Source: Hymenobacter jeollabukensis
GTDB taxonomy: Bacteria > Bacteroidota > Bacteroidia > Cytophagales > Hymenobacteraceae
Assembly (NCBI RefSeq): GCF_005771675.1
Contig: NZ_VAJM01000014.1
Coordinates: 62,001-126,000 of the forward strand
Direction of reading: 5' to 3'
Length of the DNA: 64,000 nucleotides
The notes beneath the pieces are model-generated. The model worked only from the letters and a program-made list of their open reading frames with translations. It was not told the DNA's origin and searched no databases. A program made the position numbers and the translations under genes. Positions 1 to 64,000 of this stretch are shown in pieces (positions within the stretch are counted from its first letter, which is position 1; the number at the start of each line of letters is the position of its first letter).

Positions 1-1323
1 GTAAATCCAGGCGGCCGCGCCGGTAGCCAGGTCGGGCTGCACTTTCCAGAGCACCCGGGCCACGGGCAGCTTGGGCAGGTCGTGCTCGGGCGCCACGGCC
101 TCCACTTCGTTGACCACCAGGCGGAAGCGGTGGCCCAGGTCGACGATGGTAGCGTTCAGGGCCGGGCCGGCGGGGCAGTTGAACACCAGGCGGGCCGGGT
201 CGGCCTTGCCGCCGATGCCCAGCGGGTGCACTTCCACCTTGGCCTTGCCCTCGGCAATGGAGGGGCAGATTTCCAGCATGTGCGAGCCGAGCACCTGCTC
301 GTTGCCGGGCTGGAAGTGGTAGGTGTAGTCCTCCATAAAGGAGTTGCCGCCGGGCAGGCCGCTGCCCATCACCTTCATGGCGCGCACCAGGGCCGAGGTT
401 TTCCAGTCGCCCTCGCCGCCGAAGCCGTAGCCTTCGGCCATCAAACGTTGCGTGGCAATGCCGGGCAGCTGGGCCATGCCGTGCAGATCCTCGAAAGTAT
501 CGGTGAAGCCGATGGCCTTGGTCTGCTGCAGAAACTTGCGCATTCCCACTTCAATGCGGGCAGCCTCGCGCAGCGAGTCGCGCTGGCTGCCGCCGGCCAG
601 CAGCGTGTCGGCCAGCTGGTATTCCTGCTCGTAGGTGCTCAGCAGCGCGTCGATTTCCGCGTCGCTGCCCTCGTTGATAACGGCCACCAAATCACCGATG
701 CCGTAGGTGTTGACGGAGTAGCCGAACTGGATTTCGGCCTCCACTTTGTCGCCCTCGGTCACGGCCACGTAGCGCATGTTGTCGCCGAAGCGGACGATAC
801 GGGCACCCTGCCAGTCGGCCCAGGCCGAAGCGGCGCGGGCCCAGATGCTCAGGCGCTCATGCACGTCGGCGCTCTGCCAGTGGCCCACCACCACCTTGCG
901 CTTCACCCGCATGCGCGTGCCGATAAAACCGAACTCCCGGTCGCCGTGCGCCGACTGGTTCATGTTCATGAAGTCCATGTCGATGTCGCCCCAGGGAATG
1001 TCGCGGTTGAATTGGGTGTGCAGGTGGGCCAGCGGCTTCTGCAGAATCTTCAGGCCGTTGATCCACATTTTGGCCGGCGAGAAGGTGTGCATCCAGGTAA
1101 TCAGGCCCACGCAGTTCGGCGTGACGTTGGCTTCCTGAATCAGCTTGTAGATTTCATCGGGGCCGGTCAGCACCGGCTTGTACACCACTTTGATGGGCAG
1201 GGCCGCGCCCAGGGCCTCGGCCACCTGCTGGGAGTGTTTGGCCACCTGCGCCAGGGTTTCGGGGCCGTAGAGGTGCTGGCTGCCGGTGATAAACCAGGCT
1301 TCGTACTGCGAAATGTCAATCAT
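1..1323 (-). CDS. araA: L-arabinose isomerase, C-terminus cut by window edge
   Basis: Converts L-arabinose to L-ribulose in the cytoplasm, the first catabolic step of arabinose use. 441 codons are visible from an ATG at 1323 ([20 protein letters not shown]); the family is about 500 residues, so roughly 60 are off the left edge. The metal-binding and catalytic residues match the E. coli enzyme closely in position: E304 in GGEGDW, E331 in SFMEDY and H348 in GSHMLE; the fourth ligand (near 448) lies outside. It is the last gene of galM-araB-araD-araA, 242 bp after araD. That gap holds an inverted repeat (1411-1529) that could affect expression of araA relative to araBD. Identification is secure. 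Confidence 0.97.
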
Positions 1324-1410
1324 GGGAGGAAAGTTGAGCGCGCGGCTGGGTGAGGGCCGCACGGTATGCTGGGTGGTTTTGGATTATCGATTGTGTAGAA
1401 CGACTATATC

Positions 1411-1529
1411 AGAACGTCATTCCGAGCGAAGTCGAGGAATCTCGCTCGATAGTAATCTGCTCGTTGAACGTGATTTTACTATCCGGATTCAGCATGCGAG
1501 ATGTCTCGACAAGCTCGACATGACGTTCT
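1411..1529. repeat. MITE-like inverted repeat, family 1 copy A
   Basis: Two imperfect inverted arms of about 34 bases (1411-1445 and 1496-1529) flank about 50 bases of less structured sequence. The left arm is identical over 35 bases to the complement of the right arm of the copy at 30990-31107, so this is a dispersed family and not a chance hairpin. It sits between araD and araA. There is no coding capacity. Confidence 0.8.
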
Positions 1530-1565
1530 TTTTCGTGCGGTTACCGTGCTGACGGCGACGTTCTG

Positions 1566-2258
1566 CTACTGCCCATAGTAAGAATTGGCGCCGTGCTTCC
1601 GCTCGTAGTGTTTGCGAATGAGGGCATCCTTGAGCCGGGGCACGCCGGGGCGCAGGGTGCAGCTGAGGTAGGCCATGCGGGCAATTTCCTCGAGCACGGC
1701 GCTGTTGTACACGGCTTTGTCCACCGTCTTGCCCCAGGTGAAGGGCGCGTGGTTGCCCACCAGCACCATTTCCACCTCCGCCGGCGAAAGGGCGCGCTGC
1801 TGAAACTCGTTGATGATCTGCCAGCCGGTCTGGTGCTCGTAGTCGCCCTGAATGAGCTGGTCCGACATGGGCGGGACGCAGGGCACGTCCACGGTGAGGT
1901 GGTCGGCGTGGGTGGTACCCAGGATGGGAATATCGAGCTGCGTCTGGGCCCAGGCGGTGGCGTAGGTGCTGTGCGTATGCACGATGCCGCCGATTTCCTC
2001 CCAGTGCGAGTAGAGCACCGCGTGGGTCTTCGTATCCGACGAGGGCCGCTTCGTGCCCTCCACGATGTGGTTGGCGAAGTCTACGATGACAATGTCCTCG
2101 GGCCGCAGCGTTTCGTAGGGCACGCCGCTGGGCTTGATGGCGAAGACGCGGTTCTGGCGGTCCACCACCGAGGCATTGCCGAAGGTGAAGAGCACCAGCC
2201 CGAGCTTGGGCAGCTGCATGTTGGCCTCGTAGCAGGCCTGTTTCAGGTCTTGGTACAT
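1566..2258 (-). CDS. araD: L-ribulose-5-phosphate 4-epimerase
   Basis: Epimerises L-ribulose 5-phosphate to D-xylulose 5-phosphate, passing arabinose carbon to the pentose phosphate pathway. The 230 residues match the usual 231. The class II aldolase-type metal site is complete: D75, H94 and H96 (in HTHS) and H170 (GNHAPF). GNAS near residue 27 and the C-terminal YYGQ, which supplies the conserved tyrosine, are also present. The ATG at 2258 gives the canonical N-terminus MYQDLKQACYEAN. It lies downstream of araB, separated by 80 bp filled with an inverted word array (2259-2336), and is probably cotranscribed with it. Confidence 0.97.
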   Translation of the reverse strand: MYQDLKQACYEANMQLPKLGLVLFTFGNASVVDRQNRVFAIKPSGVPYETLRPEDIVIVDFANHIVEGTKRPSSDTKTHAVLYSHWEEIGGIVHTHSTYATAWAQTQLDIPILGTTHADHLTVDVPCVPPMSDQLIQGDYEHQTGWQIINEFQQRALSPAEVEMVLVGNHAPFTWGKTVDKAVYNSAVLEEIARMAYLSCTLRPGVPRLKDALIRKHYERKHGANSYYGQ

Positions 2259-2336
2259 GTTGGGAGTTGTCAGTTGCGAGTTGGTGGTTGCCAGGCGCTG
2301 GTTGCTTTGAGCAGCTAACGACCGGCAACCAACTCC
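2259..2336. repeat. Two-armed word array between araB and araD
   Basis: The left arm (2259-2292) repeats variants of GTTGTCAGTTGCGAGTTG. The right arm (2324-2336) reads GGCAACCAACTCC, the complement of part of the left arm. The array fills almost the whole spacer between two genes of one operon, so it should be in the mRNA and can fold. The same words recur at 39973, 42936 and 63796. Confidence 0.7.
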
Positions 2337-2338
2337 GG

Positions 2339-4009
2339 CTAAGCCATGCTTGGCGTCTGCGCTTCCACGAACTCGCCGAAGGCCAGGTACTGCTGGTAGC
2401 GCGGCTCGTAGTCGGCCACGCGGGCGGGGTTGGGCTCGTAGGTGTCGGCGAAACCGTTGCCCATGGCCTTTTGCGCGGCGGGCACGTCGGGGTGGATGCC
2501 GGCAGCCACGGCCGCGTACATGGCCGCGCCCAACGCCGGAGCCTGATCTGACTCAGCCACGCGGATGGGGCGGTTGAGCACGTCGGCCAGGGTCTGCATC
2601 ATAAAGGCCGATTTTTTGGCCACCCCGCCCAGGCCGATAACCTGCTTGATGGGCACACCCTGCTCCTCGAAGCGCTCCACGATGCGGCGCGAGCCGTAGC
2701 AAATCGACTCCACCAGCGCCCGGAAAATGTGCGGGGCGTCGGTGCCCATCGACAGGTTCATCAGCGCGCCTTTCAGGGCCTGGTTGGCGTCGGGCGTGCG
2801 GCGGCCGTTCACCCAGTCCAGGGCCAGCACCTGCGACTCGGCGGGGTCAACGGCGGCGGCGGCTTTGTTGAGCGCCACCATCATCTTACCGGCCAGCTCC
2901 TCGCGCAGCTGTTCCTGCTGCTCGGCTGTCAGCACGCCGCTTGCGGGCAGCAGGGCGCGCAGGGGCCACTCGATGAGCTGCCGGAACCAGGCCAGCAGGT
3001 CGCCCACGGCCGACTGGCCGGCTTCCAGGCCCAGCATACCGGGCAACACCGAGCCGTCGACCTGCCCGCAGATGCCGGGCACGAGCTTCGCCCCCACTTC
3101 CTGCATGGGCGCCACCACGATGTCGCAGGTGCTGGTGCCCATTACTTTCACCATCGAATAAGCCTCGATTTCGCCCGCCACGGCGCCGGCGTGGGCGTCG
3201 AAGGAGCCGACGGCTACCACCGTGTCGGTCGTCAGGCCTAGGCGCTCAGCCCATTCGGCGGAGAGCGTGCCGGCCACTTCGTCGGCGGTGTAGGTGTCAG
3301 TGTAGAGTCTGTCGCGCAGGCCGGCCAGCTTGGGTTCCAGGTGCGTCAGGAACTCCTCCGAGGGCAGGCCGCCCCAGCTCTCGTGCCACATGGCCTTGTG
3401 GCCGGCGGCGCAGCGGCTGCGCTTGAATGTGGCCAGCTCGCCGCCGGTGAGCTGCAGCGTGAGCCAGTCGCAGTGCTCCATCCAGCTGTGCGCGGCCTGG
3501 GCCACGGCCGCGTCTTCGCGCACCACGTGGGCAATCTTTGCCCAGAACCACTCCGAGGAGTAGATGCCGCCCTCGAAGCGGGTGAAGTCCTCACCACCCC
3601 AGGCTTTGGCTTTCTGGTTGATTTCGGCGGCTTCCGGCAGGGCGGTGTGGTCTTTCCAGAGCACGAACATGGCGTTCGGATTCTCCTCGAAGCCGGGCGT
3701 CAGGGCCAGGCTCTGCCCCTGCTCGTTCACCGCGCCGGGCGTCGAGCCGGTGGTGTCCACGGCCAGGCCCACGATCTGCGCGGCGGGCACCTTGGCGGCC
3801 ACGGCGCGCACGGTGGCTTCGAGGCCTTCGAGGTGGTCGAGCGGGTGCTGGCGAAACTGGTTCTGGGCCGCGTTGCAGTAGCGCTGGTCTTTCCAGCGGG
3901 CGTAGGGGTGCACGGCCTGCGCCACTTCGGCGCCGCTGCGGGCATCCACGAGCACGGCCCGCACCGAGTCGGTGCCGTAGTCGATGCCGATGACGTATGT
4001 CTTTGACAT
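2339..4009 (-). CDS. araB: Ribulokinase
   Basis: FGGY-family kinase that phosphorylates L-ribulose with ATP. It is 556 residues long (E. coli AraB has 566). The N-terminus MSKTYVIGIDYGTDSVRAVL carries the DxGT phosphate-binding motif, and the C-terminal half has the FGGY signature region around GLGGVAKKSAFMMQTLADV. The frame stays open upstream to 4099, but those extra codons come from an inverted word array (4010-4121); the ATG at 4009 gives the canonical start. It sits between galM upstream and araD downstream, all on the minus strand, and probably shares the operator at 5443-5464. Confidence 0.97.
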   Translation of the reverse strand: MSKTYVIGIDYGTDSVRAVLVDARSGAEVAQAVHPYARWKDQRYCNAAQNQFRQHPLDHLEGLEATVRAVAAKVPAAQIVGLAVDTTGSTPGAVNEQGQSLALTPGFEENPNAMFVLWKDHTALPEAAEINQKAKAWGGEDFTRFEGGIYSSEWFWAKIAHVVREDAAVAQAAHSWMEHCDWLTLQLTGGELATFKRSRCAAGHKAMWHESWGGLPSEEFLTHLEPKLAGLRDRLYTDTYTADEVAGTLSAEWAERLGLTTDTVVAVGSFDAHAGAVAGEIEAYSMVKVMGTSTCDIVVAPMQEVGAKLVPGICGQVDGSVLPGMLGLEAGQSAVGDLLAWFRQLIEWPLRALLPASGVLTAEQQEQLREELAGKMMVALNKAAAAVDPAESQVLALDWVNGRRTPDANQALKGALMNLSMGTDAPHIFRALVESICYGSRRIVERFEEQGVPIKQVIGLGGVAKKSAFMMQTLADVLNRPIRVAESDQAPALGAAMYAAVAAGIHPDVPAAQKAMGNGFADTYEPNPARVADYEPRYQQYLAFGEFVEAQTPSMA

Positions 4010-4121
4010 GTTGGTGAACTGGTGAGGTGGTGAACTGGTGAGTTGATGTTGTCGTGGCGCGTATTGCGCAGGTGGCGCCGCCTGAACGGCACTCCCCAAT
4101 TCACCACCTCACCATTTCACC
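4010..4121. repeat. Two-armed word array between galM and araB
   Basis: The left arm (4013-4042) is made of variants of GGTGAACTGGTGAG. The right arm (4099-4121) is its complement with one mismatch over 23 bases and runs into the galM stop codon. About 55 bases lie between the arms. The word differs from the araB-araD array, but the architecture is the same. Confidence 0.75.
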
Positions 4122-5335
4122 TATTTGCGCACGCCGAAGCGGTACACGGTGGTGGATTGCAGAGTCTGACCGGGCTTCAGGATGGTGCTCGGGAATTTGG
4201 GCTGGTTGGGCGAGTCGGGGAAGTGCTGGGTTTCCAGGCAAAAGCCCGCGTGCTTGCCGTACACCACGTTGCCCTTGCCCGTGAGCGAGCCGTCGAGGAA
4301 GTTGCCGGTGTAGAACTGGATGCCGGGTTCGGTGGTCGTCACTTCCAGGGTGCGGCCGGTGTTCGGCTCGTACACCGTGGCGGCCGGGTGCATCCCCTCG
4401 GTCTGGTTCAGCACCCAGTTGTGGTCGTAGCCGCCGGGCACCTGCTGTATCCGCTCCCCGATGCCATGGGGCGTGGTGAAGTCGAAGGGCGTACCCTTCA
4501 CCGGGCGCAGCTCGCCGGTCGGGATCAGCCCCGCGTCGACCACCGTGTAGCGGTCGGCGGGCAGGGTCACCTGGTGGCTGAGCACGTCCTGCGACTGGCC
4601 CAGGGCCAGGTTGAAGTAGGCGTGGTTGGTCAGGTTGACGGGCGTGGCCTTGTCGGTGGTGGCCGAATACTCGATTTTCAGCGCGTCGTCATTGGTCAGC
4701 GTGTACACCACCGTTACCTGCAGGTTGCCGGGGTAGCCCTCCTCGCCGTCTTTGCTCAGGTAGCGCAGCTTGAGCGTCTGGCCCTCGGCCGAGGTGCCGG
4801 GCTCGGCCTGCCAGAGCACCTTGTCGAAGCCCTTCAGGCCGCCGTGCAGGTGGTTGGCGCCGTTGTTTTTGGCCAGGGTGTAGGCTTTGCCGTCGAGCGT
4901 GAACCGGCCGCCGCGGATGCGGTTGCCGTAGCGCCCGATCAGCGCGCCGAAGTAGGGTCCGGCCTTGCGGTAAGCCGGGCTCTGGTAGCCCGCCACGCTG
5001 TCGAAGCCGAGCACGATGTCGCCGAACTTGCCGGCCTTGTCGGGCACGAACAGGCGGGTGATGGTGCCGCCGTAGCTGCTGATGCTCACTTTCAGGCCGT
5101 GGGCGTTGCTGAGCGTGTACAGCTCGGCCTGTTGGCCGTCGGCGGTTTTGCCAAAGCCCACGCCCTTGGGCGCTTCGGCGTCGGCAGCGGCCTGAGTAGA
5201 ATCAGTGGCGGCGGGCTGGGCGGCGTCGGCGGTAGCCTGCTCGCTCGGGGCCGATTGGTTGCAGCTGGCCAGCAGCAGCAGGCTGCTGGCACCGAAAACC
5301 GTCAGCGCACCGGCGGCTTGGAATAGACGAGGCAT
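4121..5335 (-). CDS. galM: Aldose 1-epimerase (mutarotase), lipoprotein
   Basis: Interconverts alpha and beta anomers of free aldoses. Here it probably supplies the arabinose or galactose anomer used downstream. The 404-residue product starts at the ATG at 5335 with a lipoprotein signal peptide ending in LLLLASC|N, then a low-complexity linker of about 35 residues, then a full mutarotase domain. Family motifs are seen at GALIGRYGNRI, NGANHLHGG, VNLTNHAYFNL and GGYDHNWVL (active-site His pair), with a conserved Glu near CLETQHFPDSPN. The lipobox places it in the periplasm or on a membrane leaflet, unlike cytoplasmic GalM. It is the first gene of the ara operon, directly behind the palindromic operator. 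Confidence 0.93.
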   Translation of the reverse strand: MPRLFQAAGALTVFGASSLLLLASCNQSAPSEQATADAAQPAATDSTQAAADAEAPKGVGFGKTADGQQAELYTLSNAHGLKVSISSYGGTITRLFVPDKAGKFGDIVLGFDSVAGYQSPAYRKAGPYFGALIGRYGNRIRGGRFTLDGKAYTLAKNNGANHLHGGLKGFDKVLWQAEPGTSAEGQTLKLRYLSKDGEEGYPGNLQVTVVYTLTNDDALKIEYSATTDKATPVNLTNHAYFNLALGQSQDVLSHQVTLPADRYTVVDAGLIPTGELRPVKGTPFDFTTPHGIGERIQQVPGGYDHNWVLNQTEGMHPAATVYEPNTGRTLEVTTTEPGIQFYTGNFLDGSLTGKGNVVYGKHAGFCLETQHFPDSPNQPKFPSTILKPGQTLQSTTVYRFGVRK

Positions 5336-5442
5336 AGGGGCGGGAAAAGTGGCGTGAGCTGGAAAACGCGCGGCGGCGGGTCGACCATTCGGCCCGACTG
5401 CCGCCACGGCTAAGCGGGGCGAAAAGTAAAAAAACCTGAGCG

Positions 5443-5464
5443 TTTACACAATCGTTTGTGTAAA
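5443..5464. promoter_or_regulatory. Palindromic operator upstream of galM-araBDA
   Basis: Perfect inverted repeat TTTACACAA-N4-TTGTGTAAA, 108 bp upstream of the galM ATG. On the minus strand TAATTTTA (7 of 8 matches to TAnnTTTG) overlaps its edge, so a bound repressor would cover the promoter. Control by an arabinose-responsive repressor is inferred from position; no regulator gene is in the window. Confidence 0.6.
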
Positions 5465-5476
5465 ATTATCCACGTA

Positions 5477-5521
5477 AAACCCCTGGCCTGACCGCGCTTA
5501 GCACGGCCAGATCAGGGGTTT
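5477..5521 (-). terminator. Terminator hairpin after the 5561-6133 gene
   Basis: Nested inverted repeat AAACCCCTG...CAGGGGTTT with an inner TGGCC/GGCCA stem. On the minus strand it lies 40 bp after the stop at 5561 and ends in a short T run. Confidence 0.65.
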
Positions 5522-5560
5522 GCGCAGTGAGGAAAGCACGCGAGTAGCCCGCCGAATGCA

Positions 5561-6133
5561 CTATCGATTGTAGAGCACGTCGAAGCGGCCGCTGCTGATC
5601 TGCACGGCCGGCTCGCCCGCCCGCAGGCTGGGCAGTTGCCCCTCGAACGTGCCGGCCACCAAGTCGCGCACCGTGTCGATGGCCGTGATGGTGATGCTGG
5701 CCGTGCCGGGCTGGCTCTGGTACTGCCGGCCGCGGCGGCTGTCGGTGAAGTAGAGCTTGGTGCCCGATTCGCCGCCGGTGGCACCGGGGCCGCCGGCCGT
5801 GGCGCGGTACACGCCCGGCCCGGCCAGTGAGTCGATCTGCAGCACGAAGGACTCGTTGCGGCTGCCGTCGGTGCGGGCGGCGGTGAGCAGCAGGAAGCGG
5901 CGGCGCCCGCTCAGGTGCGAGGAGGCCTCCACGCGGTTGTCGGCGCAGCCGTAGATGCCGCAGCGCTGCCCGGCGGGCACCCAGGCCGCCCCGTCGACGC
6001 GGAAGCCCAGGGTTTCGGCCCCGGTGGCGGTGGCCGCCGGCAGGTCGGACTGGGGCCCGACGCTGGTTTTATCGCAGCCGGCCAGGGCGGTCAGCGCCGC
6101 CAACAGGCCGGTTATCATGGGCAGGTGGTTCAT
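5561..6133 (-). CDS. DUF6252-like lipoprotein
   Basis: 190-residue exported protein starting at the ATG at 6133. The signal peptide ends in a lipobox (LTALAGC|DKTS), so it should be lipid-anchored in the cell envelope. The body begins FRVDGAAWVPAG, a pattern I associate with the DUF6252 family of small Bacteroidota lipoproteins, and is predicted mostly beta: strand-rich stretches separated by Gly/Ser turns, such as GPGVYRATAGG and KLYFTDSRRG. No catalytic motif is seen. It is divergent from the PAS histidine kinase at 6263 and has its own terminator. The lipoprotein at 7475-8236 has a similar beta C-terminal half and may be related. The function is unknown. Confidence 0.75.
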   Translation of the reverse strand: MNHLPMITGLLAALTALAGCDKTSVGPQSDLPAATATGAETLGFRVDGAAWVPAGQRCGIYGCADNRVEASSHLSGRRRFLLLTAARTDGSRNESFVLQIDSLAGPGVYRATAGGPGATGGESGTKLYFTDSRRGRQYQSQPGTASITITAIDTVRDLVAGTFEGQLPSLRAGEPAVQISSGRFDVLYNR

Positions 6134-6262
6134 AGCAGGAATTAGGTAAGGGTGGAACGACAGGTAACGTACGTGGCCCTTGCCAACGCCGTGCCACCCC
6201 GCGGCGGCAACGAAACGGCGGCCAGCACGGTACATACGGGTTAAGTCCTTTGCCTCAGCCCC

Positions 6263-7375
6263 ATGCCGCCCGACTACGCCGCCCTGTTTGGCCCGCTGAC
6301 TGCCCACAGCCACACCGTGTATTTCGCCTACCACGTCGGCACGCGCCGCGTGCGCTACCTGAGCCCGGCCTACGAGCAGCTGCTGGGCGGCCCGGTAGAG
6401 CGCATAGCCCAGGACCTGCCCCGCTGGCTGGCCCGCCTGCACCCCGACGACCTGGAGTACCTGCGCGAACAGCTGCTGCCCGTCGTGCGCGGCCAGGCCG
6501 CCGTGGTCGAAGACGTGGAGCTGCGCCTGCGCCACTCCGACGGCCGCCGCCAGTGGCTGGCCCTCACGGCCGCGCGCGGCGCCGACGAACAGGGCCAGCC
6601 GCTGCTGGTGGGCACCCTGCGCGACATTACCCGCACGAAGGAGTACATGCTCAACTCCGACAAGTTCAACGCCAAGAAAAACGCCACCCTCGAAATCCTT
6701 TCCCACGACCTGTCGGGGCCGCTGATGGTGGTGCAGCAGCTGGCCGAGCACGTGGCCGCGCAAACGGAGGGCTACGCCAACCCGACCCTGCGCGAGCTGC
6801 TGCGGCTGATGCGCGCTACCTGCACCGACAGCGTGAACCTGATCCGCGACTTCGTCAACCAGGAATTCCTGGAGTCGGCCAGCGTGGAGCTGCACCTGGA
6901 GCGCATCGACCTGGTAGGCCGGCTGCGCTCCTTCCTGACGGATTATCAGCACGCCCAACATCTGCTGCACAAGCGCATCGGCTTCACGGCCGAGGCCGAG
7001 GTGGCTTACGTGAACATCGACGACAACAAGTTTCAGCAGATCATCAACAACCTGCTTTCCAACGCGCTGAAGTTCACGCCCGACGGCGGACGCATCGAGG
7101 TGCACCTCTCGCTGCCGCCGGGCCGCGTGCAGGTGCAGGTGCGCGATACGGGCATCGGCATTCCGGCCCGGCTGCAGCCCCTGCTCTTCGATAAGTTTAC
7201 CAAAGCCCGCCGCCCCGGCCTGCGCGGGGAGCGGACCACCGGCCTGGGTATGTCGGTGATTCACACGCTGGTGACGCTGCACGAGGGCCGCATCTGGTTT
7301 GAGAGCGAGGAGGGCGTGGGCACTACGTTCTACATCGAGCTGCCGGCCGCCGTGGAGGCCCCGGCGGCGCTCTGA
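6263..7375 (+). CDS. PAS-domain sensor histidine kinase, cytoplasmic
   Basis: 370-residue histidine kinase with no membrane segment or signal peptide. Residues about 10-125 form a PAS sensor domain (a PAS/PAC-like end at LVGTLRDITRTKEY). The H-box LEILSHDLSGPLMVV places the phospho-acceptor at H148. The ATPase domain has an N-box (NNLLSNALKFTPDGG), G1 (DTGIGIP), an F-box (LFDKFTKARR) and G2 (TTGLGMSV). No receiver domain is attached and no response regulator gene is adjacent, so its partner is unknown. It starts at the ATG at 6263, divergent from the lipoprotein at 5561-6133. The PAS domain implies a cytosolic small-molecule or redox signal, but the ligand cannot be read from the sequence. 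Confidence 0.92.
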   Translation: MPPDYAALFGPLTAHSHTVYFAYHVGTRRVRYLSPAYEQLLGGPVERIAQDLPRWLARLHPDDLEYLREQLLPVVRGQAAVVEDVELRLRHSDGRRQWLALTAARGADEQGQPLLVGTLRDITRTKEYMLNSDKFNAKKNATLEILSHDLSGPLMVVQQLAEHVAAQTEGYANPTLRELLRLMRATCTDSVNLIRDFVNQEFLESASVELHLERIDLVGRLRSFLTDYQHAQHLLHKRIGFTAEAEVAYVNIDDNKFQQIINNLLSNALKFTPDGGRIEVHLSLPPGRVQVQVRDTGIGIPARLQPLLFDKFTKARRPGLRGERTTGLGMSVIHTLVTLHEGRIWFESEEGVGTTFYIELPAAVEAPAAL

Positions 7376-7474
7376 AGCGGATCTGGCGGGTTATCGGGCG
7401 GCAATTCGGCGAATAACCTGTGGGCGGAATGCCCGGCGACACGTAGCTTGCGGCAACTTTATCTTCTTTTGTTT

Positions 7475-8236
7475 ATGCTAGTTCGTTTTGCTACCGCCGG
7501 CGCGCTGCTCGGCACCTTGCTGGAGGTCAGCGCCTGCCAGTCGTCGGGCCCGCCGGTGCAGCCGGCCGTGGGCACGCTGCTGGGCGTCATCAGCCCGGCC
7601 GAAGCCGCCACGCGCGTAAAAGCCACCGACGAGGCCCAGCGCACCTACGTGGTGACGCCCGCCGCCGACGGCTCCTTTATGCTGCGCAACGTACCCAACG
7701 GCAACTACCAGCTCAGCATCGAGCCGACGGCCGACTACACCGAGCCGGTGCTGGAGCGCAACGCCGTGCGCTCCGGCACCATCAACCTCGATACCGTGAC
7801 CATGCTGCCCGCCGTGACGACGGGCCTGGGCAGCACCCTGGCCTACAGCGTGGGCGCCGAGGCCTACCGCTTCGGCAGCATCACGGCCACGCTCAACGGA
7901 CGAAACCTGACCATCACCGCCGCGCGCACCGCCCCCGGCGCCCTGCCCGACGCCGAGCAGGTGTTCATGCAGCTCACCGATTTCGACGGGCCGGGCCTCT
8001 ACGAGTGCGGGAGCACGGCCACCATCATCTACCAGAACCGCTACAGCGACCTGGCCCTGCCCTACCGCTGGTCGACGGCTACGCCCGAGGGCCGGGGCAC
8101 GGTGCGCATCACCTACCACGACCCGGCGGCCCGGCGGCTGGCGGGCGTATTTGCCTTCGAGGCCGGCGCCGTCAACAGCGTCACCAACGGCAAGTACAAC
8201 ACCACCAACGGCTATTTCGCCGACGTGCCATATTAG
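7475..8236 (+). CDS. Lipoprotein with carboxypeptidase-regulatory-like domain
   Basis: 253 residues from the ATG at 7475 (an in-frame TTG lies 27 bases upstream). A lipobox, EVSAC|QSSG, marks an exported lipoprotein. Residues about 35-110 resemble a carboxypeptidase-regulatory or SdrD-B beta-sandwich, with DGSFMLRNVPNGNYQLSI as the typical core. The C-terminal half (about 125-253) is beta-rich and ends KYNTTNGYFADVPY; its pattern is like DUF6252-type lipoproteins, including the protein encoded at 5561-6133. The gene follows the PAS kinase by 99 bp on the same strand. No enzymatic motif is visible; a role as an envelope-attached binding protein is a guess. Confidence 0.8.
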   Translation: MLVRFATAGALLGTLLEVSACQSSGPPVQPAVGTLLGVISPAEAATRVKATDEAQRTYVVTPAADGSFMLRNVPNGNYQLSIEPTADYTEPVLERNAVRSGTINLDTVTMLPAVTTGLGSTLAYSVGAEAYRFGSITATLNGRNLTITAARTAPGALPDAEQVFMQLTDFDGPGLYECGSTATIIYQNRYSDLALPYRWSTATPEGRGTVRITYHDPAARRLAGVFAFEAGAVNSVTNGKYNTTNGYFADVPY

Positions 8237-8303
8237 GCCAGGCAATTAGCATATGCTAGCGCATCATCTCGGGCTTGCGTAGAGGCATGCTCAAGTAAGC
8301 CCG

Positions 8304-10511
8304 TTACAGCTCGCTGAGCTCCTCGGCCATTTTGCCGGGCACGCCGATGCTGTGCAGCAGCCCGCTCACGATGCCCTGCATCCAGATGGTAAACACGCTG
8401 TAGCGCCGGTCGCGGTCGGAGCGTACGGGGGCATCCTTGAGCGCGGCACCTTTGCGGCGGGGGTTGTCGTCGCGGATGACGAGCACGTTGGCGGCTTTGG
8501 AGAGGATTTTGGTGGTGAGTTTCTGCTTGTCGCGCCCCCCGCCGTGGGTGCTGAGCAGGTCCACTTTCAGGTCGGAGTAGCGGGCCCACATGCGGCCGGT
8601 TACCTCCTGCCGGTTCACCTGCAGCTGCACCCGGATGTCTTCCACCCGCCCATTCTCGAAGCGGGCCGAGCGCGTGGGCACGGTGATGGAGTTCAAGATG
8701 GCAAACGGCGCCGGCCCGAAGTGCCCCACGACCCGGTGCCGGCCTTCCGGATCGAGCAGCGGCACCCAGGCCGTGGCCGAAAAGCGGCACTGGTCCTGCA
8801 GGTAGGCCGTGGCCCGGATGATGGCCGGCCGGGCCGTGCTCATGCGCTGGGGGTCGTTGGTGAGGTTGGTGGCCGTGCCGGTGAGGCGGGTAATGGCGAA
8901 GTAGCCCGGCCGCCGGGCCAGCTCCCCGGTAAACTTGAAACGAATATCCAGGTTTCGTACCTGCAGCTCGCGCACGTCGATGCGGAAAGGCAGGCGGCGC
9001 ACGTTTTCGGGCGTCACCTTGGCCAGCGCGTTGCCCAGCGGGTAGTGGGCGTTGCCGATGATGCGCAGGTCCATGTTGGGCGCGGCCACGGTTTGGGCCC
9101 GCACGGTTTTGTGCAGCAGGCCCCAGTAATCGAGCCCGCGCACGCGCACCTCGGGCAGCGTCAGCGTGAGGTGCGTGGCCTGGTGTCCCTTGCTGCGCGA
9201 CAGCGCGTCGGGCGACATGGTGGGCTGAATCAGCCCGCGCACCACCTGCAGGGTGCGGGCGCGGGTGCCCAGGCGCAGCGCGGCCCAGCTGAAGTGGTAA
9301 TAAGGCGCGTCGATGGAAATGCGGCCGGGGCCGCAGCTGCCGCGCCAGTCGCGGGCGTAGAGCACGCGCTGCCGGTCCCGGAAGCCGGCCGAATCGACGC
9401 GCAGGTCGTCGGCGGTCAGGTTGATATCGACGAAGCGCGGGGCCCGCTCCACCTGGGTCAGCTGCAGCTGGGCGCGGCTCACGCGCAGGTGGCGTAGCTG
9501 CACACGGCGCAGGTAAGGCGCCAGAGCCACGTGCAAGGGCGGCGGCGTCTTGGCCGGGATGCCGAAGACCAGGCGCAGGCTCGGCAGCCGCAATGAATCG
9601 GCTTGCAGCACCCGCCGGGCCAGCAGTTGGGAGTTCAGGCCGCTGAGGCGCAGCAGGGGCAGCCAGAGCGTGATGTGCGTAGCGCCGCGGGCCAGTTGCC
9701 CGTCGGCCACGGGCCACACCCGCAGCGAATCCAGGCGCAGCTGCCGGCCCCGGGAGCTGAAGCGGGCCGCGCCGAGGCTGAGGTGGTGGCCGGGTACCTG
9801 CGCTTCCAGGCCCTGCACGCCCAGCTCCACGGCCGCCGCGTAGCTGAGCCGGCTGGAATCCTGGGCGGCGCCGCGGCTGATGAGCACGTCGGTAGCGGCC
9901 AGCTGGCCGTGGCGCAGCTGCGTCCGCTCGTGCCCGTGCAGGCCCGACATCACGCGCACGTCGTTGATCAGCAGGTGGGCCAGCCGCACGCCCGGAATGC
10001 GCTCCGGCAGCTGCTCGTGCAGGGCTTTGCCGGAGCCGCCGCGCTCGGGCGTGCGCAGCACCCGAGCCCGCACGCTGCGAATCAGCAGGGTATCCACGTT
10101 CACCACTTCGCCCTTCAGCAAAGCGCCCAAGCCGATGCCGGCCAGCCGGATTTCATCGACCGTAAGCAGCAGCCAGGGCGCTTCCTTGCCGGCTGGCACG
10201 GCCGTCTGGCGGGGCCAGCCGGCGGGGCGCAGCCACACGCGGCGCAGCGTCAGGGTGCGTTGGCGCAGGCTGGTGCGCAGGCTGCCGATGCGCAGCTCGT
10301 AGCGCCCCTGCGACTTGTCGGCCACGGTCTGCTCCAGCTTGTGGCGCAGCCAGGGGTCGAACAGGCGGGCAGCTACAACGCTGAGGATGAGCAGGACGGC
10401 CAAGGTGCCCGCCAGCCACCACAGCCAGCGCAACCGACGACGGGAGGGCGGCGTAGCAGCGGGCGGCGAGGAGGCGGAAGCAAGGTTGGTGGACACGCGG
10501 CGGGGCAACAA
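8304..10511 (-). CDS. AsmA-like / DUF748-type envelope protein
   Basis: 735 residues. A proline- and arginine-rich N-terminus is followed by one transmembrane helix (about 28-48, LWWLAGTLAVLLILSVVAA), then a long region of amphipathic beta repeats. The segment after the helix (LEQTVADKSQGRYELRIGSL) and the C-terminus (a KAANVLVIRDDNPRR-like stretch, then FTIWMQGIVSGL) resemble AsmA-like and DUF748 proteins. These form long beta grooves that span the periplasm and are linked to lipid transport or outer membrane homeostasis. No ATG precedes the helix: TTG at 10511 or GTG at 10496 are the options, so the start is uncertain. It is convergent with the lipoprotein at 7475-8236 and divergent from the DinB-like gene. 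Confidence 0.75.
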   Translation of the reverse strand: MLPRRVSTNLASASSPPAATPPSRRRLRWLWWLAGTLAVLLILSVVAARLFDPWLRHKLEQTVADKSQGRYELRIGSLRTSLRQRTLTLRRVWLRPAGWPRQTAVPAGKEAPWLLLTVDEIRLAGIGLGALLKGEVVNVDTLLIRSVRARVLRTPERGGSGKALHEQLPERIPGVRLAHLLINDVRVMSGLHGHERTQLRHGQLAATDVLISRGAAQDSSRLSYAAAVELGVQGLEAQVPGHHLSLGAARFSSRGRQLRLDSLRVWPVADGQLARGATHITLWLPLLRLSGLNSQLLARRVLQADSLRLPSLRLVFGIPAKTPPPLHVALAPYLRRVQLRHLRVSRAQLQLTQVERAPRFVDINLTADDLRVDSAGFRDRQRVLYARDWRGSCGPGRISIDAPYYHFSWAALRLGTRARTLQVVRGLIQPTMSPDALSRSKGHQATHLTLTLPEVRVRGLDYWGLLHKTVRAQTVAAPNMDLRIIGNAHYPLGNALAKVTPENVRRLPFRIDVRELQVRNLDIRFKFTGELARRPGYFAITRLTGTATNLTNDPQRMSTARPAIIRATAYLQDQCRFSATAWVPLLDPEGRHRVVGHFGPAPFAILNSITVPTRSARFENGRVEDIRVQLQVNRQEVTGRMWARYSDLKVDLLSTHGGGRDKQKLTTKILSKAANVLVIRDDNPRRKGAALKDAPVRSDRDRRYSVFTIWMQGIVSGLLHSIGVPGKMAEELSEL

Positions 10512-10608
10512 TCAGGGCTAGTACGCAAAACCCGGCCGGCGGTCTGGCCCGGCCGCGGCGGAGTTGGCGGCCAGCGGTTACCTTCGGGCCACCTTACCCG
10601 TCATTGCC

Positions 10609-11205
10609 ATGCCCACGCCCGCTTCCCCCGACCTCGCCGCCGCGCTGCTGGCCACCGTGCGCCACGGCTTCCGCAGCTACCAGGCCCTGGCCGACAAAGC
10701 CCTGGCCCAGCTGGCCCCCGCCGAGTGGCTGTGGCGCCCCGAGCCGAACTCGAACAGCGCCGCCGTCATCGTGCAGCACCTGGTGGGCAACCTCCGCTCC
10801 CGCTTCACCGATTTCTGGACCACGGACGGCGAGAAGCCCGACCGCCACCGCGACCAGGAATTCGAGGAGCCTACCTCGGAAGCCGCCGTGGCCGCATTGC
10901 AGCAACAGTGGCAGGCCGCCTGGCCCATTCTGTGGCAGGTGCTCGACCACCTGGAGCAGCACCCCGAAGACTGGCTGCGCACCGTCACCATCCGGCAGGA
11001 GCCGCACACCGCGTTGGCCGCCCTGCAGCGGCAGGTGGCGCACTACGCCTACCACACCGGGCAGCTGGTGCTGCTGGCCAAAGCCCGGCGCGGCGCCGAC
11101 TGGCAAACGCTCAGCATTGCGCGCGGCCAGAGCCAGCAGTTCAACGCTCAAATGCAGGCCCGAACCGCGTCTTCGGCCAACCTTAGCGCCGGTTCGGGAG
11201 TTTAA
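10609..11205 (+). CDS. DinB-like (DUF1572) protein
   Basis: 198 residues, an all-alpha four-helix-bundle protein of the DinB/YfiT superfamily, DUF1572 type. Metal-ligand histidines fit the pattern: one in the AAVIVQHLVGNL helix and a pair in the HYAYHTGQLVLL helix, consistent with a three-His metal site. Many family members are metal-dependent thiol transferases or are unassigned. Start at the ATG at 10609, with a TACCTTCG -7-like box about 22 bases upstream; the open frame upstream of that box is not used. The 2H phosphoesterase gene begins 9 bp after its stop, so the two are probably cotranscribed. The substrate is unknown. Confidence 0.85.
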   Translation: MPTPASPDLAAALLATVRHGFRSYQALADKALAQLAPAEWLWRPEPNSNSAAVIVQHLVGNLRSRFTDFWTTDGEKPDRHRDQEFEEPTSEAAVAALQQQWQAAWPILWQVLDHLEQHPEDWLRTVTIRQEPHTALAALQRQVAHYAYHTGQLVLLAKARRGADWQTLSIARGQSQQFNAQMQARTASSANLSAGSGV

Positions 11206-11214
11206 GCGCCGCGT

Positions 11215-11760
11215 ATGCTTGCTATTACTTCCCTGCTCAACCCCCAAAACGCCCAGCGCATCAACGGCATCATCCAGAGCCTGGAGGATGAGTTTGGCCT
11301 CGATGACGTGCAGGCCACGCCTGATCCGCACATCACCTACCTGCTGGCCGGCGTCAACAAGCACGACCCGCTGAAGGAGGTGCTGGAGGACATTGCGGCC
11401 ACCACCGTGCCCTTCGAGGCGCACACCACCGGCCTAGGCTTATTTCCGGGCCCCAACCCCGTCATCTACATCCCGGTGCTCCGCTCCGAGGCCCTGAACC
11501 GCCTGCACCACCGCCTCATCATGGCCACCGAGCCGCTGTGCCTGCGCACCGACAAGTTCAGCACGCCCGAGCTGTGGCTGCCCCACATTTCGCTGGCCCT
11601 GCACGACACCACGCCCGAGATGCTGGGCCCGGTGCTGCAGTACCTCAACGAGCAAACCTTCAACCTGAAGCTGCGCATCAGCAACCTCGCCATTCTGCGC
11701 CAGGAAGGCGAGCAGTTCATCCCCGAAGAGGTATACCCGCTGGAAGGCGAGGACGAGTGA
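11215..11760 (+). CDS. 2'-5' RNA ligase family (2H phosphoesterase)
   Basis: 181-residue protein with the two signature HxT/S motifs of 2H phosphoesterases: H39-I-T41 and H124-I-S126, spaced as in LigT/ThpR-like proteins. Members hydrolyse cyclic phosphodiesters or join RNA 2'-5' ends; the actual substrate here is unknown. It follows the DinB-like gene by 9 bp on the same strand. The stop at 11758-11760 is followed immediately by an array of TGAATTA heptamers. The family assignment rests on the paired motifs and the length (about 180 is typical). Confidence 0.88.
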   Translation: MLAITSLLNPQNAQRINGIIQSLEDEFGLDDVQATPDPHITYLLAGVNKHDPLKEVLEDIAATTVPFEAHTTGLGLFPGPNPVIYIPVLRSEALNRLHHRLIMATEPLCLRTDKFSTPELWLPHISLALHDTTPEMLGPVLQYLNEQTFNLKLRISNLAILRQEGEQFIPEEVYPLEGEDE

Positions 11761-11893
11761 TGAATTATGAATTATGAATTATGAATTATGAATTATGAAT
11801 TATGAATTATGAATTATGAATTATGAATTGGTACTGGCTCCTACTTTGGTGGGTTGCGCCAATTCAGCATTCAGCATTCAGAATTCATAATTA
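11761..11893. repeat. Heptamer tandem array with inverted arm
   Basis: Nearly ten perfect tandem copies of TGAATTA (11761-11829) begin at the base after a stop codon. After a loop of about 31 bases comes an inverted arm (11861-11893) built of AATTCAGCAT/AATTCATAA words, complementary to an imperfect version of the same array. A promoter box (TACCTTTG, 11904-11911) follows directly. Confidence 0.9.
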
Positions 11894-11932
11894 CCGAAGC
11901 TCCTACCTTTGCCCCGCACCAACCCGCTGCTT

Positions 11933-12394
11933 ATGTACTCCACTCTACTGCTGCTGCACTCCTGGACGCGCTGGCTCGTCCTCATTTTCGGCCTGATTGC
12001 CTTTCTGCGCGCCCTTTCGGGCTGGCTGGGCCGCCGGCCCTACTCCGGCGCCGACAACGGCATGGGCGCCGCCTTCGTGGGCTCCATGCACCTGCAGCTG
12101 CTGCTGGGCCTGATTCTGTACTTCGTCAGCCCCTTCGGCGCCAAGGCCTTCGAAACGGCCGGCGGCGCCGTGATGAAAGATGCCACCGGGCGCTTTTTCG
12201 CCGTCGAGCACTTGGCCATGATGCTGGTGGCCGTCATCTGCGCGCAGGTGGGCCGCAGCACCTCCAAGAAAGCCCTCGACGCGGTGCTCAAGCACAAGCG
12301 CGCCGCCATCTGGTTCGGCGTGGCCTTGCTCATCGTGCTGCTGATGATTCCCTGGGGCATCTGGAACCCGGCCCGCCCGCTGTTCCGTTTCTAG
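11933..12394 (+). CDS. Four-helix membrane protein, function unknown
   Basis: 153 residues from the ATG at 11933, 21 bases after a TACCTTTG -7 box (11904-11911). Four hydrophobic segments can be read, near residues 5-25, 50-70, 90-112 and 128-148. Histidines H9 (LLLHSWTRW), H53 (GSMHLQLLLG) and H91 (AVEHLAMMLV) lie within or at the ends of helices, which is compatible with heme or metal binding, but no recognised cytochrome signature is present. Similar proteins are common hypotheticals in this group. The gene stands alone, with a terminator 24 bp downstream. I do not assign a function. Confidence 0.75.
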   Translation: MYSTLLLLHSWTRWLVLIFGLIAFLRALSGWLGRRPYSGADNGMGAAFVGSMHLQLLLGLILYFVSPFGAKAFETAGGAVMKDATGRFFAVEHLAMMLVAVICAQVGRSTSKKALDAVLKHKRAAIWFGVALLIVLLMIPWGIWNPARPLFRF

Positions 12395-12417
12395 AGCGTT
12401 TCAGCCGCCTTTTACCA

Positions 12418-12450
12418 GCCCTGCCCAGCAAACCTTGGCAGGGCTTTTTT
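12418..12450 (+). terminator. Rho-independent terminator
   Basis: Stem GCCCTGCC/GGCAGGGC with a loop of 11 bases and six Ts, 24 bp after the membrane protein gene. Confidence 0.85.
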
Positions 12451-12557
12451 GTGCCCGACGCGCGCCGGCAGCAGCCAGCGTCGAAAATTTACCGCCGGGG
12501 TTGGGCCGGAATTGCCGGTTTGGGTATCTTTCAAGCAGTCCGTTTGCTACTCTGCCT

Positions 12558-13445
12558 ATGCACAGCACACTTACTTCCCCCGTTGCCGCCCCCGCGCACA
12601 CCGACCACAGTCACGCCTGCCTGAACTGCGGCGGCGCGCTCAGCAGCCGCTTCTGCCCCGACTGCGGGCAGCCGGCCGATACGCACCGCATCACCATGGC
12701 CCACTGGGTGCACGATATTCCGCATTCGTTCTGGCACGTTGATAAGGGCGTATGGTTCACCTTGCGCAGCATGTTTGCCCGGCCGGGCGCGGCCATTCAG
12801 GCCTATATCCAGGGCCAGCGCGTCAACTACTTTCGCCCGTTGGCCCTGGTGTTGCTGGTCACCGGATTCTACTCCTTTCTGGCGACGGTCTTGCATATCA
12901 GTCCGCTGCCGCCCCGCCCGGCCGATATGCCGCAGCAGGTATACGAGATGCAGATGCTCTACGCTGGCACCATCTCCAAGCACATCAGCTGGATTTACGT
13001 GGGCATGACGCCGTTGCTGGCGGCCTTTATGCGCTTGTGTATGCGCCGCAGCCGCTTCAACTACGCCGAGTGCCTGGTGGCCGTGGCCTTTGTCATCAGC
13101 GCCAGCAACTTCATTTCCGTGCTGTTTCTGCCGGTGTTGTACGCGTTCAACGGCACGCCCCAGATTCAATTAGTAACTACCGCACTGAGTCTGACCGCCT
13201 TCGGCTACCAGACCTGGGCGTATAGCACGCTGCTGCGCCATACTTCCCTGAGCGCCTTCGGGCGCATCTGGCGCGGGCTGGTGACGTCAGTGGGCGGGTT
13301 CTTCGCCAGCATCATGCTGGTCGTCTGCCTTATAATAGCCCTCAATTGGAGCACGTTTATGGCCGCCGCCAAAGCCCAGAACTCGGCCAAGGCGCGTATC
13401 ACCATCGGCCAACCGGCTGCGCCCCGCCCGGCTTCCGCTCATTAA
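12558..13445 (+). CDS. DUF3667 zinc-ribbon membrane protein
   Basis: 295 residues from the ATG at 12558. The N-terminus carries a zinc ribbon, CLNCGGALSSRFCPDCGQ (two CxxC knuckles), followed by RITMAHWVHDIPHSFWHVDKGV and LRSMFARPG, which together are typical of DUF3667 proteins of Bacteroidota. The remainder has about five hydrophobic helices (near 95-115, 150-170, 180-205, 215-235 and 250-275). It is therefore an inner membrane protein with a cytosolic zinc knuckle. The family function is not established. A weak -7 box (TATCTTTC) lies about 25 bases upstream. The gene ends before a bidirectional terminator shared with the SDR gene on the other strand. Confidence 0.85.
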   Translation: MHSTLTSPVAAPAHTDHSHACLNCGGALSSRFCPDCGQPADTHRITMAHWVHDIPHSFWHVDKGVWFTLRSMFARPGAAIQAYIQGQRVNYFRPLALVLLVTGFYSFLATVLHISPLPPRPADMPQQVYEMQMLYAGTISKHISWIYVGMTPLLAAFMRLCMRRSRFNYAECLVAVAFVISASNFISVLFLPVLYAFNGTPQIQLVTTALSLTAFGYQTWAYSTLLRHTSLSAFGRIWRGLVTSVGGFFASIMLVVCLIIALNWSTFMAAAKAQNSAKARITIGQPAAPRPASAH

Positions 13446-13467
13446 CCTCCGCCACGCCCCGCTCACG

Positions 13468-13504
13468 AAAAGGCCCGCTGTTGCACAAGCAAGAGCGGGC
13501 CTTT
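13468..13504. terminator. Bidirectional terminator
   Basis: Perfect stem AAAGGCCCGCT/AGCGGGCCTTT around a 15-base loop, between convergent genes. A and T tails on either side allow it to act in both directions. Confidence 0.85.
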
Positions 13505-13524
13505 CAGCTTCTGGAACGCGGACA

Positions 13525-14289
13525 TTACAGCGAATAGCCGCCCGAGGCTTCGATGCGCTGGGCATTCACCCAGCGGGCGGCGTCGGAGCAGAGGAAGGCC
13601 ACCACGCCGCCCACGTCGTCGGGCTCGCCGATGCGGCCCAGCGCCGTCTGGCCCGCCATGTACTTTTCCAACTCGGGGTGCGCCTCGCGGGCCGCCGCCG
13701 TGAAGTCGGTCTTGATGATGCCGGGCGCCACCACGTTGGCCCGAATGCCGCGCCCGCCCAGCTCCTTGGCCAGGTACTTGGTCAGGGTTTCCACGGCGCC
13801 CTTCATGGCCGCATAGGCCGAGTAGCCGGGCGTGGTGAAGCGGGCCAGGCCGGTGGAGAAATTAACGATGCCGCCGCCATCGGCCAGCAGCGGGAGCAGC
13901 CGCTGGGTGAGGAAGTACACGCCCTTGAAGTGCACGTTCAGCAGCGCATCGAAGGCTTCCTCGGTCATTTCCGCAAACAGCCCGCGCGAGTCAATGCCGG
14001 CATTGTTGATGAGGAAGTCGAAGGTGTCGCGCTGCCAGTGCTGCTGCAGTTCGGCGCCCAGGGCCTCGGCAAAAGCCGGAAACGAAGCCACCACGCCCGT
14101 ATCCAGCGGCAGAGCCACGGCGCGGCGGCCCAGCGCTTCGATTTCGGCCACGGCGGCCCGGGCTTCGTCGGCGCGGGTGCGGTAGGTCAGCACGATGTCG
14201 TGGCCGCTTTGGGCGAGGTGGCGGGCGGCGTTGCGGCCCAGGCCGCGGCTACCGCCGGTTACGAGGGCTATTTTGGGAGTAGTGCTCAT
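13525..14289 (-). CDS. Short-chain dehydrogenase/reductase (FabG-like)
   Basis: 254-residue classical SDR. The Rossmann glycine motif TGGSRGLG is at 11-18, NNAG at 95-98, and the catalytic set is S145, Y159 and K163 (YAAMK). The glycine motif followed by R is compatible with NADPH preference. The C-terminus (VAFLCSDAARWVNAQRIEASGGYSL) is the usual FabG-type end. Start at the ATG at 14289. It lies 78 bp downstream of an AraC-type regulator gene on the same strand, which may control it. It is not part of the tandem SDR pair at 15955-17765 and is clearly divergent from them. The substrate is unknown. Confidence 0.92.
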   Translation of the reverse strand: MSTTPKIALVTGGSRGLGRNAARHLAQSGHDIVLTYRTRADEARAAVAEIEALGRRAVALPLDTGVVASFPAFAEALGAELQQHWQRDTFDFLINNAGIDSRGLFAEMTEEAFDALLNVHFKGVYFLTQRLLPLLADGGGIVNFSTGLARFTTPGYSAYAAMKGAVETLTKYLAKELGGRGIRANVVAPGIIKTDFTAAAREAHPELEKYMAGQTALGRIGEPDDVGGVVAFLCSDAARWVNAQRIEASGGYSL

Positions 14290-14367
14290 CTTGGTGCAGG
14301 TTGGGTGAAAAACCGATGGCACAAAGGTCCGGCCCCGCCGCGGCCCCGGCGTGGTGAGTGTTTCAGT

Positions 14368-14781
14368 TTAAATGGTGACTGTTTCCGAATCTTGCCGCTG
14401 CCGGGCCCACTCGGCTTCGCGGTACTGCTTGGGCGTAAGGCCGGCGAAGCGCTTGAAAAACTTGGTAAAGTTCGAGGGGTCGTAGGTGAGGCGGGCGGCG
14501 ATGTCGGCCACCGGGGCCGTACTGTCGCGCAGCAGGCGCCGGGCCAGGTCCATGATGCGCGCCTCGAAGAAGTAGCACGGCGGGTGGCCGGTGGTGAGCT
14601 TGAGGGTGTTGCTCAGGTGCGTGGGGTGAATGTGCAGGCGGTCGGCCAGGTCGCGGATTTCCATCATTTCCGTCACCCGTCCGGCCTCCAGGTCGGCCAG
14701 GTGCCGGTCGATTTCGCGCAGGAAGTCGGCCACGATTTCGTGCTGGCGGGCCAGGATTTTCTTGGGAATGGGGGTGGGCAT
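14368..14781 (-). CDS. Short AraC-family transcriptional regulator
   Basis: 137 residues. The last 100 or so form an AraC-type double helix-turn-helix, with the second HTH at VADIAARLTYDPSNFTKFFKRFAGLTPKQYR, which matches the family signature well. Only about 35 residues precede it, a helical stretch (HEIVADFLREIDRHLADL) and not a cupin or other sensor domain, so it is a DNA-binding-only member and may respond to no ligand directly. It is upstream of the SDR at 13525-14289 on the same strand and divergent from the full-length AraC gene at 14970. Regulation of the neighbouring SDR genes is inferred from position only. Confidence 0.9.
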   Translation of the reverse strand: MPTPIPKKILARQHEIVADFLREIDRHLADLEAGRVTEMMEIRDLADRLHIHPTHLSNTLKLTTGHPPCYFFEARIMDLARRLLRDSTAPVADIAARLTYDPSNFTKFFKRFAGLTPKQYREAEWARQRQDSETVTI

Positions 14782-14958
14782 GGCGGATTGAATTACGGAT
14801 GCAATAACTACGACGCGCGGCCGAGGTTGGGTCAGCCGGGCTTAAAGGTCGGTGGCCGGGCAGCTTCGCCCCCGGGCGGCCCCGGCCAATGAGCTGCTTC
14901 CGCCCCGTCATCGGCCGGTTTCTTCATCCATTTACTGAACGGGCTGGTTTGATTTGCG

Positions 14959-14966
14959 TAACTTTG
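14959..14966 (+). promoter_or_regulatory. -7 box directly at the AraC start codon
   Basis: TAACTTTG, a full match to the Bacteroidota -7 consensus TAnnTTTG, ends four bases before the ATG at 14970. Transcription would begin at or next to the start codon, giving a leaderless or nearly leaderless mRNA. Confidence 0.65.
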
Positions 14967-14969
14967 GCT

Positions 14970-15872
14970 ATGCTCAAGCCCGTCAGTCTCGCCGAGTTTT
15001 ACCAGCAGAAAATCCACTGGTTGCCCGCCAATCTGCAGCAGGACATCGGCCACTTCAACGTGTTCCGCCTCGACGACTTCGTGGGGCCCAACGCCTGCCA
15101 CCTGCCCTACAGCCGCAAGGATTTCTACAAAATCACCCTGGTGACTGGCCGCAGCAACTACCACTACGCCGACCGCACCGTGGAAATCCGCGGGCACGCG
15201 CTGCTGTTCGCCAACCCGCTGGTGCCCTACGACTGGGAGCCGCTCGACGACCAGCAAACGGGGTTCTTCTGCATTTTCACCGACGCCTTTCTGCAGCGCC
15301 ACCACGCCGCGGGTTTGCTGGAGCTGCCGCTGTTTCGGCCGGGCGGGCAGCCGCTGTACTCGCTCACGGCGGAGCAGTACGCGGCCGCCGCGCAGCTGAT
15401 AGAAAAGATGGCGGCCGAAATTCAGTCGGACTACGCCTACAAGTACGACTTGCTGCGCGGCTACGTGCTGGAGCTGGTCCACATGGCCCTGAAGCTGCAG
15501 CCGGCCACGACGCTCTACCACGACAGCACGGCCGCCACGCGCATTGCCTCGCTGTTTGCCGAGCTGCTGGAGCGGCAGTTTCCCATCGAGACGCCCGGGC
15601 AGCAGGTGAAGCTGCGCAGTGCCCAGGACTTTGCCGGGCAGCTGGCCGTGCACGTAAACCACCTGAACCGCGCCCTCAAAGACGTAACCGGCAAAACCAC
15701 CACCCAGCTCATTGCCGAGCGCCTCGTGCGCGAGGCCCACGCCCTGCTCCGGCATACGGCCTGGAACGTGGCCGAAATCAGCTACTGCCTGGGCTTTGCC
15801 GAGCCGGCTCACTTCAGCAACTTCTTTCGCAAGCACACCGGCGCCGTGCCTTCGGCCGTGCGCCTTGTTTGA
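14970..15872 (+). CDS. AraC-family regulator with N-terminal cupin-like domain
   Basis: 300 residues from the ATG at 14970. The N-terminal half resembles the cupin-type sensor domain of AraC regulators (residues about 20-130, including FYKITLVTGRSNYHYADRTVEI and HALLFANPLVPYDW). The C-terminal 100 residues carry two HTH units, ending in WNVAEISYCLGFAEPAHFSNFFRKHTGAVPSAVR. The frame is open further upstream, but a -7 box at 14959-14966 argues for this start. It is followed 82 bp later by two tandem SDR genes on the same strand, which are its most likely targets; this type of regulator-SDR arrangement is common. The effector is unknown. Confidence 0.92.
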   Translation: MLKPVSLAEFYQQKIHWLPANLQQDIGHFNVFRLDDFVGPNACHLPYSRKDFYKITLVTGRSNYHYADRTVEIRGHALLFANPLVPYDWEPLDDQQTGFFCIFTDAFLQRHHAAGLLELPLFRPGGQPLYSLTAEQYAAAAQLIEKMAAEIQSDYAYKYDLLRGYVLELVHMALKLQPATTLYHDSTAATRIASLFAELLERQFPIETPGQQVKLRSAQDFAGQLAVHVNHLNRALKDVTGKTTTQLIAERLVREAHALLRHTAWNVAEISYCLGFAEPAHFSNFFRKHTGAVPSAVRLV

Positions 15873-15954
15873 TTTTCGCAAGCATTGGTTTGAACCGGGC
15901 TAGGCCGTGGGCCGTGGCCTTCTCTAGTTTTGCCGTCGTCAAATCGAGCAAGCT

Positions 15955-16794
15955 ATGAGCACTACCAAAACTTGGTTTATCACCGGCGCCTCCCAGGGCC
16001 TGGGCCTGGCGCTGACCCAGCACCTGCGGCACCTCGGCCACCGCGTGGCCGCCACTTCCCGCCGCCTTAGCAGCCTTACGGCCGCCCTCGGCCCGGCCTC
16101 GGCCGACTTTCTGCCCCTGCAGCTGGACCTGACCGATGATGCCGCCGTGCGGGCGACCGTGACGCAGGCCCACGCCCATTTTGGCCGCCTCGACGTGGTC
16201 GTCAACAACGCCGGCTACGGCATCGGCGGCAGCATCGAGGAGCTGAGCGACGCCGAAACCCGGCAGGCCTTCGACGTGAATGTGTTCGGCACCTTCAACG
16301 TGATTCGCCACGCGCTGCCGCTGCTGCGCGCCGCCGGGGCCGGGCACATCATCAACGTGTCGTCCATTGCGGCGCGGGCCGGGGCCACCGGCTGGGCCGT
16401 GTACGGGGCCACCAAAGCCGCCGTGTCGGCCCTGACGGAGGTATTGGTCCAGGACGTAGCCGGCTTCGGCATCCGGGCCACGGTGGTGGAGCCCGGCGGC
16501 TTCCGCACCAACTTCCTCTCGGCCGATTCGCTGGTGCTGCCCCGGCAGCCCATCGAGGCCTACGCCGACGTGCGCGCCTCCCACGCCCGCTACCTGCAGC
16601 TGCACGGGCAGCAGGGCGGCGACCCGGCCAAAGCCGCCGCGGCCATTGTGCGGCTAACCCAGGAGCCCAACCCGCCGCTGCACTTGCTGCTGGGGCAGGA
16701 CGCCTACAACCGCGCCCAGACCAAGCTCGACGCGCTGCAGCAGGAACTCACCGCCTGGCGCGGCCTGACCGAGTCGACCGGCTTCGCGCAGTAA
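15955..16794 (+). CDS. Short-chain dehydrogenase/reductase, first of a tandem pair
   Basis: 279-residue classical SDR with TGASQGLG at 10-17, NNAG at 84-87, S136/S137, and the catalytic Y150-x3-K154. The Ser before Gln in the glycine motif and the R at 36-37 suggest NADPH use. A -7 box, TAGTTTTG (15925-15932), lies 22 bases upstream of the ATG. The next gene encodes a paralogue collinear over nearly the whole length, so the two arose by tandem duplication. The long C-terminal tail after the SDR core (PPLHLLLGQDAYNRAQTKLDALQQEL) is shared with the paralogue. The substrate cannot be predicted. Confidence 0.92.
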   Translation: MSTTKTWFITGASQGLGLALTQHLRHLGHRVAATSRRLSSLTAALGPASADFLPLQLDLTDDAAVRATVTQAHAHFGRLDVVVNNAGYGIGGSIEELSDAETRQAFDVNVFGTFNVIRHALPLLRAAGAGHIINVSSIAARAGATGWAVYGATKAAVSALTEVLVQDVAGFGIRATVVEPGGFRTNFLSADSLVLPRQPIEAYADVRASHARYLQLHGQQGGDPAKAAAAIVRLTQEPNPPLHLLLGQDAYNRAQTKLDALQQELTAWRGLTESTGFAQ

Positions 16795-16916
16795 GCGCGG
16801 GGCCGCCGCCCTCACCGGCTCGGTTTCGGCTTCTCCTCCCCTCCCCCCTATGCTGTATCTGTTTGCCCGCCTGGCGCTCCACAACGCGCCGGGCCTCACC
16901 TCCACATCTATTTCCC

Positions 16917-17765
16917 ATGAAAACCAACAACGTCTGGTTTGTGACCGGCGCCTCGCAGGGCCTGGGTCTGATTCTCGTTCGGGAGCTGCTGGCCCGCGGC
17001 TACGCGGTAGCCGCCACCTCCCGCCACCTGCCGGAGCTCCAACAAGCCGTGCCGCCTGAGCCCGGCCGCTTCCTGCCGCTGCACATGGACCTGCGTGACG
17101 AAGCCAGCGTGCAGCAGGCGCTCGATACCACCGTGCGCCAGCTCGGCGGGCTCGATGTAGTCGTCAACAACGCGGGCTACGGGCAGCTCGGCGCCCTGGA
17201 GGAGCTGTCGGCGGCCGAGGTGCAGCGCAACTTCGAGGTGAACGTGTTCGGCCTGGTGCACGTGCTGCGCCACGCCACCCCCTACCTGCGCGCGCAGGGC
17301 CACGGGCAGGTGTTCAACGTATCCTCCGTCGGCGGCTTCACCGGCGACTTTCCCGGCTGGGGCGTGTACTGCGCCACCAAGTTTGCCGTCGACGGGCTGA
17401 CCGAGTCGTACGCGGCCGAGGTGCGCGCCTTCGGCATCCGGGCCACCACCGTCAAGCCCGGCTACTTCCGCACCGGTTTCCTATCTGCGGAGTCGCTGGG
17501 CCGGCCCTCCGCGCCCCTGGGGGCCTACCAGGCCGTGCGCGAGTCGCAGGCCCAGCACGACGCGCTCAGCGGGCAGCAGCCCGGCGACCCGGCCAAGGCC
17601 GCCGCGGTCATCATCGAGGCCAGCGAAGCCGCCGAGCAGCCGCTGCACCTTTTCCTCGGCCCCGATGCCTACCGCATGGCCGCCCGGAAAATCGAGGCCG
17701 TGCAGCACGACCTGCAGCAGTGGGAACTGGCCGCCACGGCCACGAATTTCGCGCTGGCCGAATAG
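16917..17765 (+). CDS. Short-chain dehydrogenase/reductase, second of a tandem pair
   Basis: 282 residues, paralogous to the upstream SDR: TGASQGLG at 10-17, NNAGYG from 84, VNVFG from 109, S136/S137 and Y151-x3-K155. The C-terminal segment QPLHLFLGPDAYRMAARKIEAVQHDL mirrors that of the neighbour. The ATG at 16917 aligns with the start of the paralogue; the open frame upstream of it is non-homologous. The gap between the two genes is 122 bp without an obvious terminator, so one transcript is likely. A long terminator follows. Both genes lie behind an AraC regulator. Divergence of residues around the substrate pocket (WAVY versus WGVY) suggests different substrates. Confidence 0.92.
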   Translation: MKTNNVWFVTGASQGLGLILVRELLARGYAVAATSRHLPELQQAVPPEPGRFLPLHMDLRDEASVQQALDTTVRQLGGLDVVVNNAGYGQLGALEELSAAEVQRNFEVNVFGLVHVLRHATPYLRAQGHGQVFNVSSVGGFTGDFPGWGVYCATKFAVDGLTESYAAEVRAFGIRATTVKPGYFRTGFLSAESLGRPSAPLGAYQAVRESQAQHDALSGQQPGDPAKAAAVIIEASEAAEQPLHLFLGPDAYRMAARKIEAVQHDLQQWELAATATNFALAE

Positions 17766-17780
17766 TGCAGCCCTGCTCCC

Positions 17781-17825
17781 AACGACAACGGGCCGCTCCA
17801 GCAGGTGGAGCGGCCCGTTGTCGTT
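17781..17825. terminator. Strong bidirectional terminator
   Basis: Perfect 19-bp stem (17781-17799 with 17807-17825) around a 7-base loop, between the convergent SDR and T9SS genes. Confidence 0.85.
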
Positions 17826-17839
17826 ACGGCCAGCGGCGG

Positions 17840-19321
17840 TTATTTCACCACTTCCAGCCAGTTTTTGTACGACTCGTGGCGGCCGGCGCAGCTGGTATAC
17901 TCCAGCAGGTAGTAGTAGGTGCCGGCCGGACTGTCGGCGGCGCTCCAGCCTTCGGCGGCGTTGGTGCTGGCGTACACGCGCTTGCCCCAGCGGTTAAACA
18001 CCTGCAGGCGGTAGCCGGTCACGTTGGGCAGGGTCACCTTCAGCGCGTCGTTTTTGCCGTCCTGGTTGGCGGTGATGATGTTGGGGTACATCAATTCCTT
18101 CTGCACCTCCAGCTGCGTCACGCGCGCGCAGCCGCTGGTGGGCGTGTAGGTAATGGTGGCGGTGCCCACGGGCGAGGCCTTCAGGTCCACTTCGCCGGTG
18201 GTGGGGTTTATCACCAGGCCGTTGGTGGCCGCGAAGGTACCCGCCACGGCGGCCAGGTCGGGCACGGCGTTGGGGCCATTCTTGTAGAAGGGGCCGCATC
18301 GGTAACCGAAGTTGTCGGGCGTCACCGTTACCGTCACTGGTGTCGAGAAGCCGGTCTGCTGGCTGCAGTTTACACGGGCGCGGTACTGCGTCGTGACGGT
18401 GGGTTGGGCCGTGTAGGTAGAGCCGGTGGCCCCGCCGATGGGCGTCCAGGTCACGCCGTTGTCCGTAGACGCCTGCCACTGGTAGCCGATGAGCACCGAC
18501 ACGGAGTTGCCGCTCAGCGAGAGCGTGGTAGAGGCGCCCGGGCAAATAGCCGTGGCGCTGGCGGCCGCCGTGCCCCCGGCCGGGGCTGTCAGGCAGGTGG
18601 CGCCCAGGCTCACGCCCATCACGTTGAGCACCGGGTCGGTGGAAGTTTTCGACACGGTGAGGTTGCGCACGGCCTTGCCATAGTTGGCCACCGCCAGCGG
18701 CAGGCGCACCTCGTAGATGGTCGGGTCGTTGGGCTGGTTGTCGATGGAGTTGTCGGGGCGGTTCACGCGGCTGCCCACGATGATGGCCGGCGTGGCCCCG
18801 TTGCCAAACCAGTCGGGCACCGCCACGCCGGTAAAGGTTTGCGTGGTGCCGTCGGTGAAGCCCACCACGAAGGTTTTGGATGCCGAACTGCCGTTGCCCT
18901 CGGTGGCCAGCACCAGCACTTCGCTGCAGGCCTGCGGGTTGGTGAGCGTGAGCGTGCCCGCCCCCGCCCCGTCGATGCGCAGGGAGTTGTTGCCATTGCT
19001 CGGGCCCATCTGGTAGGTGAGGCCGGGCGTGGTGCGGCTGCGGAAAAAGCCGCTGGGCGGCAGCGCCCGCGTGGGTCGCTGCCCCGAGGGGTTGACGAAG
19101 GTGGAGTCGGCGAAGCACCAGCGCACGGTGGCGTTGCCGCGGTCTACGGTATTGGTGGTAGAGTTGGCCACGGCCCCCGGCCCGTTGGCAATGACGTCGG
19201 CCGTGTAGCCCGTCACGGCGGCGGGCACATACACGGTTTGGGCGGTGGCCGGGGCGGCGGCCAGCATTCCGAGGCCCAGCGCCACAGGCAGCCAGGCGAA
19301 GCGAGTAAAGGTTTTCTTCAT
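17840..19321 (-). CDS. Secreted protein with T9SS type-B (CHU_C) C-terminal domain
   Basis: 493 residues with a Sec signal peptide (MKKTFTRFAWLPVALGLGML...ATAQ). The middle contains beta-sandwich segments, including an Ig-like or PKD-like region about 270-340 (GYQWQASTDNGVTWTPIGG, TQYRARVNCS). The C-terminal 85 residues are a gliding-motility-associated (CHU_C, type-B sorting) domain: PNIITANQDGKNDALKV, LQVFNRWGKRVYAS and PAGTYYYLLEY. Such proteins cross the outer membrane by the type IX system and are released or attached at the surface. The specific function, perhaps adhesion, is unknown. Start at the ATG at 19321; the open frame upstream is not a signal peptide. Confidence 0.9.
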   Translation of the reverse strand: MKKTFTRFAWLPVALGLGMLAAAPATAQTVYVPAAVTGYTADVIANGPGAVANSTTNTVDRGNATVRWCFADSTFVNPSGQRPTRALPPSGFFRSRTTPGLTYQMGPSNGNNSLRIDGAGAGTLTLTNPQACSEVLVLATEGNGSSASKTFVVGFTDGTTQTFTGVAVPDWFGNGATPAIIVGSRVNRPDNSIDNQPNDPTIYEVRLPLAVANYGKAVRNLTVSKTSTDPVLNVMGVSLGATCLTAPAGGTAAASATAICPGASTTLSLSGNSVSVLIGYQWQASTDNGVTWTPIGGATGSTYTAQPTVTTQYRARVNCSQQTGFSTPVTVTVTPDNFGYRCGPFYKNGPNAVPDLAAVAGTFAATNGLVINPTTGEVDLKASPVGTATITYTPTSGCARVTQLEVQKELMYPNIITANQDGKNDALKVTLPNVTGYRLQVFNRWGKRVYASTNAAEGWSAADSPAGTYYYLLEYTSCAGRHESYKNWLEVVK

Positions 19322-20141
19322 GCGGAACTGAGAAAAAAGGATAGCTGGGAATGCGGCCGTAAAAAACAACCCATCCGGATATATTACAACAGACTCATTT
19401 ATATTTTTTTCATACTACAGTTACACGCTGGTAACTCAGTCCTGGCAGCCAGCTTGCTCAAAAACCCATAAAGTCAGCTACCTGCTGTTGCATTAATAAA
19501 TTTTAACCGATATACCCACAGGGTTAATCAGCCAGATAAAATATTGTTAAAATAAGTTCAACGCCCACCTATGAGCCAACGCGCCCGCGGCCCGCAGCCG
19601 AAGCGCATCTGGCTGGGGTTGCAGCGCCGTGCCTCGGGCGCCGTTGCGGGAGCCGGCGGCCGAAAGCTGCCGTTCCAGCCTGTCGTACCGCACCTATCCC
19701 CTGTCGGCCACCCCGCGGCGCAGTTCGCGGCCGACGACCGCACTTCCCCCGGGTCGGAGCCGAAGTTTACAGGCGAAAAGTGCCGTTCCGGCAAGTCGGA
19801 ACGGCACCTTTCGTTTTGCAGACCCGGGCTTTTGCCCGCTCCCAAAAGCCTCTATATTGCCGAGGTTTCTCTTTAATCCTATCGACCCGTTTCGTCCATT
19901 GCTGAGGAACTCATTCCTCTTTAAACCAGACGACAGTCAGCAGGAAATGAAGCTACGCAAAGCCGCCGCCAGCTGAAGCTGCCGGCCCGGTTCCACATCA
20001 ACGAGCCCGACGCCGTGCCAGCCCTGTTCGACGCGAAGTGGTTCAGGAAGTTGATTGTCGAAGCTGATCTAACTCGCTTATTACCTGCATCAATCTACTA
20101 TGTTGGGGTGATGCCTTTTTTCACTTTTTTTCAATTACCTA
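19322..20141. other. 820-bp intergenic region, no supported gene
   Basis: The first 230 bases are AT-rich and probably hold the promoter of the T9SS gene. From 19748 to 19828 there is a nested hairpin: an outer 8-bp stem (CCCGGGTC/GACCCGGG) around an inner stem of about 12 bp (AGTGCCGTTCCG/CGGAACGGCAC). Short frames at 19571-19876 and 19947-20140 have no recognisable domain, poor starts and no conserved pattern, so I do not call them. A decayed gene is possible. Confidence 0.5.
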
Positions 20142-20522
20142 ATGGGATTCTTTTCCGCCCTGATGGGCAACGCTGGCGTTGCCCATCCCGCCGAACTCAA
20201 CACCGAATACAGCATTCTGCTGGCCGATGGCGAAGCCATTGAAATCGGCTTTAAGCTGATGCGAGACGTCTTTATTTTCACCAACAAGCGCCTAATTTTG
20301 GTTGACAAACAGGGCCTGACCGGCAAAAAGATTGACTACTTATCCATTGCCTACAAAAGCATTTCCCGCTTCGGTATCGAAACCGCCGGCCACCTGGATC
20401 TGGACGCCGAATTGAAAATCTGGGTATCGGGCGAGTCGCTGCCCAGCGTAACCCGTAAATTCAACAAGCAGGTCAATATTTACGATTTGCAGAAGGTATT
20501 AGCTCAGCACGTGCTCGGCTAA
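20142..20522 (+). CDS. PH-domain (bPH_1) protein
   Basis: 126 residues covering a single bacterial pleckstrin-homology-like domain. Strands can be read at EYSILLADGEAIEIGFKL, DVFIFTNKRLILVDKQG and KIDYLSIAYKSISRFGIET, with a closing helix at NIYDLQKVLAQHVL. The FTNKRLILVD motif is characteristic of the YokE-like bPH family. No signal peptide or membrane helix is present, so it is cytoplasmic. The AT-richer codon use differs a little from its neighbours. It is followed by a 74-bp perfect palindrome. The family function is largely unknown; some members are linked to stress or phage response. Confidence 0.82.
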   Translation: MGFFSALMGNAGVAHPAELNTEYSILLADGEAIEIGFKLMRDVFIFTNKRLILVDKQGLTGKKIDYLSIAYKSISRFGIETAGHLDLDAELKIWVSGESLPSVTRKFNKQVNIYDLQKVLAQHVLG

Positions 20523-20557
20523 TTGGCCTTTCCGTTGATACCAGAATACACCGCTCG

Positions 20558-20631
20558 CGACTGCGCGGCCAAGTAAACCGGCCCGCCGCTGACGCGTCAG
20601 CGGCGGGCCGGTTTACTTGGCCGCGCAGTCG
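20558..20631. terminator. 74-bp perfect spacerless palindrome
   Basis: Bases 20558-20594 are the exact reverse complement of 20595-20631, with TGACGCGTCA at the centre. An A/T-flanked GC core resembles the other terminators here (AAACCGGCCCGC...GCGGGCCGGTTT), but the stem is about three times longer than usual and has no loop. It lies 36 bp after the PH-domain gene. Confidence 0.85.
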
Positions 20632-20948
20632 TTTGGTGGTCTTAGCAAGATCCGCAGGCGGGCATAGCACTATATGATGGTGGAGGCGCCGCCATGCAGC
20701 GGCGCCAGGATGAGTTATTGTTAGGGTTACCGCCTAGGTGCGTCCGATTGCTATCTAATGATGGTATTACCCGGACGAATAGAAGCGGACAATTTCTTCC
20801 TGAAATTATTACGCCGGTATTTTTTTTATCCAATAGCCTTAGTACTATTGCCAGACTAGCCTTTAGCTAGGCAGCCGGAATTATGCCTGAAACAGCGGCT
20901 TTATTTTTCTGAAAGTAGGGCTATCCATCCTAGTTCTTTTCATCCCTG
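20632..20948. other. Intergenic region, AT-rich, with one hairpin
   Basis: 317 bases with no supported reading frame. A GGCGCCGC/GCGGCGCC hairpin lies at 20685-20706. The AT-rich second half probably contains the promoter of the 20949 gene. Confidence 0.5.
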
Positions 20949-21863
20949 ATGAAACACCTTTTACTCACGGCCACCCTGGCCGTAACGGCGCTGGGCACGG
21001 TGTGTGGCCAAGCCAAATCCCCCGCAGCGGCCAAGCCCAAGTACGCCGGGTTTTACATTAACGACAAGCTGGTAGAGGAAATCAGCTGCTACGGCATGGA
21101 CGAGTACAAAATCGTGTACCCGTACTTCGCCTCGCTGGACAACGCTGACCGCTACTGGATCCGCGTGGTAGCGGGGTCGTATGACCAGGCCGGCAAGTTT
21201 GTGCAGGAGTATTCCGACAACAAAAGCATCTACCAAGACTCGGGGCTGGAGGCCATCCGCGAGAAATACGCGGAGCGCGGCTACGGCATCGTTGCCAAGT
21301 CGAACCTGATTGAGGACTACAACCAGCACCGCGCCACGCACCCGACCAGCAACTACGTGGTCGACCTCGACAATGCGTCCGTCAACGTGCTGAAGTACAC
21401 CAACCTGCCGGAAAACCCCAAGGGCAGCGTCATTTTCTACGAAATCTACACGTCCAAAATCAAAGGCTACGAAACCAAGTACGACGCCACCTACAGCCGC
21501 GACGTAACGACGCCCATTTATCAGCCGGGGACGCTGGTGTACACTTCCCCCAAGACCAAGCTGACGAACCGGGTGCTGGCTTCCACCGTGTCGACTAAGC
21601 CCGATGCGCCGGCCACAGCGGCGCTGGCAGCGCCGGCCAAAAAAGTCGGCAAGCTGGGCGCCGCCCTAGCCTCTCGCGTAGGCGTCGGTGGCGCGGCCTC
21701 GGACCTGGTGGCCGGACAAGCCCAGAGCGACACCCAAACCGGCCCGGTGGTGGCGCTGCTGCCCGAAATGCAGATGGAGAACTGCGACAACAAGAGCAAA
21801 GCCGTGACCATCGACCAGATCATGGAAGTGGGCCGCAACCAGTTCGGCGAAACGCTGCAGTAA
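20949..21863 (+). CDS. Secreted protein of unknown function
   Basis: 304 residues with a Sec signal peptide (MKHLLLTATLAVTALGTVCGQ). The first 200 mature residues are rich in Tyr, Asp and Lys with beta-type alternation (KYAGFYINDKLVEEIS, YWIRVVAGSYDQAGKFVQEY, GSVIFYEIYTSKIKGYETKY). Then comes an Ala/Lys-rich linker (about 215-255), and a short C-terminal segment with a Cys (MENCDNKSKAV). I recognise no family and see no catalytic motif. It is followed by a strong terminator and appears to be monocistronic. A periplasmic or outer-membrane-associated location is likely. Confidence 0.75.
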   Translation: MKHLLLTATLAVTALGTVCGQAKSPAAAKPKYAGFYINDKLVEEISCYGMDEYKIVYPYFASLDNADRYWIRVVAGSYDQAGKFVQEYSDNKSIYQDSGLEAIREKYAERGYGIVAKSNLIEDYNQHRATHPTSNYVVDLDNASVNVLKYTNLPENPKGSVIFYEIYTSKIKGYETKYDATYSRDVTTPIYQPGTLVYTSPKTKLTNRVLASTVSTKPDAPATAALAAPAKKVGKLGAALASRVGVGGAASDLVAGQAQSDTQTGPVVALLPEMQMENCDNKSKAVTIDQIMEVGRNQFGETLQ

Positions 21864-21892
21864 GCCTGGGCTTACCGCCTGGTTCTGGCAGC

Positions 21893-21930
21893 AAAAAGCC
21901 CGCCGCTGAAGCTCAGCGGCGGGCTTTTTT
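21893..21930. terminator. Bidirectional terminator
   Basis: AAAAAGCCCGCCGCTGA - AGC - TCAGCGGCGGGCTTTTTT, between the convergent 20949-21863 gene and the deoxyhypusine synthase gene. Confidence 0.9.
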
Positions 21931-21948
21931 CTTGCGTGGGGAGGCCAA

Positions 21949-22920
21949 CTACTGGCCCAGCACCATGGCGAAAATCAGCGGCGCGACAATCGTCGCGTCC
22001 GATTCGATGATGTACTTGGGCGTGTCCTGGCCCAGCTTGCCCCAGGTGATTTTCTCGTTGGGCACGGCGCCGGAGTACGAGCCGTACGAAGTCGTCGAGT
22101 CCGAAATCTGGCAGAAGTAGCCCCACAGCGGCACGCCGGTGCGCTGCAGATCCTGGTGCAGCATGGGCACCACGCAGATCGGGAAGTCGCCGGCAATGCC
22201 GCCGCCGATCTGGAAGAAGCCGACGGTGCTTTCGTCGGTGGCCTGCTGGGTGTACCACTCGGCCAGGAAAATCATGTACTCGATGCCGGTACGCACCGTG
22301 TGCACGTTCTTGATGTCGCCGGAAATGACGTGGCCGGCGAAGATGTTGCCCAGCGTGGAGTCTTCCCAGCCCGGGCAGATGATGGGCAGGTTTTTCTCGG
22401 CGGCGGCCAGCATCCAGCTGTCCTTGGGGTCGATCTGGTAGTACTGCTCCAGCTCGCCCGACTTCAGGATCTGGTAGAAGAACTCGTGGGGGAAGTACTG
22501 CTCGCCGGCCTTATCGGCCTTTTCCCAGAACTTCAGCACCGAGTCTTCCAGGCGGCGCATGGCCTCGTGCTCCGGAATGCAGGTGTCAGTCACGCGGTTC
22601 ATGTGGCGCTCCAGCAGGGCCTGCTCGTCGGCGGGCGTCAGGTCGCGGTAGTGCGGCACGCGCTCGTAGAAGTCGTGGGCGACGAGGTTGAAGATGTCTT
22701 CCTCCAGGTTGGCGCCGGTGCAGCTGATAATCTGCACTTTGTCCTGCCGGATCAGCTCGGCCAGCTGAATGCCCATTTCGGCGGTGCTCATGGCGCCGGC
22801 CAGGGTAATCATCATCTTGCCGCCGTCGGCCAGGTGCTTGTTGTAACCCTCGGCCGCGTCGATCAGGGCGGCGGCGTTGAAGTGGCGGTAGTGGTGCTTG
22901 AGGAAGTTGGTGATTTGCAT
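21949..22920 (-). CDS. Deoxyhypusine synthase family protein
   Basis: 323 residues, full length against deoxyhypusine synthase. The enzyme family moves a 4-aminobutyl group from spermidine to an acceptor amine by an enzyme-lysine imine. The lysine motif is present (ITWGKLGQD, K295, equivalent to the human catalytic lysine), as are NAD-binding features (CTGANLEEDIFNL, ADGGKMMITLAGAMS) and GGGIAGDF. Bacteria have no hypusinated eIF5A, so bacterial homologues are thought to make homospermidine or other polyamines. That is family knowledge; the substrate here is not shown. Spacing to hslV on the same strand is 146 bp, filled by a two-armed repeat. Confidence 0.88.
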   Translation of the reverse strand: MQITNFLKHHYRHFNAAALIDAAEGYNKHLADGGKMMITLAGAMSTAEMGIQLAELIRQDKVQIISCTGANLEEDIFNLVAHDFYERVPHYRDLTPADEQALLERHMNRVTDTCIPEHEAMRRLEDSVLKFWEKADKAGEQYFPHEFFYQILKSGELEQYYQIDPKDSWMLAAAEKNLPIICPGWEDSTLGNIFAGHVISGDIKNVHTVRTGIEYMIFLAEWYTQQATDESTVGFFQIGGGIAGDFPICVVPMLHQDLQRTGVPLWGYFCQISDSTTSYGSYSGAVPNEKITWGKLGQDTPKYIIESDATIVAPLIFAMVLGQ

Positions 22921-22923
22921 TTT

Positions 22924-23062
22924 CGTGCTTAGTGCTTGGTGCTTAGTGCCTGGTGGTGGATGCCACCCGTAGCTTCAGCGTGGGGAAAAGATTCTATCGA
23001 ATGATATGCTTCGTACAAAGACCCGATGCGACTAAGCACCAGGCACTAAGCACCAAGCACTA
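22924..23062. repeat. Two-armed word array between hslV and the DHS gene
   Basis: The left arm (22924-22956) repeats GTGCTTAGTGCTTGG-type words. The right arm (23032-23062) carries the complement, CTAAGCACCAGGCACTAAGC and so on. About 75 bases of unrelated sequence form the loop. The array fills the gap between two same-strand genes. Confidence 0.85.
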
Positions 23063-23066
23063 TCAC

Positions 23067-23606
23067 CTATACCGGCTCCTCGATGATGAGGTTGTGGTTG
23101 GTGTAGATGCAGATGTCGGCCGCAATGTGCAGGGCTTCTTCCACCATTTCGCGGGCCGTCAGGTGCGGGGCGTGCTTTTTGAGGGCCCGGGCGGCGGCCT
23201 GGGCGTACATGGCGCCCGAGCCCACGGCGGCCACGTCGGAGTCGGGCTCCAGCACGTCGCCCGAGCCGGCAATGATGAGCAGCTCGTCGCGGTCGGCCAC
23301 CACCATCATGGCTTCCAGCTTGCGCAGGTACTGGTCCTTGCGCCAGTCCTTGGCCAGCTCGATGGCGGCGCGCTTCAGGTTCTGGCCGAACTGCCCGAGC
23401 TTTTCCTCGAAGCGCTCCAGCAGCGAAAACGCGTCGGCGGTGGAGCCGGCAAAGCCCGTCACCACCTTGCCGCCGTGCAGCTGGCGGATTTTGCGCACGT
23501 TGCTCTTGGCTACGTGCTTGTCCATGGTGGCCTGGCCGTCGGCGCCCACGGCCGTCTGGCCGTTGTGCCGAATACCCAAAACGGTAGTGGAGCGGATTCT
23601 TGTCAT
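23067..23606 (-). CDS. hslV: ATP-dependent protease subunit HslV
   Basis: Proteolytic subunit of the HslUV complex, a dodecameric threonine protease in the cytoplasm. It is 180 residues from the ATG at 23606; a TAGCTTTG -7 box is read on the minus strand at 23649-23642. The catalytic N-terminal threonine is expected at T7 in IRSTTVLGIRHNGQ, so a six-residue propeptide would be removed, unlike the E. coli form where only Met is lost. GADGQAT, KIRQL and GSGAMYAQAAARAL are family motifs. The partner ATPase hslU is not in this window. The stop lies 5 bp from the repeat array separating it from the next gene. Confidence 0.95.
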   Translation of the reverse strand: MTRIRSTTVLGIRHNGQTAVGADGQATMDKHVAKSNVRKIRQLHGGKVVTGFAGSTADAFSLLERFEEKLGQFGQNLKRAAIELAKDWRKDQYLRKLEAMMVVADRDELLIIAGSGDVLEPDSDVAAVGSGAMYAQAAARALKKHAPHLTAREMVEEALHIAADICIYTNHNLIIEEPV

Positions 23607-23806
23607 AGTCAGCGGCGGCGCCCCCAAGGGCAACCGGGCCGCAAAGCTAGGACTCCGGGCCGAAAATGCAGGCCGGTCGGTTTCAAACTTCGCGGCAGCG
23701 CCCCAGGACGGGCCACCCGGCCGCGCCTCACATGATCGGGTGATACCGTACAACCTTTTCCGGCTGACTGCCACCTTTGTGGTGTTCCTGCCTTACTACT
23801 CGCACC

Positions 23807-24397
23807 GTGAAACTGCGTTTCCCCTCCCTGCTCCTGGTTCTGCTCACGCTGCTGCTGGCCAGCTGCGACCGGGACCAGCCCACGCCCAAACACACCAAAG
23901 CCTGGCTCAATCAGGCCGACGGCGACCAGATGACCTTTCGCAACCCGGCCACCGGCGCCACCGAGAGCGTACGCGCCACGGTAACCGATGTCACCGATTC
24001 CCGGGCGGGCAAGTTCGACTTGCGCAGCCGCGACTACCAGACCATCACCCTCAGCTACGCCCCTACGGCCGCCCCGGACACCGAGCTGTTTCAGCTGAAG
24101 TTCACCGGCGACGGGATGATTGAAATGGGCCTGACTTCTAATAATAATTTTGAGCGCTGCGCCTACGTCGATACGCACAAGCAGGCGGACAAGGAGCTGG
24201 TCTACGGCACGGACATGGTCAGCGCCGAGCGGCTGGACAACCTCCTGCTCGACGGCCGCAGCTACGCTCGCGTGGCGCACGTGCGCTACCTCAACCAGGG
24301 CGGCTGGAACCTGATAGCCGAGTATTGGTACTCCAAAACCGATGGGTTGGTGGCCTACACCAAAACCGACGGCCAGACCTGGTACCGCGTCCATTAG
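23807..24397 (+). CDS. Small lipoprotein of unknown function
   Basis: 196 residues. The best start is GTG at 23807, which gives a classical lipoprotein signal peptide (VKLRFPSLLLVLLTLLLASC|DRD); the frame is open to a TTG inside the CACCTTTG box upstream, which is probably the promoter. The mature protein is hydrophilic with beta-type segments (MTFRNPATGATESVRATVTDVTDS, YQTITLSYAP, IAEYWYSKTDGLVAYTKTDG). I do not recognise a family. It is divergent from hslV and has its own terminator. Envelope-anchored; role unknown. Confidence 0.75.
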   Translation: MKLRFPSLLLVLLTLLLASCDRDQPTPKHTKAWLNQADGDQMTFRNPATGATESVRATVTDVTDSRAGKFDLRSRDYQTITLSYAPTAAPDTELFQLKFTGDGMIEMGLTSNNNFERCAYVDTHKQADKELVYGTDMVSAERLDNLLLDGRSYARVAHVRYLNQGGWNLIAEYWYSKTDGLVAYTKTDGQTWYRVH

Positions 24398-24416
24398 TCC
24401 GGCTCCGTCACCAAGC

Positions 24417-24452
24417 AAAACGGCCCGCTCTGCAGTGCAGGGCGGGCCGTTT
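24417..24452. terminator. Bidirectional terminator
   Basis: AACGGCCCGC/GCGGGCCGTT stem between the lipoprotein gene and the convergent pdhC. Confidence 0.8.
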
Positions 24453-24472
24453 CATTGGCGGGTGGCTCAGGT

Positions 24473-26227
24473 TCAGATGAGCATACGCATCGGGTCTTCC
24501 AGCAGGCTCTTGAGCGTCTGCAGGAAGGCGGCACCGGTAGCGCCGTCTACCACGCGGTGGTCACACGACAGCGTCACCTTCATGATGTTGCCGACCTCAA
24601 TCTGGCCGTTGCGCACTACCGGCGTCTGCTTGATGCCGCCCACGGCCAGGATGCAGGCATCCGGGGGGTTGATGATGGCGGTGAATTCCTCGATGCCGAA
24701 CATGCCCAGGTTGGAGATGGTGAAGGTGCTACCCTCCCACTCGCTCGGCTGCAGCTTCTTGCTCTTGGCCTTGCCGGCCAGCTCTTTCACCTCGGTGGCA
24801 ATGGCCGACAGACCTTTCTGGTCAGCATTGCGCACCACCGGCACCAGCAGCCCTTCATCCACGGCCACGGCCACGCCGATGTTGTACACCTTGTTCGTGC
24901 GGATTTTGTCGCCCAGCCACGAGGAGTTGACGGCTGGGTGCTGCTTCAGGGCCACAGCGGCGGCCTTGATAACCATGTCGTTGAACGACAGCTTCACCGG
25001 CGACAGTTCGTTGAGGCGCACGCGGGCTTCGATGGCCTTGTCCATGGCAATTTCCATGGTCAGGTAGAAGTGCGGGGCCGTGAACAGGCTCTCGGACAGA
25101 CGGCGGGCAATAACCTTGCGCATCTGCGACACAGGCGTTTCGGTGTAGGTGCCCTCGGCAGCGGCGGCCGCGGCCGGAGCGGCCTGCGGCGCGGCTTTCG
25201 GAGCTTCGACGGCCGGAGCAGCTTGCGGGGCCGCGGCCGGCTGAGCCGGGGCAGCCTGCGGAGCCGCGCCGGGCTGGGCGTTTTCCAGGTCGCGCGACAC
25301 GATGCGGCCGTTTTCGCCCGAGCCCTTTACCGTAGCCAGGTCGATGCCCTTCTCCTGGGCAATGCGCTTGGCCAGCGGCGACACGAACGTGCGGCCGCTG
25401 CTGGTAGCCGGAGCCGCCTGCGGAGCGGCCGCAGCGGCATTGGCAACCGGAGCCGGAGCAGCCGAAGCCGCTTCAGGGGCCGGGGCGGCCTCCGCCGCGG
25501 GAGCGGCGGCCGGGGCCGGCGCAGCACCGCCCGACTGCCCGCCGATCAGGGCCTGCACGTCGGCGCCTTCTTCGCCGATAACAGCCAGCACGCCGTCGAC
25601 GGGCACGGACTCACCGTCCTTGGGCCCGATGTAGAGCAGGGTGCCGTCTTCGTAGTTTTCCAGCTCCATGGTGGCCTTGTCGGTTTCCACCTCAGCCAGC
25701 ACGTCGCCCGATTTCACTTTGTCGCCGACCTTCTTGAGCCAGGAGGCAATAACGCCCTCGGTCATCGTGTCGCTCATCTTGGGCATGCGGATGACGGTGG
25801 CTTTTTTGCCGTTGCCGGCCGGCGCAGCGGGCGCGGGCGCCGGGGCAGCGGCCGGAGCCGGTGCGGGGGCCGCTTGCTCAGCCTTGGGCTGCTCGGGCGC
25901 CGGGGCGGGAGCCGCAGCAGGCTCAGCGGCCGGGGCCGGCGCGGCACCGCCGCCCTGCACCTGGCTCAGCAGGCCGGAAATATCTTCGCCGTCTTTACCG
26001 ACGATGGCCAGTACGCCATCCACCGGCACCGATTCTTTCTCTTTCGGACCGATGTAGAGCAAAGTGCCGTCCTCGTAGTTCTCCAGCTCCATGGTCGCCT
26101 TGTCGGTTTCCACTTCGGCCAGGATGTCGCCGGACTTTACTTTGTCGCCCACCTTTTTGAGCCACGCGGCGATGACACCTTCCGTCATCGTGTCGCTCAT
26201 CTTGGGCATTTTTATGATTTCGGCCAT
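24473..26227 (-). CDS. pdhC: Dihydrolipoamide acetyltransferase, E2 of pyruvate dehydrogenase
   Basis: 584 residues with complete E2 architecture. Two lipoyl domains (about 1-80 and 143-222) have lipoylation lysines K43 and K184 in identical ETDKATME contexts. Then come Ala/Pro-rich swinging linkers, a peripheral subunit-binding domain (281-315, VSPLAKRIAQEKGIDLATVKGSGENGRI), and the acyltransferase core (about 365-584) with the catalytic DHRVVDG (H557, D561). It transfers the acetyl group to CoA in the pyruvate dehydrogenase complex. The two lipoyl domains are nearly identical, so they are recently duplicated or under gene conversion. The E1 and E3 genes are not nearby. Oxoglutarate-specific E2s usually have one lipoyl domain, which favours PDH. 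Confidence 0.95.
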   Translation of the reverse strand: MAEIIKMPKMSDTMTEGVIAAWLKKVGDKVKSGDILAEVETDKATMELENYEDGTLLYIGPKEKESVPVDGVLAIVGKDGEDISGLLSQVQGGGAAPAPAAEPAAAPAPAPEQPKAEQAAPAPAPAAAPAPAPAAPAGNGKKATVIRMPKMSDTMTEGVIASWLKKVGDKVKSGDVLAEVETDKATMELENYEDGTLLYIGPKDGESVPVDGVLAVIGEEGADVQALIGGQSGGAAPAPAAAPAAEAAPAPEAASAAPAPVANAAAAAPQAAPATSSGRTFVSPLAKRIAQEKGIDLATVKGSGENGRIVSRDLENAQPGAAPQAAPAQPAAAPQAAPAVEAPKAAPQAAPAAAAAAEGTYTETPVSQMRKVIARRLSESLFTAPHFYLTMEIAMDKAIEARVRLNELSPVKLSFNDMVIKAAAVALKQHPAVNSSWLGDKIRTNKVYNIGVAVAVDEGLLVPVVRNADQKGLSAIATEVKELAGKAKSKKLQPSEWEGSTFTISNLGMFGIEEFTAIINPPDACILAVGGIKQTPVVRNGQIEVGNIMKVTLSCDHRVVDGATGAAFLQTLKSLLEDPMRMLI

Positions 26228-26402
26228 TGCAAGTCGCTAATTGAGTTCAAGGGGTCAAAAATAGACCGGATTTTTTGGGGGTACAAACCCGAATTTCCGC
26301 AAACGTTTCCAGTCCCAAATGACTCCGGCACTGTCGAAAGTGAGGGCTCATTGCTAACTCCAAAAGCTACTGCGGAGTTGCACCCGGCGCAGTTCGTCCG
26401 GG

Positions 26403-27017
26403 CTACGACAGGTGCCCGGTATCCATGTAATTACGGATGCTGAACATGGAGCCGGTGTAATGCACCTTGTAGAGGCACAGGTTGCGGTGCTCGAAGTGGT
26501 CCATGCGGCTGAGCGGGTAGCCCAGCAGCTGGCAGAGCAGCACGCGCATGGCCCGGCCGTGCATGCACACCAGCACGTTTTCTTCCTCGGGCCGGCCGCG
26601 CAGCACTTCCTCGATGAAGGGGCGCTGCCGGGCCGCTACCTCCTCCGGACTCTCGCCGCCGGGCAGGCCCAGGTGGGTTTCGCCGCGCTGCCAGGCCCGC
26701 AGCAGGCCGTGGTACTCGATGTCCTCCTCGGGCGTGATGCGGGTGCCTTCGCGGTGGCCCCAGCTGATTTCGTCGAGGGCGCGGTGCCTTTCGTGAGGCA
26801 GGCCGGCGTCGAGAAACGGCTGAATGGACTGCTGGGTGCGCATCAGGGTGGAGATGTGCACGCGGTCGAAGGGCACGTGGCCGTAGGCGGCGTGAAACTG
26901 CCGGGCCTGCTGCTGGCCCACGTCGTTGAGGGGAGCATCGACGCCGCTGCCCTGCACGATGCCGCGCACGTTGAAGTACGTCTGGCCGTGGCGGATGAGG
27001 TAGATTTTCTTGACCAC
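26403..27017 (-). CDS. Histidine phosphatase family protein
   Basis: 204 residues of the phosphoglycerate-mutase-like superfamily. The phospho-acceptor motif RHG is at 9-11 (YLIRHGQTYFN), the second catalytic His is in VCMHGRAMRVL, the conserved Arg is in STLMRTQQS, and the Glu is in LDEISWGHREG. The length and absence of metal sites fit a small-molecule phosphatase and not cofactor-dependent mutase (about 250 residues). The substrate is unknown. It is divergent from the menI-menF genes; a minus-strand TACTTTTA about 40 bases upstream may be its -7 box. Confidence 0.92.
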   Translation of the reverse strand: MVKKIYLIRHGQTYFNVRGIVQGSGVDAPLNDVGQQQARQFHAAYGHVPFDRVHISTLMRTQQSIQPFLDAGLPHERHRALDEISWGHREGTRITPEEDIEYHGLLRAWQRGETHLGLPGGESPEEVAARQRPFIEEVLRGRPEEENVLVCMHGRAMRVLLCQLLGYPLSRMDHFEHRNLCLYKVHYTGSMFSIRNYMDTGHLS

Positions 27018-27102
27018 GCGGTTTTGGGCGTAGTTTTGCTGAATGGGGCCCTAAAAGTAGCACTTTAGCGGCCCGAACCACCCGAGAGCCGAAAAACGAG
27101 CT

Positions 27103-27558
27103 ATGCTGCCACCTTCCGCCACCCTGCCCACCGTCGCCGAGCTGAACGCCTGGTCGCGCCACACCATGGGCGAACATCTGGGCATTGAAATTACCGCCGT
27201 CGAGGAGCGCGCCATCGAGGGCCGCATGCCCGTCGACCACCGCACGCACCAGCCCATGGGCCTGCTGCACGGCGGGGCGTCGGTGGTGCTGGCCGAAACG
27301 CTGGGCAGCATCGGCGCGGTGTTGCAGGTCGACCGCAGCAAATACGCCTGCGTGGGCCTGGAAATCAACGCCAACCACATCAAGAGCGTGCGCGCGGGCT
27401 ACGTCATCGGCCGGGCCGAGGCCCTGCACCTGGGCCGCACCACCCAGATCTGGGAAATCCGCATCCGCCACGAGGAATCGGGCGCGCTGATCTGCATCAG
27501 CCGCATCACCATGGCCGTCATCGAAGTGCCGGCCAAGAAAGCCCAGCCCGCCGCCTAG
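27103..27558 (+). CDS. menI: Hotdog-fold thioesterase, probable DHNA-CoA hydrolase
   Basis: 151-residue PaaI/YbgC-type hotdog thioesterase. The hotdog active-site region is GLLHGGASVVLAETLGSIGA, with the family HGG and the catalytic Glu, and the central strand ends GLEINANHIKS. This is the pattern of bacterial 1,4-dihydroxy-2-naphthoyl-CoA hydrolases. The stop codon TAG is immediately followed by the ATG of menF, with menD and menB downstream, which makes the menaquinone step between MenB and MenA the likely role. Cytoplasmic. The specific substrate rests on context; a general PaaI thioesterase is the alternative. Confidence 0.85.
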   Translation: MLPPSATLPTVAELNAWSRHTMGEHLGIEITAVEERAIEGRMPVDHRTHQPMGLLHGGASVVLAETLGSIGAVLQVDRSKYACVGLEINANHIKSVRAGYVIGRAEALHLGRTTQIWEIRIRHEESGALICISRITMAVIEVPAKKAQPAA

Positions 27559-28764
27559 ATGCCCGCCCCGACTACCGAAGCCGCTCCTTCGGCCACGGTG
27601 CGCCGGCTGGTGGCCCTGGCCCTGCGGCACGCGGGCTCGGTGGCCCTGTGGCGCCTGCCCCACGCCGCCGCGCCGGTGCTGCTGCTGAGCCTTAGGCCGC
27701 TGCACCTCTCGGGCCTGCCGCCGAGCCTGGAGCCCCAGGCCCCGGCCGGCTTCGCCTTTTACCCCTTTCAGGACGGCGACACGGCCGAGGCCATGCTCTT
27801 GCCCGCCGACGTGGTGCTCGACTTTTCGGCCGGCCAGCAGCTGCGCCTCTCGCACGCGCTGCCGCCCGAGGCCGTGGCGGCCGTGCAGCGCGTCATCCAC
27901 GAAACCGACGAGCCGGCCGAGCTACAGTGGCACGTGAGCCCGCAGCCCCTGCCCGCCACCGCCGACCGCGCCAGCTACGAGTCCTTCGTGGCCCAGGCCG
28001 TGGGGGCCATCCGGGCCGGGCAGATGACCAAGGTCGTATCGAGCCGGGCCGCGCGGCGCCCCCTGCCGCCGGGCTTCGACACCCTGCGCGCCTTCGATAC
28101 CTTGTGCCGGCAGCACCCGCGGGCCTTCGTGAGCCTGGTGAGTGCGCCCCAGGCCGGCACCTGGCTGGGCGCCACGCCCGAGGTGCTGGTGGAAACCGAC
28201 GGCGCGGAGTTTCGCACCATGGCCCTGGCCGGCACCCAGCCGCTCACCCCCGACATCACCGCCAACTCGGCCATGTGGCGGCAGAAGGACATCGAGGAGC
28301 AGGCCATGGTGGGGCGCTACGTGGTGGGCTGCTTCAAGCAGCTGCGCATCCGCGACTACGACGAAACCGGCCCCAAAACCGTGCAGGCGGGCAACCTGCT
28401 GCACCTGCGCACCGAGTTCCGGGTGGATCTGAAGCGCGTCACCTCCCCTACTTTCGCCACCGACATGCTGCGGCTGCTGCACCCCACCTCGGCCGTGGGC
28501 GGCATGCCCCGCGAGGCAGCGCTGGCGTTTCTGCAGCGCCACGAGGGCTACGACCGAACGTACTACAGCGGCTTCTTGGGCCCGGTGAACCTGCCCGCGC
28601 CCGGCACCTCGCGGGTGTTCGTGAACCTGCGCTGCATGCAGCTGCGGCCCACCGAGGCCATTTTGTACGCCGGCACCGGGCTGACCTCGGAATCGGAGCC
28701 GGCGAAGGAGTGGCTGGAAACGGAAATGAAGCTGCGCACGGTGGGCTCGGTGCTGGACGAGTAG
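27559..28764 (+). CDS. menF: Isochorismate synthase
   Basis: 401 residues of the chorismate-binding family. It converts chorismate to isochorismate, the entry step to menaquinone. The C-terminal 260 residues carry the family motifs: GAIRAGQMTKVVSSRA, WLGATPEVLVE, FRTMALAGTQP, the catalytic E/D region KDIEEQAMVGRYV, LHPTSAVGGMPREAAL and YSGFLGP. The ATG begins directly at the end of menI, so translation is probably coupled. The N-terminal 130 residues are variable, as usual for MenF/EntC. Between this gene and menD lies a MITE-like repeat of about 205 bp. MenF is preferred over a siderophore EntC because menD and menB follow. Confidence 0.93.
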   Translation: MPAPTTEAAPSATVRRLVALALRHAGSVALWRLPHAAAPVLLLSLRPLHLSGLPPSLEPQAPAGFAFYPFQDGDTAEAMLLPADVVLDFSAGQQLRLSHALPPEAVAAVQRVIHETDEPAELQWHVSPQPLPATADRASYESFVAQAVGAIRAGQMTKVVSSRAARRPLPPGFDTLRAFDTLCRQHPRAFVSLVSAPQAGTWLGATPEVLVETDGAEFRTMALAGTQPLTPDITANSAMWRQKDIEEQAMVGRYVVGCFKQLRIRDYDETGPKTVQAGNLLHLRTEFRVDLKRVTSPTFATDMLRLLHPTSAVGGMPREAALAFLQRHEGYDRTYYSGFLGPVNLPAPGTSRVFVNLRCMQLRPTEAILYAGTGLTSESEPAKEWLETEMKLRTVGSVLDE

Positions 28765-28779
28765 CAACGGTAGTACTGG

Positions 28780-28985
28780 CAGTCATTGCGAGGACGAAGG
28801 ACGAAGCAATCCTTCCTCCAGTAGCACCGCCGATGCAATACCCACCAACCGAAAATCCGTCTGAACGAAGCCGTGCCCGAAGCCAGCGCCACTGGGTTTC
28901 GGGCGCGGCTGGTTTTGGGTCGATGCCAGTTGGGCCGTGGTGCCTCGGGAGGAAGGATTGCTTCGTCGTTCCTCCTCGCAATGAC
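28780..28985. repeat. MITE-like inverted repeat, family 2
   Basis: Arms of about 38 bases (28781-28819 and 28948-28985) are inverted complements with three mismatches and share no sequence with family 1. They enclose about 130 bases with smaller internal inverted words. The element lies between menF and menD and ends about 55 bases before the menD promoter. Confidence 0.8.
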
Positions 28986-29040
28986 GGCGGACTGAGCTGT
29001 CCGTAGCGGATGAATCCGCGTATTCATGGCCGGCGTGGGC

Positions 29041-29048
29041 TACCTTTG
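29041..29048 (+). promoter_or_regulatory. -7 box of menD
   Basis: TACCTTTG, a perfect match to TAnnTTTG, 21 bases upstream of the likely TTG start of menD. It lies inside the open frame that begins at the ATG at 29010, so that ATG would not be transcribed from this promoter. Confidence 0.6.
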
Positions 29049-29069
29049 CCGCGCTTTACCTGCTCTGCT

Positions 29070-30974
29070 TTGTCGACGCTCCAGCCCATCCACAACATCC
29101 CCGAAATCTGCGCCCAGCACGGCATCACCGACGTGGTGTTGTCGCCGGGCTCCCGGTCGGCGCCGCTCACCATTGCCTTTGCCCGCCACCCCGAGCTGCG
29201 CGTGCGCGTAGTCCCCGACGAGCGGGCCGCCGCCTTTATCGGGCTGGGACTGGCGCAGGCGCAGCGGCGGCCAGTGGCGCTGGTGTGCACCTCCGGCACG
29301 GCCGGGCTGAACTACGCGCCGGCCGTGGCGGAGGCGTTTTTTCAGCAAATTCCGCTGGTCGTGTTCACCGCCGACCGCCCGCCGGAGTGGATTGACCAGC
29401 TCGACGGCCAGACTATCCGCCAGCCCAACCTCTACGGCCGCCACGCTAAGGCCGCCTTCGAGCTGCCCGTTGACTTCACGCACGCCGATGCCCGCTGGCA
29501 GGCTACGCGACTGGTCAACGAGGCCATCAACCTCAGCCAGGAATTTCCGGCCGGGCCGGTGCAGGTGAACGTGCCCCTGCGGGAGCCTTTTTACCCCAAG
29601 GCCGGCGAAGAAATCCAGTACGAGCCGGTCAAAATCAGCCACGAGGTAAGCGGGGCCGCCCAACTGCCCGCCGCCGAGCTGGACGTGCTGCGCCGGCAGC
29701 TGCGCCAGACGCCCCGGGTGCTGGTGGTAGCCGGCCAGTACCCCCACGACGAGGCGCTGCTACTGGCCCTGCGCCGCTTCGGTGCCGCCTACCAGGCCCC
29801 GGTGGTTGGCGACCTGATTGCCAACGTGCACCAGCCCGTCGGCCCCGATTTCGACGCGGCGCGCACTGCCCCGCTGGGCCGGCAGGACGTGTTCATGGTG
29901 GTGCCTGAACCGGGTCTGCGCGAGGCGTTGCGGCCCGAGCTGCTGATTACCTACGGTCAGTCCTTGATTTCCAAGGCGCTGAAAAACTACCTGCGCGAGT
30001 ACCCGGCTACGCAGCACTGGCACATCCAGCCCGCCGGTCCGGTGGCCGACACCTTCCGCACGCTCACGCGCATCATCCGGATGGAGCCGGCCGCGTTTTT
30101 TGAGGCGATTCTGAATGGGAATAGCAGTCTGCCCGCTTCTGATTCCAGTTCGATTCCCGTCGCGGATGCAGCAGGTTCGACCCCGGTTCTGGGTACGGAA
30201 GCCGAACAACGAACAACGAATAACGAAAAACGAACCTCACGCCTGACCTGGCAAGGCCCCGGCAGCGCCCGCGACGAAGCCGCCGCGCCCAAGGATGCCT
30301 TCACCACGCCCTGGCAGCGGGCCAACGGCTGGGCCACGGACTTCGTGCGCGGATTTCTGACCCAGCCCGAGCAGCCGTTCAACGAGTTTACAGCCATCTA
30401 CCGGGCCCTGCAGCTCGTGCCCAGCGACACGGCCCTGCACCTAGCGAACAGCATGGCCGTGCGCTACGCTAACATCCTGGGGTTGCCGGCCGGCTGCACC
30501 GCCGAAGTCTTCGCCAACCGCGGCACCAGCGGCATCGACGGCTGCAACTCCACGGCCGTGGGCGCGGCGCTGGCCCAGCCCGCGCGTCCCATCGTGCTGC
30601 TCACCGGCGACGTGGCCTTTTTCTACGACCGCAACGCCTTCTGGCACAATTACCCCACGCCCAACCTGCGCGTCATCCTGATCAACAACCACGCGGGCGG
30701 CATCTTCCGGCTGATTGACGGGCCGCGGCAGCAGCCCGAGCTGGAGGAGTTCTTCGAGACGCGGCAGTCGCTGACGGCTGAGAATACGGCCAAGGATTTC
30801 GGCCTGCGCTACTTCACCGCCGCTACCTTCGCGGAGCTGGATAAGGTGTTACCCGCTTTCTTTGCACCCTCGTCCAAAGGCAACGCGGCCTTGCTGGAAA
30901 TCACCACCGACTCGGCCACCAACGCCGCCTTTTTCGAGCAGTACCGCGCCGCCGTGCGCACGTCTTTTTCTTAA
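29070..30974 (+). CDS. menD: SEPHCHC synthase, with a large internal insertion
   Basis: Thiamine-diphosphate enzyme joining isochorismate and 2-oxoglutarate, the first committed menaquinone step. The best start is TTG at 29070, giving MSTLQPIHNIPEICAQHG, the normal MenD N-terminus, right after a promoter box. The ATG at 29010 would add 20 residues encoded partly upstream of that promoter. The 634 residues exceed the usual 555-575. The excess is a Ser/Thr/Asn-rich stretch at about 348-410, containing an array-type repeat (30205-30236). ThDP motifs are intact on both sides: LSPGSRSAPL and CTSGTAGLNYAPAVAEA at the N-terminus, and GDVAFFYDRNAFWHN with INNHAGGIF at the C-terminus. The enzyme is probably active. 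Confidence 0.93.
   Translation: MSTLQPIHNIPEICAQHGITDVVLSPGSRSAPLTIAFARHPELRVRVVPDERAAAFIGLGLAQAQRRPVALVCTSGTAGLNYAPAVAEAFFQQIPLVVFTADRPPEWIDQLDGQTIRQPNLYGRHAKAAFELPVDFTHADARWQATRLVNEAINLSQEFPAGPVQVNVPLREPFYPKAGEEIQYEPVKISHEVSGAAQLPAAELDVLRRQLRQTPRVLVVAGQYPHDEALLLALRRFGAAYQAPVVGDLIANVHQPVGPDFDAARTAPLGRQDVFMVVPEPGLREALRPELLITYGQSLISKALKNYLREYPATQHWHIQPAGPVADTFRTLTRIIRMEPAAFFEAILNGNSSLPASDSSSIPVADAAGSTPVLGTEAEQRTTNNEKRTSRLTWQGPGSARDEAAAPKDAFTTPWQRANGWATDFVRGFLTQPEQPFNEFTAIYRALQLVPSDTALHLANSMAVRYANILGLPAGCTAEVFANRGTSGIDGCNSTAVGAALAQPARPIVLLTGDVAFFYDRNAFWHNYPTPNLRVILINNHAGGIFRLIDGPRQQPELEEFFETRQSLTAENTAKDFGLRYFTAATFAELDKVLPAFFAPSSKGNAALLEITTDSATNAAFFEQYRAAVRTSFS
30112..30290. repeat. Repeat-derived insertion inside menD
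   Basis: About 180 bases of in-frame sequence encoding low-complexity residues (GNSSLPASDSSS, then an array-derived EQRTTNNEKRTS). Bases 30205-30236 repeat CGAACAACGAACAACGAATA-type words, a single arm of the array architecture otherwise found between genes. The boundaries are approximate, judged from where recognisable MenD sequence stops and resumes. Confidence 0.6.
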
Positions 30975-30989
30975 TTGTCCACTTGTCAG

Positions 30990-31107
30990 GCCGTCATGCT
31001 CATCTAGCGTCCGCTTGTCGAAGCATCTCTACCGCTTCGTCAGATAGCAAAGTAGCCAGCAGGAATCAGCACGCGAGATTCCTCGACTTCGCTCGGAATG
31101 ACGTTCT
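30990..31107. repeat. MITE-like inverted repeat, family 1 copy B
   Basis: Left arm at about 30990-31030, right arm at 31073-31107. The right arm is identical over 35 bases to the complement of the left arm of copy A (1411-1445). The left arm is more diverged. It lies between menD and menB. Confidence 0.8.
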
Positions 31108-31131
31108 ACTTTCCTTCCCACTTCCCACTCC

Positions 31132-31956
31132 ATGTCCCAGCAAGTAACCTGGACGCCCATCAAGGAATTCAAGGAAATTCTGTTTTCCTTCCACCAGGGC
31201 ATTGCCAAAATCAGCATCAACCGCCCGCAGGTCCACAACGCCTTCACCCCGCTCACGGTGCAGGAAATGATTGAGGCCATGCACATCTGCCGCGACCGGA
31301 CCGACATCGGCGTGGTCATCCTCACCGGCGAGGGCGGCAAGGCCTTCTGCTCGGGCGGCGACCAGAGCGTACGCGGCCACGGCGGCTACGTGGGCGACGA
31401 CACCGTGCCCCGCCTGAACGTGCTCGACCTGCAGAAGCTCATCCGCTCCATCCCCAAGCCCGTCATTGCCATGGTGGCCGGCTGGGCCATCGGCGGCGGC
31501 CACGTGCTGCACGTCGTCTGCGACCTGTCCATTGCCGCCGACAATGCCCGCTTTGGCCAGACCGGCCCCAAAGTTGGCTCCTTCGACGGCGGTTTCGGCG
31601 CCAGCTACCTCGCCCGCGTGGTGGGCCAGAAGAAGGCCCGCGAAATCTGGTACCTCTGCGACCAGTACGACGCCCAGGAAGCCCTCGACATGGGCCTGGT
31701 AAACAAAGTGGTGCCGCTGGAAAAGCTGGAGGAAACCACCCTGGAGTGGTGCCGGAAGATTCTGGAGAAAAGCCCGCTGGCCCTGCGTATGCTCAAGTCC
31801 TCGTTCAACGCCGAGCTGGACGGGCAGGCCGGCATTCAGGAGCTGGCCGGCAACGCCACGCTGCTCTACTACCTCTCGGAGGAAGCCAAAGAGGGCAAAA
31901 ACGCCTTCCTGGAGAAGCGCCAGCCCGATTTCGACAAGTACCCGAAGTTCCCGTAA
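31132..31956 (+). CDS. menB: 1,4-Dihydroxy-2-naphthoyl-CoA synthase
   Basis: 274-residue crotonase-fold enzyme that cyclises O-succinylbenzoyl-CoA. Family motifs are [14 protein letters not shown], the oxyanion-hole segment [39 protein letters not shown] and [16 protein letters not shown]; the C-terminal [18 protein letters not shown] is nearly invariant in MenB. The SGGDQ motif is the bicarbonate-independent or -dependent discriminator region; here the conserved D is kept. It follows menD by 157 bp containing a family-1 inverted repeat, and ends at a strong terminator, closing the menI-F-D-B block. Confidence 0.97.
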
Positions 31957-31981
31957 CGGTCCAGCAGCCCGCGTGTAGTTC

Positions 31982-32011
31982 AAGCCCCGCCCTCCCGGCG
32001 GGGCTTTTTTT
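31982..32011 (+). terminator. Terminator after menB
   Basis: AAGCCCCGCC-CTCCC-GGCGGGGCTT followed by a run of Ts, a classical intrinsic terminator. Confidence 0.92.
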
Positions 32012-32041
32012 GTACCCCGTGAGCTTCAGTAGCGGGCGTAG

Positions 32042-32084
32042 CTGTTTTCCCAAAATGCTATTAGCATTTTCTCAAAACAGGAGG
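32042..32084 (+). promoter_or_regulatory. 5' hairpin overlapping a Shine-Dalgarno sequence
   Basis: Symmetric 39-base element: CTGTTTT (32042-32048), AAAATGCTA-T-TAGCATTTT (32052-32070) and AAAACAG (32074-32080), two stems around 3x3 internal loops. Its end overlaps AGGAGG (32079-32084), nine bases before the ATG at 32094. It could be an operator in DNA or a fold that hides part of the ribosome site in mRNA. Confidence 0.6.
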
Positions 32085-32093
32085 AAATTATTT

Positions 32094-34409
32094 ATGAATT
32101 ATTCCAACATACCAGTACTTTACCTCTACAATCCCCAACAACCAAACCACCGTTTACTGATGATCAAACCCCTACTCCTGTGGGTAGGCCTGCTGGGCCT
32201 ATCCCCCACCCTGAGCGCCCAGACCGAGCCCGCCGCCCGGCAGGCCATCGGCGCCGCAACACCCTACGCGGCTGAATTTGCAGCGGCGTATCAGCAGTAT
32301 CCCACCGTGCCGCGGGGCGTGCTGGAGGCGGTGGCCTACACCCAGACGCACATGCGTCACATCAGCCCCAACGAGCCGACCAGTTGTACCGGCATGCCGT
32401 TGCCCTCGGGCGTGATGGGGCTGTTTGCCGATGGCAAAGGGTATTTCCGCGAAAACCTGCGGCTGGTAGCCAAGCTCTCGGGTATTGCGGAAGAGCGGAT
32501 TGTGGAAGAGCCGGGCAGCAACATCCGCGCGTACGCCGCCGCCTACGCCCAGCTGCTGGAGCAGCTGCAGCTGCCCGCCGACGACGTGGCCCGGCACCAG
32601 CCGGTGCTCATCGCGCTCAGCGAGCTGCCCCTGGCCCCCGACGAGGTCAACGGATTTGCCCGCGGCTCGCACCTCTATAGCGTCCTGAGCTTTCTGGCCT
32701 CGCCGGAAAATCAGCAGCGCTACCGCTTTCCCGATTACCAGCTCGATCTGCCGGCCATTTTCGGCGCCAACTACCGCGTGCTTAGCGCCGGCAGCACCGA
32801 AGTATCGGCGCGGGGCGTGCAGGGCGGCGGGCAGCAGTTCGACCCCAGCGGCTCGACGTATTCGGTGGTCGCGTCCACCGATTACGGCCCGGCCATTACC
32901 GATCTGACGACCTGCAACTACAGCTCGCGCAGCGGTACGGCCGTCACGCACTACGCCATCCACACGGTGCAGGGCACCTACGCGGGCTGCATTTCGTGGT
33001 TTAAGAACTGCTCGGCCCAGGTGTCGGCGCACTACGTGGTGCGCAGCAGCGACGGGCAGGTGACGCAGATGGTAACGGAGGCCAATAAGGCCTGGCATAT
33101 CGGCTCGGAAAACCCCTACACCATCGGCACCGAGCACGAGGGCTACGTCGACGACGCCTCGTGGTATACCACGGCCATGTACAGCAGCTCGGCGGCGCTG
33201 GCGCGCGACATCGTGGGCAGCGGCTACGGCATCAGCGGGCTGCGCACGTTCTACGGAGCGGCCACCACGGGCACGTTCAGCACCGGCGGCTGCGTGAAGA
33301 TCAAGGGTCACCAGCACTACCCCAACCAGACCCACACTGACCCGGGCGTGAACTGGAACTGGGAGAAATTCTACACCCTGGTGAACAACGCACCAACCGT
33401 AAGCACCCTCACGGCCGCCTCGGGCACGGTGTACGACGCGGGCGGCGCGGCCGGCAACTACGGCGACGACGTGCGGCAGTGCCAGCTTATTGCGCCCACC
33501 GGCGCCACCAGCGTCTCGCTCACGTTCAGCGCCTTCGACCTGGAAAGCGGCTACGACCACCTGCTCGTCTTCAACGGCTCGAACAACCAGGCCCCGCTGA
33601 TCGGCAAGTACTCGGGCACCACCAACCCGGGCACGCTCACGGCCTCGTCGGGCAAGATGTTCCTGGAGTTCCGCAGCGACTGCGCCACCACCCGCCCAGG
33701 CTTCGCGGCTGCGTGGTCGTCGACGGGCGGCTCCACGGGCTGCCCCACCGACAGCTACGAGAGCAACGGCACGCTGGCCACGGCCCCGGCCATCGGGGTG
33801 AACGTGAACAACGTGGCCTACATCTGCCCAGCCGGCGACGTGGACTGGTACAAGTTCACGAGCAGCTCGACCAACAACAACCTGAACATCACGCTCACCA
33901 ACGTGCCCGTCGACTACGACATGGAGCTGTACAACGCCGCCGGCACGCTGCTGTACTCCTCCACCCAGCCCGGCACCACGGCCGAGTCCATCGTCTACAA
34001 CGGGGCGCCCGCGGCCACCTACTACGTGAAGGTGTACGGTTACAACAACAATACCAGCACGTCGGCTTACACCCTGCGCGTGGCCACGCAATCGGTGGCG
34101 TGGCGGGCGGCAGGCAGCGCGCTGGTGGCGGCCAGCAGCACCGCCGAGCTGGAGCGCCCGGCGGTGAAAATGACCAATCCCGTGGCGGTAGGTGAGCAAA
34201 CCTGGCTGACGGTAACCGGCTACGAAGGTCCAGCTGAGCTGGGCCTGCGCGACACCCAGGGCCGACCCGTAGGGGAAAGCACCCACGCCGAGTTCCGTGC
34301 CGGCCAACCGCTGGGCTACACCTTGCCCACGGGCCTGCGCCCGGGTATCTACCTGGTGCGCGTGCAGCTGGACACCCACGTGCAGACGCTGAAACTGCTG
34401 GTGCAATAG
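32094..34409 (+). CDS. Secreted N-acetylmuramoyl-L-alanine amidase with CUB, PPC and T9SS domains
   Basis: 771 residues. The start at 32094 has a rare strong AGGAGG; ATG 32161 (MIKPLLLWVGLLGLS...LSAQ) gives a tidier signal peptide and is a real alternative. Domains in order: a helical N-terminal module (about 60-220), an amidase_2 zinc hydrolase (about 270-420) with H290 (YAIHT), H335 (KAWHIG), GTEHEGY and a late HTDPG, a CUB-like beta-sandwich (about 430-545; SGYDHLLVFNG and FRSDC), a PPC domain (about 550-660; GDVDWYKFT and YDMELYN), and a T9SS type-A sorting domain at the end (LRPGIYLVRVQL). It probably cleaves peptidoglycan of other cells outside the cell, since T9SS exports it. It stands alone between two terminators. 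Confidence 0.88.
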   Translation: MNYSNIPVLYLYNPQQPNHRLLMIKPLLLWVGLLGLSPTLSAQTEPAARQAIGAATPYAAEFAAAYQQYPTVPRGVLEAVAYTQTHMRHISPNEPTSCTGMPLPSGVMGLFADGKGYFRENLRLVAKLSGIAEERIVEEPGSNIRAYAAAYAQLLEQLQLPADDVARHQPVLIALSELPLAPDEVNGFARGSHLYSVLSFLASPENQQRYRFPDYQLDLPAIFGANYRVLSAGSTEVSARGVQGGGQQFDPSGSTYSVVASTDYGPAITDLTTCNYSSRSGTAVTHYAIHTVQGTYAGCISWFKNCSAQVSAHYVVRSSDGQVTQMVTEANKAWHIGSENPYTIGTEHEGYVDDASWYTTAMYSSSAALARDIVGSGYGISGLRTFYGAATTGTFSTGGCVKIKGHQHYPNQTHTDPGVNWNWEKFYTLVNNAPTVSTLTAASGTVYDAGGAAGNYGDDVRQCQLIAPTGATSVSLTFSAFDLESGYDHLLVFNGSNNQAPLIGKYSGTTNPGTLTASSGKMFLEFRSDCATTRPGFAAAWSSTGGSTGCPTDSYESNGTLATAPAIGVNVNNVAYICPAGDVDWYKFTSSSTNNNLNITLTNVPVDYDMELYNAAGTLLYSSTQPGTTAESIVYNGAPAATYYVKVYGYNNNTSTSAYTLRVATQSVAWRAAGSALVAASSTAELERPAVKMTNPVAVGEQTWLTVTGYEGPAELGLRDTQGRPVGESTHAEFRAGQPLGYTLPTGLRPGIYLVRVQLDTHVQTLKLLVQ

Positions 34410-34434
34410 CCCGGCGGCACCGGCTCTCGAACCC

Positions 34435-34474
34435 CAAAGAAGCCCGAACCACGGCCGTGGTTCGGGCTTCTTTG
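34435..34474. terminator. 40-bp perfect spacerless palindrome, terminator
   Basis: CAAAGAAGCCCGAACCACGG followed by its exact complement, 26 bp after the amidase stop. The GAAGCCCG/CGGGCTTC core with A and T ends is terminator-like, but there is no loop. Confidence 0.85.
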
Positions 34475-34635
34475 ATTGCATCGGTTTGTGGCATCCCACT
34501 GGCGGTTCAACTTCCGCTATTTACATCAGGTCCGCTAGGGCCGGTTTCGACCACTGGGAGGCTTCGGGCAGGCCATCGACCACGGCCGGCTGCATGGGCG
34601 GCGGGCCTTCGAGTACCCGGGGCCGTAACGCCACC

Positions 34636-34700
34636 AAGGCGCCCCCGCCCCGCCCGGCGGCCAGCAAACTGCTAACCGGTGGGCGGCGCGGGGGCGCCTT
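34636..34700 (-). terminator. Probable terminator for the 34721-35317 gene
   Basis: 13-bp perfect stem AAGGCGCCCCCGC/GCGGGGGCGCCTT with a 39-base loop, 20 bp downstream of the gene on the minus strand. The remaining 34475-34720 contains no supported gene. Confidence 0.55.
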
Positions 34701-34720
34701 AGTGGCAGACCGAATGAGGC

Positions 34721-35317
34721 TTAGTGGTTGGCGGCCGTCTGCTCGATGACGCCGCTCACGTCCTGCTGCCGCTTAATGGTCAGCGGCAGGGAGGTCAGGG
34801 TGATGACGGCGTTGTTGTTGGTGGAGCTTTCCTCGTAGCGCAGCAGGGCTTTTTCGCCGCGCCAGGTGAAGCGCAGCTGGCCGTTGCCTTTCTGCTCGCC
34901 GGGGCCGTAGAGGGCCTGCAGGCGGGCCAGCACGGCGTGGCTGTTGGCGGCTCCTTTCGTAGAAAAAGAGAGGGTCAGCAGCTTGCCGCGGTAGAAGGCG
35001 TACTTCGGCGCATCGACGGCGGCCCCGGCCCAGCTCAGGCTGTCGGTGTCGCGGTGGCAGTAAGTGAGGCCGTTGTCGTGCCGGTCGTAGCTAAGGCCCT
35101 GCACGGCAGCGCTATCGGCTTCGAGGCCCACGCCCCGGAAGCCGTAGTGCAGGTCCAGCTTCTGGGGCGAAGGCGGCAGCGGCGCGGGAGCCGGGGTGAC
35201 AACCTTGGCGTTAGCCGATGCCGGGGCGGCAGCTGCCTTGGTTTTTGTACTTGGCGAATGTTGGGCGGCAACTGGCAGGGCCAGTATGGTCGGAAAGAGT
35301 AGGCAGATCAGACGCAT
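34721..35317 (-). CDS. Secreted protein of unknown function
   Basis: 198 residues from the ATG at 35317, which opens a clean signal peptide (MRLICLLFPTILALPVAAQ); the frame upstream to 35464 is AT-rich promoter DNA. An Ala/Pro-rich linker (about 25-55) precedes a compact alpha/beta domain: KLDLHYGFRGVGLEADSAAVQGL, YAFYRGKLLTLSFSTKGAANSHAVLARLQALYG, LRFTWRGEKALLRYEE and NNAVITLTSLPL. The layout (a shape-forming strand, helix, then two strands) resembles small envelope proteins annotated as hypothetical in this group. No catalytic motif is evident. Confidence 0.72.
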   Translation of the reverse strand: MRLICLLFPTILALPVAAQHSPSTKTKAAAAPASANAKVVTPAPAPLPPSPQKLDLHYGFRGVGLEADSAAVQGLSYDRHDNGLTYCHRDTDSLSWAGAAVDAPKYAFYRGKLLTLSFSTKGAANSHAVLARLQALYGPGEQKGNGQLRFTWRGEKALLRYEESSTNNNAVITLTSLPLTIKRQQDVSGVIEQTAANH

Positions 35318-35684
35318 ATGCAGACGAAGGGAAGCACGCGTAAAGGGAACGAAAGCTGCCGAAAAAATCCAATAAAGCAAAGGCATCAAATGCATTTGAG
35401 CCGAAAAGACGCTAAATAACAGCACATTGTTATTAAAGTATAATACCTTCATTGCACTGTCCATTTATTCCCATATTGAAGGAATAGTCCCATTATTGGA
35501 ACAGACAGCCCTGCCTCATGCAATTATTGTATTTTATTATCACGCCCTTATTAAATATTGCCTTTTGGCGCCGTTGCCCCGATTTCTACCGACCCTGCCC
35601 CTAGCCTGCCCGGATCTGACTTGATTAGGCGGCCGCTACCCATTAGCTTGGCCGTATTTCGCAGTACTTGCTTGTCTTTTTTGC
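35318..35684. other. AT-rich divergent intergenic region
   Basis: 367 bases between divergent genes, markedly AT-rich against the window. It should contain both promoters; I see no gene and no clear inverted repeat. Confidence 0.5.
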
Positions 35685-36140
35685 ATGCCGCCCATCCGCC
35701 TCACCCAGTGTCTGCATCTGGCTCAGTACCTGCTGCAAAGCCTGCTTATGGCCGGGATGGTGCTGTGGGCCCGACCGGCCCTACAGCGCGTGCCGGGCCC
35801 GGCCGGTGGTACGCCCGCGCTCGGCCCGTACGCGCTGCTGGCATTTTTACTTATTCTAATGGTGGGCAGCAGTCTGTATACCCTGTCGCGCTACCTGCGG
35901 CCGGAGCTGCGCCGGCCCATCCGCGAAAACCGCCGGGTATACCGCAGCCGGCAGCTGCTGCACAACAGTCTGCTGGATTTGCTGGCGCTGCCGCCGCTGC
36001 TGCTCTACGCCGCCAGCGCCGATCCGCTGCACCTGTTATACTTCGGGGTGCTCAGCGCCGGGCTAGCAGCCCTCAGCTGGCCCACGCAGCGCCGCTACCA
36101 GCGCTGGCTGCTTTCGGCCGAGCGACGACGCTTACGCTAG
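35685..36140 (+). CDS. Small membrane protein, unknown function
   Basis: 151 residues. Four hydrophobic segments can be read: about 13-29, 48-66, 90-108 and 112-130. Basic stretches (RPELRRPIRENRRVYRSRQ between helices 2 and 3, and QRRYQRWLLSAERRRLR at the C-terminus) indicate cytosolic loops by the positive-inside rule. No known family is recognised. Its TAG stop overlaps the stop of the small minus-strand gene at 36137 (shared CTAG). Confidence 0.65.
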   Translation: MPPIRLTQCLHLAQYLLQSLLMAGMVLWARPALQRVPGPAGGTPALGPYALLAFLLILMVGSSLYTLSRYLRPELRRPIRENRRVYRSRQLLHNSLLDLLALPPLLLYAASADPLHLLYFGVLSAGLAALSWPTQRRYQRWLLSAERRRLR

Positions 36141-36355
36141 AAAATGGAGCCGTAACCTTCGCAGCCGGCGCACCAGGCGTAAAAGTCGCGCTTGGTCTGG
36201 TCGTCGGCTTCGCTTTCGGTTGCCAGCTGCGCGTGGGTACGCTGCGGGACCGGTGCAGTGGCCGCCGACGCCGGGCGTTCGGGGGTAAGTGCGGGGGCGG
36301 GTACCAGCTGGGCAGTCGAAACCGAGTTGTTCACGGGGCGGACGAACGTGTTCAT
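36137..36355 (-). CDS. Small Cys-containing protein
   Basis: 72 residues from the ATG at 36355. The N-terminal 50 residues are Pro/Ala-rich and unstructured. The C-terminus EADDQTKRDFYAWCAGCEGYGSIF contains a CxxC pair within a conserved-looking aromatic motif. There is no signal peptide. The paired cysteines could bind a metal or a partner. The frame is short and the call rests on the motif and on its tight tail-to-tail junction with the neighbouring gene. Function unknown. Confidence 0.5.
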   Translation of the reverse strand: MNTFVRPVNNSVSTAQLVPAPALTPERPASAATAPVPQRTHAQLATESEADDQTKRDFYAWCAGCEGYGSIF

Positions 36356-36559
36356 GACGGTAAGGGAGGATGGTACAGCTGTTATAAGATACGAGAAAAA
36401 TAAGTAAGCGGGCACTCACTCACCACCAAAAGACGCTTTTCACCCTTGCCTGGCACCTTGCATTTGGTTACGGCGCGCCTTCCCGGCTTTGCCGGCCGCA
36501 TCCTTTCTTTGCCGGGGCCGGTATCAGCGTAAGTTTCCTTTTCCGGCCTTTCTTCGCCC

Positions 36560-37681
36560 ATGCCCGCTACCACTGTCCCCGACACGCTGCTGCTCAACGG
36601 CCACCGCTACCGCTACGCCGACATCCAGGAATACCCCGGCCACGCTGGCCACGAGCTCAACGGCTACGAAGCCCGGGTGCTCGACTTCTGCCGGCAGTGG
36701 CTCAACGGTGTGCAGGAGTTCGGGCTGACCACTTCGGGCTCGACGGGCCCCGCCCAGCCCATCACGCTGCGTCGCAGTCAGCTGGTGGCTAGCGCCCAGC
36801 GCACCATGAATCACCTGGGTTTGGGTGTGGGCCAGCGCATGCTGGTGTGCCTGAACTGCGAGTACATCGGCGGGATGATGATGCTGGTGCGCGCCTTCGA
36901 GTACGGGCTGCACCTCACCATTACCGAGCCGGTAAGTGACCCGTTTGCCCTGCTCCCGCCCGACGCGGCGTTTGACTTCGGCTCCTTCGTGCCCTTGCAG
37001 CTGCGGGCGGTACTGGCGGCCGGCCACGCCCCGCGGCTGGAACAGATGCGGGCCATTCTCATCGGTGGGGCGGCCGTGGACGCGGGCCTGCTGCAGCTGG
37101 CCGCGCCGCTGCAAGTGCCGCTTTATCACACCTACGGCATGACGGAAACCTGCTCCCACATTGCCCTGCGCCGCCTCAACGGCCCCGACGCCTCGGCCTA
37201 TTACCGCGTGCTGCCCGGCCTGCACGTGGAGCAGGACGCGCGCGGCTGCCTGGCCATTCGCGGCGACGTGACCAACCAGGAGCTGGTGCAAACCAACGAC
37301 CTGGTGCGCTTCGCGGAGCACGACCACCACCTGTTCGAGTGGCTGGGCCGGGCCGATTTCGTCATCAACTCGGGCGGGGTGAAAGTACCGGCCGAAAAGG
37401 TGGAGCAAGTGCTGGAAGTGACGCTGGCCGAGTTGGGCCACCTGGGCCGCCGGGCCCTGGTCACCGGCCGCCCCGACGAGCGACTGGGCCAGCAGGTGAC
37501 GGCCGTGGTGGAGGGCGAGCCGCTGCCCGAAGCGGCCTGGGAGGCGGTGCTGGCGCGGCTGCGCGAGCGGCTGGGCCGCTACGAAGTGCCGCGGGCCGTG
37601 TACTACGCGCCGCAGTTTGCCCAGACGGCCAACGGCAAGCTGGACCGCCGTGCCACGCTGGCCGGCTTGGATGTGACTTAG
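36560..37681 (+). CDS. menE: O-succinylbenzoate-CoA ligase-like AMP-forming enzyme
   Basis: 373 residues, a compact adenylate-forming enzyme without most of the usual N-terminal subdomain, as is typical of MenE in this phylum. The P-loop-like motif TTSGSTGPAQPIT is at 57-69, YGMTETCSHIALR at about 193, the hinge/A8 region GRADFVINSGGVKVPAEKVE at about 270, and the catalytic lysine in QTANGKLDRR near the end. It activates o-succinylbenzoate with ATP and CoA, giving the substrate of MenB. It lies 4.6 kb from menB, separated by unrelated genes. A TAAGTTTC box is about 22 bases upstream. Its stop codon lies in a short inverted word array. Confidence 0.9.
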   Translation: MPATTVPDTLLLNGHRYRYADIQEYPGHAGHELNGYEARVLDFCRQWLNGVQEFGLTTSGSTGPAQPITLRRSQLVASAQRTMNHLGLGVGQRMLVCLNCEYIGGMMMLVRAFEYGLHLTITEPVSDPFALLPPDAAFDFGSFVPLQLRAVLAAGHAPRLEQMRAILIGGAAVDAGLLQLAAPLQVPLYHTYGMTETCSHIALRRLNGPDASAYYRVLPGLHVEQDARGCLAIRGDVTNQELVQTNDLVRFAEHDHHLFEWLGRADFVINSGGVKVPAEKVEQVLEVTLAELGHLGRRALVTGRPDERLGQQVTAVVEGEPLPEAAWEAVLARLRERLGRYEVPRAVYYAPQFAQTANGKLDRRATLAGLDVT

Positions 37682-37720
37682 TGAAGTATCGTTCCAGGCT
37701 CCGCTAAGTCACTAAATCAC
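37673..37720. repeat. Short two-armed word array at the menE stop
   Basis: GTGACTTAGTGA (37673-37684), which includes the menE stop codon, is followed after about 20 bases by its complement in CTAAGTCACTAAATCAC (37704-37720). This is the smallest member of the array class. Confidence 0.55.
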
Positions 37721-37791
37721 CAGTTCATTCCCAATAATCGGGCGCGAATGCGTTGCTTTGCAGCCGATAATCCACCCCCGCCTTTTCCTTA

Positions 37792-39972
37792 ATGAAACAT
37801 ACCCATTTGCGGCCCGCCGCGTGGCTGCTGGGCCTGGGCCTGGCCGGCTGCGCCGGGGCCACCGCTACCACGGCCCCCGCCACCACCGACGCCGTAGCCC
37901 TGGCCACCGTCAGCGCCGTCAGCAATGTGCCGCTTGATATGGCCCGCCCGGCCGCGCCGGAGCCGGTGGCCGAAGCCGCCAAGGATCAGCCGTTCCAGAC
38001 GGTGAGCGAGCAGTTTGCCGACCTGCGCGTGCTGCGCTACCAGGTGCCCGGCTTCGAAACGCTGGAAGCCAAGCAGAAGGAGTTGCTCTACTACCTCTAC
38101 GAAGCCGCCCTGGCCGGCCGCGACATCACCTACGACCAGAACTACCGCCACAACCTGCGCGTGCGCCGCACCCTGGAGGCCCTGTGGCCGCTGAACCAGC
38201 AGCGCATGGCCGCCACCAGCAACACCCAGCAGGTGGAGCAGGCCCAGAAGTTCAACGTGTACGCCAAGCGCGTGTGGTTCTCCAACGGCGTGCACCACCA
38301 CTACAGCACCCGCAAGTTCGTGCCCGACTGCTCGCGCGAGTACTTCGCCGAGCTGGTGAAGGCCGCCGACCCGAAAACGCTGCCCCTGGTGGGCGGCGAA
38401 ACGGTGCAGGAGTTCGTGATGAATATGACGCCCATCATCTTCGACCCGACCCTGGACGCCAAGCGCGTCAACCAGGAAAAGGACGCGGACTTGGTGCAGA
38501 CCTCGGCCACCAACTTCTACCAGGGCCTGACCCAGAAGGAAGTGGAGGCCTATTACGCCCGCAAAATCGACAAGAAAGACCAGCGGCCGGTTTCCTACGG
38601 GCTGAACTCGCGCCTGGTGAAGGACAAGAACGGCGCCGTGGTGGAGCAGCCCTGGAAAGTGGGCGGCCTGTACGGCGAGGCCATTACGCAGATTGTGTAC
38701 TGGCTGGGCAAGGCCGCCGATGTGGCCGAAAACCCCGAGCAGAAAAAGGCCCTGCAGAAGCTGGTGCAGTACTACACCACCGGCGACCTGAAGGTGTGGG
38801 ACGAGTACAACATTGCCTGGGTGCACGACACCAAGTCGCGCACCGACGTGGTGAATGGCTTCATCGAGGTGTACGGCGACCCGCTGGGCTACCGCGCCAC
38901 TTACGAGGCGGTGGTGTCGTTCAAGGACCTGGAGGCCAGCAAGCGCATCAAGGCCATCGGCGACCAGGCGCAGTGGTTTGAGGACCACTCCCCCATCAAG
39001 CCCGAGCACAAGAAAAAGAACGTGGTGGGCATCACGGCCAAGGTGATTACGACGGTGGTTGAGTCGGGCGACGCGGCCCCGGCCACGCCCATCGGCATCA
39101 ACCTGCCCAATGCCACCTGGATTCGCAAGGAGCACGGCTCGAAGTCGGTGCAGCTGGGCAACATCGTGGAGGCCTACGACCAGGCCAACGCCGGCGGCAT
39201 GCTCGACGAGTTTGCCCTGACCGACGCCGAGAAGCAGCGCGCCCGGCAGTACGGCTCGCTCGCGGGCAAGCTGCACACCGACATGCACGAGGTCATCGGG
39301 CACGCTTCGGGGCAGATCAACCCGGGTGTGGGCACTACCAAGGAAACGCTCAAAAACTACGCCTCCGCCATCGAGGAAGGCCGTGCCGACCTCGTAGCGC
39401 TGTACTACCTGATGGACCCCAAGCTGGTGGAGCTGAAAGTGGTGCCGAGCCTGGAAGTGGGCAAGGCCGAGTACGACAGCTACATTCGCGGCGGCCTGAT
39501 GACGCAGCTCTCGCGCCTGACGCTGGGCGAGACGGTGGAGGAAGCCCACATGCGCAACCGTCAGATGGTGGCCAAGTGGGTGTACGAGAAGGGCCAGAAG
39601 GAGAAGGTCATCGAGAAGGTGACCAAGGACGGCAAGGTGTACTTCCGCATCAACGACTACCAGAAGCTGCGCGGGCTGTTCGGGCAGCTGCTGCGCGAAA
39701 CCCAGCGCATCACCAGCGAAGGGGACTTCAACGGGGCCAAAAACCTCATCGAGAACTACGGGGTGAAGGTGGACCCGGCGCTGCACAAGGAAGTGCTGGC
39801 CCGCTACCAGAAGCTCAACATCGCGCCCTACGCCGGCTTCATTCAGCCGCGCTTGGTGCCGGTGGAGCGCGAGGGTAAGATCGTGGACGTCAAGCTGGAA
39901 TACCCCTCGGACTTCGCCCAGCAGATGCTGGACTACGGCCGCAAGTACTCCTTCCTGCCGCACGTGAACTAA
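37792..39972 (+). CDS. Dipeptidyl-peptidase III-type lipoprotein (peptidase family M49)
   Basis: 726 residues with a lipoprotein signal (LGLGLAGC|AGA), so the enzyme is envelope-anchored. It has the M49 zinc signature HEVIGH (H499, E500, H504; the insertion relative to HExxH is typical of DPP III) and the second metal motif EEGRAD (528-533), which provides the third ligand. The domain is full length for bacterial DPP III (about 650-720). The enzyme removes dipeptides from oligopeptide N-termini. Cysteine, common after the HE in human DPP III regulation, is absent. Periplasmic or surface peptide scavenging is inferred. A terminator lies 127 bp downstream, beyond a word array. Confidence 0.93.
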   Translation: MKHTHLRPAAWLLGLGLAGCAGATATTAPATTDAVALATVSAVSNVPLDMARPAAPEPVAEAAKDQPFQTVSEQFADLRVLRYQVPGFETLEAKQKELLYYLYEAALAGRDITYDQNYRHNLRVRRTLEALWPLNQQRMAATSNTQQVEQAQKFNVYAKRVWFSNGVHHHYSTRKFVPDCSREYFAELVKAADPKTLPLVGGETVQEFVMNMTPIIFDPTLDAKRVNQEKDADLVQTSATNFYQGLTQKEVEAYYARKIDKKDQRPVSYGLNSRLVKDKNGAVVEQPWKVGGLYGEAITQIVYWLGKAADVAENPEQKKALQKLVQYYTTGDLKVWDEYNIAWVHDTKSRTDVVNGFIEVYGDPLGYRATYEAVVSFKDLEASKRIKAIGDQAQWFEDHSPIKPEHKKKNVVGITAKVITTVVESGDAAPATPIGINLPNATWIRKEHGSKSVQLGNIVEAYDQANAGGMLDEFALTDAEKQRARQYGSLAGKLHTDMHEVIGHASGQINPGVGTTKETLKNYASAIEEGRADLVALYYLMDPKLVELKVVPSLEVGKAEYDSYIRGGLMTQLSRLTLGETVEEAHMRNRQMVAKWVYEKGQKEKVIEKVTKDGKVYFRINDYQKLRGLFGQLLRETQRITSEGDFNGAKNLIENYGVKVDPALHKEVLARYQKLNIAPYAGFIQPRLVPVEREGKIVDVKLEYPSDFAQQMLDYGRKYSFLPHVN

Positions 39973-40072
39973 TTGGTAGTTGTCAGTTGCGAGTTGTCAG
40001 TTCGTTCTGACGTCTGTCCTGACAACTCGCAACTAACAACTGACAACCAACAACTCGCAACTGACAGCAACC
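39973..40072. repeat. Two-armed word array after the M49 peptidase gene
   Basis: Begins at the base after the stop codon. The left arm (39973-40004) has GTTGTCAGTTGCGAGTTGTC words; the right arm (40020-40072) has TGACAACTCGCAACTAACAA words, about 1.5 times as long as the left. The loop is only about 15 bases, so the fold should be strong. It uses the same words as 2259, 42936 and 63796. Confidence 0.9.
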
Positions 40073-40098
40073 GACCCTGTTTGCACTTTTTCCGGTAG

Positions 40099-40135
40099 AA
40101 AGGCCGGCAGCACGCACCGTTGCTGCCGGCCTTTT
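40099..40135 (+). terminator. Terminator
   Basis: AAAGGCCGGCAGCA/TGCTGCCGGCCTTT with an 8-base loop and a T run. Confidence 0.9.
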
Positions 40136-40172
40136 TGCTTTCTTCGTGTTCCGACTCCTGAACCTAGCCGTT

Positions 40173-40571
40173 ATGAAACACCTCTTCTCCACCTTCTCCC
40201 TGCTGCTGGCCCTGGGCCTGAGCAGCAGCGCCACCCAGGCCCAGACCCGCAACCTGGCCACACCCGCCCCCGACGCGGTGCGCTACGAGTACTGCGAGGT
40301 GCGCGTAGTGGGCAAAGACGTGTACGCCGACTTCGGCTACGGCTCCGAGAAGCTGGGCGGCCCCGAGCTGTCGAAGCTGGAGGTGGGCAAGCTGCAGGTA
40401 TTTGCCACGCCCATCAGCGCCCTGAACTACATGGGCAACCTGGGCTGGGAGGTTATCCAGGTGGTGGCCGGCGGTTCCGCCGGCAACATCGACCGCAACG
40501 GCCCCAGCGGCAACCGTTACTACGTGCTGCGCCGCCCCCGCACCAGCACGGGCGTGAACGTGACGAAATAG
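40173..40571 (+). CDS. Small secreted protein, unknown function
   Basis: 132 residues from the ATG at 40173, with a Sec signal peptide (MKHLFSTFSLLLALGLSSSATQAQ). The mature part (about 108 residues) has the pattern VRYEYCEVRVVGKDVYADFGYG, then LNYMGNLGWEVIQVVAGG, then NRYYVLRRP. The phrase 'NYMGNLGWEVIQV...YYVLRR' is typical of small secreted Bacteroidota proteins in which a strand-helix-strand unit ends in an LKR-type strand; related sequences are often annotated DUF4177-like. The gene is flanked by terminators on both sides, so it is monocistronic. Function unknown. Confidence 0.78.
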   Translation: MKHLFSTFSLLLALGLSSSATQAQTRNLATPAPDAVRYEYCEVRVVGKDVYADFGYGSEKLGGPELSKLEVGKLQVFATPISALNYMGNLGWEVIQVVAGGSAGNIDRNGPSGNRYYVLRRPRTSTGVNVTK

Positions 40572-40591
40572 CCCCTCCCCGCTTTCCCGAA

Positions 40592-40631
40592 GCAACGCCC
40601 GCCGCAGCCCTGAAGCCGTGGCGGGCGTTGC
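40592..40631. terminator. Terminator
   Basis: GCAACGCCCGCC/GGCGGGCGTTGC stem with a 16-base loop, 20 bp after the stop, facing the convergent 40700-41404 gene. Confidence 0.75.
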
Positions 40632-40699
40632 GGCATTTAGTGGGGTGCGACAGTGAACCTGGCCCGCGCCGTCAGGCGGCAAGCCGCGGATTGGCGCCG

Positions 40700-41404
40700 C
40701 TACGGACGCGGCTGGTAGTCGCTGCGGTGCAGGCCGCGCTGCGAGAACAGCGGCTCCCGGCCCCGTACCACCTTGTACAGGTCGCCGAGAAAGAGCTTGA
40801 CGCGGCCGTAGAAAATGACGCCGCTGATGTCGTCTTCGAGCTTATCGGCGGTGAGCAGGGCCTGGCGGTAGCCCACGCCCGCGCCCAGCCCCACCCAGCG
40901 AAACACCCGCATGTGCCCGCCCACGGTGGGCTCGATCAGCCAGATGGTGCGGCGCGGCGAGTGGTACACGGTGCCGTCGGGGTAGCGGTAGCGCACGTAG
41001 TAGTAGCCCAGGCCGGCCTGCACGGGCGTGCTCAGCTCCCAGCGCGGGGTGCCCACCAGCACGTACTCGCCGTAGAGCACGCCGTAGCGGAAGCGGATTT
41101 TATCGGTGCTGCCCGGGGGCACGAAGCTGGGCGGCACGGCGCGGGTGTTGATGGCGCTGCTCAGGAAGTACAGCCCCACGCCGGTGCGCAGGCGGCCGCG
41201 CCACTCCACGCCCAGCTTCAGGCCGTTGATGCCCACCATTTCGCGCTGCAGCAGGGAATAGCGCTGGTCGAACTGAAACACCAGGCGGCGGTGGGGCTGG
41301 CGCACCCGGCTCGTGTCGACTGGCTCCGACGCGGGCGCGGCTGGCGCCGCCTGGGCCAGCAACCACGACAAACTCAGCAGGGCAGTACGCAGCAAGGTCT
41401 TCAC
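40700..41404 (-). CDS. Probable outer membrane beta-barrel protein
   Basis: 234 residues. The start is GTG at 41404 (MKTLLRTALLSLSWLLAQAAPA signal peptide), six bases after a TAGCTTTG box on the minus strand (41417-41410), so the mRNA leader is very short. The mature sequence alternates hydrophobic and polar residues in strands of about ten (LKLGVEWRGRLRTGVGLYFLSS, IRFRYGVLYGEYVLVG, AGLGYYYVRYRYPDG, GAGVGYRQALLTA, GVIFYGRVKLFLGDLYKV), as in an eight-stranded outer membrane barrel. It ends in a hydrophilic tail instead of a terminal aromatic, which is unusual for BamA recognition. No ligand can be predicted. Confidence 0.72.
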   Translation of the reverse strand: MKTLLRTALLSLSWLLAQAAPAAPASEPVDTSRVRQPHRRLVFQFDQRYSLLQREMVGINGLKLGVEWRGRLRTGVGLYFLSSAINTRAVPPSFVPPGSTDKIRFRYGVLYGEYVLVGTPRWELSTPVQAGLGYYYVRYRYPDGTVYHSPRRTIWLIEPTVGGHMRVFRWVGLGAGVGYRQALLTADKLEDDISGVIFYGRVKLFLGDLYKVVRGREPLFSQRGLHRSDYQPRP

Positions 41405-41583
41405 GCAGCAAAGCTACGCGGCGGGCAGGGGGAAGTTGTGGCCGAAGCTGAACGGCCGGCCGACGCCCTACCCCGTCTTCGGCTCCGCTTCACCCGGCCG
41501 GCCGTACGGTTCGCCCGGTTCGGGCTTCGGGCGGGCGGGGCGGGCGCGTAGTTTTGGGCATCATCCACTTTCGCGCTGCCCCT

Positions 41584-42045
41584 ATGCCCGCTCTCACGCC
41601 CGACCTCGTTTTTTCCCTGGCCAACGCGGCCGTGCTGCCCGCCTGGCTGCTGCTGGTCGTGGCCCCGCGCTGGGGGCTCACGCGCCGGCTGGTGCGCAGC
41701 GGGCTGTGGCCGCTGCTGCTGGCCGCCACCTACGCCGCCCTCATCCTCACCCACTACCTCGGCCCCCACGCCACGGCGGGCGGCTTCGGCTCCCTGGCTG
41801 AAGTGCGCGCCCTGTTCGAAGACCCGTGGGCGCTGACGGCCGGCTGGGCCCACTACCTGTGCTTCGATTTGTGCGTGGGCCTCTGGGAAGTGCGCGACGC
41901 CGAGCGGCGCGGCCTGCCCCACCTGATCCTGGTGCCGGCGCTGCTGCTCACCTTCCTGGTGGGGCCGGTGGGGCTGCTGCTCTACGCCGCGCTGCGCCTG
42001 CTGCGCCCCGCGCCGCACCCGGCAGCCGCCCAGTCGGTGGCATAG
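41584..42045 (+). CDS. ABA4-like (DUF4281) membrane protein
   Basis: 153 residues from the ATG at 41584, 27 bases after a TAGTTTTG box (41549-41556). Four membrane helices (about 8-27, 35-53, 78-97 and 116-136). The segment TAGWAHYLCFDLCVGLWEVRDAERRGLPHLILVPALLLTFLVGP is the core signature of the ABA4 family, named after a plant protein needed for neoxanthin synthesis. Bacterial members are uncharacterised; a link to carotenoids is possible because these bacteria are pigmented, but that is an inference. It starts a run of three small membrane-protein genes ahead of a LytS/LytTR pair. Confidence 0.85.
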   Translation: MPALTPDLVFSLANAAVLPAWLLLVVAPRWGLTRRLVRSGLWPLLLAATYAALILTHYLGPHATAGGFGSLAEVRALFEDPWALTAGWAHYLCFDLCVGLWEVRDAERRGLPHLILVPALLLTFLVGPVGLLLYAALRLLRPAPHPAAAQSVA

Positions 42046-42087
42046 CTGCGCCTGCTTTTTCTACCAACCAAACCGCCTTTCTGACCT

Positions 42088-42933
42088 ATGAAAACCGCCC
42101 TGGCACCCACTTTTTCGCTGTCCGAGCAAGCAACTACCCCTACCCGCCCGGCGGCCTGGCTGCGGGTGCTGCACGGCTGCCAGCCCGCGCTGGCCTGGGC
42201 CGGCTGGCTGCACCTGGGCTTGCTGCTGGCCTGCCTCGTGCTCTGGACGCTGGACGGCCGCACGGTCACCGGCCTGAACGTGTGGATCAAGCCGGCCAAG
42301 TTCAGCCTCTCGGGCCTGATCTACCTCTGGACGCTGGCCTGGCTGCTGGCCGACGTGCCGGCCGCCGGGCAGCGCGCGGCGCGGCGCATCGGGCGGCTGG
42401 TGGCCTTGAGCATGGTGGTGGAAATGGCGTGCATCGTGCTGCAGGCGGCCCGCGGCACTACCTCGCACTTCAACATCGGCTCGGCCTTCGACGGGGCGGT
42501 GTTTCAGCTCATGGGCATCTTCATTGGCATCAACACCGTGGCCATCGTCTGGGCGCTGGGGCTGGTGTTTCGGCAGCGGCCCTTCGGCTCGGCGGCCTGG
42601 GTGTGGGGCATCCGGCTGGGGCTGCTGGTGTTTCTGGTGGGCAGCGTGGTGGGCGGCGTGATGGCCGGGCGGCTGGCCCACACCGTGGGCGCCGCCGACG
42701 GAGGCGCGGGCCTGCCCATCCTGGGCTGGAGCACCCGCCACGGCGACTTGCGCGCCGCTCACTTCCTGGGCTTGCACGCCCTGCAGGCGCTGCCGCTGGC
42801 GGGCTGGCTGCTGGGCCGGCGGGTAGCGGGCCGGGCCGCCCAAACGCTGGGCGTGGCCGCCGTTGCTTTGCTCTACGCCGGCGCCGTGGGCTGGCTGTTC
42901 TGGCACGCCATGCAGGGCCTGCCGCTGTGGTAG
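42088..42933 (+). CDS. Polytopic membrane protein, unknown function
   Basis: 281 residues. About seven hydrophobic helices follow an N-terminal 30-residue cytosolic stretch. Conserved-looking polar motifs sit near the helix ends: NVWIKPAKFSLSGLIYLWTLAW, HFNIGSAFDGAVFQLMG, GHRLAHT-type H in AGRLAHTVG, and RHGDLRAAHFLGLHALQALP. The two histidines in RAAHFLGLHALQ are in one predicted helix and could ligate a metal or heme. It is 42 bp after the ABA4-like gene and on the same strand. Similar proteins occur widely in Bacteroidota as hypotheticals; I know no function. Confidence 0.75.
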   Translation: MKTALAPTFSLSEQATTPTRPAAWLRVLHGCQPALAWAGWLHLGLLLACLVLWTLDGRTVTGLNVWIKPAKFSLSGLIYLWTLAWLLADVPAAGQRAARRIGRLVALSMVVEMACIVLQAARGTTSHFNIGSAFDGAVFQLMGIFIGINTVAIVWALGLVFRQRPFGSAAWVWGIRLGLLVFLVGSVVGGVMAGRLAHTVGAADGGAGLPILGWSTRHGDLRAAHFLGLHALQALPLAGWLLGRRVAGRAAQTLGVAAVALLYAGAVGWLFWHAMQGLPLW

Positions 42934-42935
42934 GC

Positions 42936-42965
42936 GGTCAGTTGTCAGTTGTCAGTTGTCAGTTG
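42936..42965. repeat. Single-armed word array
   Basis: About four copies of CAGTTGT, starting two bases after a stop codon. It uses the same words as the arrays at 2259, 39973 and 63796 but has no inverted partner. Confidence 0.75.
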
Positions 42966-43076
42966 GCTACGCCGTCTTACCTGCGCCCGTTCGTTCGGAG
43001 TACGTCTGCCGTTGTAGAGCGTCCCGGCTGGGCTGGTTGCTAAACCTAAGTACCTGCTTCTTCAACCCTTTCCCGC

Positions 43077-43499
43077 ATGGACCTTTCTCAACCGGCCCGC
43101 CTGCTCAGCGGCATTGCCTTGATCCTGGTGCCGACCATTGCCTTCGGCGGCCATTTCCTGCTGCAGCTGCTGAGCGGCCGCCACGCGCAGCTGGGGCTGA
43201 ACCCGCTGCAAAAATCCCTGATGCGGGCCGGCCACGCCCACGCCGGGGTGCTGGTACTGCTCTGCCTGCTGGCCCAGCTCTTCCTCGATTCGCTGGCCTT
43301 CGGCGCGGGCCTGGGCTGGGCCGTGCGGCTGGGCTTCGTGCTGGCGCCGATGCTGGTGAGCGGCGGCTTTTTCGCGGCGGCGGCGGGCCGGAATATCGTG
43401 CGGCCCGGCCGGGCCGGATTGGCGCTAATTTACGCCGGGGCCCTGCTGCTGACGTTGAGCACCGTGACGCTGGGCGTGGCCCTGGTGCGCAGCGCCTGA
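43077..43499 (+). CDS. Small four-helix membrane protein
   Basis: 140 residues. Four hydrophobic helices (about 8-30, 52-70, 75-100 and 112-135). Histidines in FGGHFLLQLL, GRHAQLGL and AGHAHAGVLVLLCLLAQ fit the pattern of a cofactor- or metal-binding bundle (the HAH pair opens helix 2). It follows the 42088 gene and precedes the LytS kinase gene by 37 bp, so it may be cotranscribed with the sensor system. Family not recognised. Confidence 0.75.
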   Translation: MDLSQPARLLSGIALILVPTIAFGGHFLLQLLSGRHAQLGLNPLQKSLMRAGHAHAGVLVLLCLLAQLFLDSLAFGAGLGWAVRLGFVLAPMLVSGGFFAAAAGRNIVRPGRAGLALIYAGALLLTLSTVTLGVALVRSA

Positions 43500-43536
43500 T
43501 GCGCGGATTATGGGCGGCCCGCGTCATCTTTAGGCC

Positions 43537-44559
43537 ATGAACGATTTGCGTCTGCGCCTCGTGGGCATGCCCGCGCTGAGCTTGCTCATTGCCGTGCTGA
43601 ACGCCAAGCACTGGTATTCCTGGGGGCAAGCGGCCATGAGCTGGGGCATCTCGCTGCTGTTTACGGCCGTGCTCTGGCAGGGCACGCGCACCATCTGGGC
43701 GCTGCTGGTCGAGCGGTTTCCGCGGGTGGAGCAAACCGCGCGGCGGCTGTGGCTGCTGCTGCTCACCTGCCTGCTCTACACCAGTGCGGCCACCGTGGCG
43801 CTGGTGGCGCTCCTGCACCTGGCCATGCCCCAGTACTTCTCGCTCAGTCCCGCGGCGTTGCTCGGCCAGATCGGCTTCAACCTGATTCCGACCACCATAG
43901 TGATGCTGGGCTACGAGAGCCGGCACTTCTTTCTGCAGTGGGCCGAAAACGTGCGCCGCGCCGAGCAGCTGCTGGGCGCCAGCCAGCGCGCCCAGCTCGA
44001 AGCCCTGCAGCAGCAGCTCGACCCGCACTTCCTCTTCAACACCCTCAACACCCTGGCCGCCCTGGTGGAGCCCGACAACGCCCCGGCCCAGCAGTTCGTG
44101 GAGCAGCTAGCCGATGTGTACCGCTACGTGCTGCTCAGCCGCGAGCGGCGCACCGTACCGCTGCGCGAGGAGCTGGCCTTCGTGGAAGCCTACGTGGCCC
44201 TGCAGAAAGCCCGCCTGCGCGACAACCTGCAGGTGCACCTGACCGTGCCACCGGCCCTGCTCGACGCGCACGTGGCCCCGCTGAGCGTGCAGCTGCTGAT
44301 CGAAAATGCGCTGAAGCACAACGAAGCCTCGCGCCAGCACCCGCTGCACGTGCGCGTGGCGGCCGCGGGCGAGTGGCTGGCGGTGAGCAACCCGCGCCGC
44401 GCCCGCAGCACCAGCCTCGCCCCGCCCGGCACCGGCACGGGCCTGCGCAACATCCGCGAGCGGTACACCCTGCTGCTCCCCGCCCGCCCCGTCCATATCG
44501 ACGCGGCCCCCGACACCTTCACGGTGCGGCTCCCGCTACTGGGGAATTCTGAAGTATGA
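43537..44559 (+). CDS. LytS-type sensor histidine kinase
   Basis: 340 residues. Four N-terminal membrane helices (about 10-140) form the sensor, followed by a coiled segment and the His_kinase domain (QQLDPHFLFNTLNTLAALVE, phospho-acceptor H164) and an ATPase half with LLIENALKHN (N-box) and GTGTGLRNIRERY (G-box). This is the YehU/LytS class that partners LytTR response regulators. The cognate regulator is the next gene. The last codons (NSEV) and the stop TGA (44557-44559) come from a two-armed word array that fills the gap to the regulator gene. The signal is unknown. Confidence 0.93.
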   Translation: MNDLRLRLVGMPALSLLIAVLNAKHWYSWGQAAMSWGISLLFTAVLWQGTRTIWALLVERFPRVEQTARRLWLLLLTCLLYTSAATVALVALLHLAMPQYFSLSPAALLGQIGFNLIPTTIVMLGYESRHFFLQWAENVRRAEQLLGASQRAQLEALQQQLDPHFLFNTLNTLAALVEPDNAPAQQFVEQLADVYRYVLLSRERRTVPLREELAFVEAYVALQKARLRDNLQVHLTVPPALLDAHVAPLSVQLLIENALKHNEASRQHPLHVRVAAAGEWLAVSNPRRARSTSLAPPGTGTGLRNIRERYTLLLPARPVHIDAAPDTFTVRLPLLGNSEV

Positions 44560-44713
44560 ATGCTGAATTATGAATTCTCATGTCTTGCCCCGCCTGCTTT
44601 TGCCCTTCAGATGGCAGTTCATCGGCCCTGGCTCAGCGGTGCAGATTCCCGGCATCACCACCTCGGCCCGCCTATCTTCCAATTCATAATTCAGCATTCA
44701 TCATTCAGAATTC
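44544..44713. repeat. Two-armed word array between LytS and LytTR genes
   Basis: The left arm (44544-44581) has GAATTCTGAAGTATGAATGC-type words and includes the kinase stop codon. The right arm (44681-44713) is its complement with few mismatches and ends seven bases before the regulator ATG. The loop is about 100 bases. The words match the heptamer family at 11761. Confidence 0.9.
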
Positions 44714-44719
44714 AATCCC

Positions 44720-45499
44720 ATGACCGTTCTGCTGCTTGAAGACGAATACCCGGCGGCTGAGCGCCTGCAGCGCCTGCTGGCCCAGGCCGCGCCCGAGGCC
44801 CGCGTGGTGGCCCACCACGACACGGTGGCCGGGGCCGTGGACTGGCTGCGCACCCACCCCGCGCCCGACCTCATCCTGGCCGACATTCACCTGGCCGACG
44901 GCATCAGCCTCGACGTGTTCGACCAGCTGGTGGTGACCACGCCCGTCATTTTCACCACCGCCTACGACCAGTACGCCCTGCAGGCCTTCCGCACCCACAG
45001 CGTCGATTACCTGCTCAAGCCCATCAAGCTGGCCGAGCTGCAGACGGCCCTGCAGAAGCTGCGCCAGTGGCACAGCCCCGCGCTGGCCGCCTCGGTGGTG
45101 GCCGAGCGCCTGCAGGACCTGCTGCACCAGGCACCGGCCGACCCGAGCGCCGCGCCCGCGCCCAAAACGCGCTTTCTGGTCCGCCAGGGCGAGCAGCTGC
45201 TGCCGGTAGCCGCCGCCGACATTGCCTGGTTTCAGAGCCGCCACGAGACGGTGACCCTGGTTACGCTGGCCGGGCAGCGCTACCTCGTCGACTACACCCT
45301 GGAGCAGCTGGAGCAGCGCCTCGACCCCGGGCAGTTTTTCCGGCTCAACCGGCAGTTCATTGCCCAGCTGGCGGCCGTGCAGCGCCTGCACCCGTGGTTC
45401 AACGGCAAGCTCAAGCTGGATTTGCAGCCCGCCCCGGCCGACGAGGTCATCGTGAGCCGGGAGAAGGCGGCGGCGGTGAAAAGCTGGCTGGAAGACTAG
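44720..45499 (+). CDS. LytTR-family response regulator
   Basis: 259 residues. Receiver domain 1-120 with acidic pocket E7/D8, phospho-acceptor D55 (LILADIHLADG), T in TTAYD and K in YLLKPIKL. After a linker comes a LytTR DNA-binding domain (about 150-255), with RFLVRQGEQLLPVAAADIAWFQ and the RLNRQFIAQLAAVQRL helix. These regulators bind direct-repeat sites. Cognate kinase immediately upstream. The target genes are unknown; the three membrane-protein genes upstream or the BNR-type secreted protein downstream are candidates by position. Confidence 0.95.
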   Translation: MTVLLLEDEYPAAERLQRLLAQAAPEARVVAHHDTVAGAVDWLRTHPAPDLILADIHLADGISLDVFDQLVVTTPVIFTTAYDQYALQAFRTHSVDYLLKPIKLAELQTALQKLRQWHSPALAASVVAERLQDLLHQAPADPSAAPAPKTRFLVRQGEQLLPVAAADIAWFQSRHETVTLVTLAGQRYLVDYTLEQLEQRLDPGQFFRLNRQFIAQLAAVQRLHPWFNGKLKLDLQPAPADEVIVSREKAAAVKSWLED

Positions 45500-45573
45500 C
45501 CGCAACGCGCAGATTCGGCGTTACATACAATTCAACCTATTTTGAGCCAATTCCTTTCTTTAATCCTTACCGC

Positions 45574-46989
45574 ATGAAAGCACCCCTACTCCTCGCGCTG
45601 GGCCTGCTGGGCCTGAGCACCACCGCCCGGGCGCAGGCTCATTCCTTTCCAACGGCTCCCTGCTATACCACCGGCCCGCTGTGGTTTCAGCAAAACCTGG
45701 CAAGTGCGGTGCAGACCCCGCCCTGGGCCGTGTCGCAGGAAATGCGCACCGTGGACGGGCAGACGGCCTGGCAGCTGCTGAGCACCGACCACCCCGTTAG
45801 CCTGCCGCAAAACCGCGGCTACGGCATTTCGCGCACCGACGACTGGGGCCAGACCTGGCAGTACCGCGCCCTGAGCGGCGGCAACAACCTGCGGGTGGAG
45901 CAGCTGACGCCCACCAGCGCCACCATGGCCTTCCTGCTGAAGTACGACGCCACCTGGCAGCACATGACGCTGGAACGCACCACCGACGGCGGTACCACCT
46001 GGAATACCGTGCTGCCCACCGCGCAGCTGCCCCGGTTTCCCCTGATGCAGTTCAGCAGCGCCACCGAAGGCCTGATTCTGGGCCAGCGCCGCGGTCCGGG
46101 CGGGGGCCTGCTGGCCCTGCGCACCACCGATGGCGGCAGCACCTGGGCGCCTCTGCCCGCCGCCGACCTGCCCACCGCCGCTTCGCCCAAGGAAATCGTG
46201 CTGTCCGAGAGCTTTACGTCCCTGGGCAACACGATGTGGGTTATGGCCTCCGACTCTGACTTTGTGGCGCCGCCCCGCCTGCTGCGCTCCACCGACCGGG
46301 GCCTGCACTGGACGGCCAGCGCCCCCATTCAGGGTATGGGCGCGGTGGCCGTGTACTACCGTTATTCATTGGCCTTCAAAGATGTTAACAACGGCTTGCT
46401 GGCCAGCCAGGGCGGCCTGCTGACCACCACCAACGGGGGCAACTCCTGGCAGGCCATAGCGAATACCGGCACGCTGCACACCACCAAAGTCAAGGCCATT
46501 CCGGGCACGCAGTTCTACATGAGCGTGGGCCCCGATGACACCGGCACCAATAACTACGGCGTGTCGTACAGCTACGACCAGGGCCTGACCTGGCACGAGC
46601 TGGCCTCCAATACCTACTTTTCCAGCTTCGACTACGCCAACTCCACCACCGGCTACTTCGGCGCCTACACCGACGCCAACGGCCAGGGCGGCGTGTACCG
46701 CACTTCGCAGGCCACCCTGGCGACCCAACCCGCAGCGGCCGGACCGGCGGCTTTCAGCCTCGCCCCCAACCCCAGCCCCGACGGTACCGTGCAGCTGCAT
46801 ACGGCCGCGCCCACCGGCGCCCGGCTGCGCATCTGCGACGTGCTGGGCCGGGAGGTGTACGCCCGCACCCTGCCCGCCGCCACCGGCCAGTCCCTGGTGC
46901 TGGATCTGGCGGGCCAGGCCAAGGGCGTGTACATCGTCAGCCTGACGGCGGGGCCGCACACGCAGCAGCAGCGCCTGGTGCTCCGGTAA
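45574..46989 (+). CDS. Secreted BNR/propeller-type protein with T9SS sorting domain
   Basis: 471 residues with a signal peptide (MKAPLLLALGLLGLSTTARAQ). The body is a beta-propeller built of BNR/Asp-box-like repeats: RTDDWGQTWQYRAL, RTTDGGTTWNTVL, RTTDGGSTWAPLP, RSTDRGLHWTAS, TTTNGGNSWQAIA and SYDQGLTWHELA (six blades readable). The last 80 residues are a T9SS type-A domain (SLAPNPSPDGTVQL, GREVYARTLP and KGVYIVSL). It is exported by the type IX system. Such propellers resemble photosystem-assembly (Ycf48-like) and sialidase-type repeats but carry no sialidase catalytic residues here. Surface binding is a reasonable guess. Confidence 0.88.
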   Translation: MKAPLLLALGLLGLSTTARAQAHSFPTAPCYTTGPLWFQQNLASAVQTPPWAVSQEMRTVDGQTAWQLLSTDHPVSLPQNRGYGISRTDDWGQTWQYRALSGGNNLRVEQLTPTSATMAFLLKYDATWQHMTLERTTDGGTTWNTVLPTAQLPRFPLMQFSSATEGLILGQRRGPGGGLLALRTTDGGSTWAPLPAADLPTAASPKEIVLSESFTSLGNTMWVMASDSDFVAPPRLLRSTDRGLHWTASAPIQGMGAVAVYYRYSLAFKDVNNGLLASQGGLLTTTNGGNSWQAIANTGTLHTTKVKAIPGTQFYMSVGPDDTGTNNYGVSYSYDQGLTWHELASNTYFSSFDYANSTTGYFGAYTDANGQGGVYRTSQATLATQPAAAGPAAFSLAPNPSPDGTVQLHTAAPTGARLRICDVLGREVYARTLPAATGQSLVLDLAGQAKGVYIVSLTAGPHTQQQRLVLR

Positions 46990-47007
46990 GTTCTCCTGCC
47001 AATCAAT

Positions 47008-47051
47008 ACCGGCCCGGGGCCGGCAGCTTTGTCTGCCGACCCCGGGCCGGT
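47008..47051. terminator. Probable bidirectional terminator
   Basis: Long stem ACCGGCCCGGGG/CCCCGGGCCGGT with an inner GGCAG/CTGCC, between convergent genes; no T run. Confidence 0.65.
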
Positions 47052-47065
47052 GGCGTTAGGGCGGG

Positions 47066-47797
47066 TCAGGCGTCGTCGTCGGCCAGGGCTTCCAGGTAGG
47101 TCACTACTTCGGCCAGGGCCTCCACGCGGTGAAAGGGCACGCCTACCAGCTGCTCGGCGGGCACTTCCTCCATCACCCAGGTGGTGTGGTAGGGCACGTG
47201 CACGGCGCGGGCGCCGAGGCGGGCCACCGGCAGCACGTCGGATTTCAGCGAGTTGCCGATCATCACAAACTGCTCGGGGCGCAGGCCGTAGCGCTGCAGC
47301 AGGCGCCGGTAGGTGGCCTCGTTTTTCTCGCTCACGATTTCGACGTGGGCGAAATAGTCGCCCAGGCCGGAGCGGGCCAGCTTGCTTTCCTGGTCGAACA
47401 GGTCGCCCTTGGTGAGCAGCATCAGCCGGTGGCCCTGCTCCTGCAGCACGTCGAGCACCGCGCGCACGTCGGGCAGCGGCTCAATGGGATAATCGAGCAG
47501 GCGCTTGCCGTGGTCGAGGATCTGCTGGATTTCGCGGCCCGTCACCCGGCCGTCGGTCAGGCTGATGATGGTTTCGACCATGCAGATGATAAACGACTTG
47601 GCCCCGTAGCCGAGCAGGGGCAGGTCGCGGCGCTGCACCTCGTTGAAGCGCCGGCTGAGCGTGTCGGCGTCGGCGTAGTGGGTGAGCAGCTCGTAGAGCT
47701 GGGCTTCGGCCTGGTCGTAGTGCGGCTGGTTGGGCCACAGCGTATCGTCGGCGTCGAAGGCAATGAGCGTGGGAGCGGGCATGGCGGGGTGCGGCAT
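47066..47797 (-). CDS. HAD-family hydrolase
   Basis: 243 residues (start ATG 47797, or ATG 47782). HAD motif I is FDADDTLWPN (D15, D17 from the first ATG), motif II is T in LMLLTKGD, motif III is K/R in VEIVSEKNEATY and motif IV is MIGNSLKSDVLPVARLGARAVHVP. The C1-type helical cap lies between I and II. Phosphatase activity on small phosphorylated metabolites is expected, but the substrate is not known. Promoter: TAGCTTTG on the minus strand at 47825-47818, part of the symmetrical repeat at 47817-48023, from which the opposite gene is also transcribed. Confidence 0.92.
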   Translation of the reverse strand: MPHPAMPAPTLIAFDADDTLWPNQPHYDQAEAQLYELLTHYADADTLSRRFNEVQRRDLPLLGYGAKSFIICMVETIISLTDGRVTGREIQQILDHGKRLLDYPIEPLPDVRAVLDVLQEQGHRLMLLTKGDLFDQESKLARSGLGDYFAHVEIVSEKNEATYRRLLQRYGLRPEQFVMIGNSLKSDVLPVARLGARAVHVPYHTTWVMEEVPAEQLVGVPFHRVEALAEVVTYLEALADDDA

Positions 47798-47816
47798 TAG
47801 AATGGGCCGGACGGCT

Positions 47817-48023
47817 GGCAAAGCTACGGCTGGCGCCGGTTTAGCCGCCTGCGGCGGCGTAACCGGTGCCCAAAATAAAGCAGGCTTTCAGCCTGCGTGG
47901 AATGTTGCCGCGTAGTCCAGCAGGATTCATATGGGCGCCAGACGCAGGCTGAAAGCCTGCCCGAAAGTAGGGACCGGTTACACTGTCTTCGACAGCTAAA
48001 CCGGCGCCAGCCGTAGTTTTGCC
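47817..48023. promoter_or_regulatory. Nested inverted repeat with outward-facing promoters
   Basis: Three pairs of inverted segments are in register: 47817-47845 with 47995-48023 (29 bases, one mismatch), 47859-47867 with 47973-47981, and 47880-47898 with 47942-47960. The outermost segment contains TAGCTTTG (minus) and TAGTTTTG (plus) -7 boxes pointing away from each other. Between outer and middle segments each side has its own small hairpin of different sequence. It lies between divergent genes. Confidence 0.85.
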
Positions 48024-48027
48024 CATT

Positions 48028-48684
48028 ATGAAGCACCAGATTGACCTCACGACCTGGAACCGCCGGGAGCATTTCGCGTTTTTCTCGGCCTTCGAAGAGC
48101 CGTTTTTCGGAGTGGTGGCCGAGGTGGACGCGGCCCGTGCCTACGCCCGCGCCAAGGCGCTGGGCGTGTCGTTTTTTCAGCTCTACCTGCACGCCGTGCT
48201 GCGGGCCGTCAACGTCGTGGAGGCCCTGCGCTACCGCATCGAGGACGGGCAGGTGTGGTGCTACGACGTCGTCCACGCCTCGGCCACGCTCACCCGCCCC
48301 GACAATACCTTCGGCTTTAGCTTCGTGCCTTACGCGCCCGCCCTGGCCGATTTTGGCCCCGGCCTGCAGGCCGAAATGGCGGCCGTGCGCCAGAGCAGCG
48401 GCCTGCGCCTCAACGACGTGACGGCCCGCCCCGACGTCATCCATTTCTCCGCTATTCCCTGGCTCAGCTTCACCGGCCTCACCCACGCCCGCTCATTCAG
48501 CTACCCCGACTCGGTGCCGAAAATATCGGTGGGCCGCACCCGCGCCGAGGGCCAGCAGCTGCTGATGCCCGTAGCCGTCAACGCCCACCACGGCCTGGCC
48601 GACGGCTACCACGTCGGGCTGTTCTTCGAGCAGCTGCAGCAGGCGCTGGATTCGGATGAGTCGGCGCCCGGCAGGTCAGCCTAG
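48028..48684 (+). CDS. Chloramphenicol acetyltransferase-like protein
   Basis: 218 residues of the CatA-type acetyltransferase fold. The catalytic motif NAHHGLADGYHV is intact (catalytic His H188, with D191), and N-terminal motifs match (LTTWNRREHFAFFSAFEEPFFG). Homologues transfer acetyl from acetyl-CoA to chloramphenicol, but chromosomal versions in environmental bacteria often have other substrates, so resistance cannot be inferred. The ATG is six bases after a TAGTTTTG box (48014-48021) at the end of the symmetrical repeat, so the leader is minimal. It overlaps the 3' end of the membrane protein gene on the other strand by nine bases. Confidence 0.88.
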   Translation: MKHQIDLTTWNRREHFAFFSAFEEPFFGVVAEVDAARAYARAKALGVSFFQLYLHAVLRAVNVVEALRYRIEDGQVWCYDVVHASATLTRPDNTFGFSFVPYAPALADFGPGLQAEMAAVRQSSGLRLNDVTARPDVIHFSAIPWLSFTGLTHARSFSYPDSVPKISVGRTRAEGQQLLMPVAVNAHHGLADGYHVGLFFEQLQQALDSDESAPGRSA

Positions 48685-49272
48685 CAGCCACCCTAGCACG
48701 CCGGCCGCCCCAATACCTACGCTGGCGCCAACCAGCACCTCCGGCCCGGTGTGTCGGCGCAGCACCAGCCGCGATGCGGCCACCAGCCCGGCCAGGAGTG
48801 CCGCCCCGAGGCCCCACCCGGCGCCGGCCAGCAGCCCCACGCCCCCGGCCAGAAAAAACGACAGCGCCGCGTGCAGGGAAACTTTCAGGCGAAAATTCAG
48901 CAGGTAGCAGAGCAGAATCAGCCCCAGGGCTACCGCCAGCCCCGCCCGCCACGCTATCGGGGTGCCCACCAGCCACGTGCTGCCGGTAGCCAGTGCCAGC
49001 AGCGTCAGCAGCACGGGGTAGAACGAGTGGCGTTGTTCCCGCGCCGAAACGTCGAAGTTGGTGTACTGGCCGCGTCGCACCCGCCAGTAGTTCCAGGCCG
49101 CTACCGGCAGCACTACGCCGCCTACCACCGCCCCCGCCACCCAGGTGCCTGACTGCCGAGACGCTACCGCGCCCACGAACAGCGCCGCCGTCAGCAGCGG
49201 ATGCCCGAGCCCCGATACCACGGTGGCCAGCAGCTTCAGCCGGGGCCCGGCCTCGGGAGCGGTGTTGTGCAT
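48676..49272 (-). CDS. PAP2-like membrane protein
   Basis: 198 residues with about six hydrophobic helices. The C-terminal half, NFRLKVSLHAALSFFLAGG followed by AASRLVLRRHTGPEVLVGASVG, resembles the PAP2 phosphatase motifs (K...SLH..., then SRx5HxxxEVL replacing SRxxxxxHxxxD). The histidine and arginine positions are kept but the aspartate is Glu here and the first motif is reduced, so it may be a lipid phosphatase or a non-enzymatic relative. No signal peptide other than the first helix. It is convergent with the CAT-like gene, ending inside it by nine bases. Confidence 0.75.
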   Translation of the reverse strand: MHNTAPEAGPRLKLLATVVSGLGHPLLTAALFVGAVASRQSGTWVAGAVVGGVVLPVAAWNYWRVRRGQYTNFDVSAREQRHSFYPVLLTLLALATGSTWLVGTPIAWRAGLAVALGLILLCYLLNFRLKVSLHAALSFFLAGGVGLLAGAGWGLGAALLAGLVAASRLVLRRHTGPEVLVGASVGIGAAGVLGWLLG

Positions 49273-49336
49273 ACTGGGTTTGCCGGTGGCCGCGAAGCTT
49301 TTTACCTGTTACGTGTTACTTGTCACCCACACAACC

Positions 49337-50125
49337 CTACCGATCCAGCCACTGGCGGAAGGCGTTTACCCGTTCGCGGCTGACGAGCACGTCGCCTTCG
49401 GGGGCGGCGGGCTGCAGCACGGTTTTCAGACGGGAGTTGGTGTAGTGAATGATGTCCTGAATGGCGTCATGGTGAACGAGGTAGGCGCGGTTGAGGCGGA
49501 AGAACTGCTGCGGGTCGAGTAGCTTTTCCAGCTGTTCCAGCGTCTGGTCGAGCACGAAGCGGCGGTTTTCGCGGGTCTGCACGAAGGTGGCTTTTTCGAG
49601 GCTGAAGAAGTAGCTCACCTGCTCCACTGGCACCACTTTCAGGTGCTCCCCCACCTTCACCACAAACTGCTTTTTGTACTGGTGCTGCTGGGGCTGCAGC
49701 TGCTGCAGCATCTGGGCCAGCATGGCGGCATCGAAAGCGGGCGCCGGCGCGGGAGCCGGCGCCGCGGCGCGCACGGCCCGCAGCTTGTGCAGGGCCGCCG
49801 TCAGCTCGTCCTCGTCGATGGGCTTGAGCAGGTAGTCGATGCTGTTGACCTTAAAGGCGCGCAGGGCGTACTGGTCGTAGGCCGTGGTGAAGATGACCGG
49901 GCAGCGTACCGGCACGCGCTCGAACAGCTCGAAGCTCAGCCCGTCGGCCAGGTGAATGTCGAGGAAGAGCACGTCGGGCGGCGGGGCGGCGGCCTGCAGC
50001 AGGGCCACGGCCGCTTCCACCGAATCGGCAGTGGCCAGCACCTGCACGGGCGGCTGCTGGCGGCGCAGCAGGTCGGTGAGGCGGCGGGCAGCCAGCGGCT
50101 CGTCTTCGACTACAAAGGCGGTCAT
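49337..50125 (-). CDS. LytTR-family response regulator
   Basis: 262 residues. Receiver domain with E7/D8, phospho-acceptor D56 (DVLFLDIHLADG), TTAYD and K in LLKPIDED. A linker of Ala/Pro and Gln runs (about 125-155) leads to the LytTR domain (QFVVKVGEHLKVVPVEQVSYFFS and RLNRAYLVHHDAIQDI). Downstream of its kinase gene on the same strand, separated only by a word array (50129-50246). The shared motif upstream of the 51434-52144 and 52533-54746 genes is a candidate target. It is the second LytTR system in the window; the two are clear paralogues. Confidence 0.95.
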   Translation of the reverse strand: MTAFVVEDEPLAARRLTDLLRRQQPPVQVLATADSVEAAVALLQAAAPPPDVLFLDIHLADGLSFELFERVPVRCPVIFTTAYDQYALRAFKVNSIDYLLKPIDEDELTAALHKLRAVRAAAPAPAPAPAFDAAMLAQMLQQLQPQQHQYKKQFVVKVGEHLKVVPVEQVSYFFSLEKATFVQTRENRRFVLDQTLEQLEKLLDPQQFFRLNRAYLVHHDAIQDIIHYTNSRLKTVLQPAAPEGDVLVSRERVNAFRQWLDR

Positions 50126-50128
50126 TTA

Positions 50129-50246
50129 TCTAATGTGCTTATGTGGGGTGAATGTGCTGATGTGCTAATATGGGGTGAATGTGCTGATGGTGGTTCTGGG
50201 ATTAGCACATCAGCACATTCTTCACATTAGCACATTAGCACATTAG
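50129..50246. repeat. Two-armed word array between LytS and LytTR genes (second system)
   Basis: The left arm (50129-50190) has CTAATGTGCTTATGTGGGGT-type words; the right arm (50201-50246) has ATTAGCACATCAGCACATTC-type words. The loop is about 10 bases. The right arm supplies the kinase stop codon (50235-50237) and its last residues; the left arm ends three bases from the regulator start codon. Confidence 0.9.
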
Positions 50247-51338
50247 CTCCAGCACGGGCAGCGTCACGCTGAATTCCGATTCGCCGCGCTCCACCTGCAC
50301 CGGTTCCTGGGTGAGGTGACGGTAGCGCCCCTGCAGGTTGGGCAGCCCGATGCCGGCCGACTCGCCCGGGGCCACCCGGCGCGGGCGCAGCGTGTTCACC
50401 ACGCGCAGCTGGCGGCCGTCCGGCGTCAGCTCGATGCGCAGCTGCAGGGGCTGAGCGGCGGTGGCTACGTTGTGCTTCAGCACGTTTTCGATGAGCAGCT
50501 GCAGGCTGAGCGGGGGCACCACGGCCTGGGGCGGCACCTCGGCGGCGGCGGGCATGGTCACCTGCAGGGCCTCGCCGTAGCGGATGCGCTGCAGAAACAG
50601 GTAGGACTCGGCAAAGGCCAGCTCGTCGTGCAGGGGCACTACCTCGCGGCCGCGGGCGTCGAGCACGTAGCGGTAGACCAGCGAGAGTTGGCGGATGAAG
50701 CGCACGGCCACTTTGGGCTCCTCCTCCACCAGCGAAGTCAGCGCGTTCAGGGCGTTGAACATGAAGTGCGGGTCGAGCTGCTGGCGCAGGGTTTCGGCCT
50801 CGGCCTGGGCCATTTCCTTCTGCAGCCGCTCGTTGCGCACCAGCGCCTCGCGCCAGCCCAGCAGGAAGGAGCGGCTGTGGAGCACCAGCGAAATGATGGA
50901 GGTGCAGATCAGCGGAAACAGGTAGCGGCCCGTCGACCCCGCGTCCCAGAGCGTGGCCACGGGGCGGCCCAGGTAGAGCACAATGAACGCGTAGTTGATG
51001 AGCACGATGACCAGCAGCGACCCGCCCAGCGACACCACGACGGTCAGCAGCAGGCGCCTGACGGGCTCGGTGCGCCAGCGGGCTACGCCGTCGAGCCAGT
51101 CGACGGAGTAGCCGTTGACCAGCCAGAGGCTCACGGTGTAGGCCAGGGTCAGCGTGAGGTTGATGCCCAGTTGCCGCGGGTCGGTCCAGCAGCTTGGGCA
51201 GGAAGCCAGGGCAATGCCCAGCGCCACTACCACAATGGTCAGGCCCGTGCGTAGCCAGCGTCGGCCTTGGCGCAGCGGGGGCATGGTCCGGTGGGAGCTG
51301 GGCATGGCAGGGCAATCGGAAACAGTGGGGGCATTCAT
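50235..51338 (-). CDS. LytS-type sensor histidine kinase
   Basis: 367 residues from the ATG at 51338, behind a TATCTTGC box; a TTG at 51353 and an ATG at 51305 are alternatives. Four membrane helices (about 31-50, 60-78, 95-122 and 136-160) are followed by a coiled linker, the His_kinase domain (QQLDPHFMFNALNALTSLVE, H191), LLIENVLKHN and GIGLPNLQGRY. The C-terminal LMC and the stop are encoded by the word array between this gene and its regulator. It is divergent in sequence from the 43537 kinase outside the conserved core. Confidence 0.93.
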   Translation of the reverse strand: MNAPTVSDCPAMPSSHRTMPPLRQGRRWLRTGLTIVVVALGIALASCPSCWTDPRQLGINLTLTLAYTVSLWLVNGYSVDWLDGVARWRTEPVRRLLLTVVVSLGGSLLVIVLINYAFIVLYLGRPVATLWDAGSTGRYLFPLICTSIISLVLHSRSFLLGWREALVRNERLQKEMAQAEAETLRQQLDPHFMFNALNALTSLVEEEPKVAVRFIRQLSLVYRYVLDARGREVVPLHDELAFAESYLFLQRIRYGEALQVTMPAAAEVPPQAVVPPLSLQLLIENVLKHNVATAAQPLQLRIELTPDGRQLRVVNTLRPRRVAPGESAGIGLPNLQGRYRHLTQEPVQVERGESEFSVTLPVLELMC

Positions 51339-51433
51339 CAGCGGGCGGGGCAAGATACGGCGGTAAGCCGGGCAACGGCGCGGCGGACTGGCGGGCGGCA
51401 GCTGGAGCAGTCCGCCCAGACCTCAGCAGGCAC

Positions 51434-52144
51434 TTACTTGGTGGCGGCCTGCGGCTGCCCGGCCGGCTGCTGGTAGGCGGCCAGGCGGCCCAGCAGCTGC
51501 CGCTCGCCCCAGCTCGGGGCGTTGGGCGTGGCGGGCTTGAAGGCGGCGTAGCGGGCTTTGGCTTCGTCGTACACGGGCTTGGCCGCCTCGGTCCCGCCCC
51601 CGAACATCTTGGGCGTGAAGTAGAGGTTGTTGCCCTGCACCAGGTAGATGCGCGGGTTAGCCGGGTTCAGCTTTTTAGCTTCGGCCAGGGCCTCATCTAC
51701 CTTACCCGAGTAGGTCATGGAGCGCGTCATGGGGGCCACGCCCAGGCGGGCCTGGTAGATGTAGGCCTGCAGCACCAGCAGCTCCGAGGCGTCGCCGCCG
51801 AGCTGGCGGGCCTGCTGCAGGGCGGCTTCGGCCTGGTCGAGCTGCTTGTCCTTCACGTCGCCGCTTTCCTTGCTCTGGAAGGTGGCGATGAGCAGGGCGT
51901 AGCTCTGGTAGTAGCGCGGCAGCCAGTCCTGCGGGGCCACGGTGGCGGCGCGCTCCAGCTTGCCGGCCAGCTCCTTCAGCAAGGCCGCGTCGCCGGTGCT
52001 CATGACTTCCTGAATGGTGGCGCCGAGCATTTCCTGGTAGCCGGCGGGCGCGGTTTGGGCTGCGGCCGGGGCCGGCTTGGTTTGGGCAGCGGCGGTAGTC
52101 AGCGAGGCAGCGGCCAGGGCGAGGATGAGCAGGGGCGTTTTCAT
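51434..52144 (-). CDS. Secreted helical (TPR-like) protein
   Basis: 236 residues from the ATG at 52144, with a signal peptide (MKTPLLILALAAASLTTAAAQ). The rest is almost entirely helical with TPR-like spacing: LLKELAGKLERAATVAPQDWLPRYYQSYALL, DQAEAALQQARQLGGDASELLVLQAYIYQARL, and KVDEALAEAKKLNPANPRIYLVQGNNLYF. Periplasmic by prediction. It lies between the LytTR/LytS pair and the TonB receptor, all on the minus strand, and shares a 36-base upstream motif with the receptor gene. A role in binding or handling the receptor's substrate, or in sensing, is inferred from context only. Confidence 0.82.
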   Translation of the reverse strand: MKTPLLILALAAASLTTAAAQTKPAPAAAQTAPAGYQEMLGATIQEVMSTGDAALLKELAGKLERAATVAPQDWLPRYYQSYALLIATFQSKESGDVKDKQLDQAEAALQQARQLGGDASELLVLQAYIYQARLGVAPMTRSMTYSGKVDEALAEAKKLNPANPRIYLVQGNNLYFTPKMFGGGTEAAKPVYDEAKARYAAFKPATPNAPSWGERQLLGRLAAYQQPAGQPQAATK

Positions 52145-52237
52145 GGTGATTGGGGGAGAAAGGTTGGTTTCGGATGAGGGTAGCGGGCTTTTGCCGCTCT
52201 GGTGATTCAAAGGTGGAGTGCCGGGCGTCGGGCTAAA

Positions 52238-52300
52238 ACTTTCCGTTACCGAAGCGTCGAATCAGGCGGATGAGCTGCGACCGGGCGACGATAGGCGGAT
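52238..52300 (-). promoter_or_regulatory. Shared upstream motif, copy 1
   Basis: Bases 52238-52273 match 54803-54838 at about 28 of 36 positions, including TACCGAAGCGTCG and AGGCGGATGA. A second GCGGAT follows at 52295. Located 94-157 bases upstream of the 51434-52144 gene start. Candidate binding site of the neighbouring LytTR regulator. Confidence 0.55.
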
Positions 52301-52365
52301 GGGCAGTTCCGGTAGAAGTACCATTATCAGAACCGGGGCAGCAGGAGGCTGAAGCGAGGAAAGTC

Positions 52366-52501
52366 TAGAGGCAGTATAGAGGCAGTATAGAAGCAGTGTA
52401 GAGGGAGGGCAGACGCACTATCTATGCGGAGTACAATCGGCAGGCCGGCTGTTCGGGACGGTTTAGCCCGCAGAGGGCGCGGAAGCTTGCGCAGAGGGCG
52501 C
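52366..52501. repeat. Short direct repeats in the gap upstream of 52144
   Basis: About 3.5 copies of an 11-mer TAGAGGCAGTA (52366-52405), then two copies of GCAGAGGGCGC (52470-52480 and 52491-52501) whose starts are exactly 21 bases apart, two helical turns. The 388-base gap 52145-52532 has no supported gene. Confidence 0.65.
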
Positions 52502-52532
52502 AGAGTCGTTCCGGTAAGCCGATAATAGCCGC

Positions 52533-54746
52533 TTACTCCGGCGCGGTTTCGGTGTCGGCGGGGCGCTTTTTGTTGATGGAGATGAGCAGGCCCACGAAGA
52601 GCATGCGCGGGGCCGAGGGCGTGACGGCCACGCCCTGGTAGCTGCCGGTGGCGTCGGGGGTGGCGGCGTAGCGGTAGCCGAACACGTTGTTGCGGCCCAG
52701 CACGTTAGAACAGGACAGGTGCACGATGGTGAGGTTTTTCCGGATGCTGGTGAGGTAGCTCAGGTTCAGGCTCAGGTCCTGAAAGCTGGGCGTGCGGCCC
52801 TGGTTGTAGCCGGCCCGGTTCGGGTCGTAGTAGCGGCGGGGCGAGCCGTAGCTGAAGGTGCCGCCGAGCAGCGTGTGCAGCCGGCTCACCCAGTATTTGC
52901 CTACCACCGCCAGGTTGTGGCGCGAGGCAAAGGTGGGCACGGCCGGCACCGGGTCCTGGCGCTGCTGCCGGCGCGTGTCCACCAGGCCGTAGCTCACCCA
53001 GTAGTCGAGGCCCTTCACCGTTTTTTTGTCGCGCCAGAACAGGTCCACCCCGCGGGCGTAGCCGCGGCCGGTGCTCTGGTAGCTGGCCGGGGCCAGGGGG
53101 AGCAGCACGTTGCCGGTCAGACCCAGCGGCACGTAGCGGGTGAGGTGGGCGTAGTCCTTGTAGTAGGCCTCCAGGCGCAGCGTCCGGTCGTTTTTGATGC
53201 GCTGGTAGCTGACGAGGTAGTGGGTGGCCCGCTCGAAGCGCAGGGCGGGGTTGTACTGCCCGAAGCGTAGCAAATCGTTGGCCGGCGTCTGGTAGAAATA
53301 GCCCCAGGCGCCCGAAAGCTGGGTGCCTTCGCCCAGCTGGTAGGCCAGGGCTAGGCGCGGGGCAACGTTCCAGCGGCCCAGCACCCGCGAGTACTCGGCG
53401 CGCCCTCCGGCCCGGGCCACCAGCTGGTTGGTGAAGGCCATATCCGACTCGGCAAAGGCGGCCACCCGGGTTTCGTCGAAGCCCGAGCGCAGCGTCAGCG
53501 CCTCCGCGGCATCGGGCTGGTACTGCTGCTGGTAGCGCTGCAGCAGCCCTTCGGCGCCCAGCTTGAGGTTCCAGTAGGTGCCGGCCGAGTCGTTGGTGAG
53601 CACCGCGCGGCCCACCAGGCTCTGCTCCAGCTCATGCACGCGCTGCACGTCGGGGCGGATGTCCTGCTCGTCGCGGGTGCCGGCCAGGCCGCTCTGCAGG
53701 CTCCAGCCCCGGCGCAGCGGGGTGCGGAAGGTGGCATTTAGGTACTCGTTGTTGTTGCGCAGGGCCACCGGCCGGCCGCCGTCGAAGGCCGGGTCGGGCT
53801 GGCGCAGGGCCAGGGCCGAGCGCGTGGCCGCGCCGTAGACCTTCACCATGCCCAGCGCCCCCACCTGCTGGCGCAGGGCCACCGAGCCGCCCGCCGCCTG
53901 CGGGGCCGCAGTCCAGCCAAAGCGCTGGGGCACCACGCCGTAGTAGGGCTGCAGGTTGGTGTAGTCACCCGTCAGGGCCACCGAGCTGCGCTCGAAGCGC
54001 TGCTGGTGCGAGAGGCTCAGCCCCACCGACAGCAGCGAAATGCCGGTCTGCGTTTCGGGCGCCAGGTCGTAGGAGTTCAGCCCCACCACCGCCGACAGCG
54101 CCTGCCCGTACTCGGCCGAATAGCCGCCGGTGCTGAAGACGGTGCCCTTGAAGAGGTTGGGCGAGAAGCGCCCGCGCGAGGGCACGCCGGCCACCGAGGC
54201 GTTGTAGGGGCTTTGCAGGGGCAGGCCGTCGAGGTACTGTTTGGTTTCGCCAGCCGCTCCGCCGCGCACGAACAGCTTGCCCTCCTCCCCCACCCGCGAG
54301 GTGCCCGGCAGCGTGTTCAGCGCCCCGTTGATGTCGGCCAGGGCCCCGGCGGTGGTTTGCACGTCGCGGGTGGTGAGCACGGTGCTGCGCTTCTCGTCGC
54401 TGGCCTCGAAGGCGCCGGCGGTGATGGTCACGTCGCCGAGCTGGTTGCGCACTTCCCTCAGGGTGAGCGTGAAGCGGTGCGGCTGGCCGTCGAGCACCAC
54501 CGGCTGCTCCTGGGGCTGATAGCCCATCAGCGTAACCAGCAGCGGCAGGGTGCCCGTCTGGCGGGTGCTGAAGCGGAAGCGGCCCAGCGAGTCGGCCGTG
54601 GCCCCGTCGAAGGTGGTTTTCAGGAACACGTTGGCCCCGGGCAGGGGCTGGCCGGCGGCGTCGCGCACGGTGCCGCTGAGCGTGGTTTGGGCCAGCACGA
54701 CGCTGGAAGTCAGCAGGGGCAGCAGGAGCAGGAGCGGGCGTTTCAT
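52533..54746 (-). CDS. TonB-dependent receptor
   Basis: 737 residues. Signal peptide (MKRPLLLLLPLLTSSVVLAQ), a carboxypeptidase-regulatory-like domain at about 21-100 (TLSGTVRDAAGQPLPGANVFLKTT), a plug domain at about 105-215 (RDVQTTAGALADINGALNTLPGTSRVGEEGKLFVRGG), then a 22-strand-type barrel to the end. The C-terminus AETAPE is not the usual aromatic strand end and follows FVGLLISINKKRPAD. The ligand is unknown; lack of a SusD partner separates it from glycan SusC types. Regulated perhaps by the LytTR pair, given the shared upstream motif. Confidence 0.9.
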   Translation of the reverse strand: MKRPLLLLLPLLTSSVVLAQTTLSGTVRDAAGQPLPGANVFLKTTFDGATADSLGRFRFSTRQTGTLPLLVTLMGYQPQEQPVVLDGQPHRFTLTLREVRNQLGDVTITAGAFEASDEKRSTVLTTRDVQTTAGALADINGALNTLPGTSRVGEEGKLFVRGGAAGETKQYLDGLPLQSPYNASVAGVPSRGRFSPNLFKGTVFSTGGYSAEYGQALSAVVGLNSYDLAPETQTGISLLSVGLSLSHQQRFERSSVALTGDYTNLQPYYGVVPQRFGWTAAPQAAGGSVALRQQVGALGMVKVYGAATRSALALRQPDPAFDGGRPVALRNNNEYLNATFRTPLRRGWSLQSGLAGTRDEQDIRPDVQRVHELEQSLVGRAVLTNDSAGTYWNLKLGAEGLLQRYQQQYQPDAAEALTLRSGFDETRVAAFAESDMAFTNQLVARAGGRAEYSRVLGRWNVAPRLALAYQLGEGTQLSGAWGYFYQTPANDLLRFGQYNPALRFERATHYLVSYQRIKNDRTLRLEAYYKDYAHLTRYVPLGLTGNVLLPLAPASYQSTGRGYARGVDLFWRDKKTVKGLDYWVSYGLVDTRRQQRQDPVPAVPTFASRHNLAVVGKYWVSRLHTLLGGTFSYGSPRRYYDPNRAGYNQGRTPSFQDLSLNLSYLTSIRKNLTIVHLSCSNVLGRNNVFGYRYAATPDATGSYQGVAVTPSAPRMLFVGLLISINKKRPADTETAPE

Positions 54747-54802
54747 AGCGCAGAAGGGCGAGGTTCTGCGTCAAAAGTGGCCGGGCGCAGGGCCTACGCG
54801 CC

Positions 54803-54878
54803 ACTTGCTGCTACCGAAGCGTCGGATGAGGCGGATGAAGCGCCGTGGGGGCGGATGAAGCGCCGTGGGGGCGGATGA
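54803..54878 (-). promoter_or_regulatory. Shared upstream motif, copy 2, with GCGGATGA direct repeats
   Basis: The 36-base block (54803-54838) matches that at 52238. GCGGATGA occurs at 54831, 54851 and 54871, with a period of exactly 20 bases as part of a duplicated 20-mer. It lies between the divergent TonB receptor (57 bases away) and YD-repeat genes, so it could act on either. Confidence 0.55.
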
Positions 54879-54924
54879 ACTGCGGCGCGGGGCTGGTAAC
54901 TTGGAGGCAGATACTGCTCGTGCT

Positions 54925-56634
54925 ATGCGCCGCTTCGTTGTTTTATCCGCCTTCTGCCTATGGTGGCTCCTGGCCGTTCCAGCCGCTGCCCAGTACCGCG
55001 CCTACCAGGAGGTGTACCGGTCGTTGACCGCGTACGACCTGCCTACCGACTGGCCCGGCCCGTTTTACTGGGACGAGCCGGCCTACCCGTTTCACCTCAC
55101 GGCCCAGCAGCTGCGACGCCACCGGGTCCGCCGCCTCACCATCAGCGGCCAGGGCTTCGCGCTGGAGGAAAAGCAAAAGGACAGCGGCGACTTCGGTCGG
55201 GAAATGCGGCTTATCGGCGAGATGCCTGAGCGCGGCCCGAAGGACTACGCGGAAGCCCGCGTGGGCTGGCGCAGCACCTACGAGTACGACCAGCAGGGCC
55301 GGCTGCTGCAAGCCGAGTGGCAGGATTCACTGCTGACGTGGCGCCACGTCCCCGACGTAGAAAATAATAGCCGCCGCGTGCAGCTGCGCTATGACGCGGC
55401 CGGCCGCCTGCAGGAAACCCGCCTGGACGTGGACTGTTACCGCTGCGAAGATTCGCGCCTCAGCGCCGACTACAGCAACCTGACGCCCCTGCACCAGCGC
55501 GACTACTACGACTACGCGCCCAACGGCCAGCTGCGCCGCCGGCTCACCAAAACATATAAAGTGCGCGAAGTGTACGATGCCCCCGGCTTTCGGCCCGATT
55601 CCAGCGTCAGACAGCCCGAAAAGCAGTATAACGAGCCGCGGGTGCTGTATTTTCCTTACTGGACCGAAGAGCGGTACCGCTACGACGCGGTCGGCCACCT
55701 CATCGGCAAAACCACCTACCTAACCGTCGGCGACTCGCTGTTTCGCGGGGCCAGCCGGCTGACCGGCAGCTGGCACGGTACTTACAACGCCCGTGGCCAG
55801 TTGGTACGCGCGGTGGAGGCCGAAGGCTCCTATCCGTTCAGCCAGTTCGGTTTTCTGGAACTGAATCCCGAGTACATGCCGTGGGATATCGTGATTCGGG
55901 ACGTGGACTACCGGGGCCGCCGGCGCGTGGCCGAGCGGCAGCAGCGGCACGAGTGCAGCAACAGCCACACCACGTATCCGCTGGATACGACCCTGTTGCG
56001 ACAAGGCGTGCTACGCCTCCCCGCGCACGATTCTACCGCCCGCATCCGCCCGTACCGCCACCGCATGCTCGACAGTCTGCGCTACGACCGGCGCGGCCAG
56101 CTGCAGACCCGCAGCCAGACCGATGGCCAGCAGCAGCGGCTGTCATTTGCCCGCTGGCAGTACCGGGGCCGCCGCGAGCAGCTGGACTACGAGGAGTCGG
56201 CGCCGGCGGTGTGCCGCCTGCGCCGCCGCGACTGGCGCGGGCAGGTGCGCGAGGAACTGCTGGTGAGCATCCGCCACAAGCCACTGTATCAGAAGCTACC
56301 GCCCGAACCCATTACGCCCGCTACGCCCGATTCGCTGCTGCCGCTGAACACCTTGCTATTCTGGCGCGGAAGCAGCGTGTTCCGCTGGCAGTTCAGCTAC
56401 CAGGGCGGCCTGCTGCGCCGCGCCGAGCTGCGCACGGCCTACAACCGCTCAAACTACCGCCGCCAGCCCCAGGACACCGTTGACAACTGGGTGGCCCGGC
56501 AGCTGCTACTGGCCCCGGCCGGCCAGCTTAGCCGGCAGGTGCGGCAGGTGCGCCGCCGCTGGCCCGACTGGCCCGTGAATACGTATGCCAACCGCCTCTT
56601 CGACCGGTTCGAATACGAGTTCTATCCGCGCTGA
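54925..56634 (+). CDS. Secreted YD/RHS-repeat-like protein
   Basis: 569 residues from the ATG at 54925, with a signal peptide (MRRFVVLSAFCLWWLLAVPAAAQ); the in-frame sequence upstream is the regulatory repeat. The body carries degenerate YD/RHS-type repeats: YEYDQQGRLLQAEW, LRYDAAGRLQETRL, YDYAPNGQLRRRL, YRYDAVGHLIGKT, and LRYDRRGQLQTR. RHS repeats form extended beta shells in toxins, but no toxin C-terminal domain or RHS core signature is present, so it is more likely a small beta-shell envelope protein. It is the only gene on this strand between the TonB receptor and the TPR kinase. Function unknown. Confidence 0.8.
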   Translation: MRRFVVLSAFCLWWLLAVPAAAQYRAYQEVYRSLTAYDLPTDWPGPFYWDEPAYPFHLTAQQLRRHRVRRLTISGQGFALEEKQKDSGDFGREMRLIGEMPERGPKDYAEARVGWRSTYEYDQQGRLLQAEWQDSLLTWRHVPDVENNSRRVQLRYDAAGRLQETRLDVDCYRCEDSRLSADYSNLTPLHQRDYYDYAPNGQLRRRLTKTYKVREVYDAPGFRPDSSVRQPEKQYNEPRVLYFPYWTEERYRYDAVGHLIGKTTYLTVGDSLFRGASRLTGSWHGTYNARGQLVRAVEAEGSYPFSQFGFLELNPEYMPWDIVIRDVDYRGRRRVAERQQRHECSNSHTTYPLDTTLLRQGVLRLPAHDSTARIRPYRHRMLDSLRYDRRGQLQTRSQTDGQQQRLSFARWQYRGRREQLDYEESAPAVCRLRRRDWRGQVREELLVSIRHKPLYQKLPPEPITPATPDSLLPLNTLLFWRGSSVFRWQFSYQGGLLRRAELRTAYNRSNYRRQPQDTVDNWVARQLLLAPAGQLSRQVRQVRRRWPDWPVNTYANRLFDRFEYEFYPR

Positions 56635-56644
56635 TAGTCGCCGC

Positions 56645-58627
56645 CTATGCCCCCGGCAGTGTGATGGTAAACGTGGTGCCCACGCCCTCTTCCGAATGCA
56701 GCGTGAGCGTGCCGCCGTGCCCGCTGGTCACGATGTCGTGGCTAAGGGCCAGGCCCAGGCCGGTGCCTTCGCCCACGGGCTTGGTGGTGAAGAAGGCCTC
56801 GAACACCTGCGCCTGCACCGCCGGGCTCATGCCCACGCCGTTGTCCTGCACCTGCACCTGCACCCCGCCGCCGGGTAGCGGACGGGTGCGCACGGTCACG
56901 GCAGGTCGGTAGTCGGGCGCGGCGCCGAGCTGGCGCTGGCGGGCGGCATAGAAGGCATTGGTGCCCAGGTTCAGCACGGCCCGGCCCAGGTCCTGGGAGG
57001 CCACGGGCAGCGGCGGGAGCTGGGGGTCCAGGTCGAGGTGGCGACGGGCCTCGAAGTCCGGAAACTGCTGCCGCAGCCCCTCGTAGGCCAGGCCGAGCTG
57101 CTCGGTGACCAGGGCGTTGAGGTCGGTGGGCTGACGCGGGGCGGGGCCGGTGCGGGCGTGGTCGAGCATGCCGCGGATGATGGCCGTGGCGCGCTGCCCG
57201 TGCTGGCTGATGCTGAGCAGATTGTCCTTCAGCCCGTCGAGGATTTCGCGGTCCAGGGCCCCGTCGCCGGTCAGGCGCTGCTGGCCGTTGATGGCGGCCA
57301 GCAGATCGGTACCAGCGGCGGCAAACTGCTTCACGAAGCCCAGCGGATTCTGCAGCTCGTGGGCCACGCCGGCCGTCAGCTCGCCCAGAAACGCCATTTT
57401 CTCGCGCTGCACCAGCTGGGCCTGGGTCTGCTTCAGCTCCACCAGGGAAGCCTGCAAGGCCGCATTGGTGCGCTGCTGCTGGTGCTGGTGCCAGCCCAGC
57501 AGGGCCACCAGCACCAGCAGCACCGCCAGGCCGCCCAGCAGGGCATAGTGCTGGTAGCGGGCCCGCAGCTCGTGCTGGGCCGCCGCAGCCTGCTGGGCGC
57601 GCTGCCGCTCCCGGTAGTCGAGGCTCTGCAGGCGCATTACCTGCTCCTGCCCGAAGAGCGTGTCCTTCATCACCAGCATCCGGCCCTGGTACTTGAAGGC
57701 GCTGTCGGTGGGGCCGCGCCGCGCAAATTCCTGGGTGAGCAGGGTGCTGGCGTTGAGCACCCCGCGCAGGAAGCCGTTGGTCTGGGCCGCCTGGTAGCCC
57801 AGGCGGGCGTAGTAGATGCTCGAATCGGGGCGGTGCTGCTGCTGGTAGAGCGCGGCCAGGCCCACGTAGGCGAAGTTGAGGCTGCGCAAATGGTGCAGGC
57901 GCCGCGACTCGGCGATGCTACGGCGGTAGTAGCTCAGCGCCTCGGCCGTGCGGCCCTGCTTGCGGGCTTCCTGGCCCAGCCCGTACAGAATGTAGTTGGT
58001 CGGCGTGTGCAGGCGCCGGGCCATGTCGTAGGCCTGCTGCTGGAAGTACTGGGCCGAATCAACCTGGTTGTACAGGTCGTAGGCCAGCCCGATGTTGCTC
58101 AGGTCCACCACCTGCCGCCGCTCGTCGCCGAGCTGCCGGCCGAGGCGCAGGGCCTGAAAGTAGTAGCTCAGGCCCACCTGCCGGTCGCGCAGATACACGT
58201 AGATAATGCCGATGCTGCGCAGGTTCTGGGCCTGCAGGGGAAGGTCATTGGTGGCCTGGGCCAGGCGCAGCGAGGTCTGAAACAGCTCCAGCGCCCGGGC
58301 CAGGTTGCTTTCGCGCAGGGCCGCGCCCTGGCGGTTCAGGGCCTCGCCCTCGCCGTGGCGGTAGCCGATGCGCCGGGCCAGCTCCAGGGCGCGGTCGGCG
58401 TAGGCGGCGGCCGAGTCGGTACTGCGCACCCAGTACTGGTCGCTGATGCGGCAGAGCAGCAGCACGCGGGCGGTATCGGGCAGCCGCGGCTCCCGCGCCT
58501 GGAGCAGCAGGCTGTCGAGCATCTGAGCACCGGGGGCCGCCCGCAGGGAACCGCTGGTCAGGCCCAGCAGGGCCGCCGCGCAGATCAAGCCGCGCAGCAG
58601 AAAGCGGCAAAACAAAGAAAGAGGCAC
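56645..58627 (-). CDS. TPR-containing sensor histidine kinase
   Basis: 660 residues if started at GTG 58627, which opens a signal peptide (VPLSLFCRFLLRGLICAAALLG); GTG 58681 adds 18 residues. A periplasmic TPR array spans about residues 35-340, with AYADRALELARRIGYRHGEGEALNRQG, LRSIGIIYVYLRDRQVGLSYYFQAL and LSYYRRSIAESRRLHHLRSLNFAYVGLAALY as clear TPR units. Then one membrane helix (HYALLGGLAVLLVLVALLGW, about 370-390), a coiled coil, an H-box (LTAGVAHELQNPLGFVKQF) and an ATPase domain (NLGTNAFYAARQ, DNGVGMSP and GEGTGLGLALSHDIV). No receiver is fused. The partner and signal are unknown. The convergent YD-repeat gene ends 10 bp away. Confidence 0.92.
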   Translation of the reverse strand: MPLSLFCRFLLRGLICAAALLGLTSGSLRAAPGAQMLDSLLLQAREPRLPDTARVLLLCRISDQYWVRSTDSAAAYADRALELARRIGYRHGEGEALNRQGAALRESNLARALELFQTSLRLAQATNDLPLQAQNLRSIGIIYVYLRDRQVGLSYYFQALRLGRQLGDERRQVVDLSNIGLAYDLYNQVDSAQYFQQQAYDMARRLHTPTNYILYGLGQEARKQGRTAEALSYYRRSIAESRRLHHLRSLNFAYVGLAALYQQQHRPDSSIYYARLGYQAAQTNGFLRGVLNASTLLTQEFARRGPTDSAFKYQGRMLVMKDTLFGQEQVMRLQSLDYRERQRAQQAAAAQHELRARYQHYALLGGLAVLLVLVALLGWHQHQQQRTNAALQASLVELKQTQAQLVQREKMAFLGELTAGVAHELQNPLGFVKQFAAAGTDLLAAINGQQRLTGDGALDREILDGLKDNLLSISQHGQRATAIIRGMLDHARTGPAPRQPTDLNALVTEQLGLAYEGLRQQFPDFEARRHLDLDPQLPPLPVASQDLGRAVLNLGTNAFYAARQRQLGAAPDYRPAVTVRTRPLPGGGVQVQVQDNGVGMSPAVQAQVFEAFFTTKPVGEGTGLGLALSHDIVTSGHGGTLTLHSEEGVGTTFTITLPGA

Positions 58628-58876
58628 AATAGGGCAGGTAGGGCAACGGCTGCAGGAAGCAGCCGCCAGGCATGGAAACACAAATATATCAGCTGGTTTA
58701 GTGGTTTATCATACCATTGTCAACTGCGCCCACGCGTCAGTAACTGCGCGGGCTGCCGGCCGGCAGCCCGTTACCAATCAGGCTGGCCCTCAAACCAATT
58801 CTCAGGGTTGCTTCGGCCGGTTTTCCCTCGAATTTTACCAGCAGCGCGGAACAACCGCCTTGCTTAGCTTTAGCTC

Positions 58877-59676
58877 ATGCTTTGTCGCACTATTCCTGGC
58901 TTTCTGCTCAGCGGGCTGCTGGCCTGCCAGTCGTCGACCTCTGAAATACCGGCGGCAGCGGCGCCGGCTATGGCCACTGATTCAGTGACTACTCCAGCGG
59001 CGGCCCGGACTCAACCGGCCCCCAGCACGCGCCCCCCGGCCCGCCCGGGCGCTTATCCATACACCATTCTGCCCATCGACGAAACGCCGCGTGAACCAGC
59101 GCTACGGGCCTTTATCGAGCAGGTGCTGCGGGCCTGCGCCCGACAGGACCAGCGCGCATTGCTGGCGTTGGTCGACGCCAACGTAGCCGTGTCGATGGGC
59201 GGGGGCATCTACGGCAAGGCGGGCTTTGTTTCTGACTTTCTGAACAACCCCACCAAAGGCAGCGGCTACAAGCGGCTGCAGCAGATTCTCCGGCTGGCGG
59301 CACCATCAGGCGCGACTCGGCCGGCCGCTTGACGGCCACGTATCCGTACCTGCAGGATGCGGGCCGGTACAGCCAGCCGGTGCGGCAGCTGGATTTTGAA
59401 CCGTTTGTGACCTTCGTGGGCACCACGCCTAGTGTAGTGGTACATGCGGCTCCCAGTAGCCGCAGCCCGGTGGTTCGGCGGCTGGCCTATCCGCTACTCA
59501 TCACCCCCTACGACTCGGTCAGCCGGGCAGATTTCTGGCTCCCGGTGACAGCTGCCGACAGCAGCTTCCAGGGCTACGCCGACGCCCGGCAGCTCTACTG
59601 CCTGGCCGATGTCACACTGACCATCGAGCAGAAAAACGGCCGCTTGCGCATCACCAGCGTCATTCCCTACGACTAG
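58877..59676 (+). pseudogene. Lipoprotein with SH3-like domain, frameshifted
   Basis: Two overlapping frames (58877-59332 and 59329-59676) join into one sensible protein if a base is restored near 59295-59300. The first frame starts with a lipoprotein signal (LSGLLACQSS) and runs to KRLQQILRL; the second frame continues as GGTIRRDSAGRLTATYPYLQ, then a bacterial SH3-like domain (VVVHAAPSSRSPVVRRL and FWLPVTAADSSFQGYADARQLY). In the annotated frame the protein instead ends early after RLAAPSGATRPAA. Missing one G in a GGG run (CTGGGCGG read as CTGGCGG) would explain it. Either a genuine decay or a sequencing error. A TAGCTTTA box (58865-58872) ends four bases before the ATG. Confidence 0.7.
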
Positions 59677-60221
59677 CGCGCCGGCACCGGGTAGCGCCCG
59701 AACAGCTCCGTCACGGCCTCGTCGACCCGCCGGGCCGATTTGGCGGCGTCCTTGCTGAGCGGGCTGGCCGTTACGCCCTGCCACACCAGGTCGTTGCGCC
59801 GGGCATCCACCACGTCGACGGTGACGGTGCCCACCTGGTAGGTGCCCACGGGCACTTCGCCGGCCTGCCAGTGGTAGTTGCGCTGGCCAATGTAGTACGG
59901 GGCGCCGTCGGTGCGGAAATCGGTCTGGCGCGTCTGCACCTTTTCCTCGTTCACCACCCCGATGTTGACCCAGAGCTCCGGCCGCTCGGCGCGCTGGTAG
60001 CCGCGGCGCTCCATCTCGCGGGCCACGGCCTGCTTGACTTCCTCCACGCCCACCCCGGCCGTGCGAAACGCGGCTTCGTTGCGCGCCTCGCCGGGCAGAA
60101 AGTTGTAGGTACGGTAGGCCGTGAAGTCGATGCCCGGCGCCTGCTCCGTCGATTTGATTTCGGTGGTGGAGCAGGCCGTCAGCAGGGCGGCGGTGAGTAG
60201 CACTAGCAAAGACGTCTTCAT
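59673..60221 (-). CDS. DUF4136 lipoprotein
   Basis: 182 residues with a lipobox (LTAALLTAC|STTE), so lipid-anchored. The mature protein matches DUF4136 layout: DFTAYRTYNFLPG at the front, then VEEVKQAVAREMERRGYQRAERPELWVNIGVV, and the terminal DAAKSARRVDEAVTELFGRYP. Predicted alpha/beta fold, typically in the outer membrane or periplasm. No known catalytic role. It ends four bases inside the frameshifted lipoprotein gene on the other strand (shared CTAG at 59673-59676). Confidence 0.88.
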   Translation of the reverse strand: MKTSLLVLLTAALLTACSTTEIKSTEQAPGIDFTAYRTYNFLPGEARNEAAFRTAGVGVEEVKQAVAREMERRGYQRAERPELWVNIGVVNEEKVQTRQTDFRTDGAPYYIGQRNYHWQAGEVPVGTYQVGTVTVDVVDARRNDLVWQGVTASPLSKDAAKSARRVDEAVTELFGRYPVPAR

Positions 60222-60328
60222 GGCAGTGGCAGGTAAAATGGCTCCGGGCAGACACTTGGCGGCGGCCCGGGGCTATATGTTTACGGGCCGGGGCCATTAC
60301 CGGCCTCCTTTCCCCCCCACTTCCGCGC

Positions 60329-60601
60329 ATGAGCTGGCATTTCCTCGGCAGCTGCCTCGACGGCGAATCGTTCCTCATCAGCGGCCTCGACGTGTGGCAG
60401 CACCCCTGGCGCAGCCAGCCTGAATCGGCCACCGTCACCGACCCGATTTACGGCGTCAGCAAGGTATTTGGGGTGTACGCCATCGGGCCGGCCGAGGCAC
60501 CGGTGCGGTTTGCCGCCGGCGAGTTTTCAAACTGCGTCTGGGGATTTTACCGGCCGACGGCTGAGCAACCAGCTGACCAGCACGAAAATAAGCCGATATG
60601 A
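60329..60601 (+). CDS. Small protein, unknown function
   Basis: 90 residues. Aromatic-rich: MSWHFLGSCLDGESFLISGLDVWQH, then YGVSKVFGVYAIGPAEAPVRFAAGEFSNCVWGFYRP. The strand pattern suggests a small beta barrel or OB-like fold. No signal peptide. I believe related short proteins exist in this group, but I cannot verify it here. The start at ATG 60329 has no clear promoter box. It is divergent from the DUF4136 gene and lies upstream of the WG-repeat gene. Confidence 0.6.
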   Translation: MSWHFLGSCLDGESFLISGLDVWQHPWRSQPESATVTDPIYGVSKVFGVYAIGPAEAPVRFAAGEFSNCVWGFYRPTAEQPADQHENKPI

Positions 60602-60730
60602 ATATTGTATGAAGAATGTTGTGCGGGCTATATTTGCAGGTTGCTGCGGCGGCTTCCATGGCTCCGCGGCGGCACCTGCCCTCTTTACCTACTGCCGGCG
60701 CTGCGCGGTGCCGGTTTCCCACCTACCTGC

Positions 60731-62041
60731 ATGAGGTACGTTTTACTGTTGCTGCTGCTGGGCGTGAGTCTCAGCGGCTGGGCCCAGGGCCATACCAATA
60801 CCTGGGGCTGCCAGAATTTCTACAAGACCAAAGCCTACGAGGACGCCACCGCCCGGCCCGAGCCTTGCTGCTGGCCCTGCCCGCCCTGCAAGGCCAAAGA
60901 AGACGCCGAGCTGGCCAAGAAAAAGGCCGAAGATGAGCGCATTCAGGCCGAAATCCTGGCCCGCATCAACAAGAAGAAGGCTGATGAGCAGGCCAAGCGC
61001 GACGCGGCGGCCAAGGACCTGGCCAACCGCCGCTCGGCCGCCCTCAGCCAGCTCACCGCCACCGAGGCCAACGCCCGCGAGTTTGACCGCCTGAACCAGG
61101 CCAACCAAGAGCGCCGCGCCGCCGTGCGCCGCCGGTACCAGCAGCAGGAAGACCAGGCCAACAAGGCTTACGCCGACTACCTGCGCCAGCTGCAGGACGC
61201 GCAGGGCGCCACCGCCTCGGTGGCCGCGCCCGAGGACTTCTGGAACGAGACCGTGCCGATGAGCAGCTTCGAGCCGGTGGAAGACCCCAAAACCCGCCTC
61301 TGGGGCTACCAGAACAAGCAGGGCAAGCCGGTGCTGGAAGCCCGGTACCAGCAGGCCCTGCCCTTCCACCAGGGCGTGGGCCTGGTGCTCTACCGCGACC
61401 CGAAAGGCACTTACACCCGCCAGCTCATCAACACCCGCGGCGAGGTGGTGCGCAGCTTCGACAAAAGCTACTTCGAGACGGTGGGCGGCGGCACGCTCAC
61501 CGACTTTGCCCCGTCGTCGGACCACGGCAAGGCCTTTTCCGGCGGGCTGCTGGTGGTGGAGTTCAGCAAGAAGCCCTACGACCGGAACACCCGCGTGGGC
61601 TGCATCGACACCAAGGGCAACGTGGCCATTGCGCCGGCTTTCTATTACATCAAGCCCTTCCGCAACGGCACGGCCGAGGCCGCCCGCTTCGAGGACGAGG
61701 AGCGGTACAGCTTCAAGGACGAGTACCCCGGCACCTACGAGGCCAACTTCACCTACCTGCAGGTGGGCCTGATCGACCGCACGGGCAAGTGGGTGGCGGA
61801 GCCCCAGAAAAAGATGGTCTACAACTACGGGCTCTGGGGCGAGAACATGTACCTGACGGTGGAATCGGCCAACGCGCCGCGGCTGTCGGAGGAAGAGAAA
61901 CGGGCGCAGAAGGCCCGCGCCGACCTGGAAAAGAAGAAGGCCCGCGCCGTGTCGCTGGCCAAGCTCGAAGCCGACGTGCAGCAGCGCGTCGACGCGGCCA
62001 AGGCCCGCGGCTACCTCACCGAAGGCGCCCAGCGCAACTAA
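60731..62041 (+). CDS. Secreted coiled-coil protein with WG repeats
   Basis: 436 residues from the ATG at 60731 (signal peptide MRYVLLLLLLGVSLSGWAQ). A CCWPCPPCK cluster follows at about 46-54, then a charged coiled coil (about 55-165; AKKKAEDERIQAEILARINKKKADEQ). Three WG-type repeats come next: LWGYQNKQGKPVLEARYQQALPF, VGCIDTKGNVAIAPAFYYIKPF and VGLIDRTGKWVAEP. It ends in a second short coiled coil. WG repeats are beta-meander scaffolds of unknown binding. It lies 5 bp before the TPR-barrel gene, so the two are almost certainly cotranscribed and may work together in the envelope. Confidence 0.85.
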   Translation: MRYVLLLLLLGVSLSGWAQGHTNTWGCQNFYKTKAYEDATARPEPCCWPCPPCKAKEDAELAKKKAEDERIQAEILARINKKKADEQAKRDAAAKDLANRRSAALSQLTATEANAREFDRLNQANQERRAAVRRRYQQQEDQANKAYADYLRQLQDAQGATASVAAPEDFWNETVPMSSFEPVEDPKTRLWGYQNKQGKPVLEARYQQALPFHQGVGLVLYRDPKGTYTRQLINTRGEVVRSFDKSYFETVGGGTLTDFAPSSDHGKAFSGGLLVVEFSKKPYDRNTRVGCIDTKGNVAIAPAFYYIKPFRNGTAEAARFEDEERYSFKDEYPGTYEANFTYLQVGLIDRTGKWVAEPQKKMVYNYGLWGENMYLTVESANAPRLSEEEKRAQKARADLEKKKARAVSLAKLEADVQQRVDAAKARGYLTEGAQRN

Positions 62042-62046
62042 CCTCG

Positions 62047-63795
62047 ATGGCACACCGCACCCCGCAAACCCTGCTGCTGACCGCCGCCCTCGGGCTGCTG
62101 AGCCTGGCCCCGGCGGCCGCCCAATCGGCCCGCAGCCACTACCAGCAGGCCGAGCTGGCCTACGAGGCTGGCAAGTACACCGAAGCCCTGTACTACCTGG
62201 GCGAAACCGAGCGCGCCCTGGGCGGCACCAACGCCCGCATCCAGTCGCTGCGCACCCACACCTACTACGCCCAGGGCGACAACGTGCACGCCCTGGTGGA
62301 GCTGACGCGCTACTTCCGCGCGGCCGGCGCCGCCGCCCAGGGCAGCGAGGCCTACCGCGACATGCAGGCCCTGCGCGAGGAGCTGACCAGCGGCAACAAG
62401 GCGTATTTCGAGCAGCAGAAGCAAACGGCCACCCAGGGCCAGGCCCAGGAGCTGAAAACCCTCGACGCCGAGCTGGCCCGGGAACAGGAGGAGCTGACCT
62501 ACAAGGTGGTCAAGGAATCGGGCTCGAAGCAGGCCCTGCAGGATTTTCTGCGCCAGTACCCCAATTCCAGCCACGCCGGCGAGGCCACGGCCAGCATCGG
62601 GGCGGTGGAGCGGCAGGTGCAGTTCGAAACCCTGGTGGAGCAGGGCGAAGCCCACCACGCCGCCGGCCGCTGGCAGTCGGCCCTGCAGAGCTACGAAGCC
62701 GCCCTCAAGCTGCACGGCGACAGTGAGGTGCGCGGCAACGCGGCCGAAGTGCGCCGGCTCTACGCCAGCCAGCTCACGCGGCAGGGCGACGAGCACGCCG
62801 CCGCCGCCCGCTGGTCCGAGGCCGTGCGCGCCTACGAGCGGGCCGACGCCGTGCTCAGCAGCCCGGAGCTCAGCGCCGCCCTGCGCACCGCCCGCGACGA
62901 GGCCGCCTTCGCCGCCGCCGACCGCAGCCGCAGCGACGAGCAGTACGCCGCTTACCTAGCCGATTTTTCCAACGGCCGGCACGTGCCCGACGCCGTGGCC
63001 GCCCGCCTGAACCTGCAGCTGGCCCGCGCCGAACAGGCCCAGAAGCAAGGCCAGACCGAAGCGGTAGAAACCGCCTTAGCGGATGTGGCCAAGCTGGGCC
63101 AGAGCAGCGTGGTGTGGCCCGCCTACCGCGGCCGCTACTACGCGCTGCTGCGCCAGGAAGCCACCCGCCTGACTTCGGGCAAGAAGGCCGAGCGGGTCAA
63201 GCAGGTCGACCGCGCCATCGGCTATTACCAGCAGCTGGACCAGGCTCAGCCCAACCACCCCTACGCCGGCAAGCTGCGCCACCTGCAGGCCAAGCGCAAA
63301 GCCTGGTCGCACGAGGACTTCGGCTACTTCGCCTACCGCCGCGACCTGCGCAACGAAGTTGGCTTCGACCTGGGCTACAACACCAACCTGAGCTGGGGCG
63401 GCTTCTTCTCCCTGCGCGGCACGGCGCAGGCGCTGGCGGCCTCCATCCCCACGAACGGCTTTCCGCGCCGGGGCCGGCAGTATTCCCAAGGCTTTTTCAA
63501 CTTCAACTTCACCAAGAAGGTCACCTACCCGTTGTGGGTGTACGCCGGCGGCGGCTACGCGCATTTCGTGCGCATTCAGGACGTACCGGGCTACCCTGCC
63601 AACGGCATCCTGCCCAACGACAATCCGCAGAAGGGCGGGGGCGTCAACACCGAGTTCGGGGCCATCGTGAAAATCCGCTGGGCCGCGCTGTCGGTGGGCG
63701 TGAGTGCCCCGCAGTTTTCAGCCGAAAAGCGGCAGATCCTGGGCCTGAATGGCAACCCGACGATTGTCAACGCGGCCATCGGCATCTATTATTGA
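62047..63795 (+). CDS. TPR protein with C-terminal beta-barrel-like domain
   Basis: 582 residues with a signal peptide (MAHRTPQTLLLTAALGLLSLAPAAAQ). Residues about 30-430 are TPR-like helices, with HYQQAELAYEAGKYTEALYYLGETERAL and LVEQGEAHHAAGRWQSALQSYEAALKL as clear units. The last 140 residues switch to beta (GFDLGYNTNLSWGGFFSLRG, SQGFFNFNFTKKVTYPLWVYAGGGYAHF, GAIVKIRWAALSVGVSAPQF), as in an outer membrane barrel or its last strands, ending IGIYY with a terminal aromatic typical of barrels. The combination of a helical periplasmic part and a short barrel is unusual. Operon partner of the WG-repeat gene. Confidence 0.85.
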   Translation: MAHRTPQTLLLTAALGLLSLAPAAAQSARSHYQQAELAYEAGKYTEALYYLGETERALGGTNARIQSLRTHTYYAQGDNVHALVELTRYFRAAGAAAQGSEAYRDMQALREELTSGNKAYFEQQKQTATQGQAQELKTLDAELAREQEELTYKVVKESGSKQALQDFLRQYPNSSHAGEATASIGAVERQVQFETLVEQGEAHHAAGRWQSALQSYEAALKLHGDSEVRGNAAEVRRLYASQLTRQGDEHAAAARWSEAVRAYERADAVLSSPELSAALRTARDEAAFAAADRSRSDEQYAAYLADFSNGRHVPDAVAARLNLQLARAEQAQKQGQTEAVETALADVAKLGQSSVVWPAYRGRYYALLRQEATRLTSGKKAERVKQVDRAIGYYQQLDQAQPNHPYAGKLRHLQAKRKAWSHEDFGYFAYRRDLRNEVGFDLGYNTNLSWGGFFSLRGTAQALAASIPTNGFPRRGRQYSQGFFNFNFTKKVTYPLWVYAGGGYAHFVRIQDVPGYPANGILPNDNPQKGGGVNTEFGAIVKIRWAALSVGVSAPQFSAEKRQILGLNGNPTIVNAAIGIYY

Positions 63796-63870
63796 GTTGT
63801 CCGTTGCGGGTTGTCAGTCGTCAGGGAGTAAGGCTTTCAGAACGAACTGACAACTCGCAACCGACAGCTC
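63796..63870. repeat. Two-armed word array after the TPR-barrel gene
   Basis: GTTGTCCGTTGCGGGTTGTC-type words (63796-63822) and their complement (63844-63870), starting at the base after the stop codon of the TPR-barrel gene and ending two bases before the EamA gene stop on the other strand. Same words as 2259 and 39973. Confidence 0.85.
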
Positions 63871-63872
63871 CC

Positions 63873-64000
63873 CTACCCTGCCTGCTTCTGCGACAGGGCA
63901 ATGAGCACGGCCCCGCCCAGCATCAGCACGGCCCCGGCAACCAACTGCCAGTTGAGCTTGTCCTTCAGGAACACGACGGCCAGGATGACCACGAACACCA
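63873..64000 (-). CDS. EamA/DMT-family transporter, C-terminus only
   Basis: Minus-strand frame entering from the right edge and ending with TAG at 63875-63873. The visible 41 codons read VFVVILAVVFLKDKLNWQLVAGAVLMLGGAVLIALSQKQAG, the last two helices of a drug/metabolite transporter (the F-L-K-D-x-L-x-W-x-x-x-x-G-A pattern ending EamA proteins). The substrate is unknown; the rest of the gene lies outside the window. Confidence 0.8.
   Translation of the reverse strand, partial: VFVVILAVVFLKDKLNWQLVAGAVLMLGGAVLIALSQKQAG

Follow-up and report, generated by a model that had tools for sequence, protein, structure and literature searches.

Two-armed tandem word arrays in the intergenic spacers of Hymenobacter jeollabukensis

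The window, a stretch of 64,000 nucleotides from Hymenobacter jeollabukensis, raises the question of how one structure, a tandem array of short words followed by its inverted complement, comes to stand at many gene junctions with different words, and whether it acts as RNA or is a product of processes on DNA. The original prediction listed nine two-armed arrays and two single arms (Table 1), which were examined here together with further DNA of the genome and with related species.

Arrays in the window and in the genome

Each of the 11 listed sites was compared with 400 dinucleotide shuffles, with p-values uncorrected for 11 tests. The inverted-repeat score was at the floor (p ≤ 0.0025) in eight of the nine two-armed sites, the exception being the weak array at 2259-2336 (p = 0.03), and the tandem score had p ≤ 0.0075 in eight of the nine, with p = 0.11 for 63796-63870. 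Both single arms have a strong tandem signal, and the spacer of the arm at 42936-42965 has no inverted repeat scoring at least 16. The arm at 30205-30236 had been reported as intergenic, but lies within an open reading frame; H. edaphi has this arm and three other relatives do not.

Table 1. Word arrays and single arms in the 64-kb window.
Positions	Strand	Array	Context and remarks
2259..2336		GTTGTCA-type two-armed array, weak, decayed	between two minus-strand genes; inverted repeat p = 0.03, tandem p = 0.005
4013..4121		GGTGARNT octamer array, two-armed; arms 31 nt, loop 47 nt	
11761..11892		TGAATTA x10 arm; inverted arm 11859-11892	first arm 3' of stop codon
22922..23062		GTGCTTA two-armed array; hairpin 22930-23062, loop 81 nt	
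30203..30235	+	single CGAACAA arm	within ORF 29010-30974, TPP enzyme
37673..37720		GTGACTTA two-armed array, short	overlaps gene end; inverted repeat p ≤ 0.0025
39978..40066		GTTGTCA/GTTGCGA two-armed array	3' of M49 peptidase stop; then ordinary terminator
42937..42965	+	single arm (GTCAGTT)4	3' of stop codon
44545..44712		TGAATTN two-armed array	between histidine kinase and LytTR regulator genes; provides kinase stop codon
50129..50246		ATGTGCTR two-armed array	between histidine kinase and LytTR regulator genes
63794..63870		GTTGTCA-type two-armed array	tandem part alone not significant; "other" in lax classifier

The class is genome-wide in the window's genome, of which 864 kb with 621 intergenic regions was scanned. 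Strict arrays of period 7 or 8 number 46 in intergenic DNA and five within genes (22 and three for period 7, 24 and two for period 8), and none occurred when 139 kb of intergenic DNA was shuffled five times, so the arrays at gene junctions are real. At the same cut-off, periods 5, 10, and 13 gave none, period 11 gave three, and period 9 gave five. Because the counts peak at 7 and 8, most words are 7- or 8-mers, and the proposed length of 7-11 bases was too wide. Inverted repeats of all kinds scoring at least 16 number 179 in the 621 regions and zero in one shuffle. Among spacers of 30 to 1500 bp (up to 1000 bp, and away from stretch ends, for ortholog mapping), 49 hairpins were called word-armed, three of which are actually GTCAT-type palindromes; a motif rule found 25 GTCAT-type inverted pairs in the same 621 spacers. 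Two GC-rich period-10 rows (G002, G010) are doubtful and were retained.

The arms had been thought similar only to each other; instead, many words come from a recurrent lexicon, with 24 arm clusters in which identical words reappear at different slots and in different species. This cluster count leaves out four of 95 arms that resemble GTCAT palindromes and are kept in the 95, and perhaps in the 78, of other counts. The octamer GGTGARNT is abundant in two of eight genomes of the genus, including the window's own (137 and 141 matches), low in three (17, 18, and 4, with 15 matches for the backward control where the count is 18), and absent in three. The expectation that a homology search by sequence would miss the class was borne out, since an exact two-armed GTTGTCA pattern matched only one of 395 genomes of the phylum, missed the window's own genome, and is too strict as a phylum-wide probe. 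Scanned by architecture, 80 named loci around one gene family gave 26 two-armed arrays, spread over 17 of the loci.

Polarity and gene context

The 5' arm is poor in C, G outnumbering it in 37 of the 38 strict hairpins and in 25 of the 26 two-armed arrays from the named loci. Among 78 hairpins between tandem genes, 50 begin their 5' arm 0-15 nt past the stop codon and 53 end their 3' arm 0-20 nt upstream of the next start. The arms mostly end at gene boundaries: 12 of the 78 5' arms overlap the upstream gene by at least 3 nt, and a single 3' arm enters the downstream gene. Genes are in tandem around 32 of 38 strict hairpins versus 403 of 621 spacers (p = 0.009), and the flanking genes share a strand in 78 of 94 word-hairpin spacers.

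The position directly 3' of stop codons would suit a form of transcription terminator, as would an inspection by eye of the M49 locus across 21 Hymenobacter loci, where some 3' spacers carry ordinary terminators in place of the array. However, the gene context is opposite, the ratio of tandem to convergent sites being 78:9 for hairpins with word arms as against 43:60 for terminator-like ones (p = 2e-12), and the array at 39978-40066 has its own terminator downstream. Intrinsic terminators have a GC-rich stem with a T-run in a convergent or operon-end context, whereas the word arms are C-poor, making this explanation highly improbable.

The same anatomy could reflect sequence-agnostic RNA hairpins under selection in operon spacers, in which the base of the stem joins stop and start, or the stem masks the next start and is opened by a terminating ribosome (translational coupling), or the upstream mRNA is stabilized. 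The closeness of the arms to stop and start codons, the tandem bias, and the retention of slots despite word change (see below) are consistent with this hypothesis, and the same role is suggested for Nostoc short tandemly repeated repetitive (STRR) sequences in the available text of PMC2670836. Start codons are also scarce in the 3' arm (1.3 per 100 nt versus 11.7 in the 5' arm), but by simple arithmetic this shortage is about that expected from base composition alone. Pairing in RNA should favor G·U over A·C mismatches, and no such preference was found: the sense strands of 78 tandem hairpins have 73 G·U and 70 A·C, and single changes between species gave 27 and 22. In seven tRNA genes used as a control the counts were 7 and 0; a terminator control (5 versus 8) was uninformative. 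Translational coupling, once the favored reading, was abandoned on the sense-strand count. The two strands fold equally well, the energy being lower for the sense strand in 37 and for the antisense strand in 41 of the 78 hairpins. A crude rule flagged terminator- or promoter-like motifs in eight of 95 loops, the clearest being C1a 95561 (the promoter motif being TANNTTTG); such a motif inside the loop would place the two arms on different transcripts. With no Rfam match at gathering score within the 64-kb window and G·U about equal to A·C, the arrays do not resemble structured cis-regulatory RNAs, and the mRNA 3' protection or processing first proposed is unsupported. Selected RNA hairpins are therefore considered unlikely, and the decay of inherited hairpins also argues against them.

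Slots kept and words replaced between species

Word slots are conserved. In G010, with 81% flank identity, 17 of the 30 word slots hold an array, compared with 10 of the 181 other spacers; where G000 has a single array, the spacer was left out of this comparison. At a divergence of about 7-19% in the flanking genes, orthologous spacers of different species often keep a two-armed array with different words, so the description "constant architecture, changing sequence" holds. For example, the spacer at 11761..11892 has an AGGAGCT word pair in H. edaphi, the slot at 44545..44712 is GGTGA-type in H. edaphi with near-identical TGAATTN arms in G010, and the slot at 50129..50246 has the word GAGTTT in G010. 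The spacer orthologous to 2259..2336 in H. sp. 15J16-1T3B opens with the same word, and that of 22922..23062 is without an array in G001 (H. edaphi), G002, and G010. In 37 different-word slot comparisons, mean identity is 0.90 in the flanks versus 0.29 in the arms, and none of 29 scorable comparisons has clearly homologous loops; arms and loop are replaced together. Faster turnover of word slots was not borne out, as identity between G000 and G001 falls below 0.65 in 84 of 304 non-word and 5 of 22 word-word spacers. Replacement as such is thus not special.

The arms could instead be by-products of replication, with slippage expanding the words and fold-back or template switching making one arm a copy of the other within bounds set by coding sequences, without function or mobility. 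Such copying is quasi-palindrome correction. Arms that mostly halt at gene ends would be expected, and arms are more alike within a slot than between orthologs (0.77 versus 0.63 for G000-G001, in 13 of 22 slots; 0.82 versus 0.57 for G000-G010, in 8 of 11 slots). At inherited slots, defined by a cut-off of 0.72 of our own choice, nine double changes restore pairing versus 2.7 expected, which weakly supports the templating in place suggested in the original prediction. However, a new loop accompanies the word change, which arm copying cannot produce, words are shared across slots and species (including csR1.1 of Nostoc, PMC2408588), and polarity is left unexplained; replication by-products are judged unlikely. 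Gradual compensatory evolution seemed well supported at first but was rejected: in 22 G001 slots alignable at an arm identity of at least 60%, the 37 double changes include 26 that restore pairing, but 20 of these come from five different-word slots, and the excess at inherited slots is small. Independent evolution of the arms, named beforehand as evidence against the class, is nearly what occurs inside an inherited hairpin, where own-arm pairing is 0.89 and ortholog arm identity 0.88 (33 comparisons), a near-neutral decay, yet the slot itself is kept.

Possible dispersal as cassettes, and known systems

The explanation we tentatively prefer, at somewhat less than even probability, is that of DNA-level, REPIN-like palindromic cassettes that spread and displace each other at favored operon spacers. 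Each cassette would span from the stop codon to the next gene as a C-poor word-array arm, a loop of 15-115 nt, and an inverted arm, and would be dispersed, exchanged, and replaced as a whole. The word pairs are drawn from a shared lexicon, which allows a spacer to switch its word with the architecture intact. A resident cassette may lengthen its arms by slippage and decay almost neutrally, and the next cassette, perhaps moved by a putative enzyme, would land preferentially in operon spacers already occupied by a palindrome.

Loops are related between slots of one genome in 20 of 946 pairs (score of at least 16; 71 hairpins with loops of at least 20 nt) versus zero in the shuffled control. The best 14 of the 20 all belong to the GGTGA family, the top three sharing a terminator, and the distribution of GGTGARNT among genomes fits the expected bursts of copies. 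Loops of GTTGTCA and TGAATTN arrays show no relatedness between slots, so only their arms recur. A Y1 transposase was rejected as the engine of word hairpins: Y1_Tnp has 13 matches in six of eight genomes of the genus, and none of these loci (~3.2 kb each, with about 1.5 kb on either side of the match) contains a word hairpin. One of the 13 has a weak single array, and several adjoin other palindromes. Inspection by eye revealed no evident target-site duplication. H. edaphi and G008 have identical 90-bp atpA-atpG cassettes, against 95% and 92% identity in the adjoining 100 bp of coding sequence on the two sides. Ordinary homologous recombination could account for this one case, as the identical stretch extends into the genes, by 18 nt upstream and 11 nt downstream.

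Hairpins of this kind are already known from cyanobacterial STRRs, of which the Hymenobacter cassettes are a variant. STRRs are heptamer arrays able to form intergenic hairpins, for example at hupS-hupL (PMC2670836); the word ttgtcagttgtcagttgtca has 44 occurrences in Nostoc PCC 7120 and is the only one entered as lacking a hairpin in Table 3 of PMC2408588. Both are multi-copy and intergenic with tandem 7-mers, but the Hymenobacter arrays are from another phylum and add octamers, a polarity rule, measured slot-by-slot replacement, and the absence of an RNA signature. A defining STRR feature is a hairpin between co-transcribed genes; the same-strand neighbors of the Hymenobacter hairpins would be candidates for such co-transcription. 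REPINs share two inverted, hairpin-capable arms, a comparable loop size, and an extragenic, dispersed location (PMC3116915, available text). However, REPIN arms are palindromic REPs, whereas word arms taken by themselves fold no better than shuffled arms (-0.061 versus -0.064 kcal/nt; 91 hairpins, RNA energies) and form many families per genome; REPINs are linked to a RAYT (Y1) gene, and their dispersed copies share a spacer, as seen here for GGTGA alone among the three families compared. The CGTC-tagged palindromic repeats, seemingly without a dedicated transposase in the available text of PMC3733652, resemble the GTCAT-type pairs of this genome, but have a fixed palindromic core without tandem words. 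The TAACTGA direct repeats (MacGregor 2015; PMC4679880) are intergenic heptamers adjoining genes in Beggiatoaceae, Cyanobacteria, and Bacteroidetes; according to the text available, they differ in having one word, in being nearly always single-armed (one inverted case), and in lying mostly 5' of start codons in the main genome studied.

A broader proposal, which we regard as improbable at present, is that architecture and polarity (a C-poor 5' word arm, loop, and inverted arm) define a cross-phylum class of intergenic DNA cassettes, the word being swapped as a unit by a DNA-level process that would target resident palindromes in operon spacers. The function of heptamer repeats was still called unknown in a 2009 paper, in its available part. 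Polarity, slot conservation, and unit replacement are measurable rules that separate RNA-function from DNA-mobility ideas for these repeats.

Word arrays in Hymenobacter spacers

The genome of H. jeollabukensis consists of 27 contigs (6.18 Mb), and the sample comprised 864 kb of it, the window included, with genes called by our own script. Strict intergenic arrays numbered 22 at period 7 and 24 at period 8, with 5 more in genes, and five dinucleotide shuffles gave none. At other periods, strict arrays were absent (5, 10, 13), numbered three (11) or showed a 5:5 split between spacers and genes (9), and arrays of periods 6 and 12 lay chiefly within genes. The 621 spacers hold 179 inverted repeats of any kind scoring at least 16, and one shuffle of them none. 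This abundance in spacers, against zero in shuffles, makes the two-armed word-array class of the original prediction real. The strict test for word hairpins (a 5' arm of tandem words, mostly of 7-8 nt, a loop and an inverted 3' arm) returned 38 in these spacers, and a laxer one 49, three of these being GTCAT-type palindromes. By the lax test, word hairpins per spacers examined were 26/471 in H. edaphi (G001), 5/325 in Hymenobacter sp. 15J16-1T3B (G002), and 1/169 and 14/353 in two further congeners (G008 and G010). The M49 peptidase of the window is 95% identical to its H. edaphi counterpart; among 80 named loci around this gene, from Hymenobacter to other phyla, 17 carry 26 two-armed arrays (shuffles 0), including Adhaeribacter, Rufibacter and one Ignavibacteriales MAG, and 63 have none.

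Variable but structured spacers are reportedly the subject of a 1995 title. Intergenic heptamer arrays forming hairpins are already known in cyanobacteria (PMC2670836); a Nostoc table has the word GTTGTCA 44 times, listed there as forming no hairpin on its own (PMC2408588), and TAACTGA repeats with a single arm have been described from three groups (PMC4679880). The literature matches listed, which cover few subscription papers, contain no Hymenobacter description and neither polarity nor unit replacement.

Position and polarity

Arms of strict hairpins are about 20-37 nt long and loops mostly 15-115 nt (median 47). Tandem junctions hold 32 of 38 word hairpins and 403 of 621 spacers (p=0.009); convergent junctions are the preferred context of terminator-like hairpins, unlike word hairpins. 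Of 78 tandem hairpins, 50 have a 5' arm that starts 0-15 nt past the stop codon and 53 have a 3' arm ending 0-20 nt ahead of the start codon; 12 5' arms overlap the upstream gene by at least 3 nt and one 3' arm overlaps the downstream gene.

C is scarce in the 5' arm (A 27, C 6.5, G 37, T 30%), to which the 3' arm is complementary. In the 5' arm G exceeds C in 37/38 strict hairpins, 88/95 lax hairpins from five genomes, 22/24 word clusters (p=4e-5) and 25/26 arrays of the named loci; where a spacer has two called arrays (21 cases), G-rich precedes C-rich in 20 and the opposite order occurs in none. As is true of any inverted repeat, both strands of the unit show the same polarity, and since C exceeds G in the spacer background after stop codons (0.325 vs 0.286), that background does not explain it. 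A single arm folds on itself no better than its shuffles. One possible reason is that the complement of C-poor words is poor in start codons (1.3 per 100 nt in the 3' arm vs 11.7 in the 5' arm), which would make the orientation harmless before a start codon; the contrast is no proof of this, because base composition alone predicts about the same. Within loops, GTTCTG is enriched beside the arms of several word families in H. jeollabukensis (18 segments vs 1.2 expected), and the related TCGTTC in H. edaphi (5 vs 0.3); no 6-mer reached the enrichment threshold in G002 or G010.

Individual features, in the window unless stated otherwise
Position	Feature	Remarks
20558-20631	Loop-free perfect 74-bp palindrome directly past a gene end	Possibly an atypical terminator, or an artefact of assembly
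28779-28988	GTCAT-type inverted pairs, inner bases variable yet matching	Many more in loci L101-L140; resemble CGTC-tagged palindromic repeats (PMC3733652)
30203-30235	Word array in a TPP-enzyme ORF	Common to H. edaphi, absent in three other relatives
44545-44712	Kinase-regulator junction	Kinase stop codon furnished by the words
52362-52404	AGTATAGAGGC 11-mer array, x3.9	Within a gap of ~390 nt without genes
54830-54879	20-mer exact tandem repeat, x2.5	Spacer of two divergent genes
L191:19474-19563 (C41), H. edaphi	atpA-atpG spacer	100% identical over 90 bp to G008 (C11)

Conserved slots, changing words

Orthologous spacers were compared in stretches of the four congeners. Arrays stand at 26/36 word slots of H. 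jeollabukensis vs 7/300 other spacers in G001, 11/29 vs 2/199 in G002, 3/18 vs 2/93 in G008 (p=0.03) and 17/30 vs 10/181 in G010, a concordance that holds in length-matched counts except for G008 (p=0.053). Slot occupancy is conserved, and the words less so: where both species have words, same and different words number 13 and 9 in G001, 2 and 3 in G002, 0 and 2 in G008, and 6 and 5 in G010, one of the last five being a GTCAT palindrome. For example, one spacer (C1a 263307) has, among four species, AGGAGCT in one, GTTGTCA-like words in two and AGCTGTT in one, and that between atpA and atpG has GTTGTCA in H. jeollabukensis, G002 and G010 and a ATTGTTAAATGG word in G001 and G008, where the coding flanks beside the identical spacer differ by 5-8%. 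Loops are clearly homologous in 0/29 different-word slots, despite flank identity averaging 0.90, and in 12/28 same-word slots, where arms are better preserved than loops (0.81 vs 0.66, by different measures). Replacement as such is not special to word slots, because word-free spacers also turn over fast; the peculiarity of word slots is that their architecture returns.

Transcript signal or DNA-level element

The geometry makes models of RNA coupling or stability attractive, and mRNA 3' protection had been among the roles first suggested. A selected transcript hairpin should show more G.U pairs than A.C mismatches on the sense strand, but word hairpins have no such excess (73 vs 70; single changes 27 vs 22), which weakens an RNA role; seven tRNAs of the same stretches, as control, gave 7 and 0. 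Nor do sense and antisense folds differ in stability. Loss of pairing in inherited hairpins is close to neutral, with slightly more double compensations than expected (9 vs 2.7). By a crude rule, 8/95 loops contain a terminator- or promoter-like motif; both lie between the arms at C1a 95561, another compared spacer, and are retained in four species, including G002, where the arms have decayed. Taken together, these results favour a DNA-level origin and weaken the coupling and stability models.

The mechanism adopted for this DNA-level origin is one in which palindromic cassettes would disperse. GGTGA-family loops are related between different slots, and just two of the eight genus genomes searched, that of H. 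jeollabukensis included, are rich in the family; REPINs share this patchy abundance and these related loops, but word arms are not REPs. Two further word families recur between slots by their arms only. Y1_Tnp, the transposase family of REPINs, has no match in G008 and G002 (G002 recognised in that search by size and counts), which have the fewest word hairpins, and at least one in each of the other three compared genomes; that its presence tracks word-hairpin number is a lead only, as five genomes prove nothing. Separately, GTAGCGCG...-type palindromes adjoin the Y1 matches at loci L250, L252, L254 and L258, a REP-like arrangement within Hymenobacter. Among the Y1_Tnp loci found on searching eight genus genomes, none has a word hairpin within about 1.5 kb. 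With REPIN-like GGTGA loops, arms that are not REPs and no linked Y1, the cassettes would therefore be somewhat REPIN-like in their working without being REPINs.
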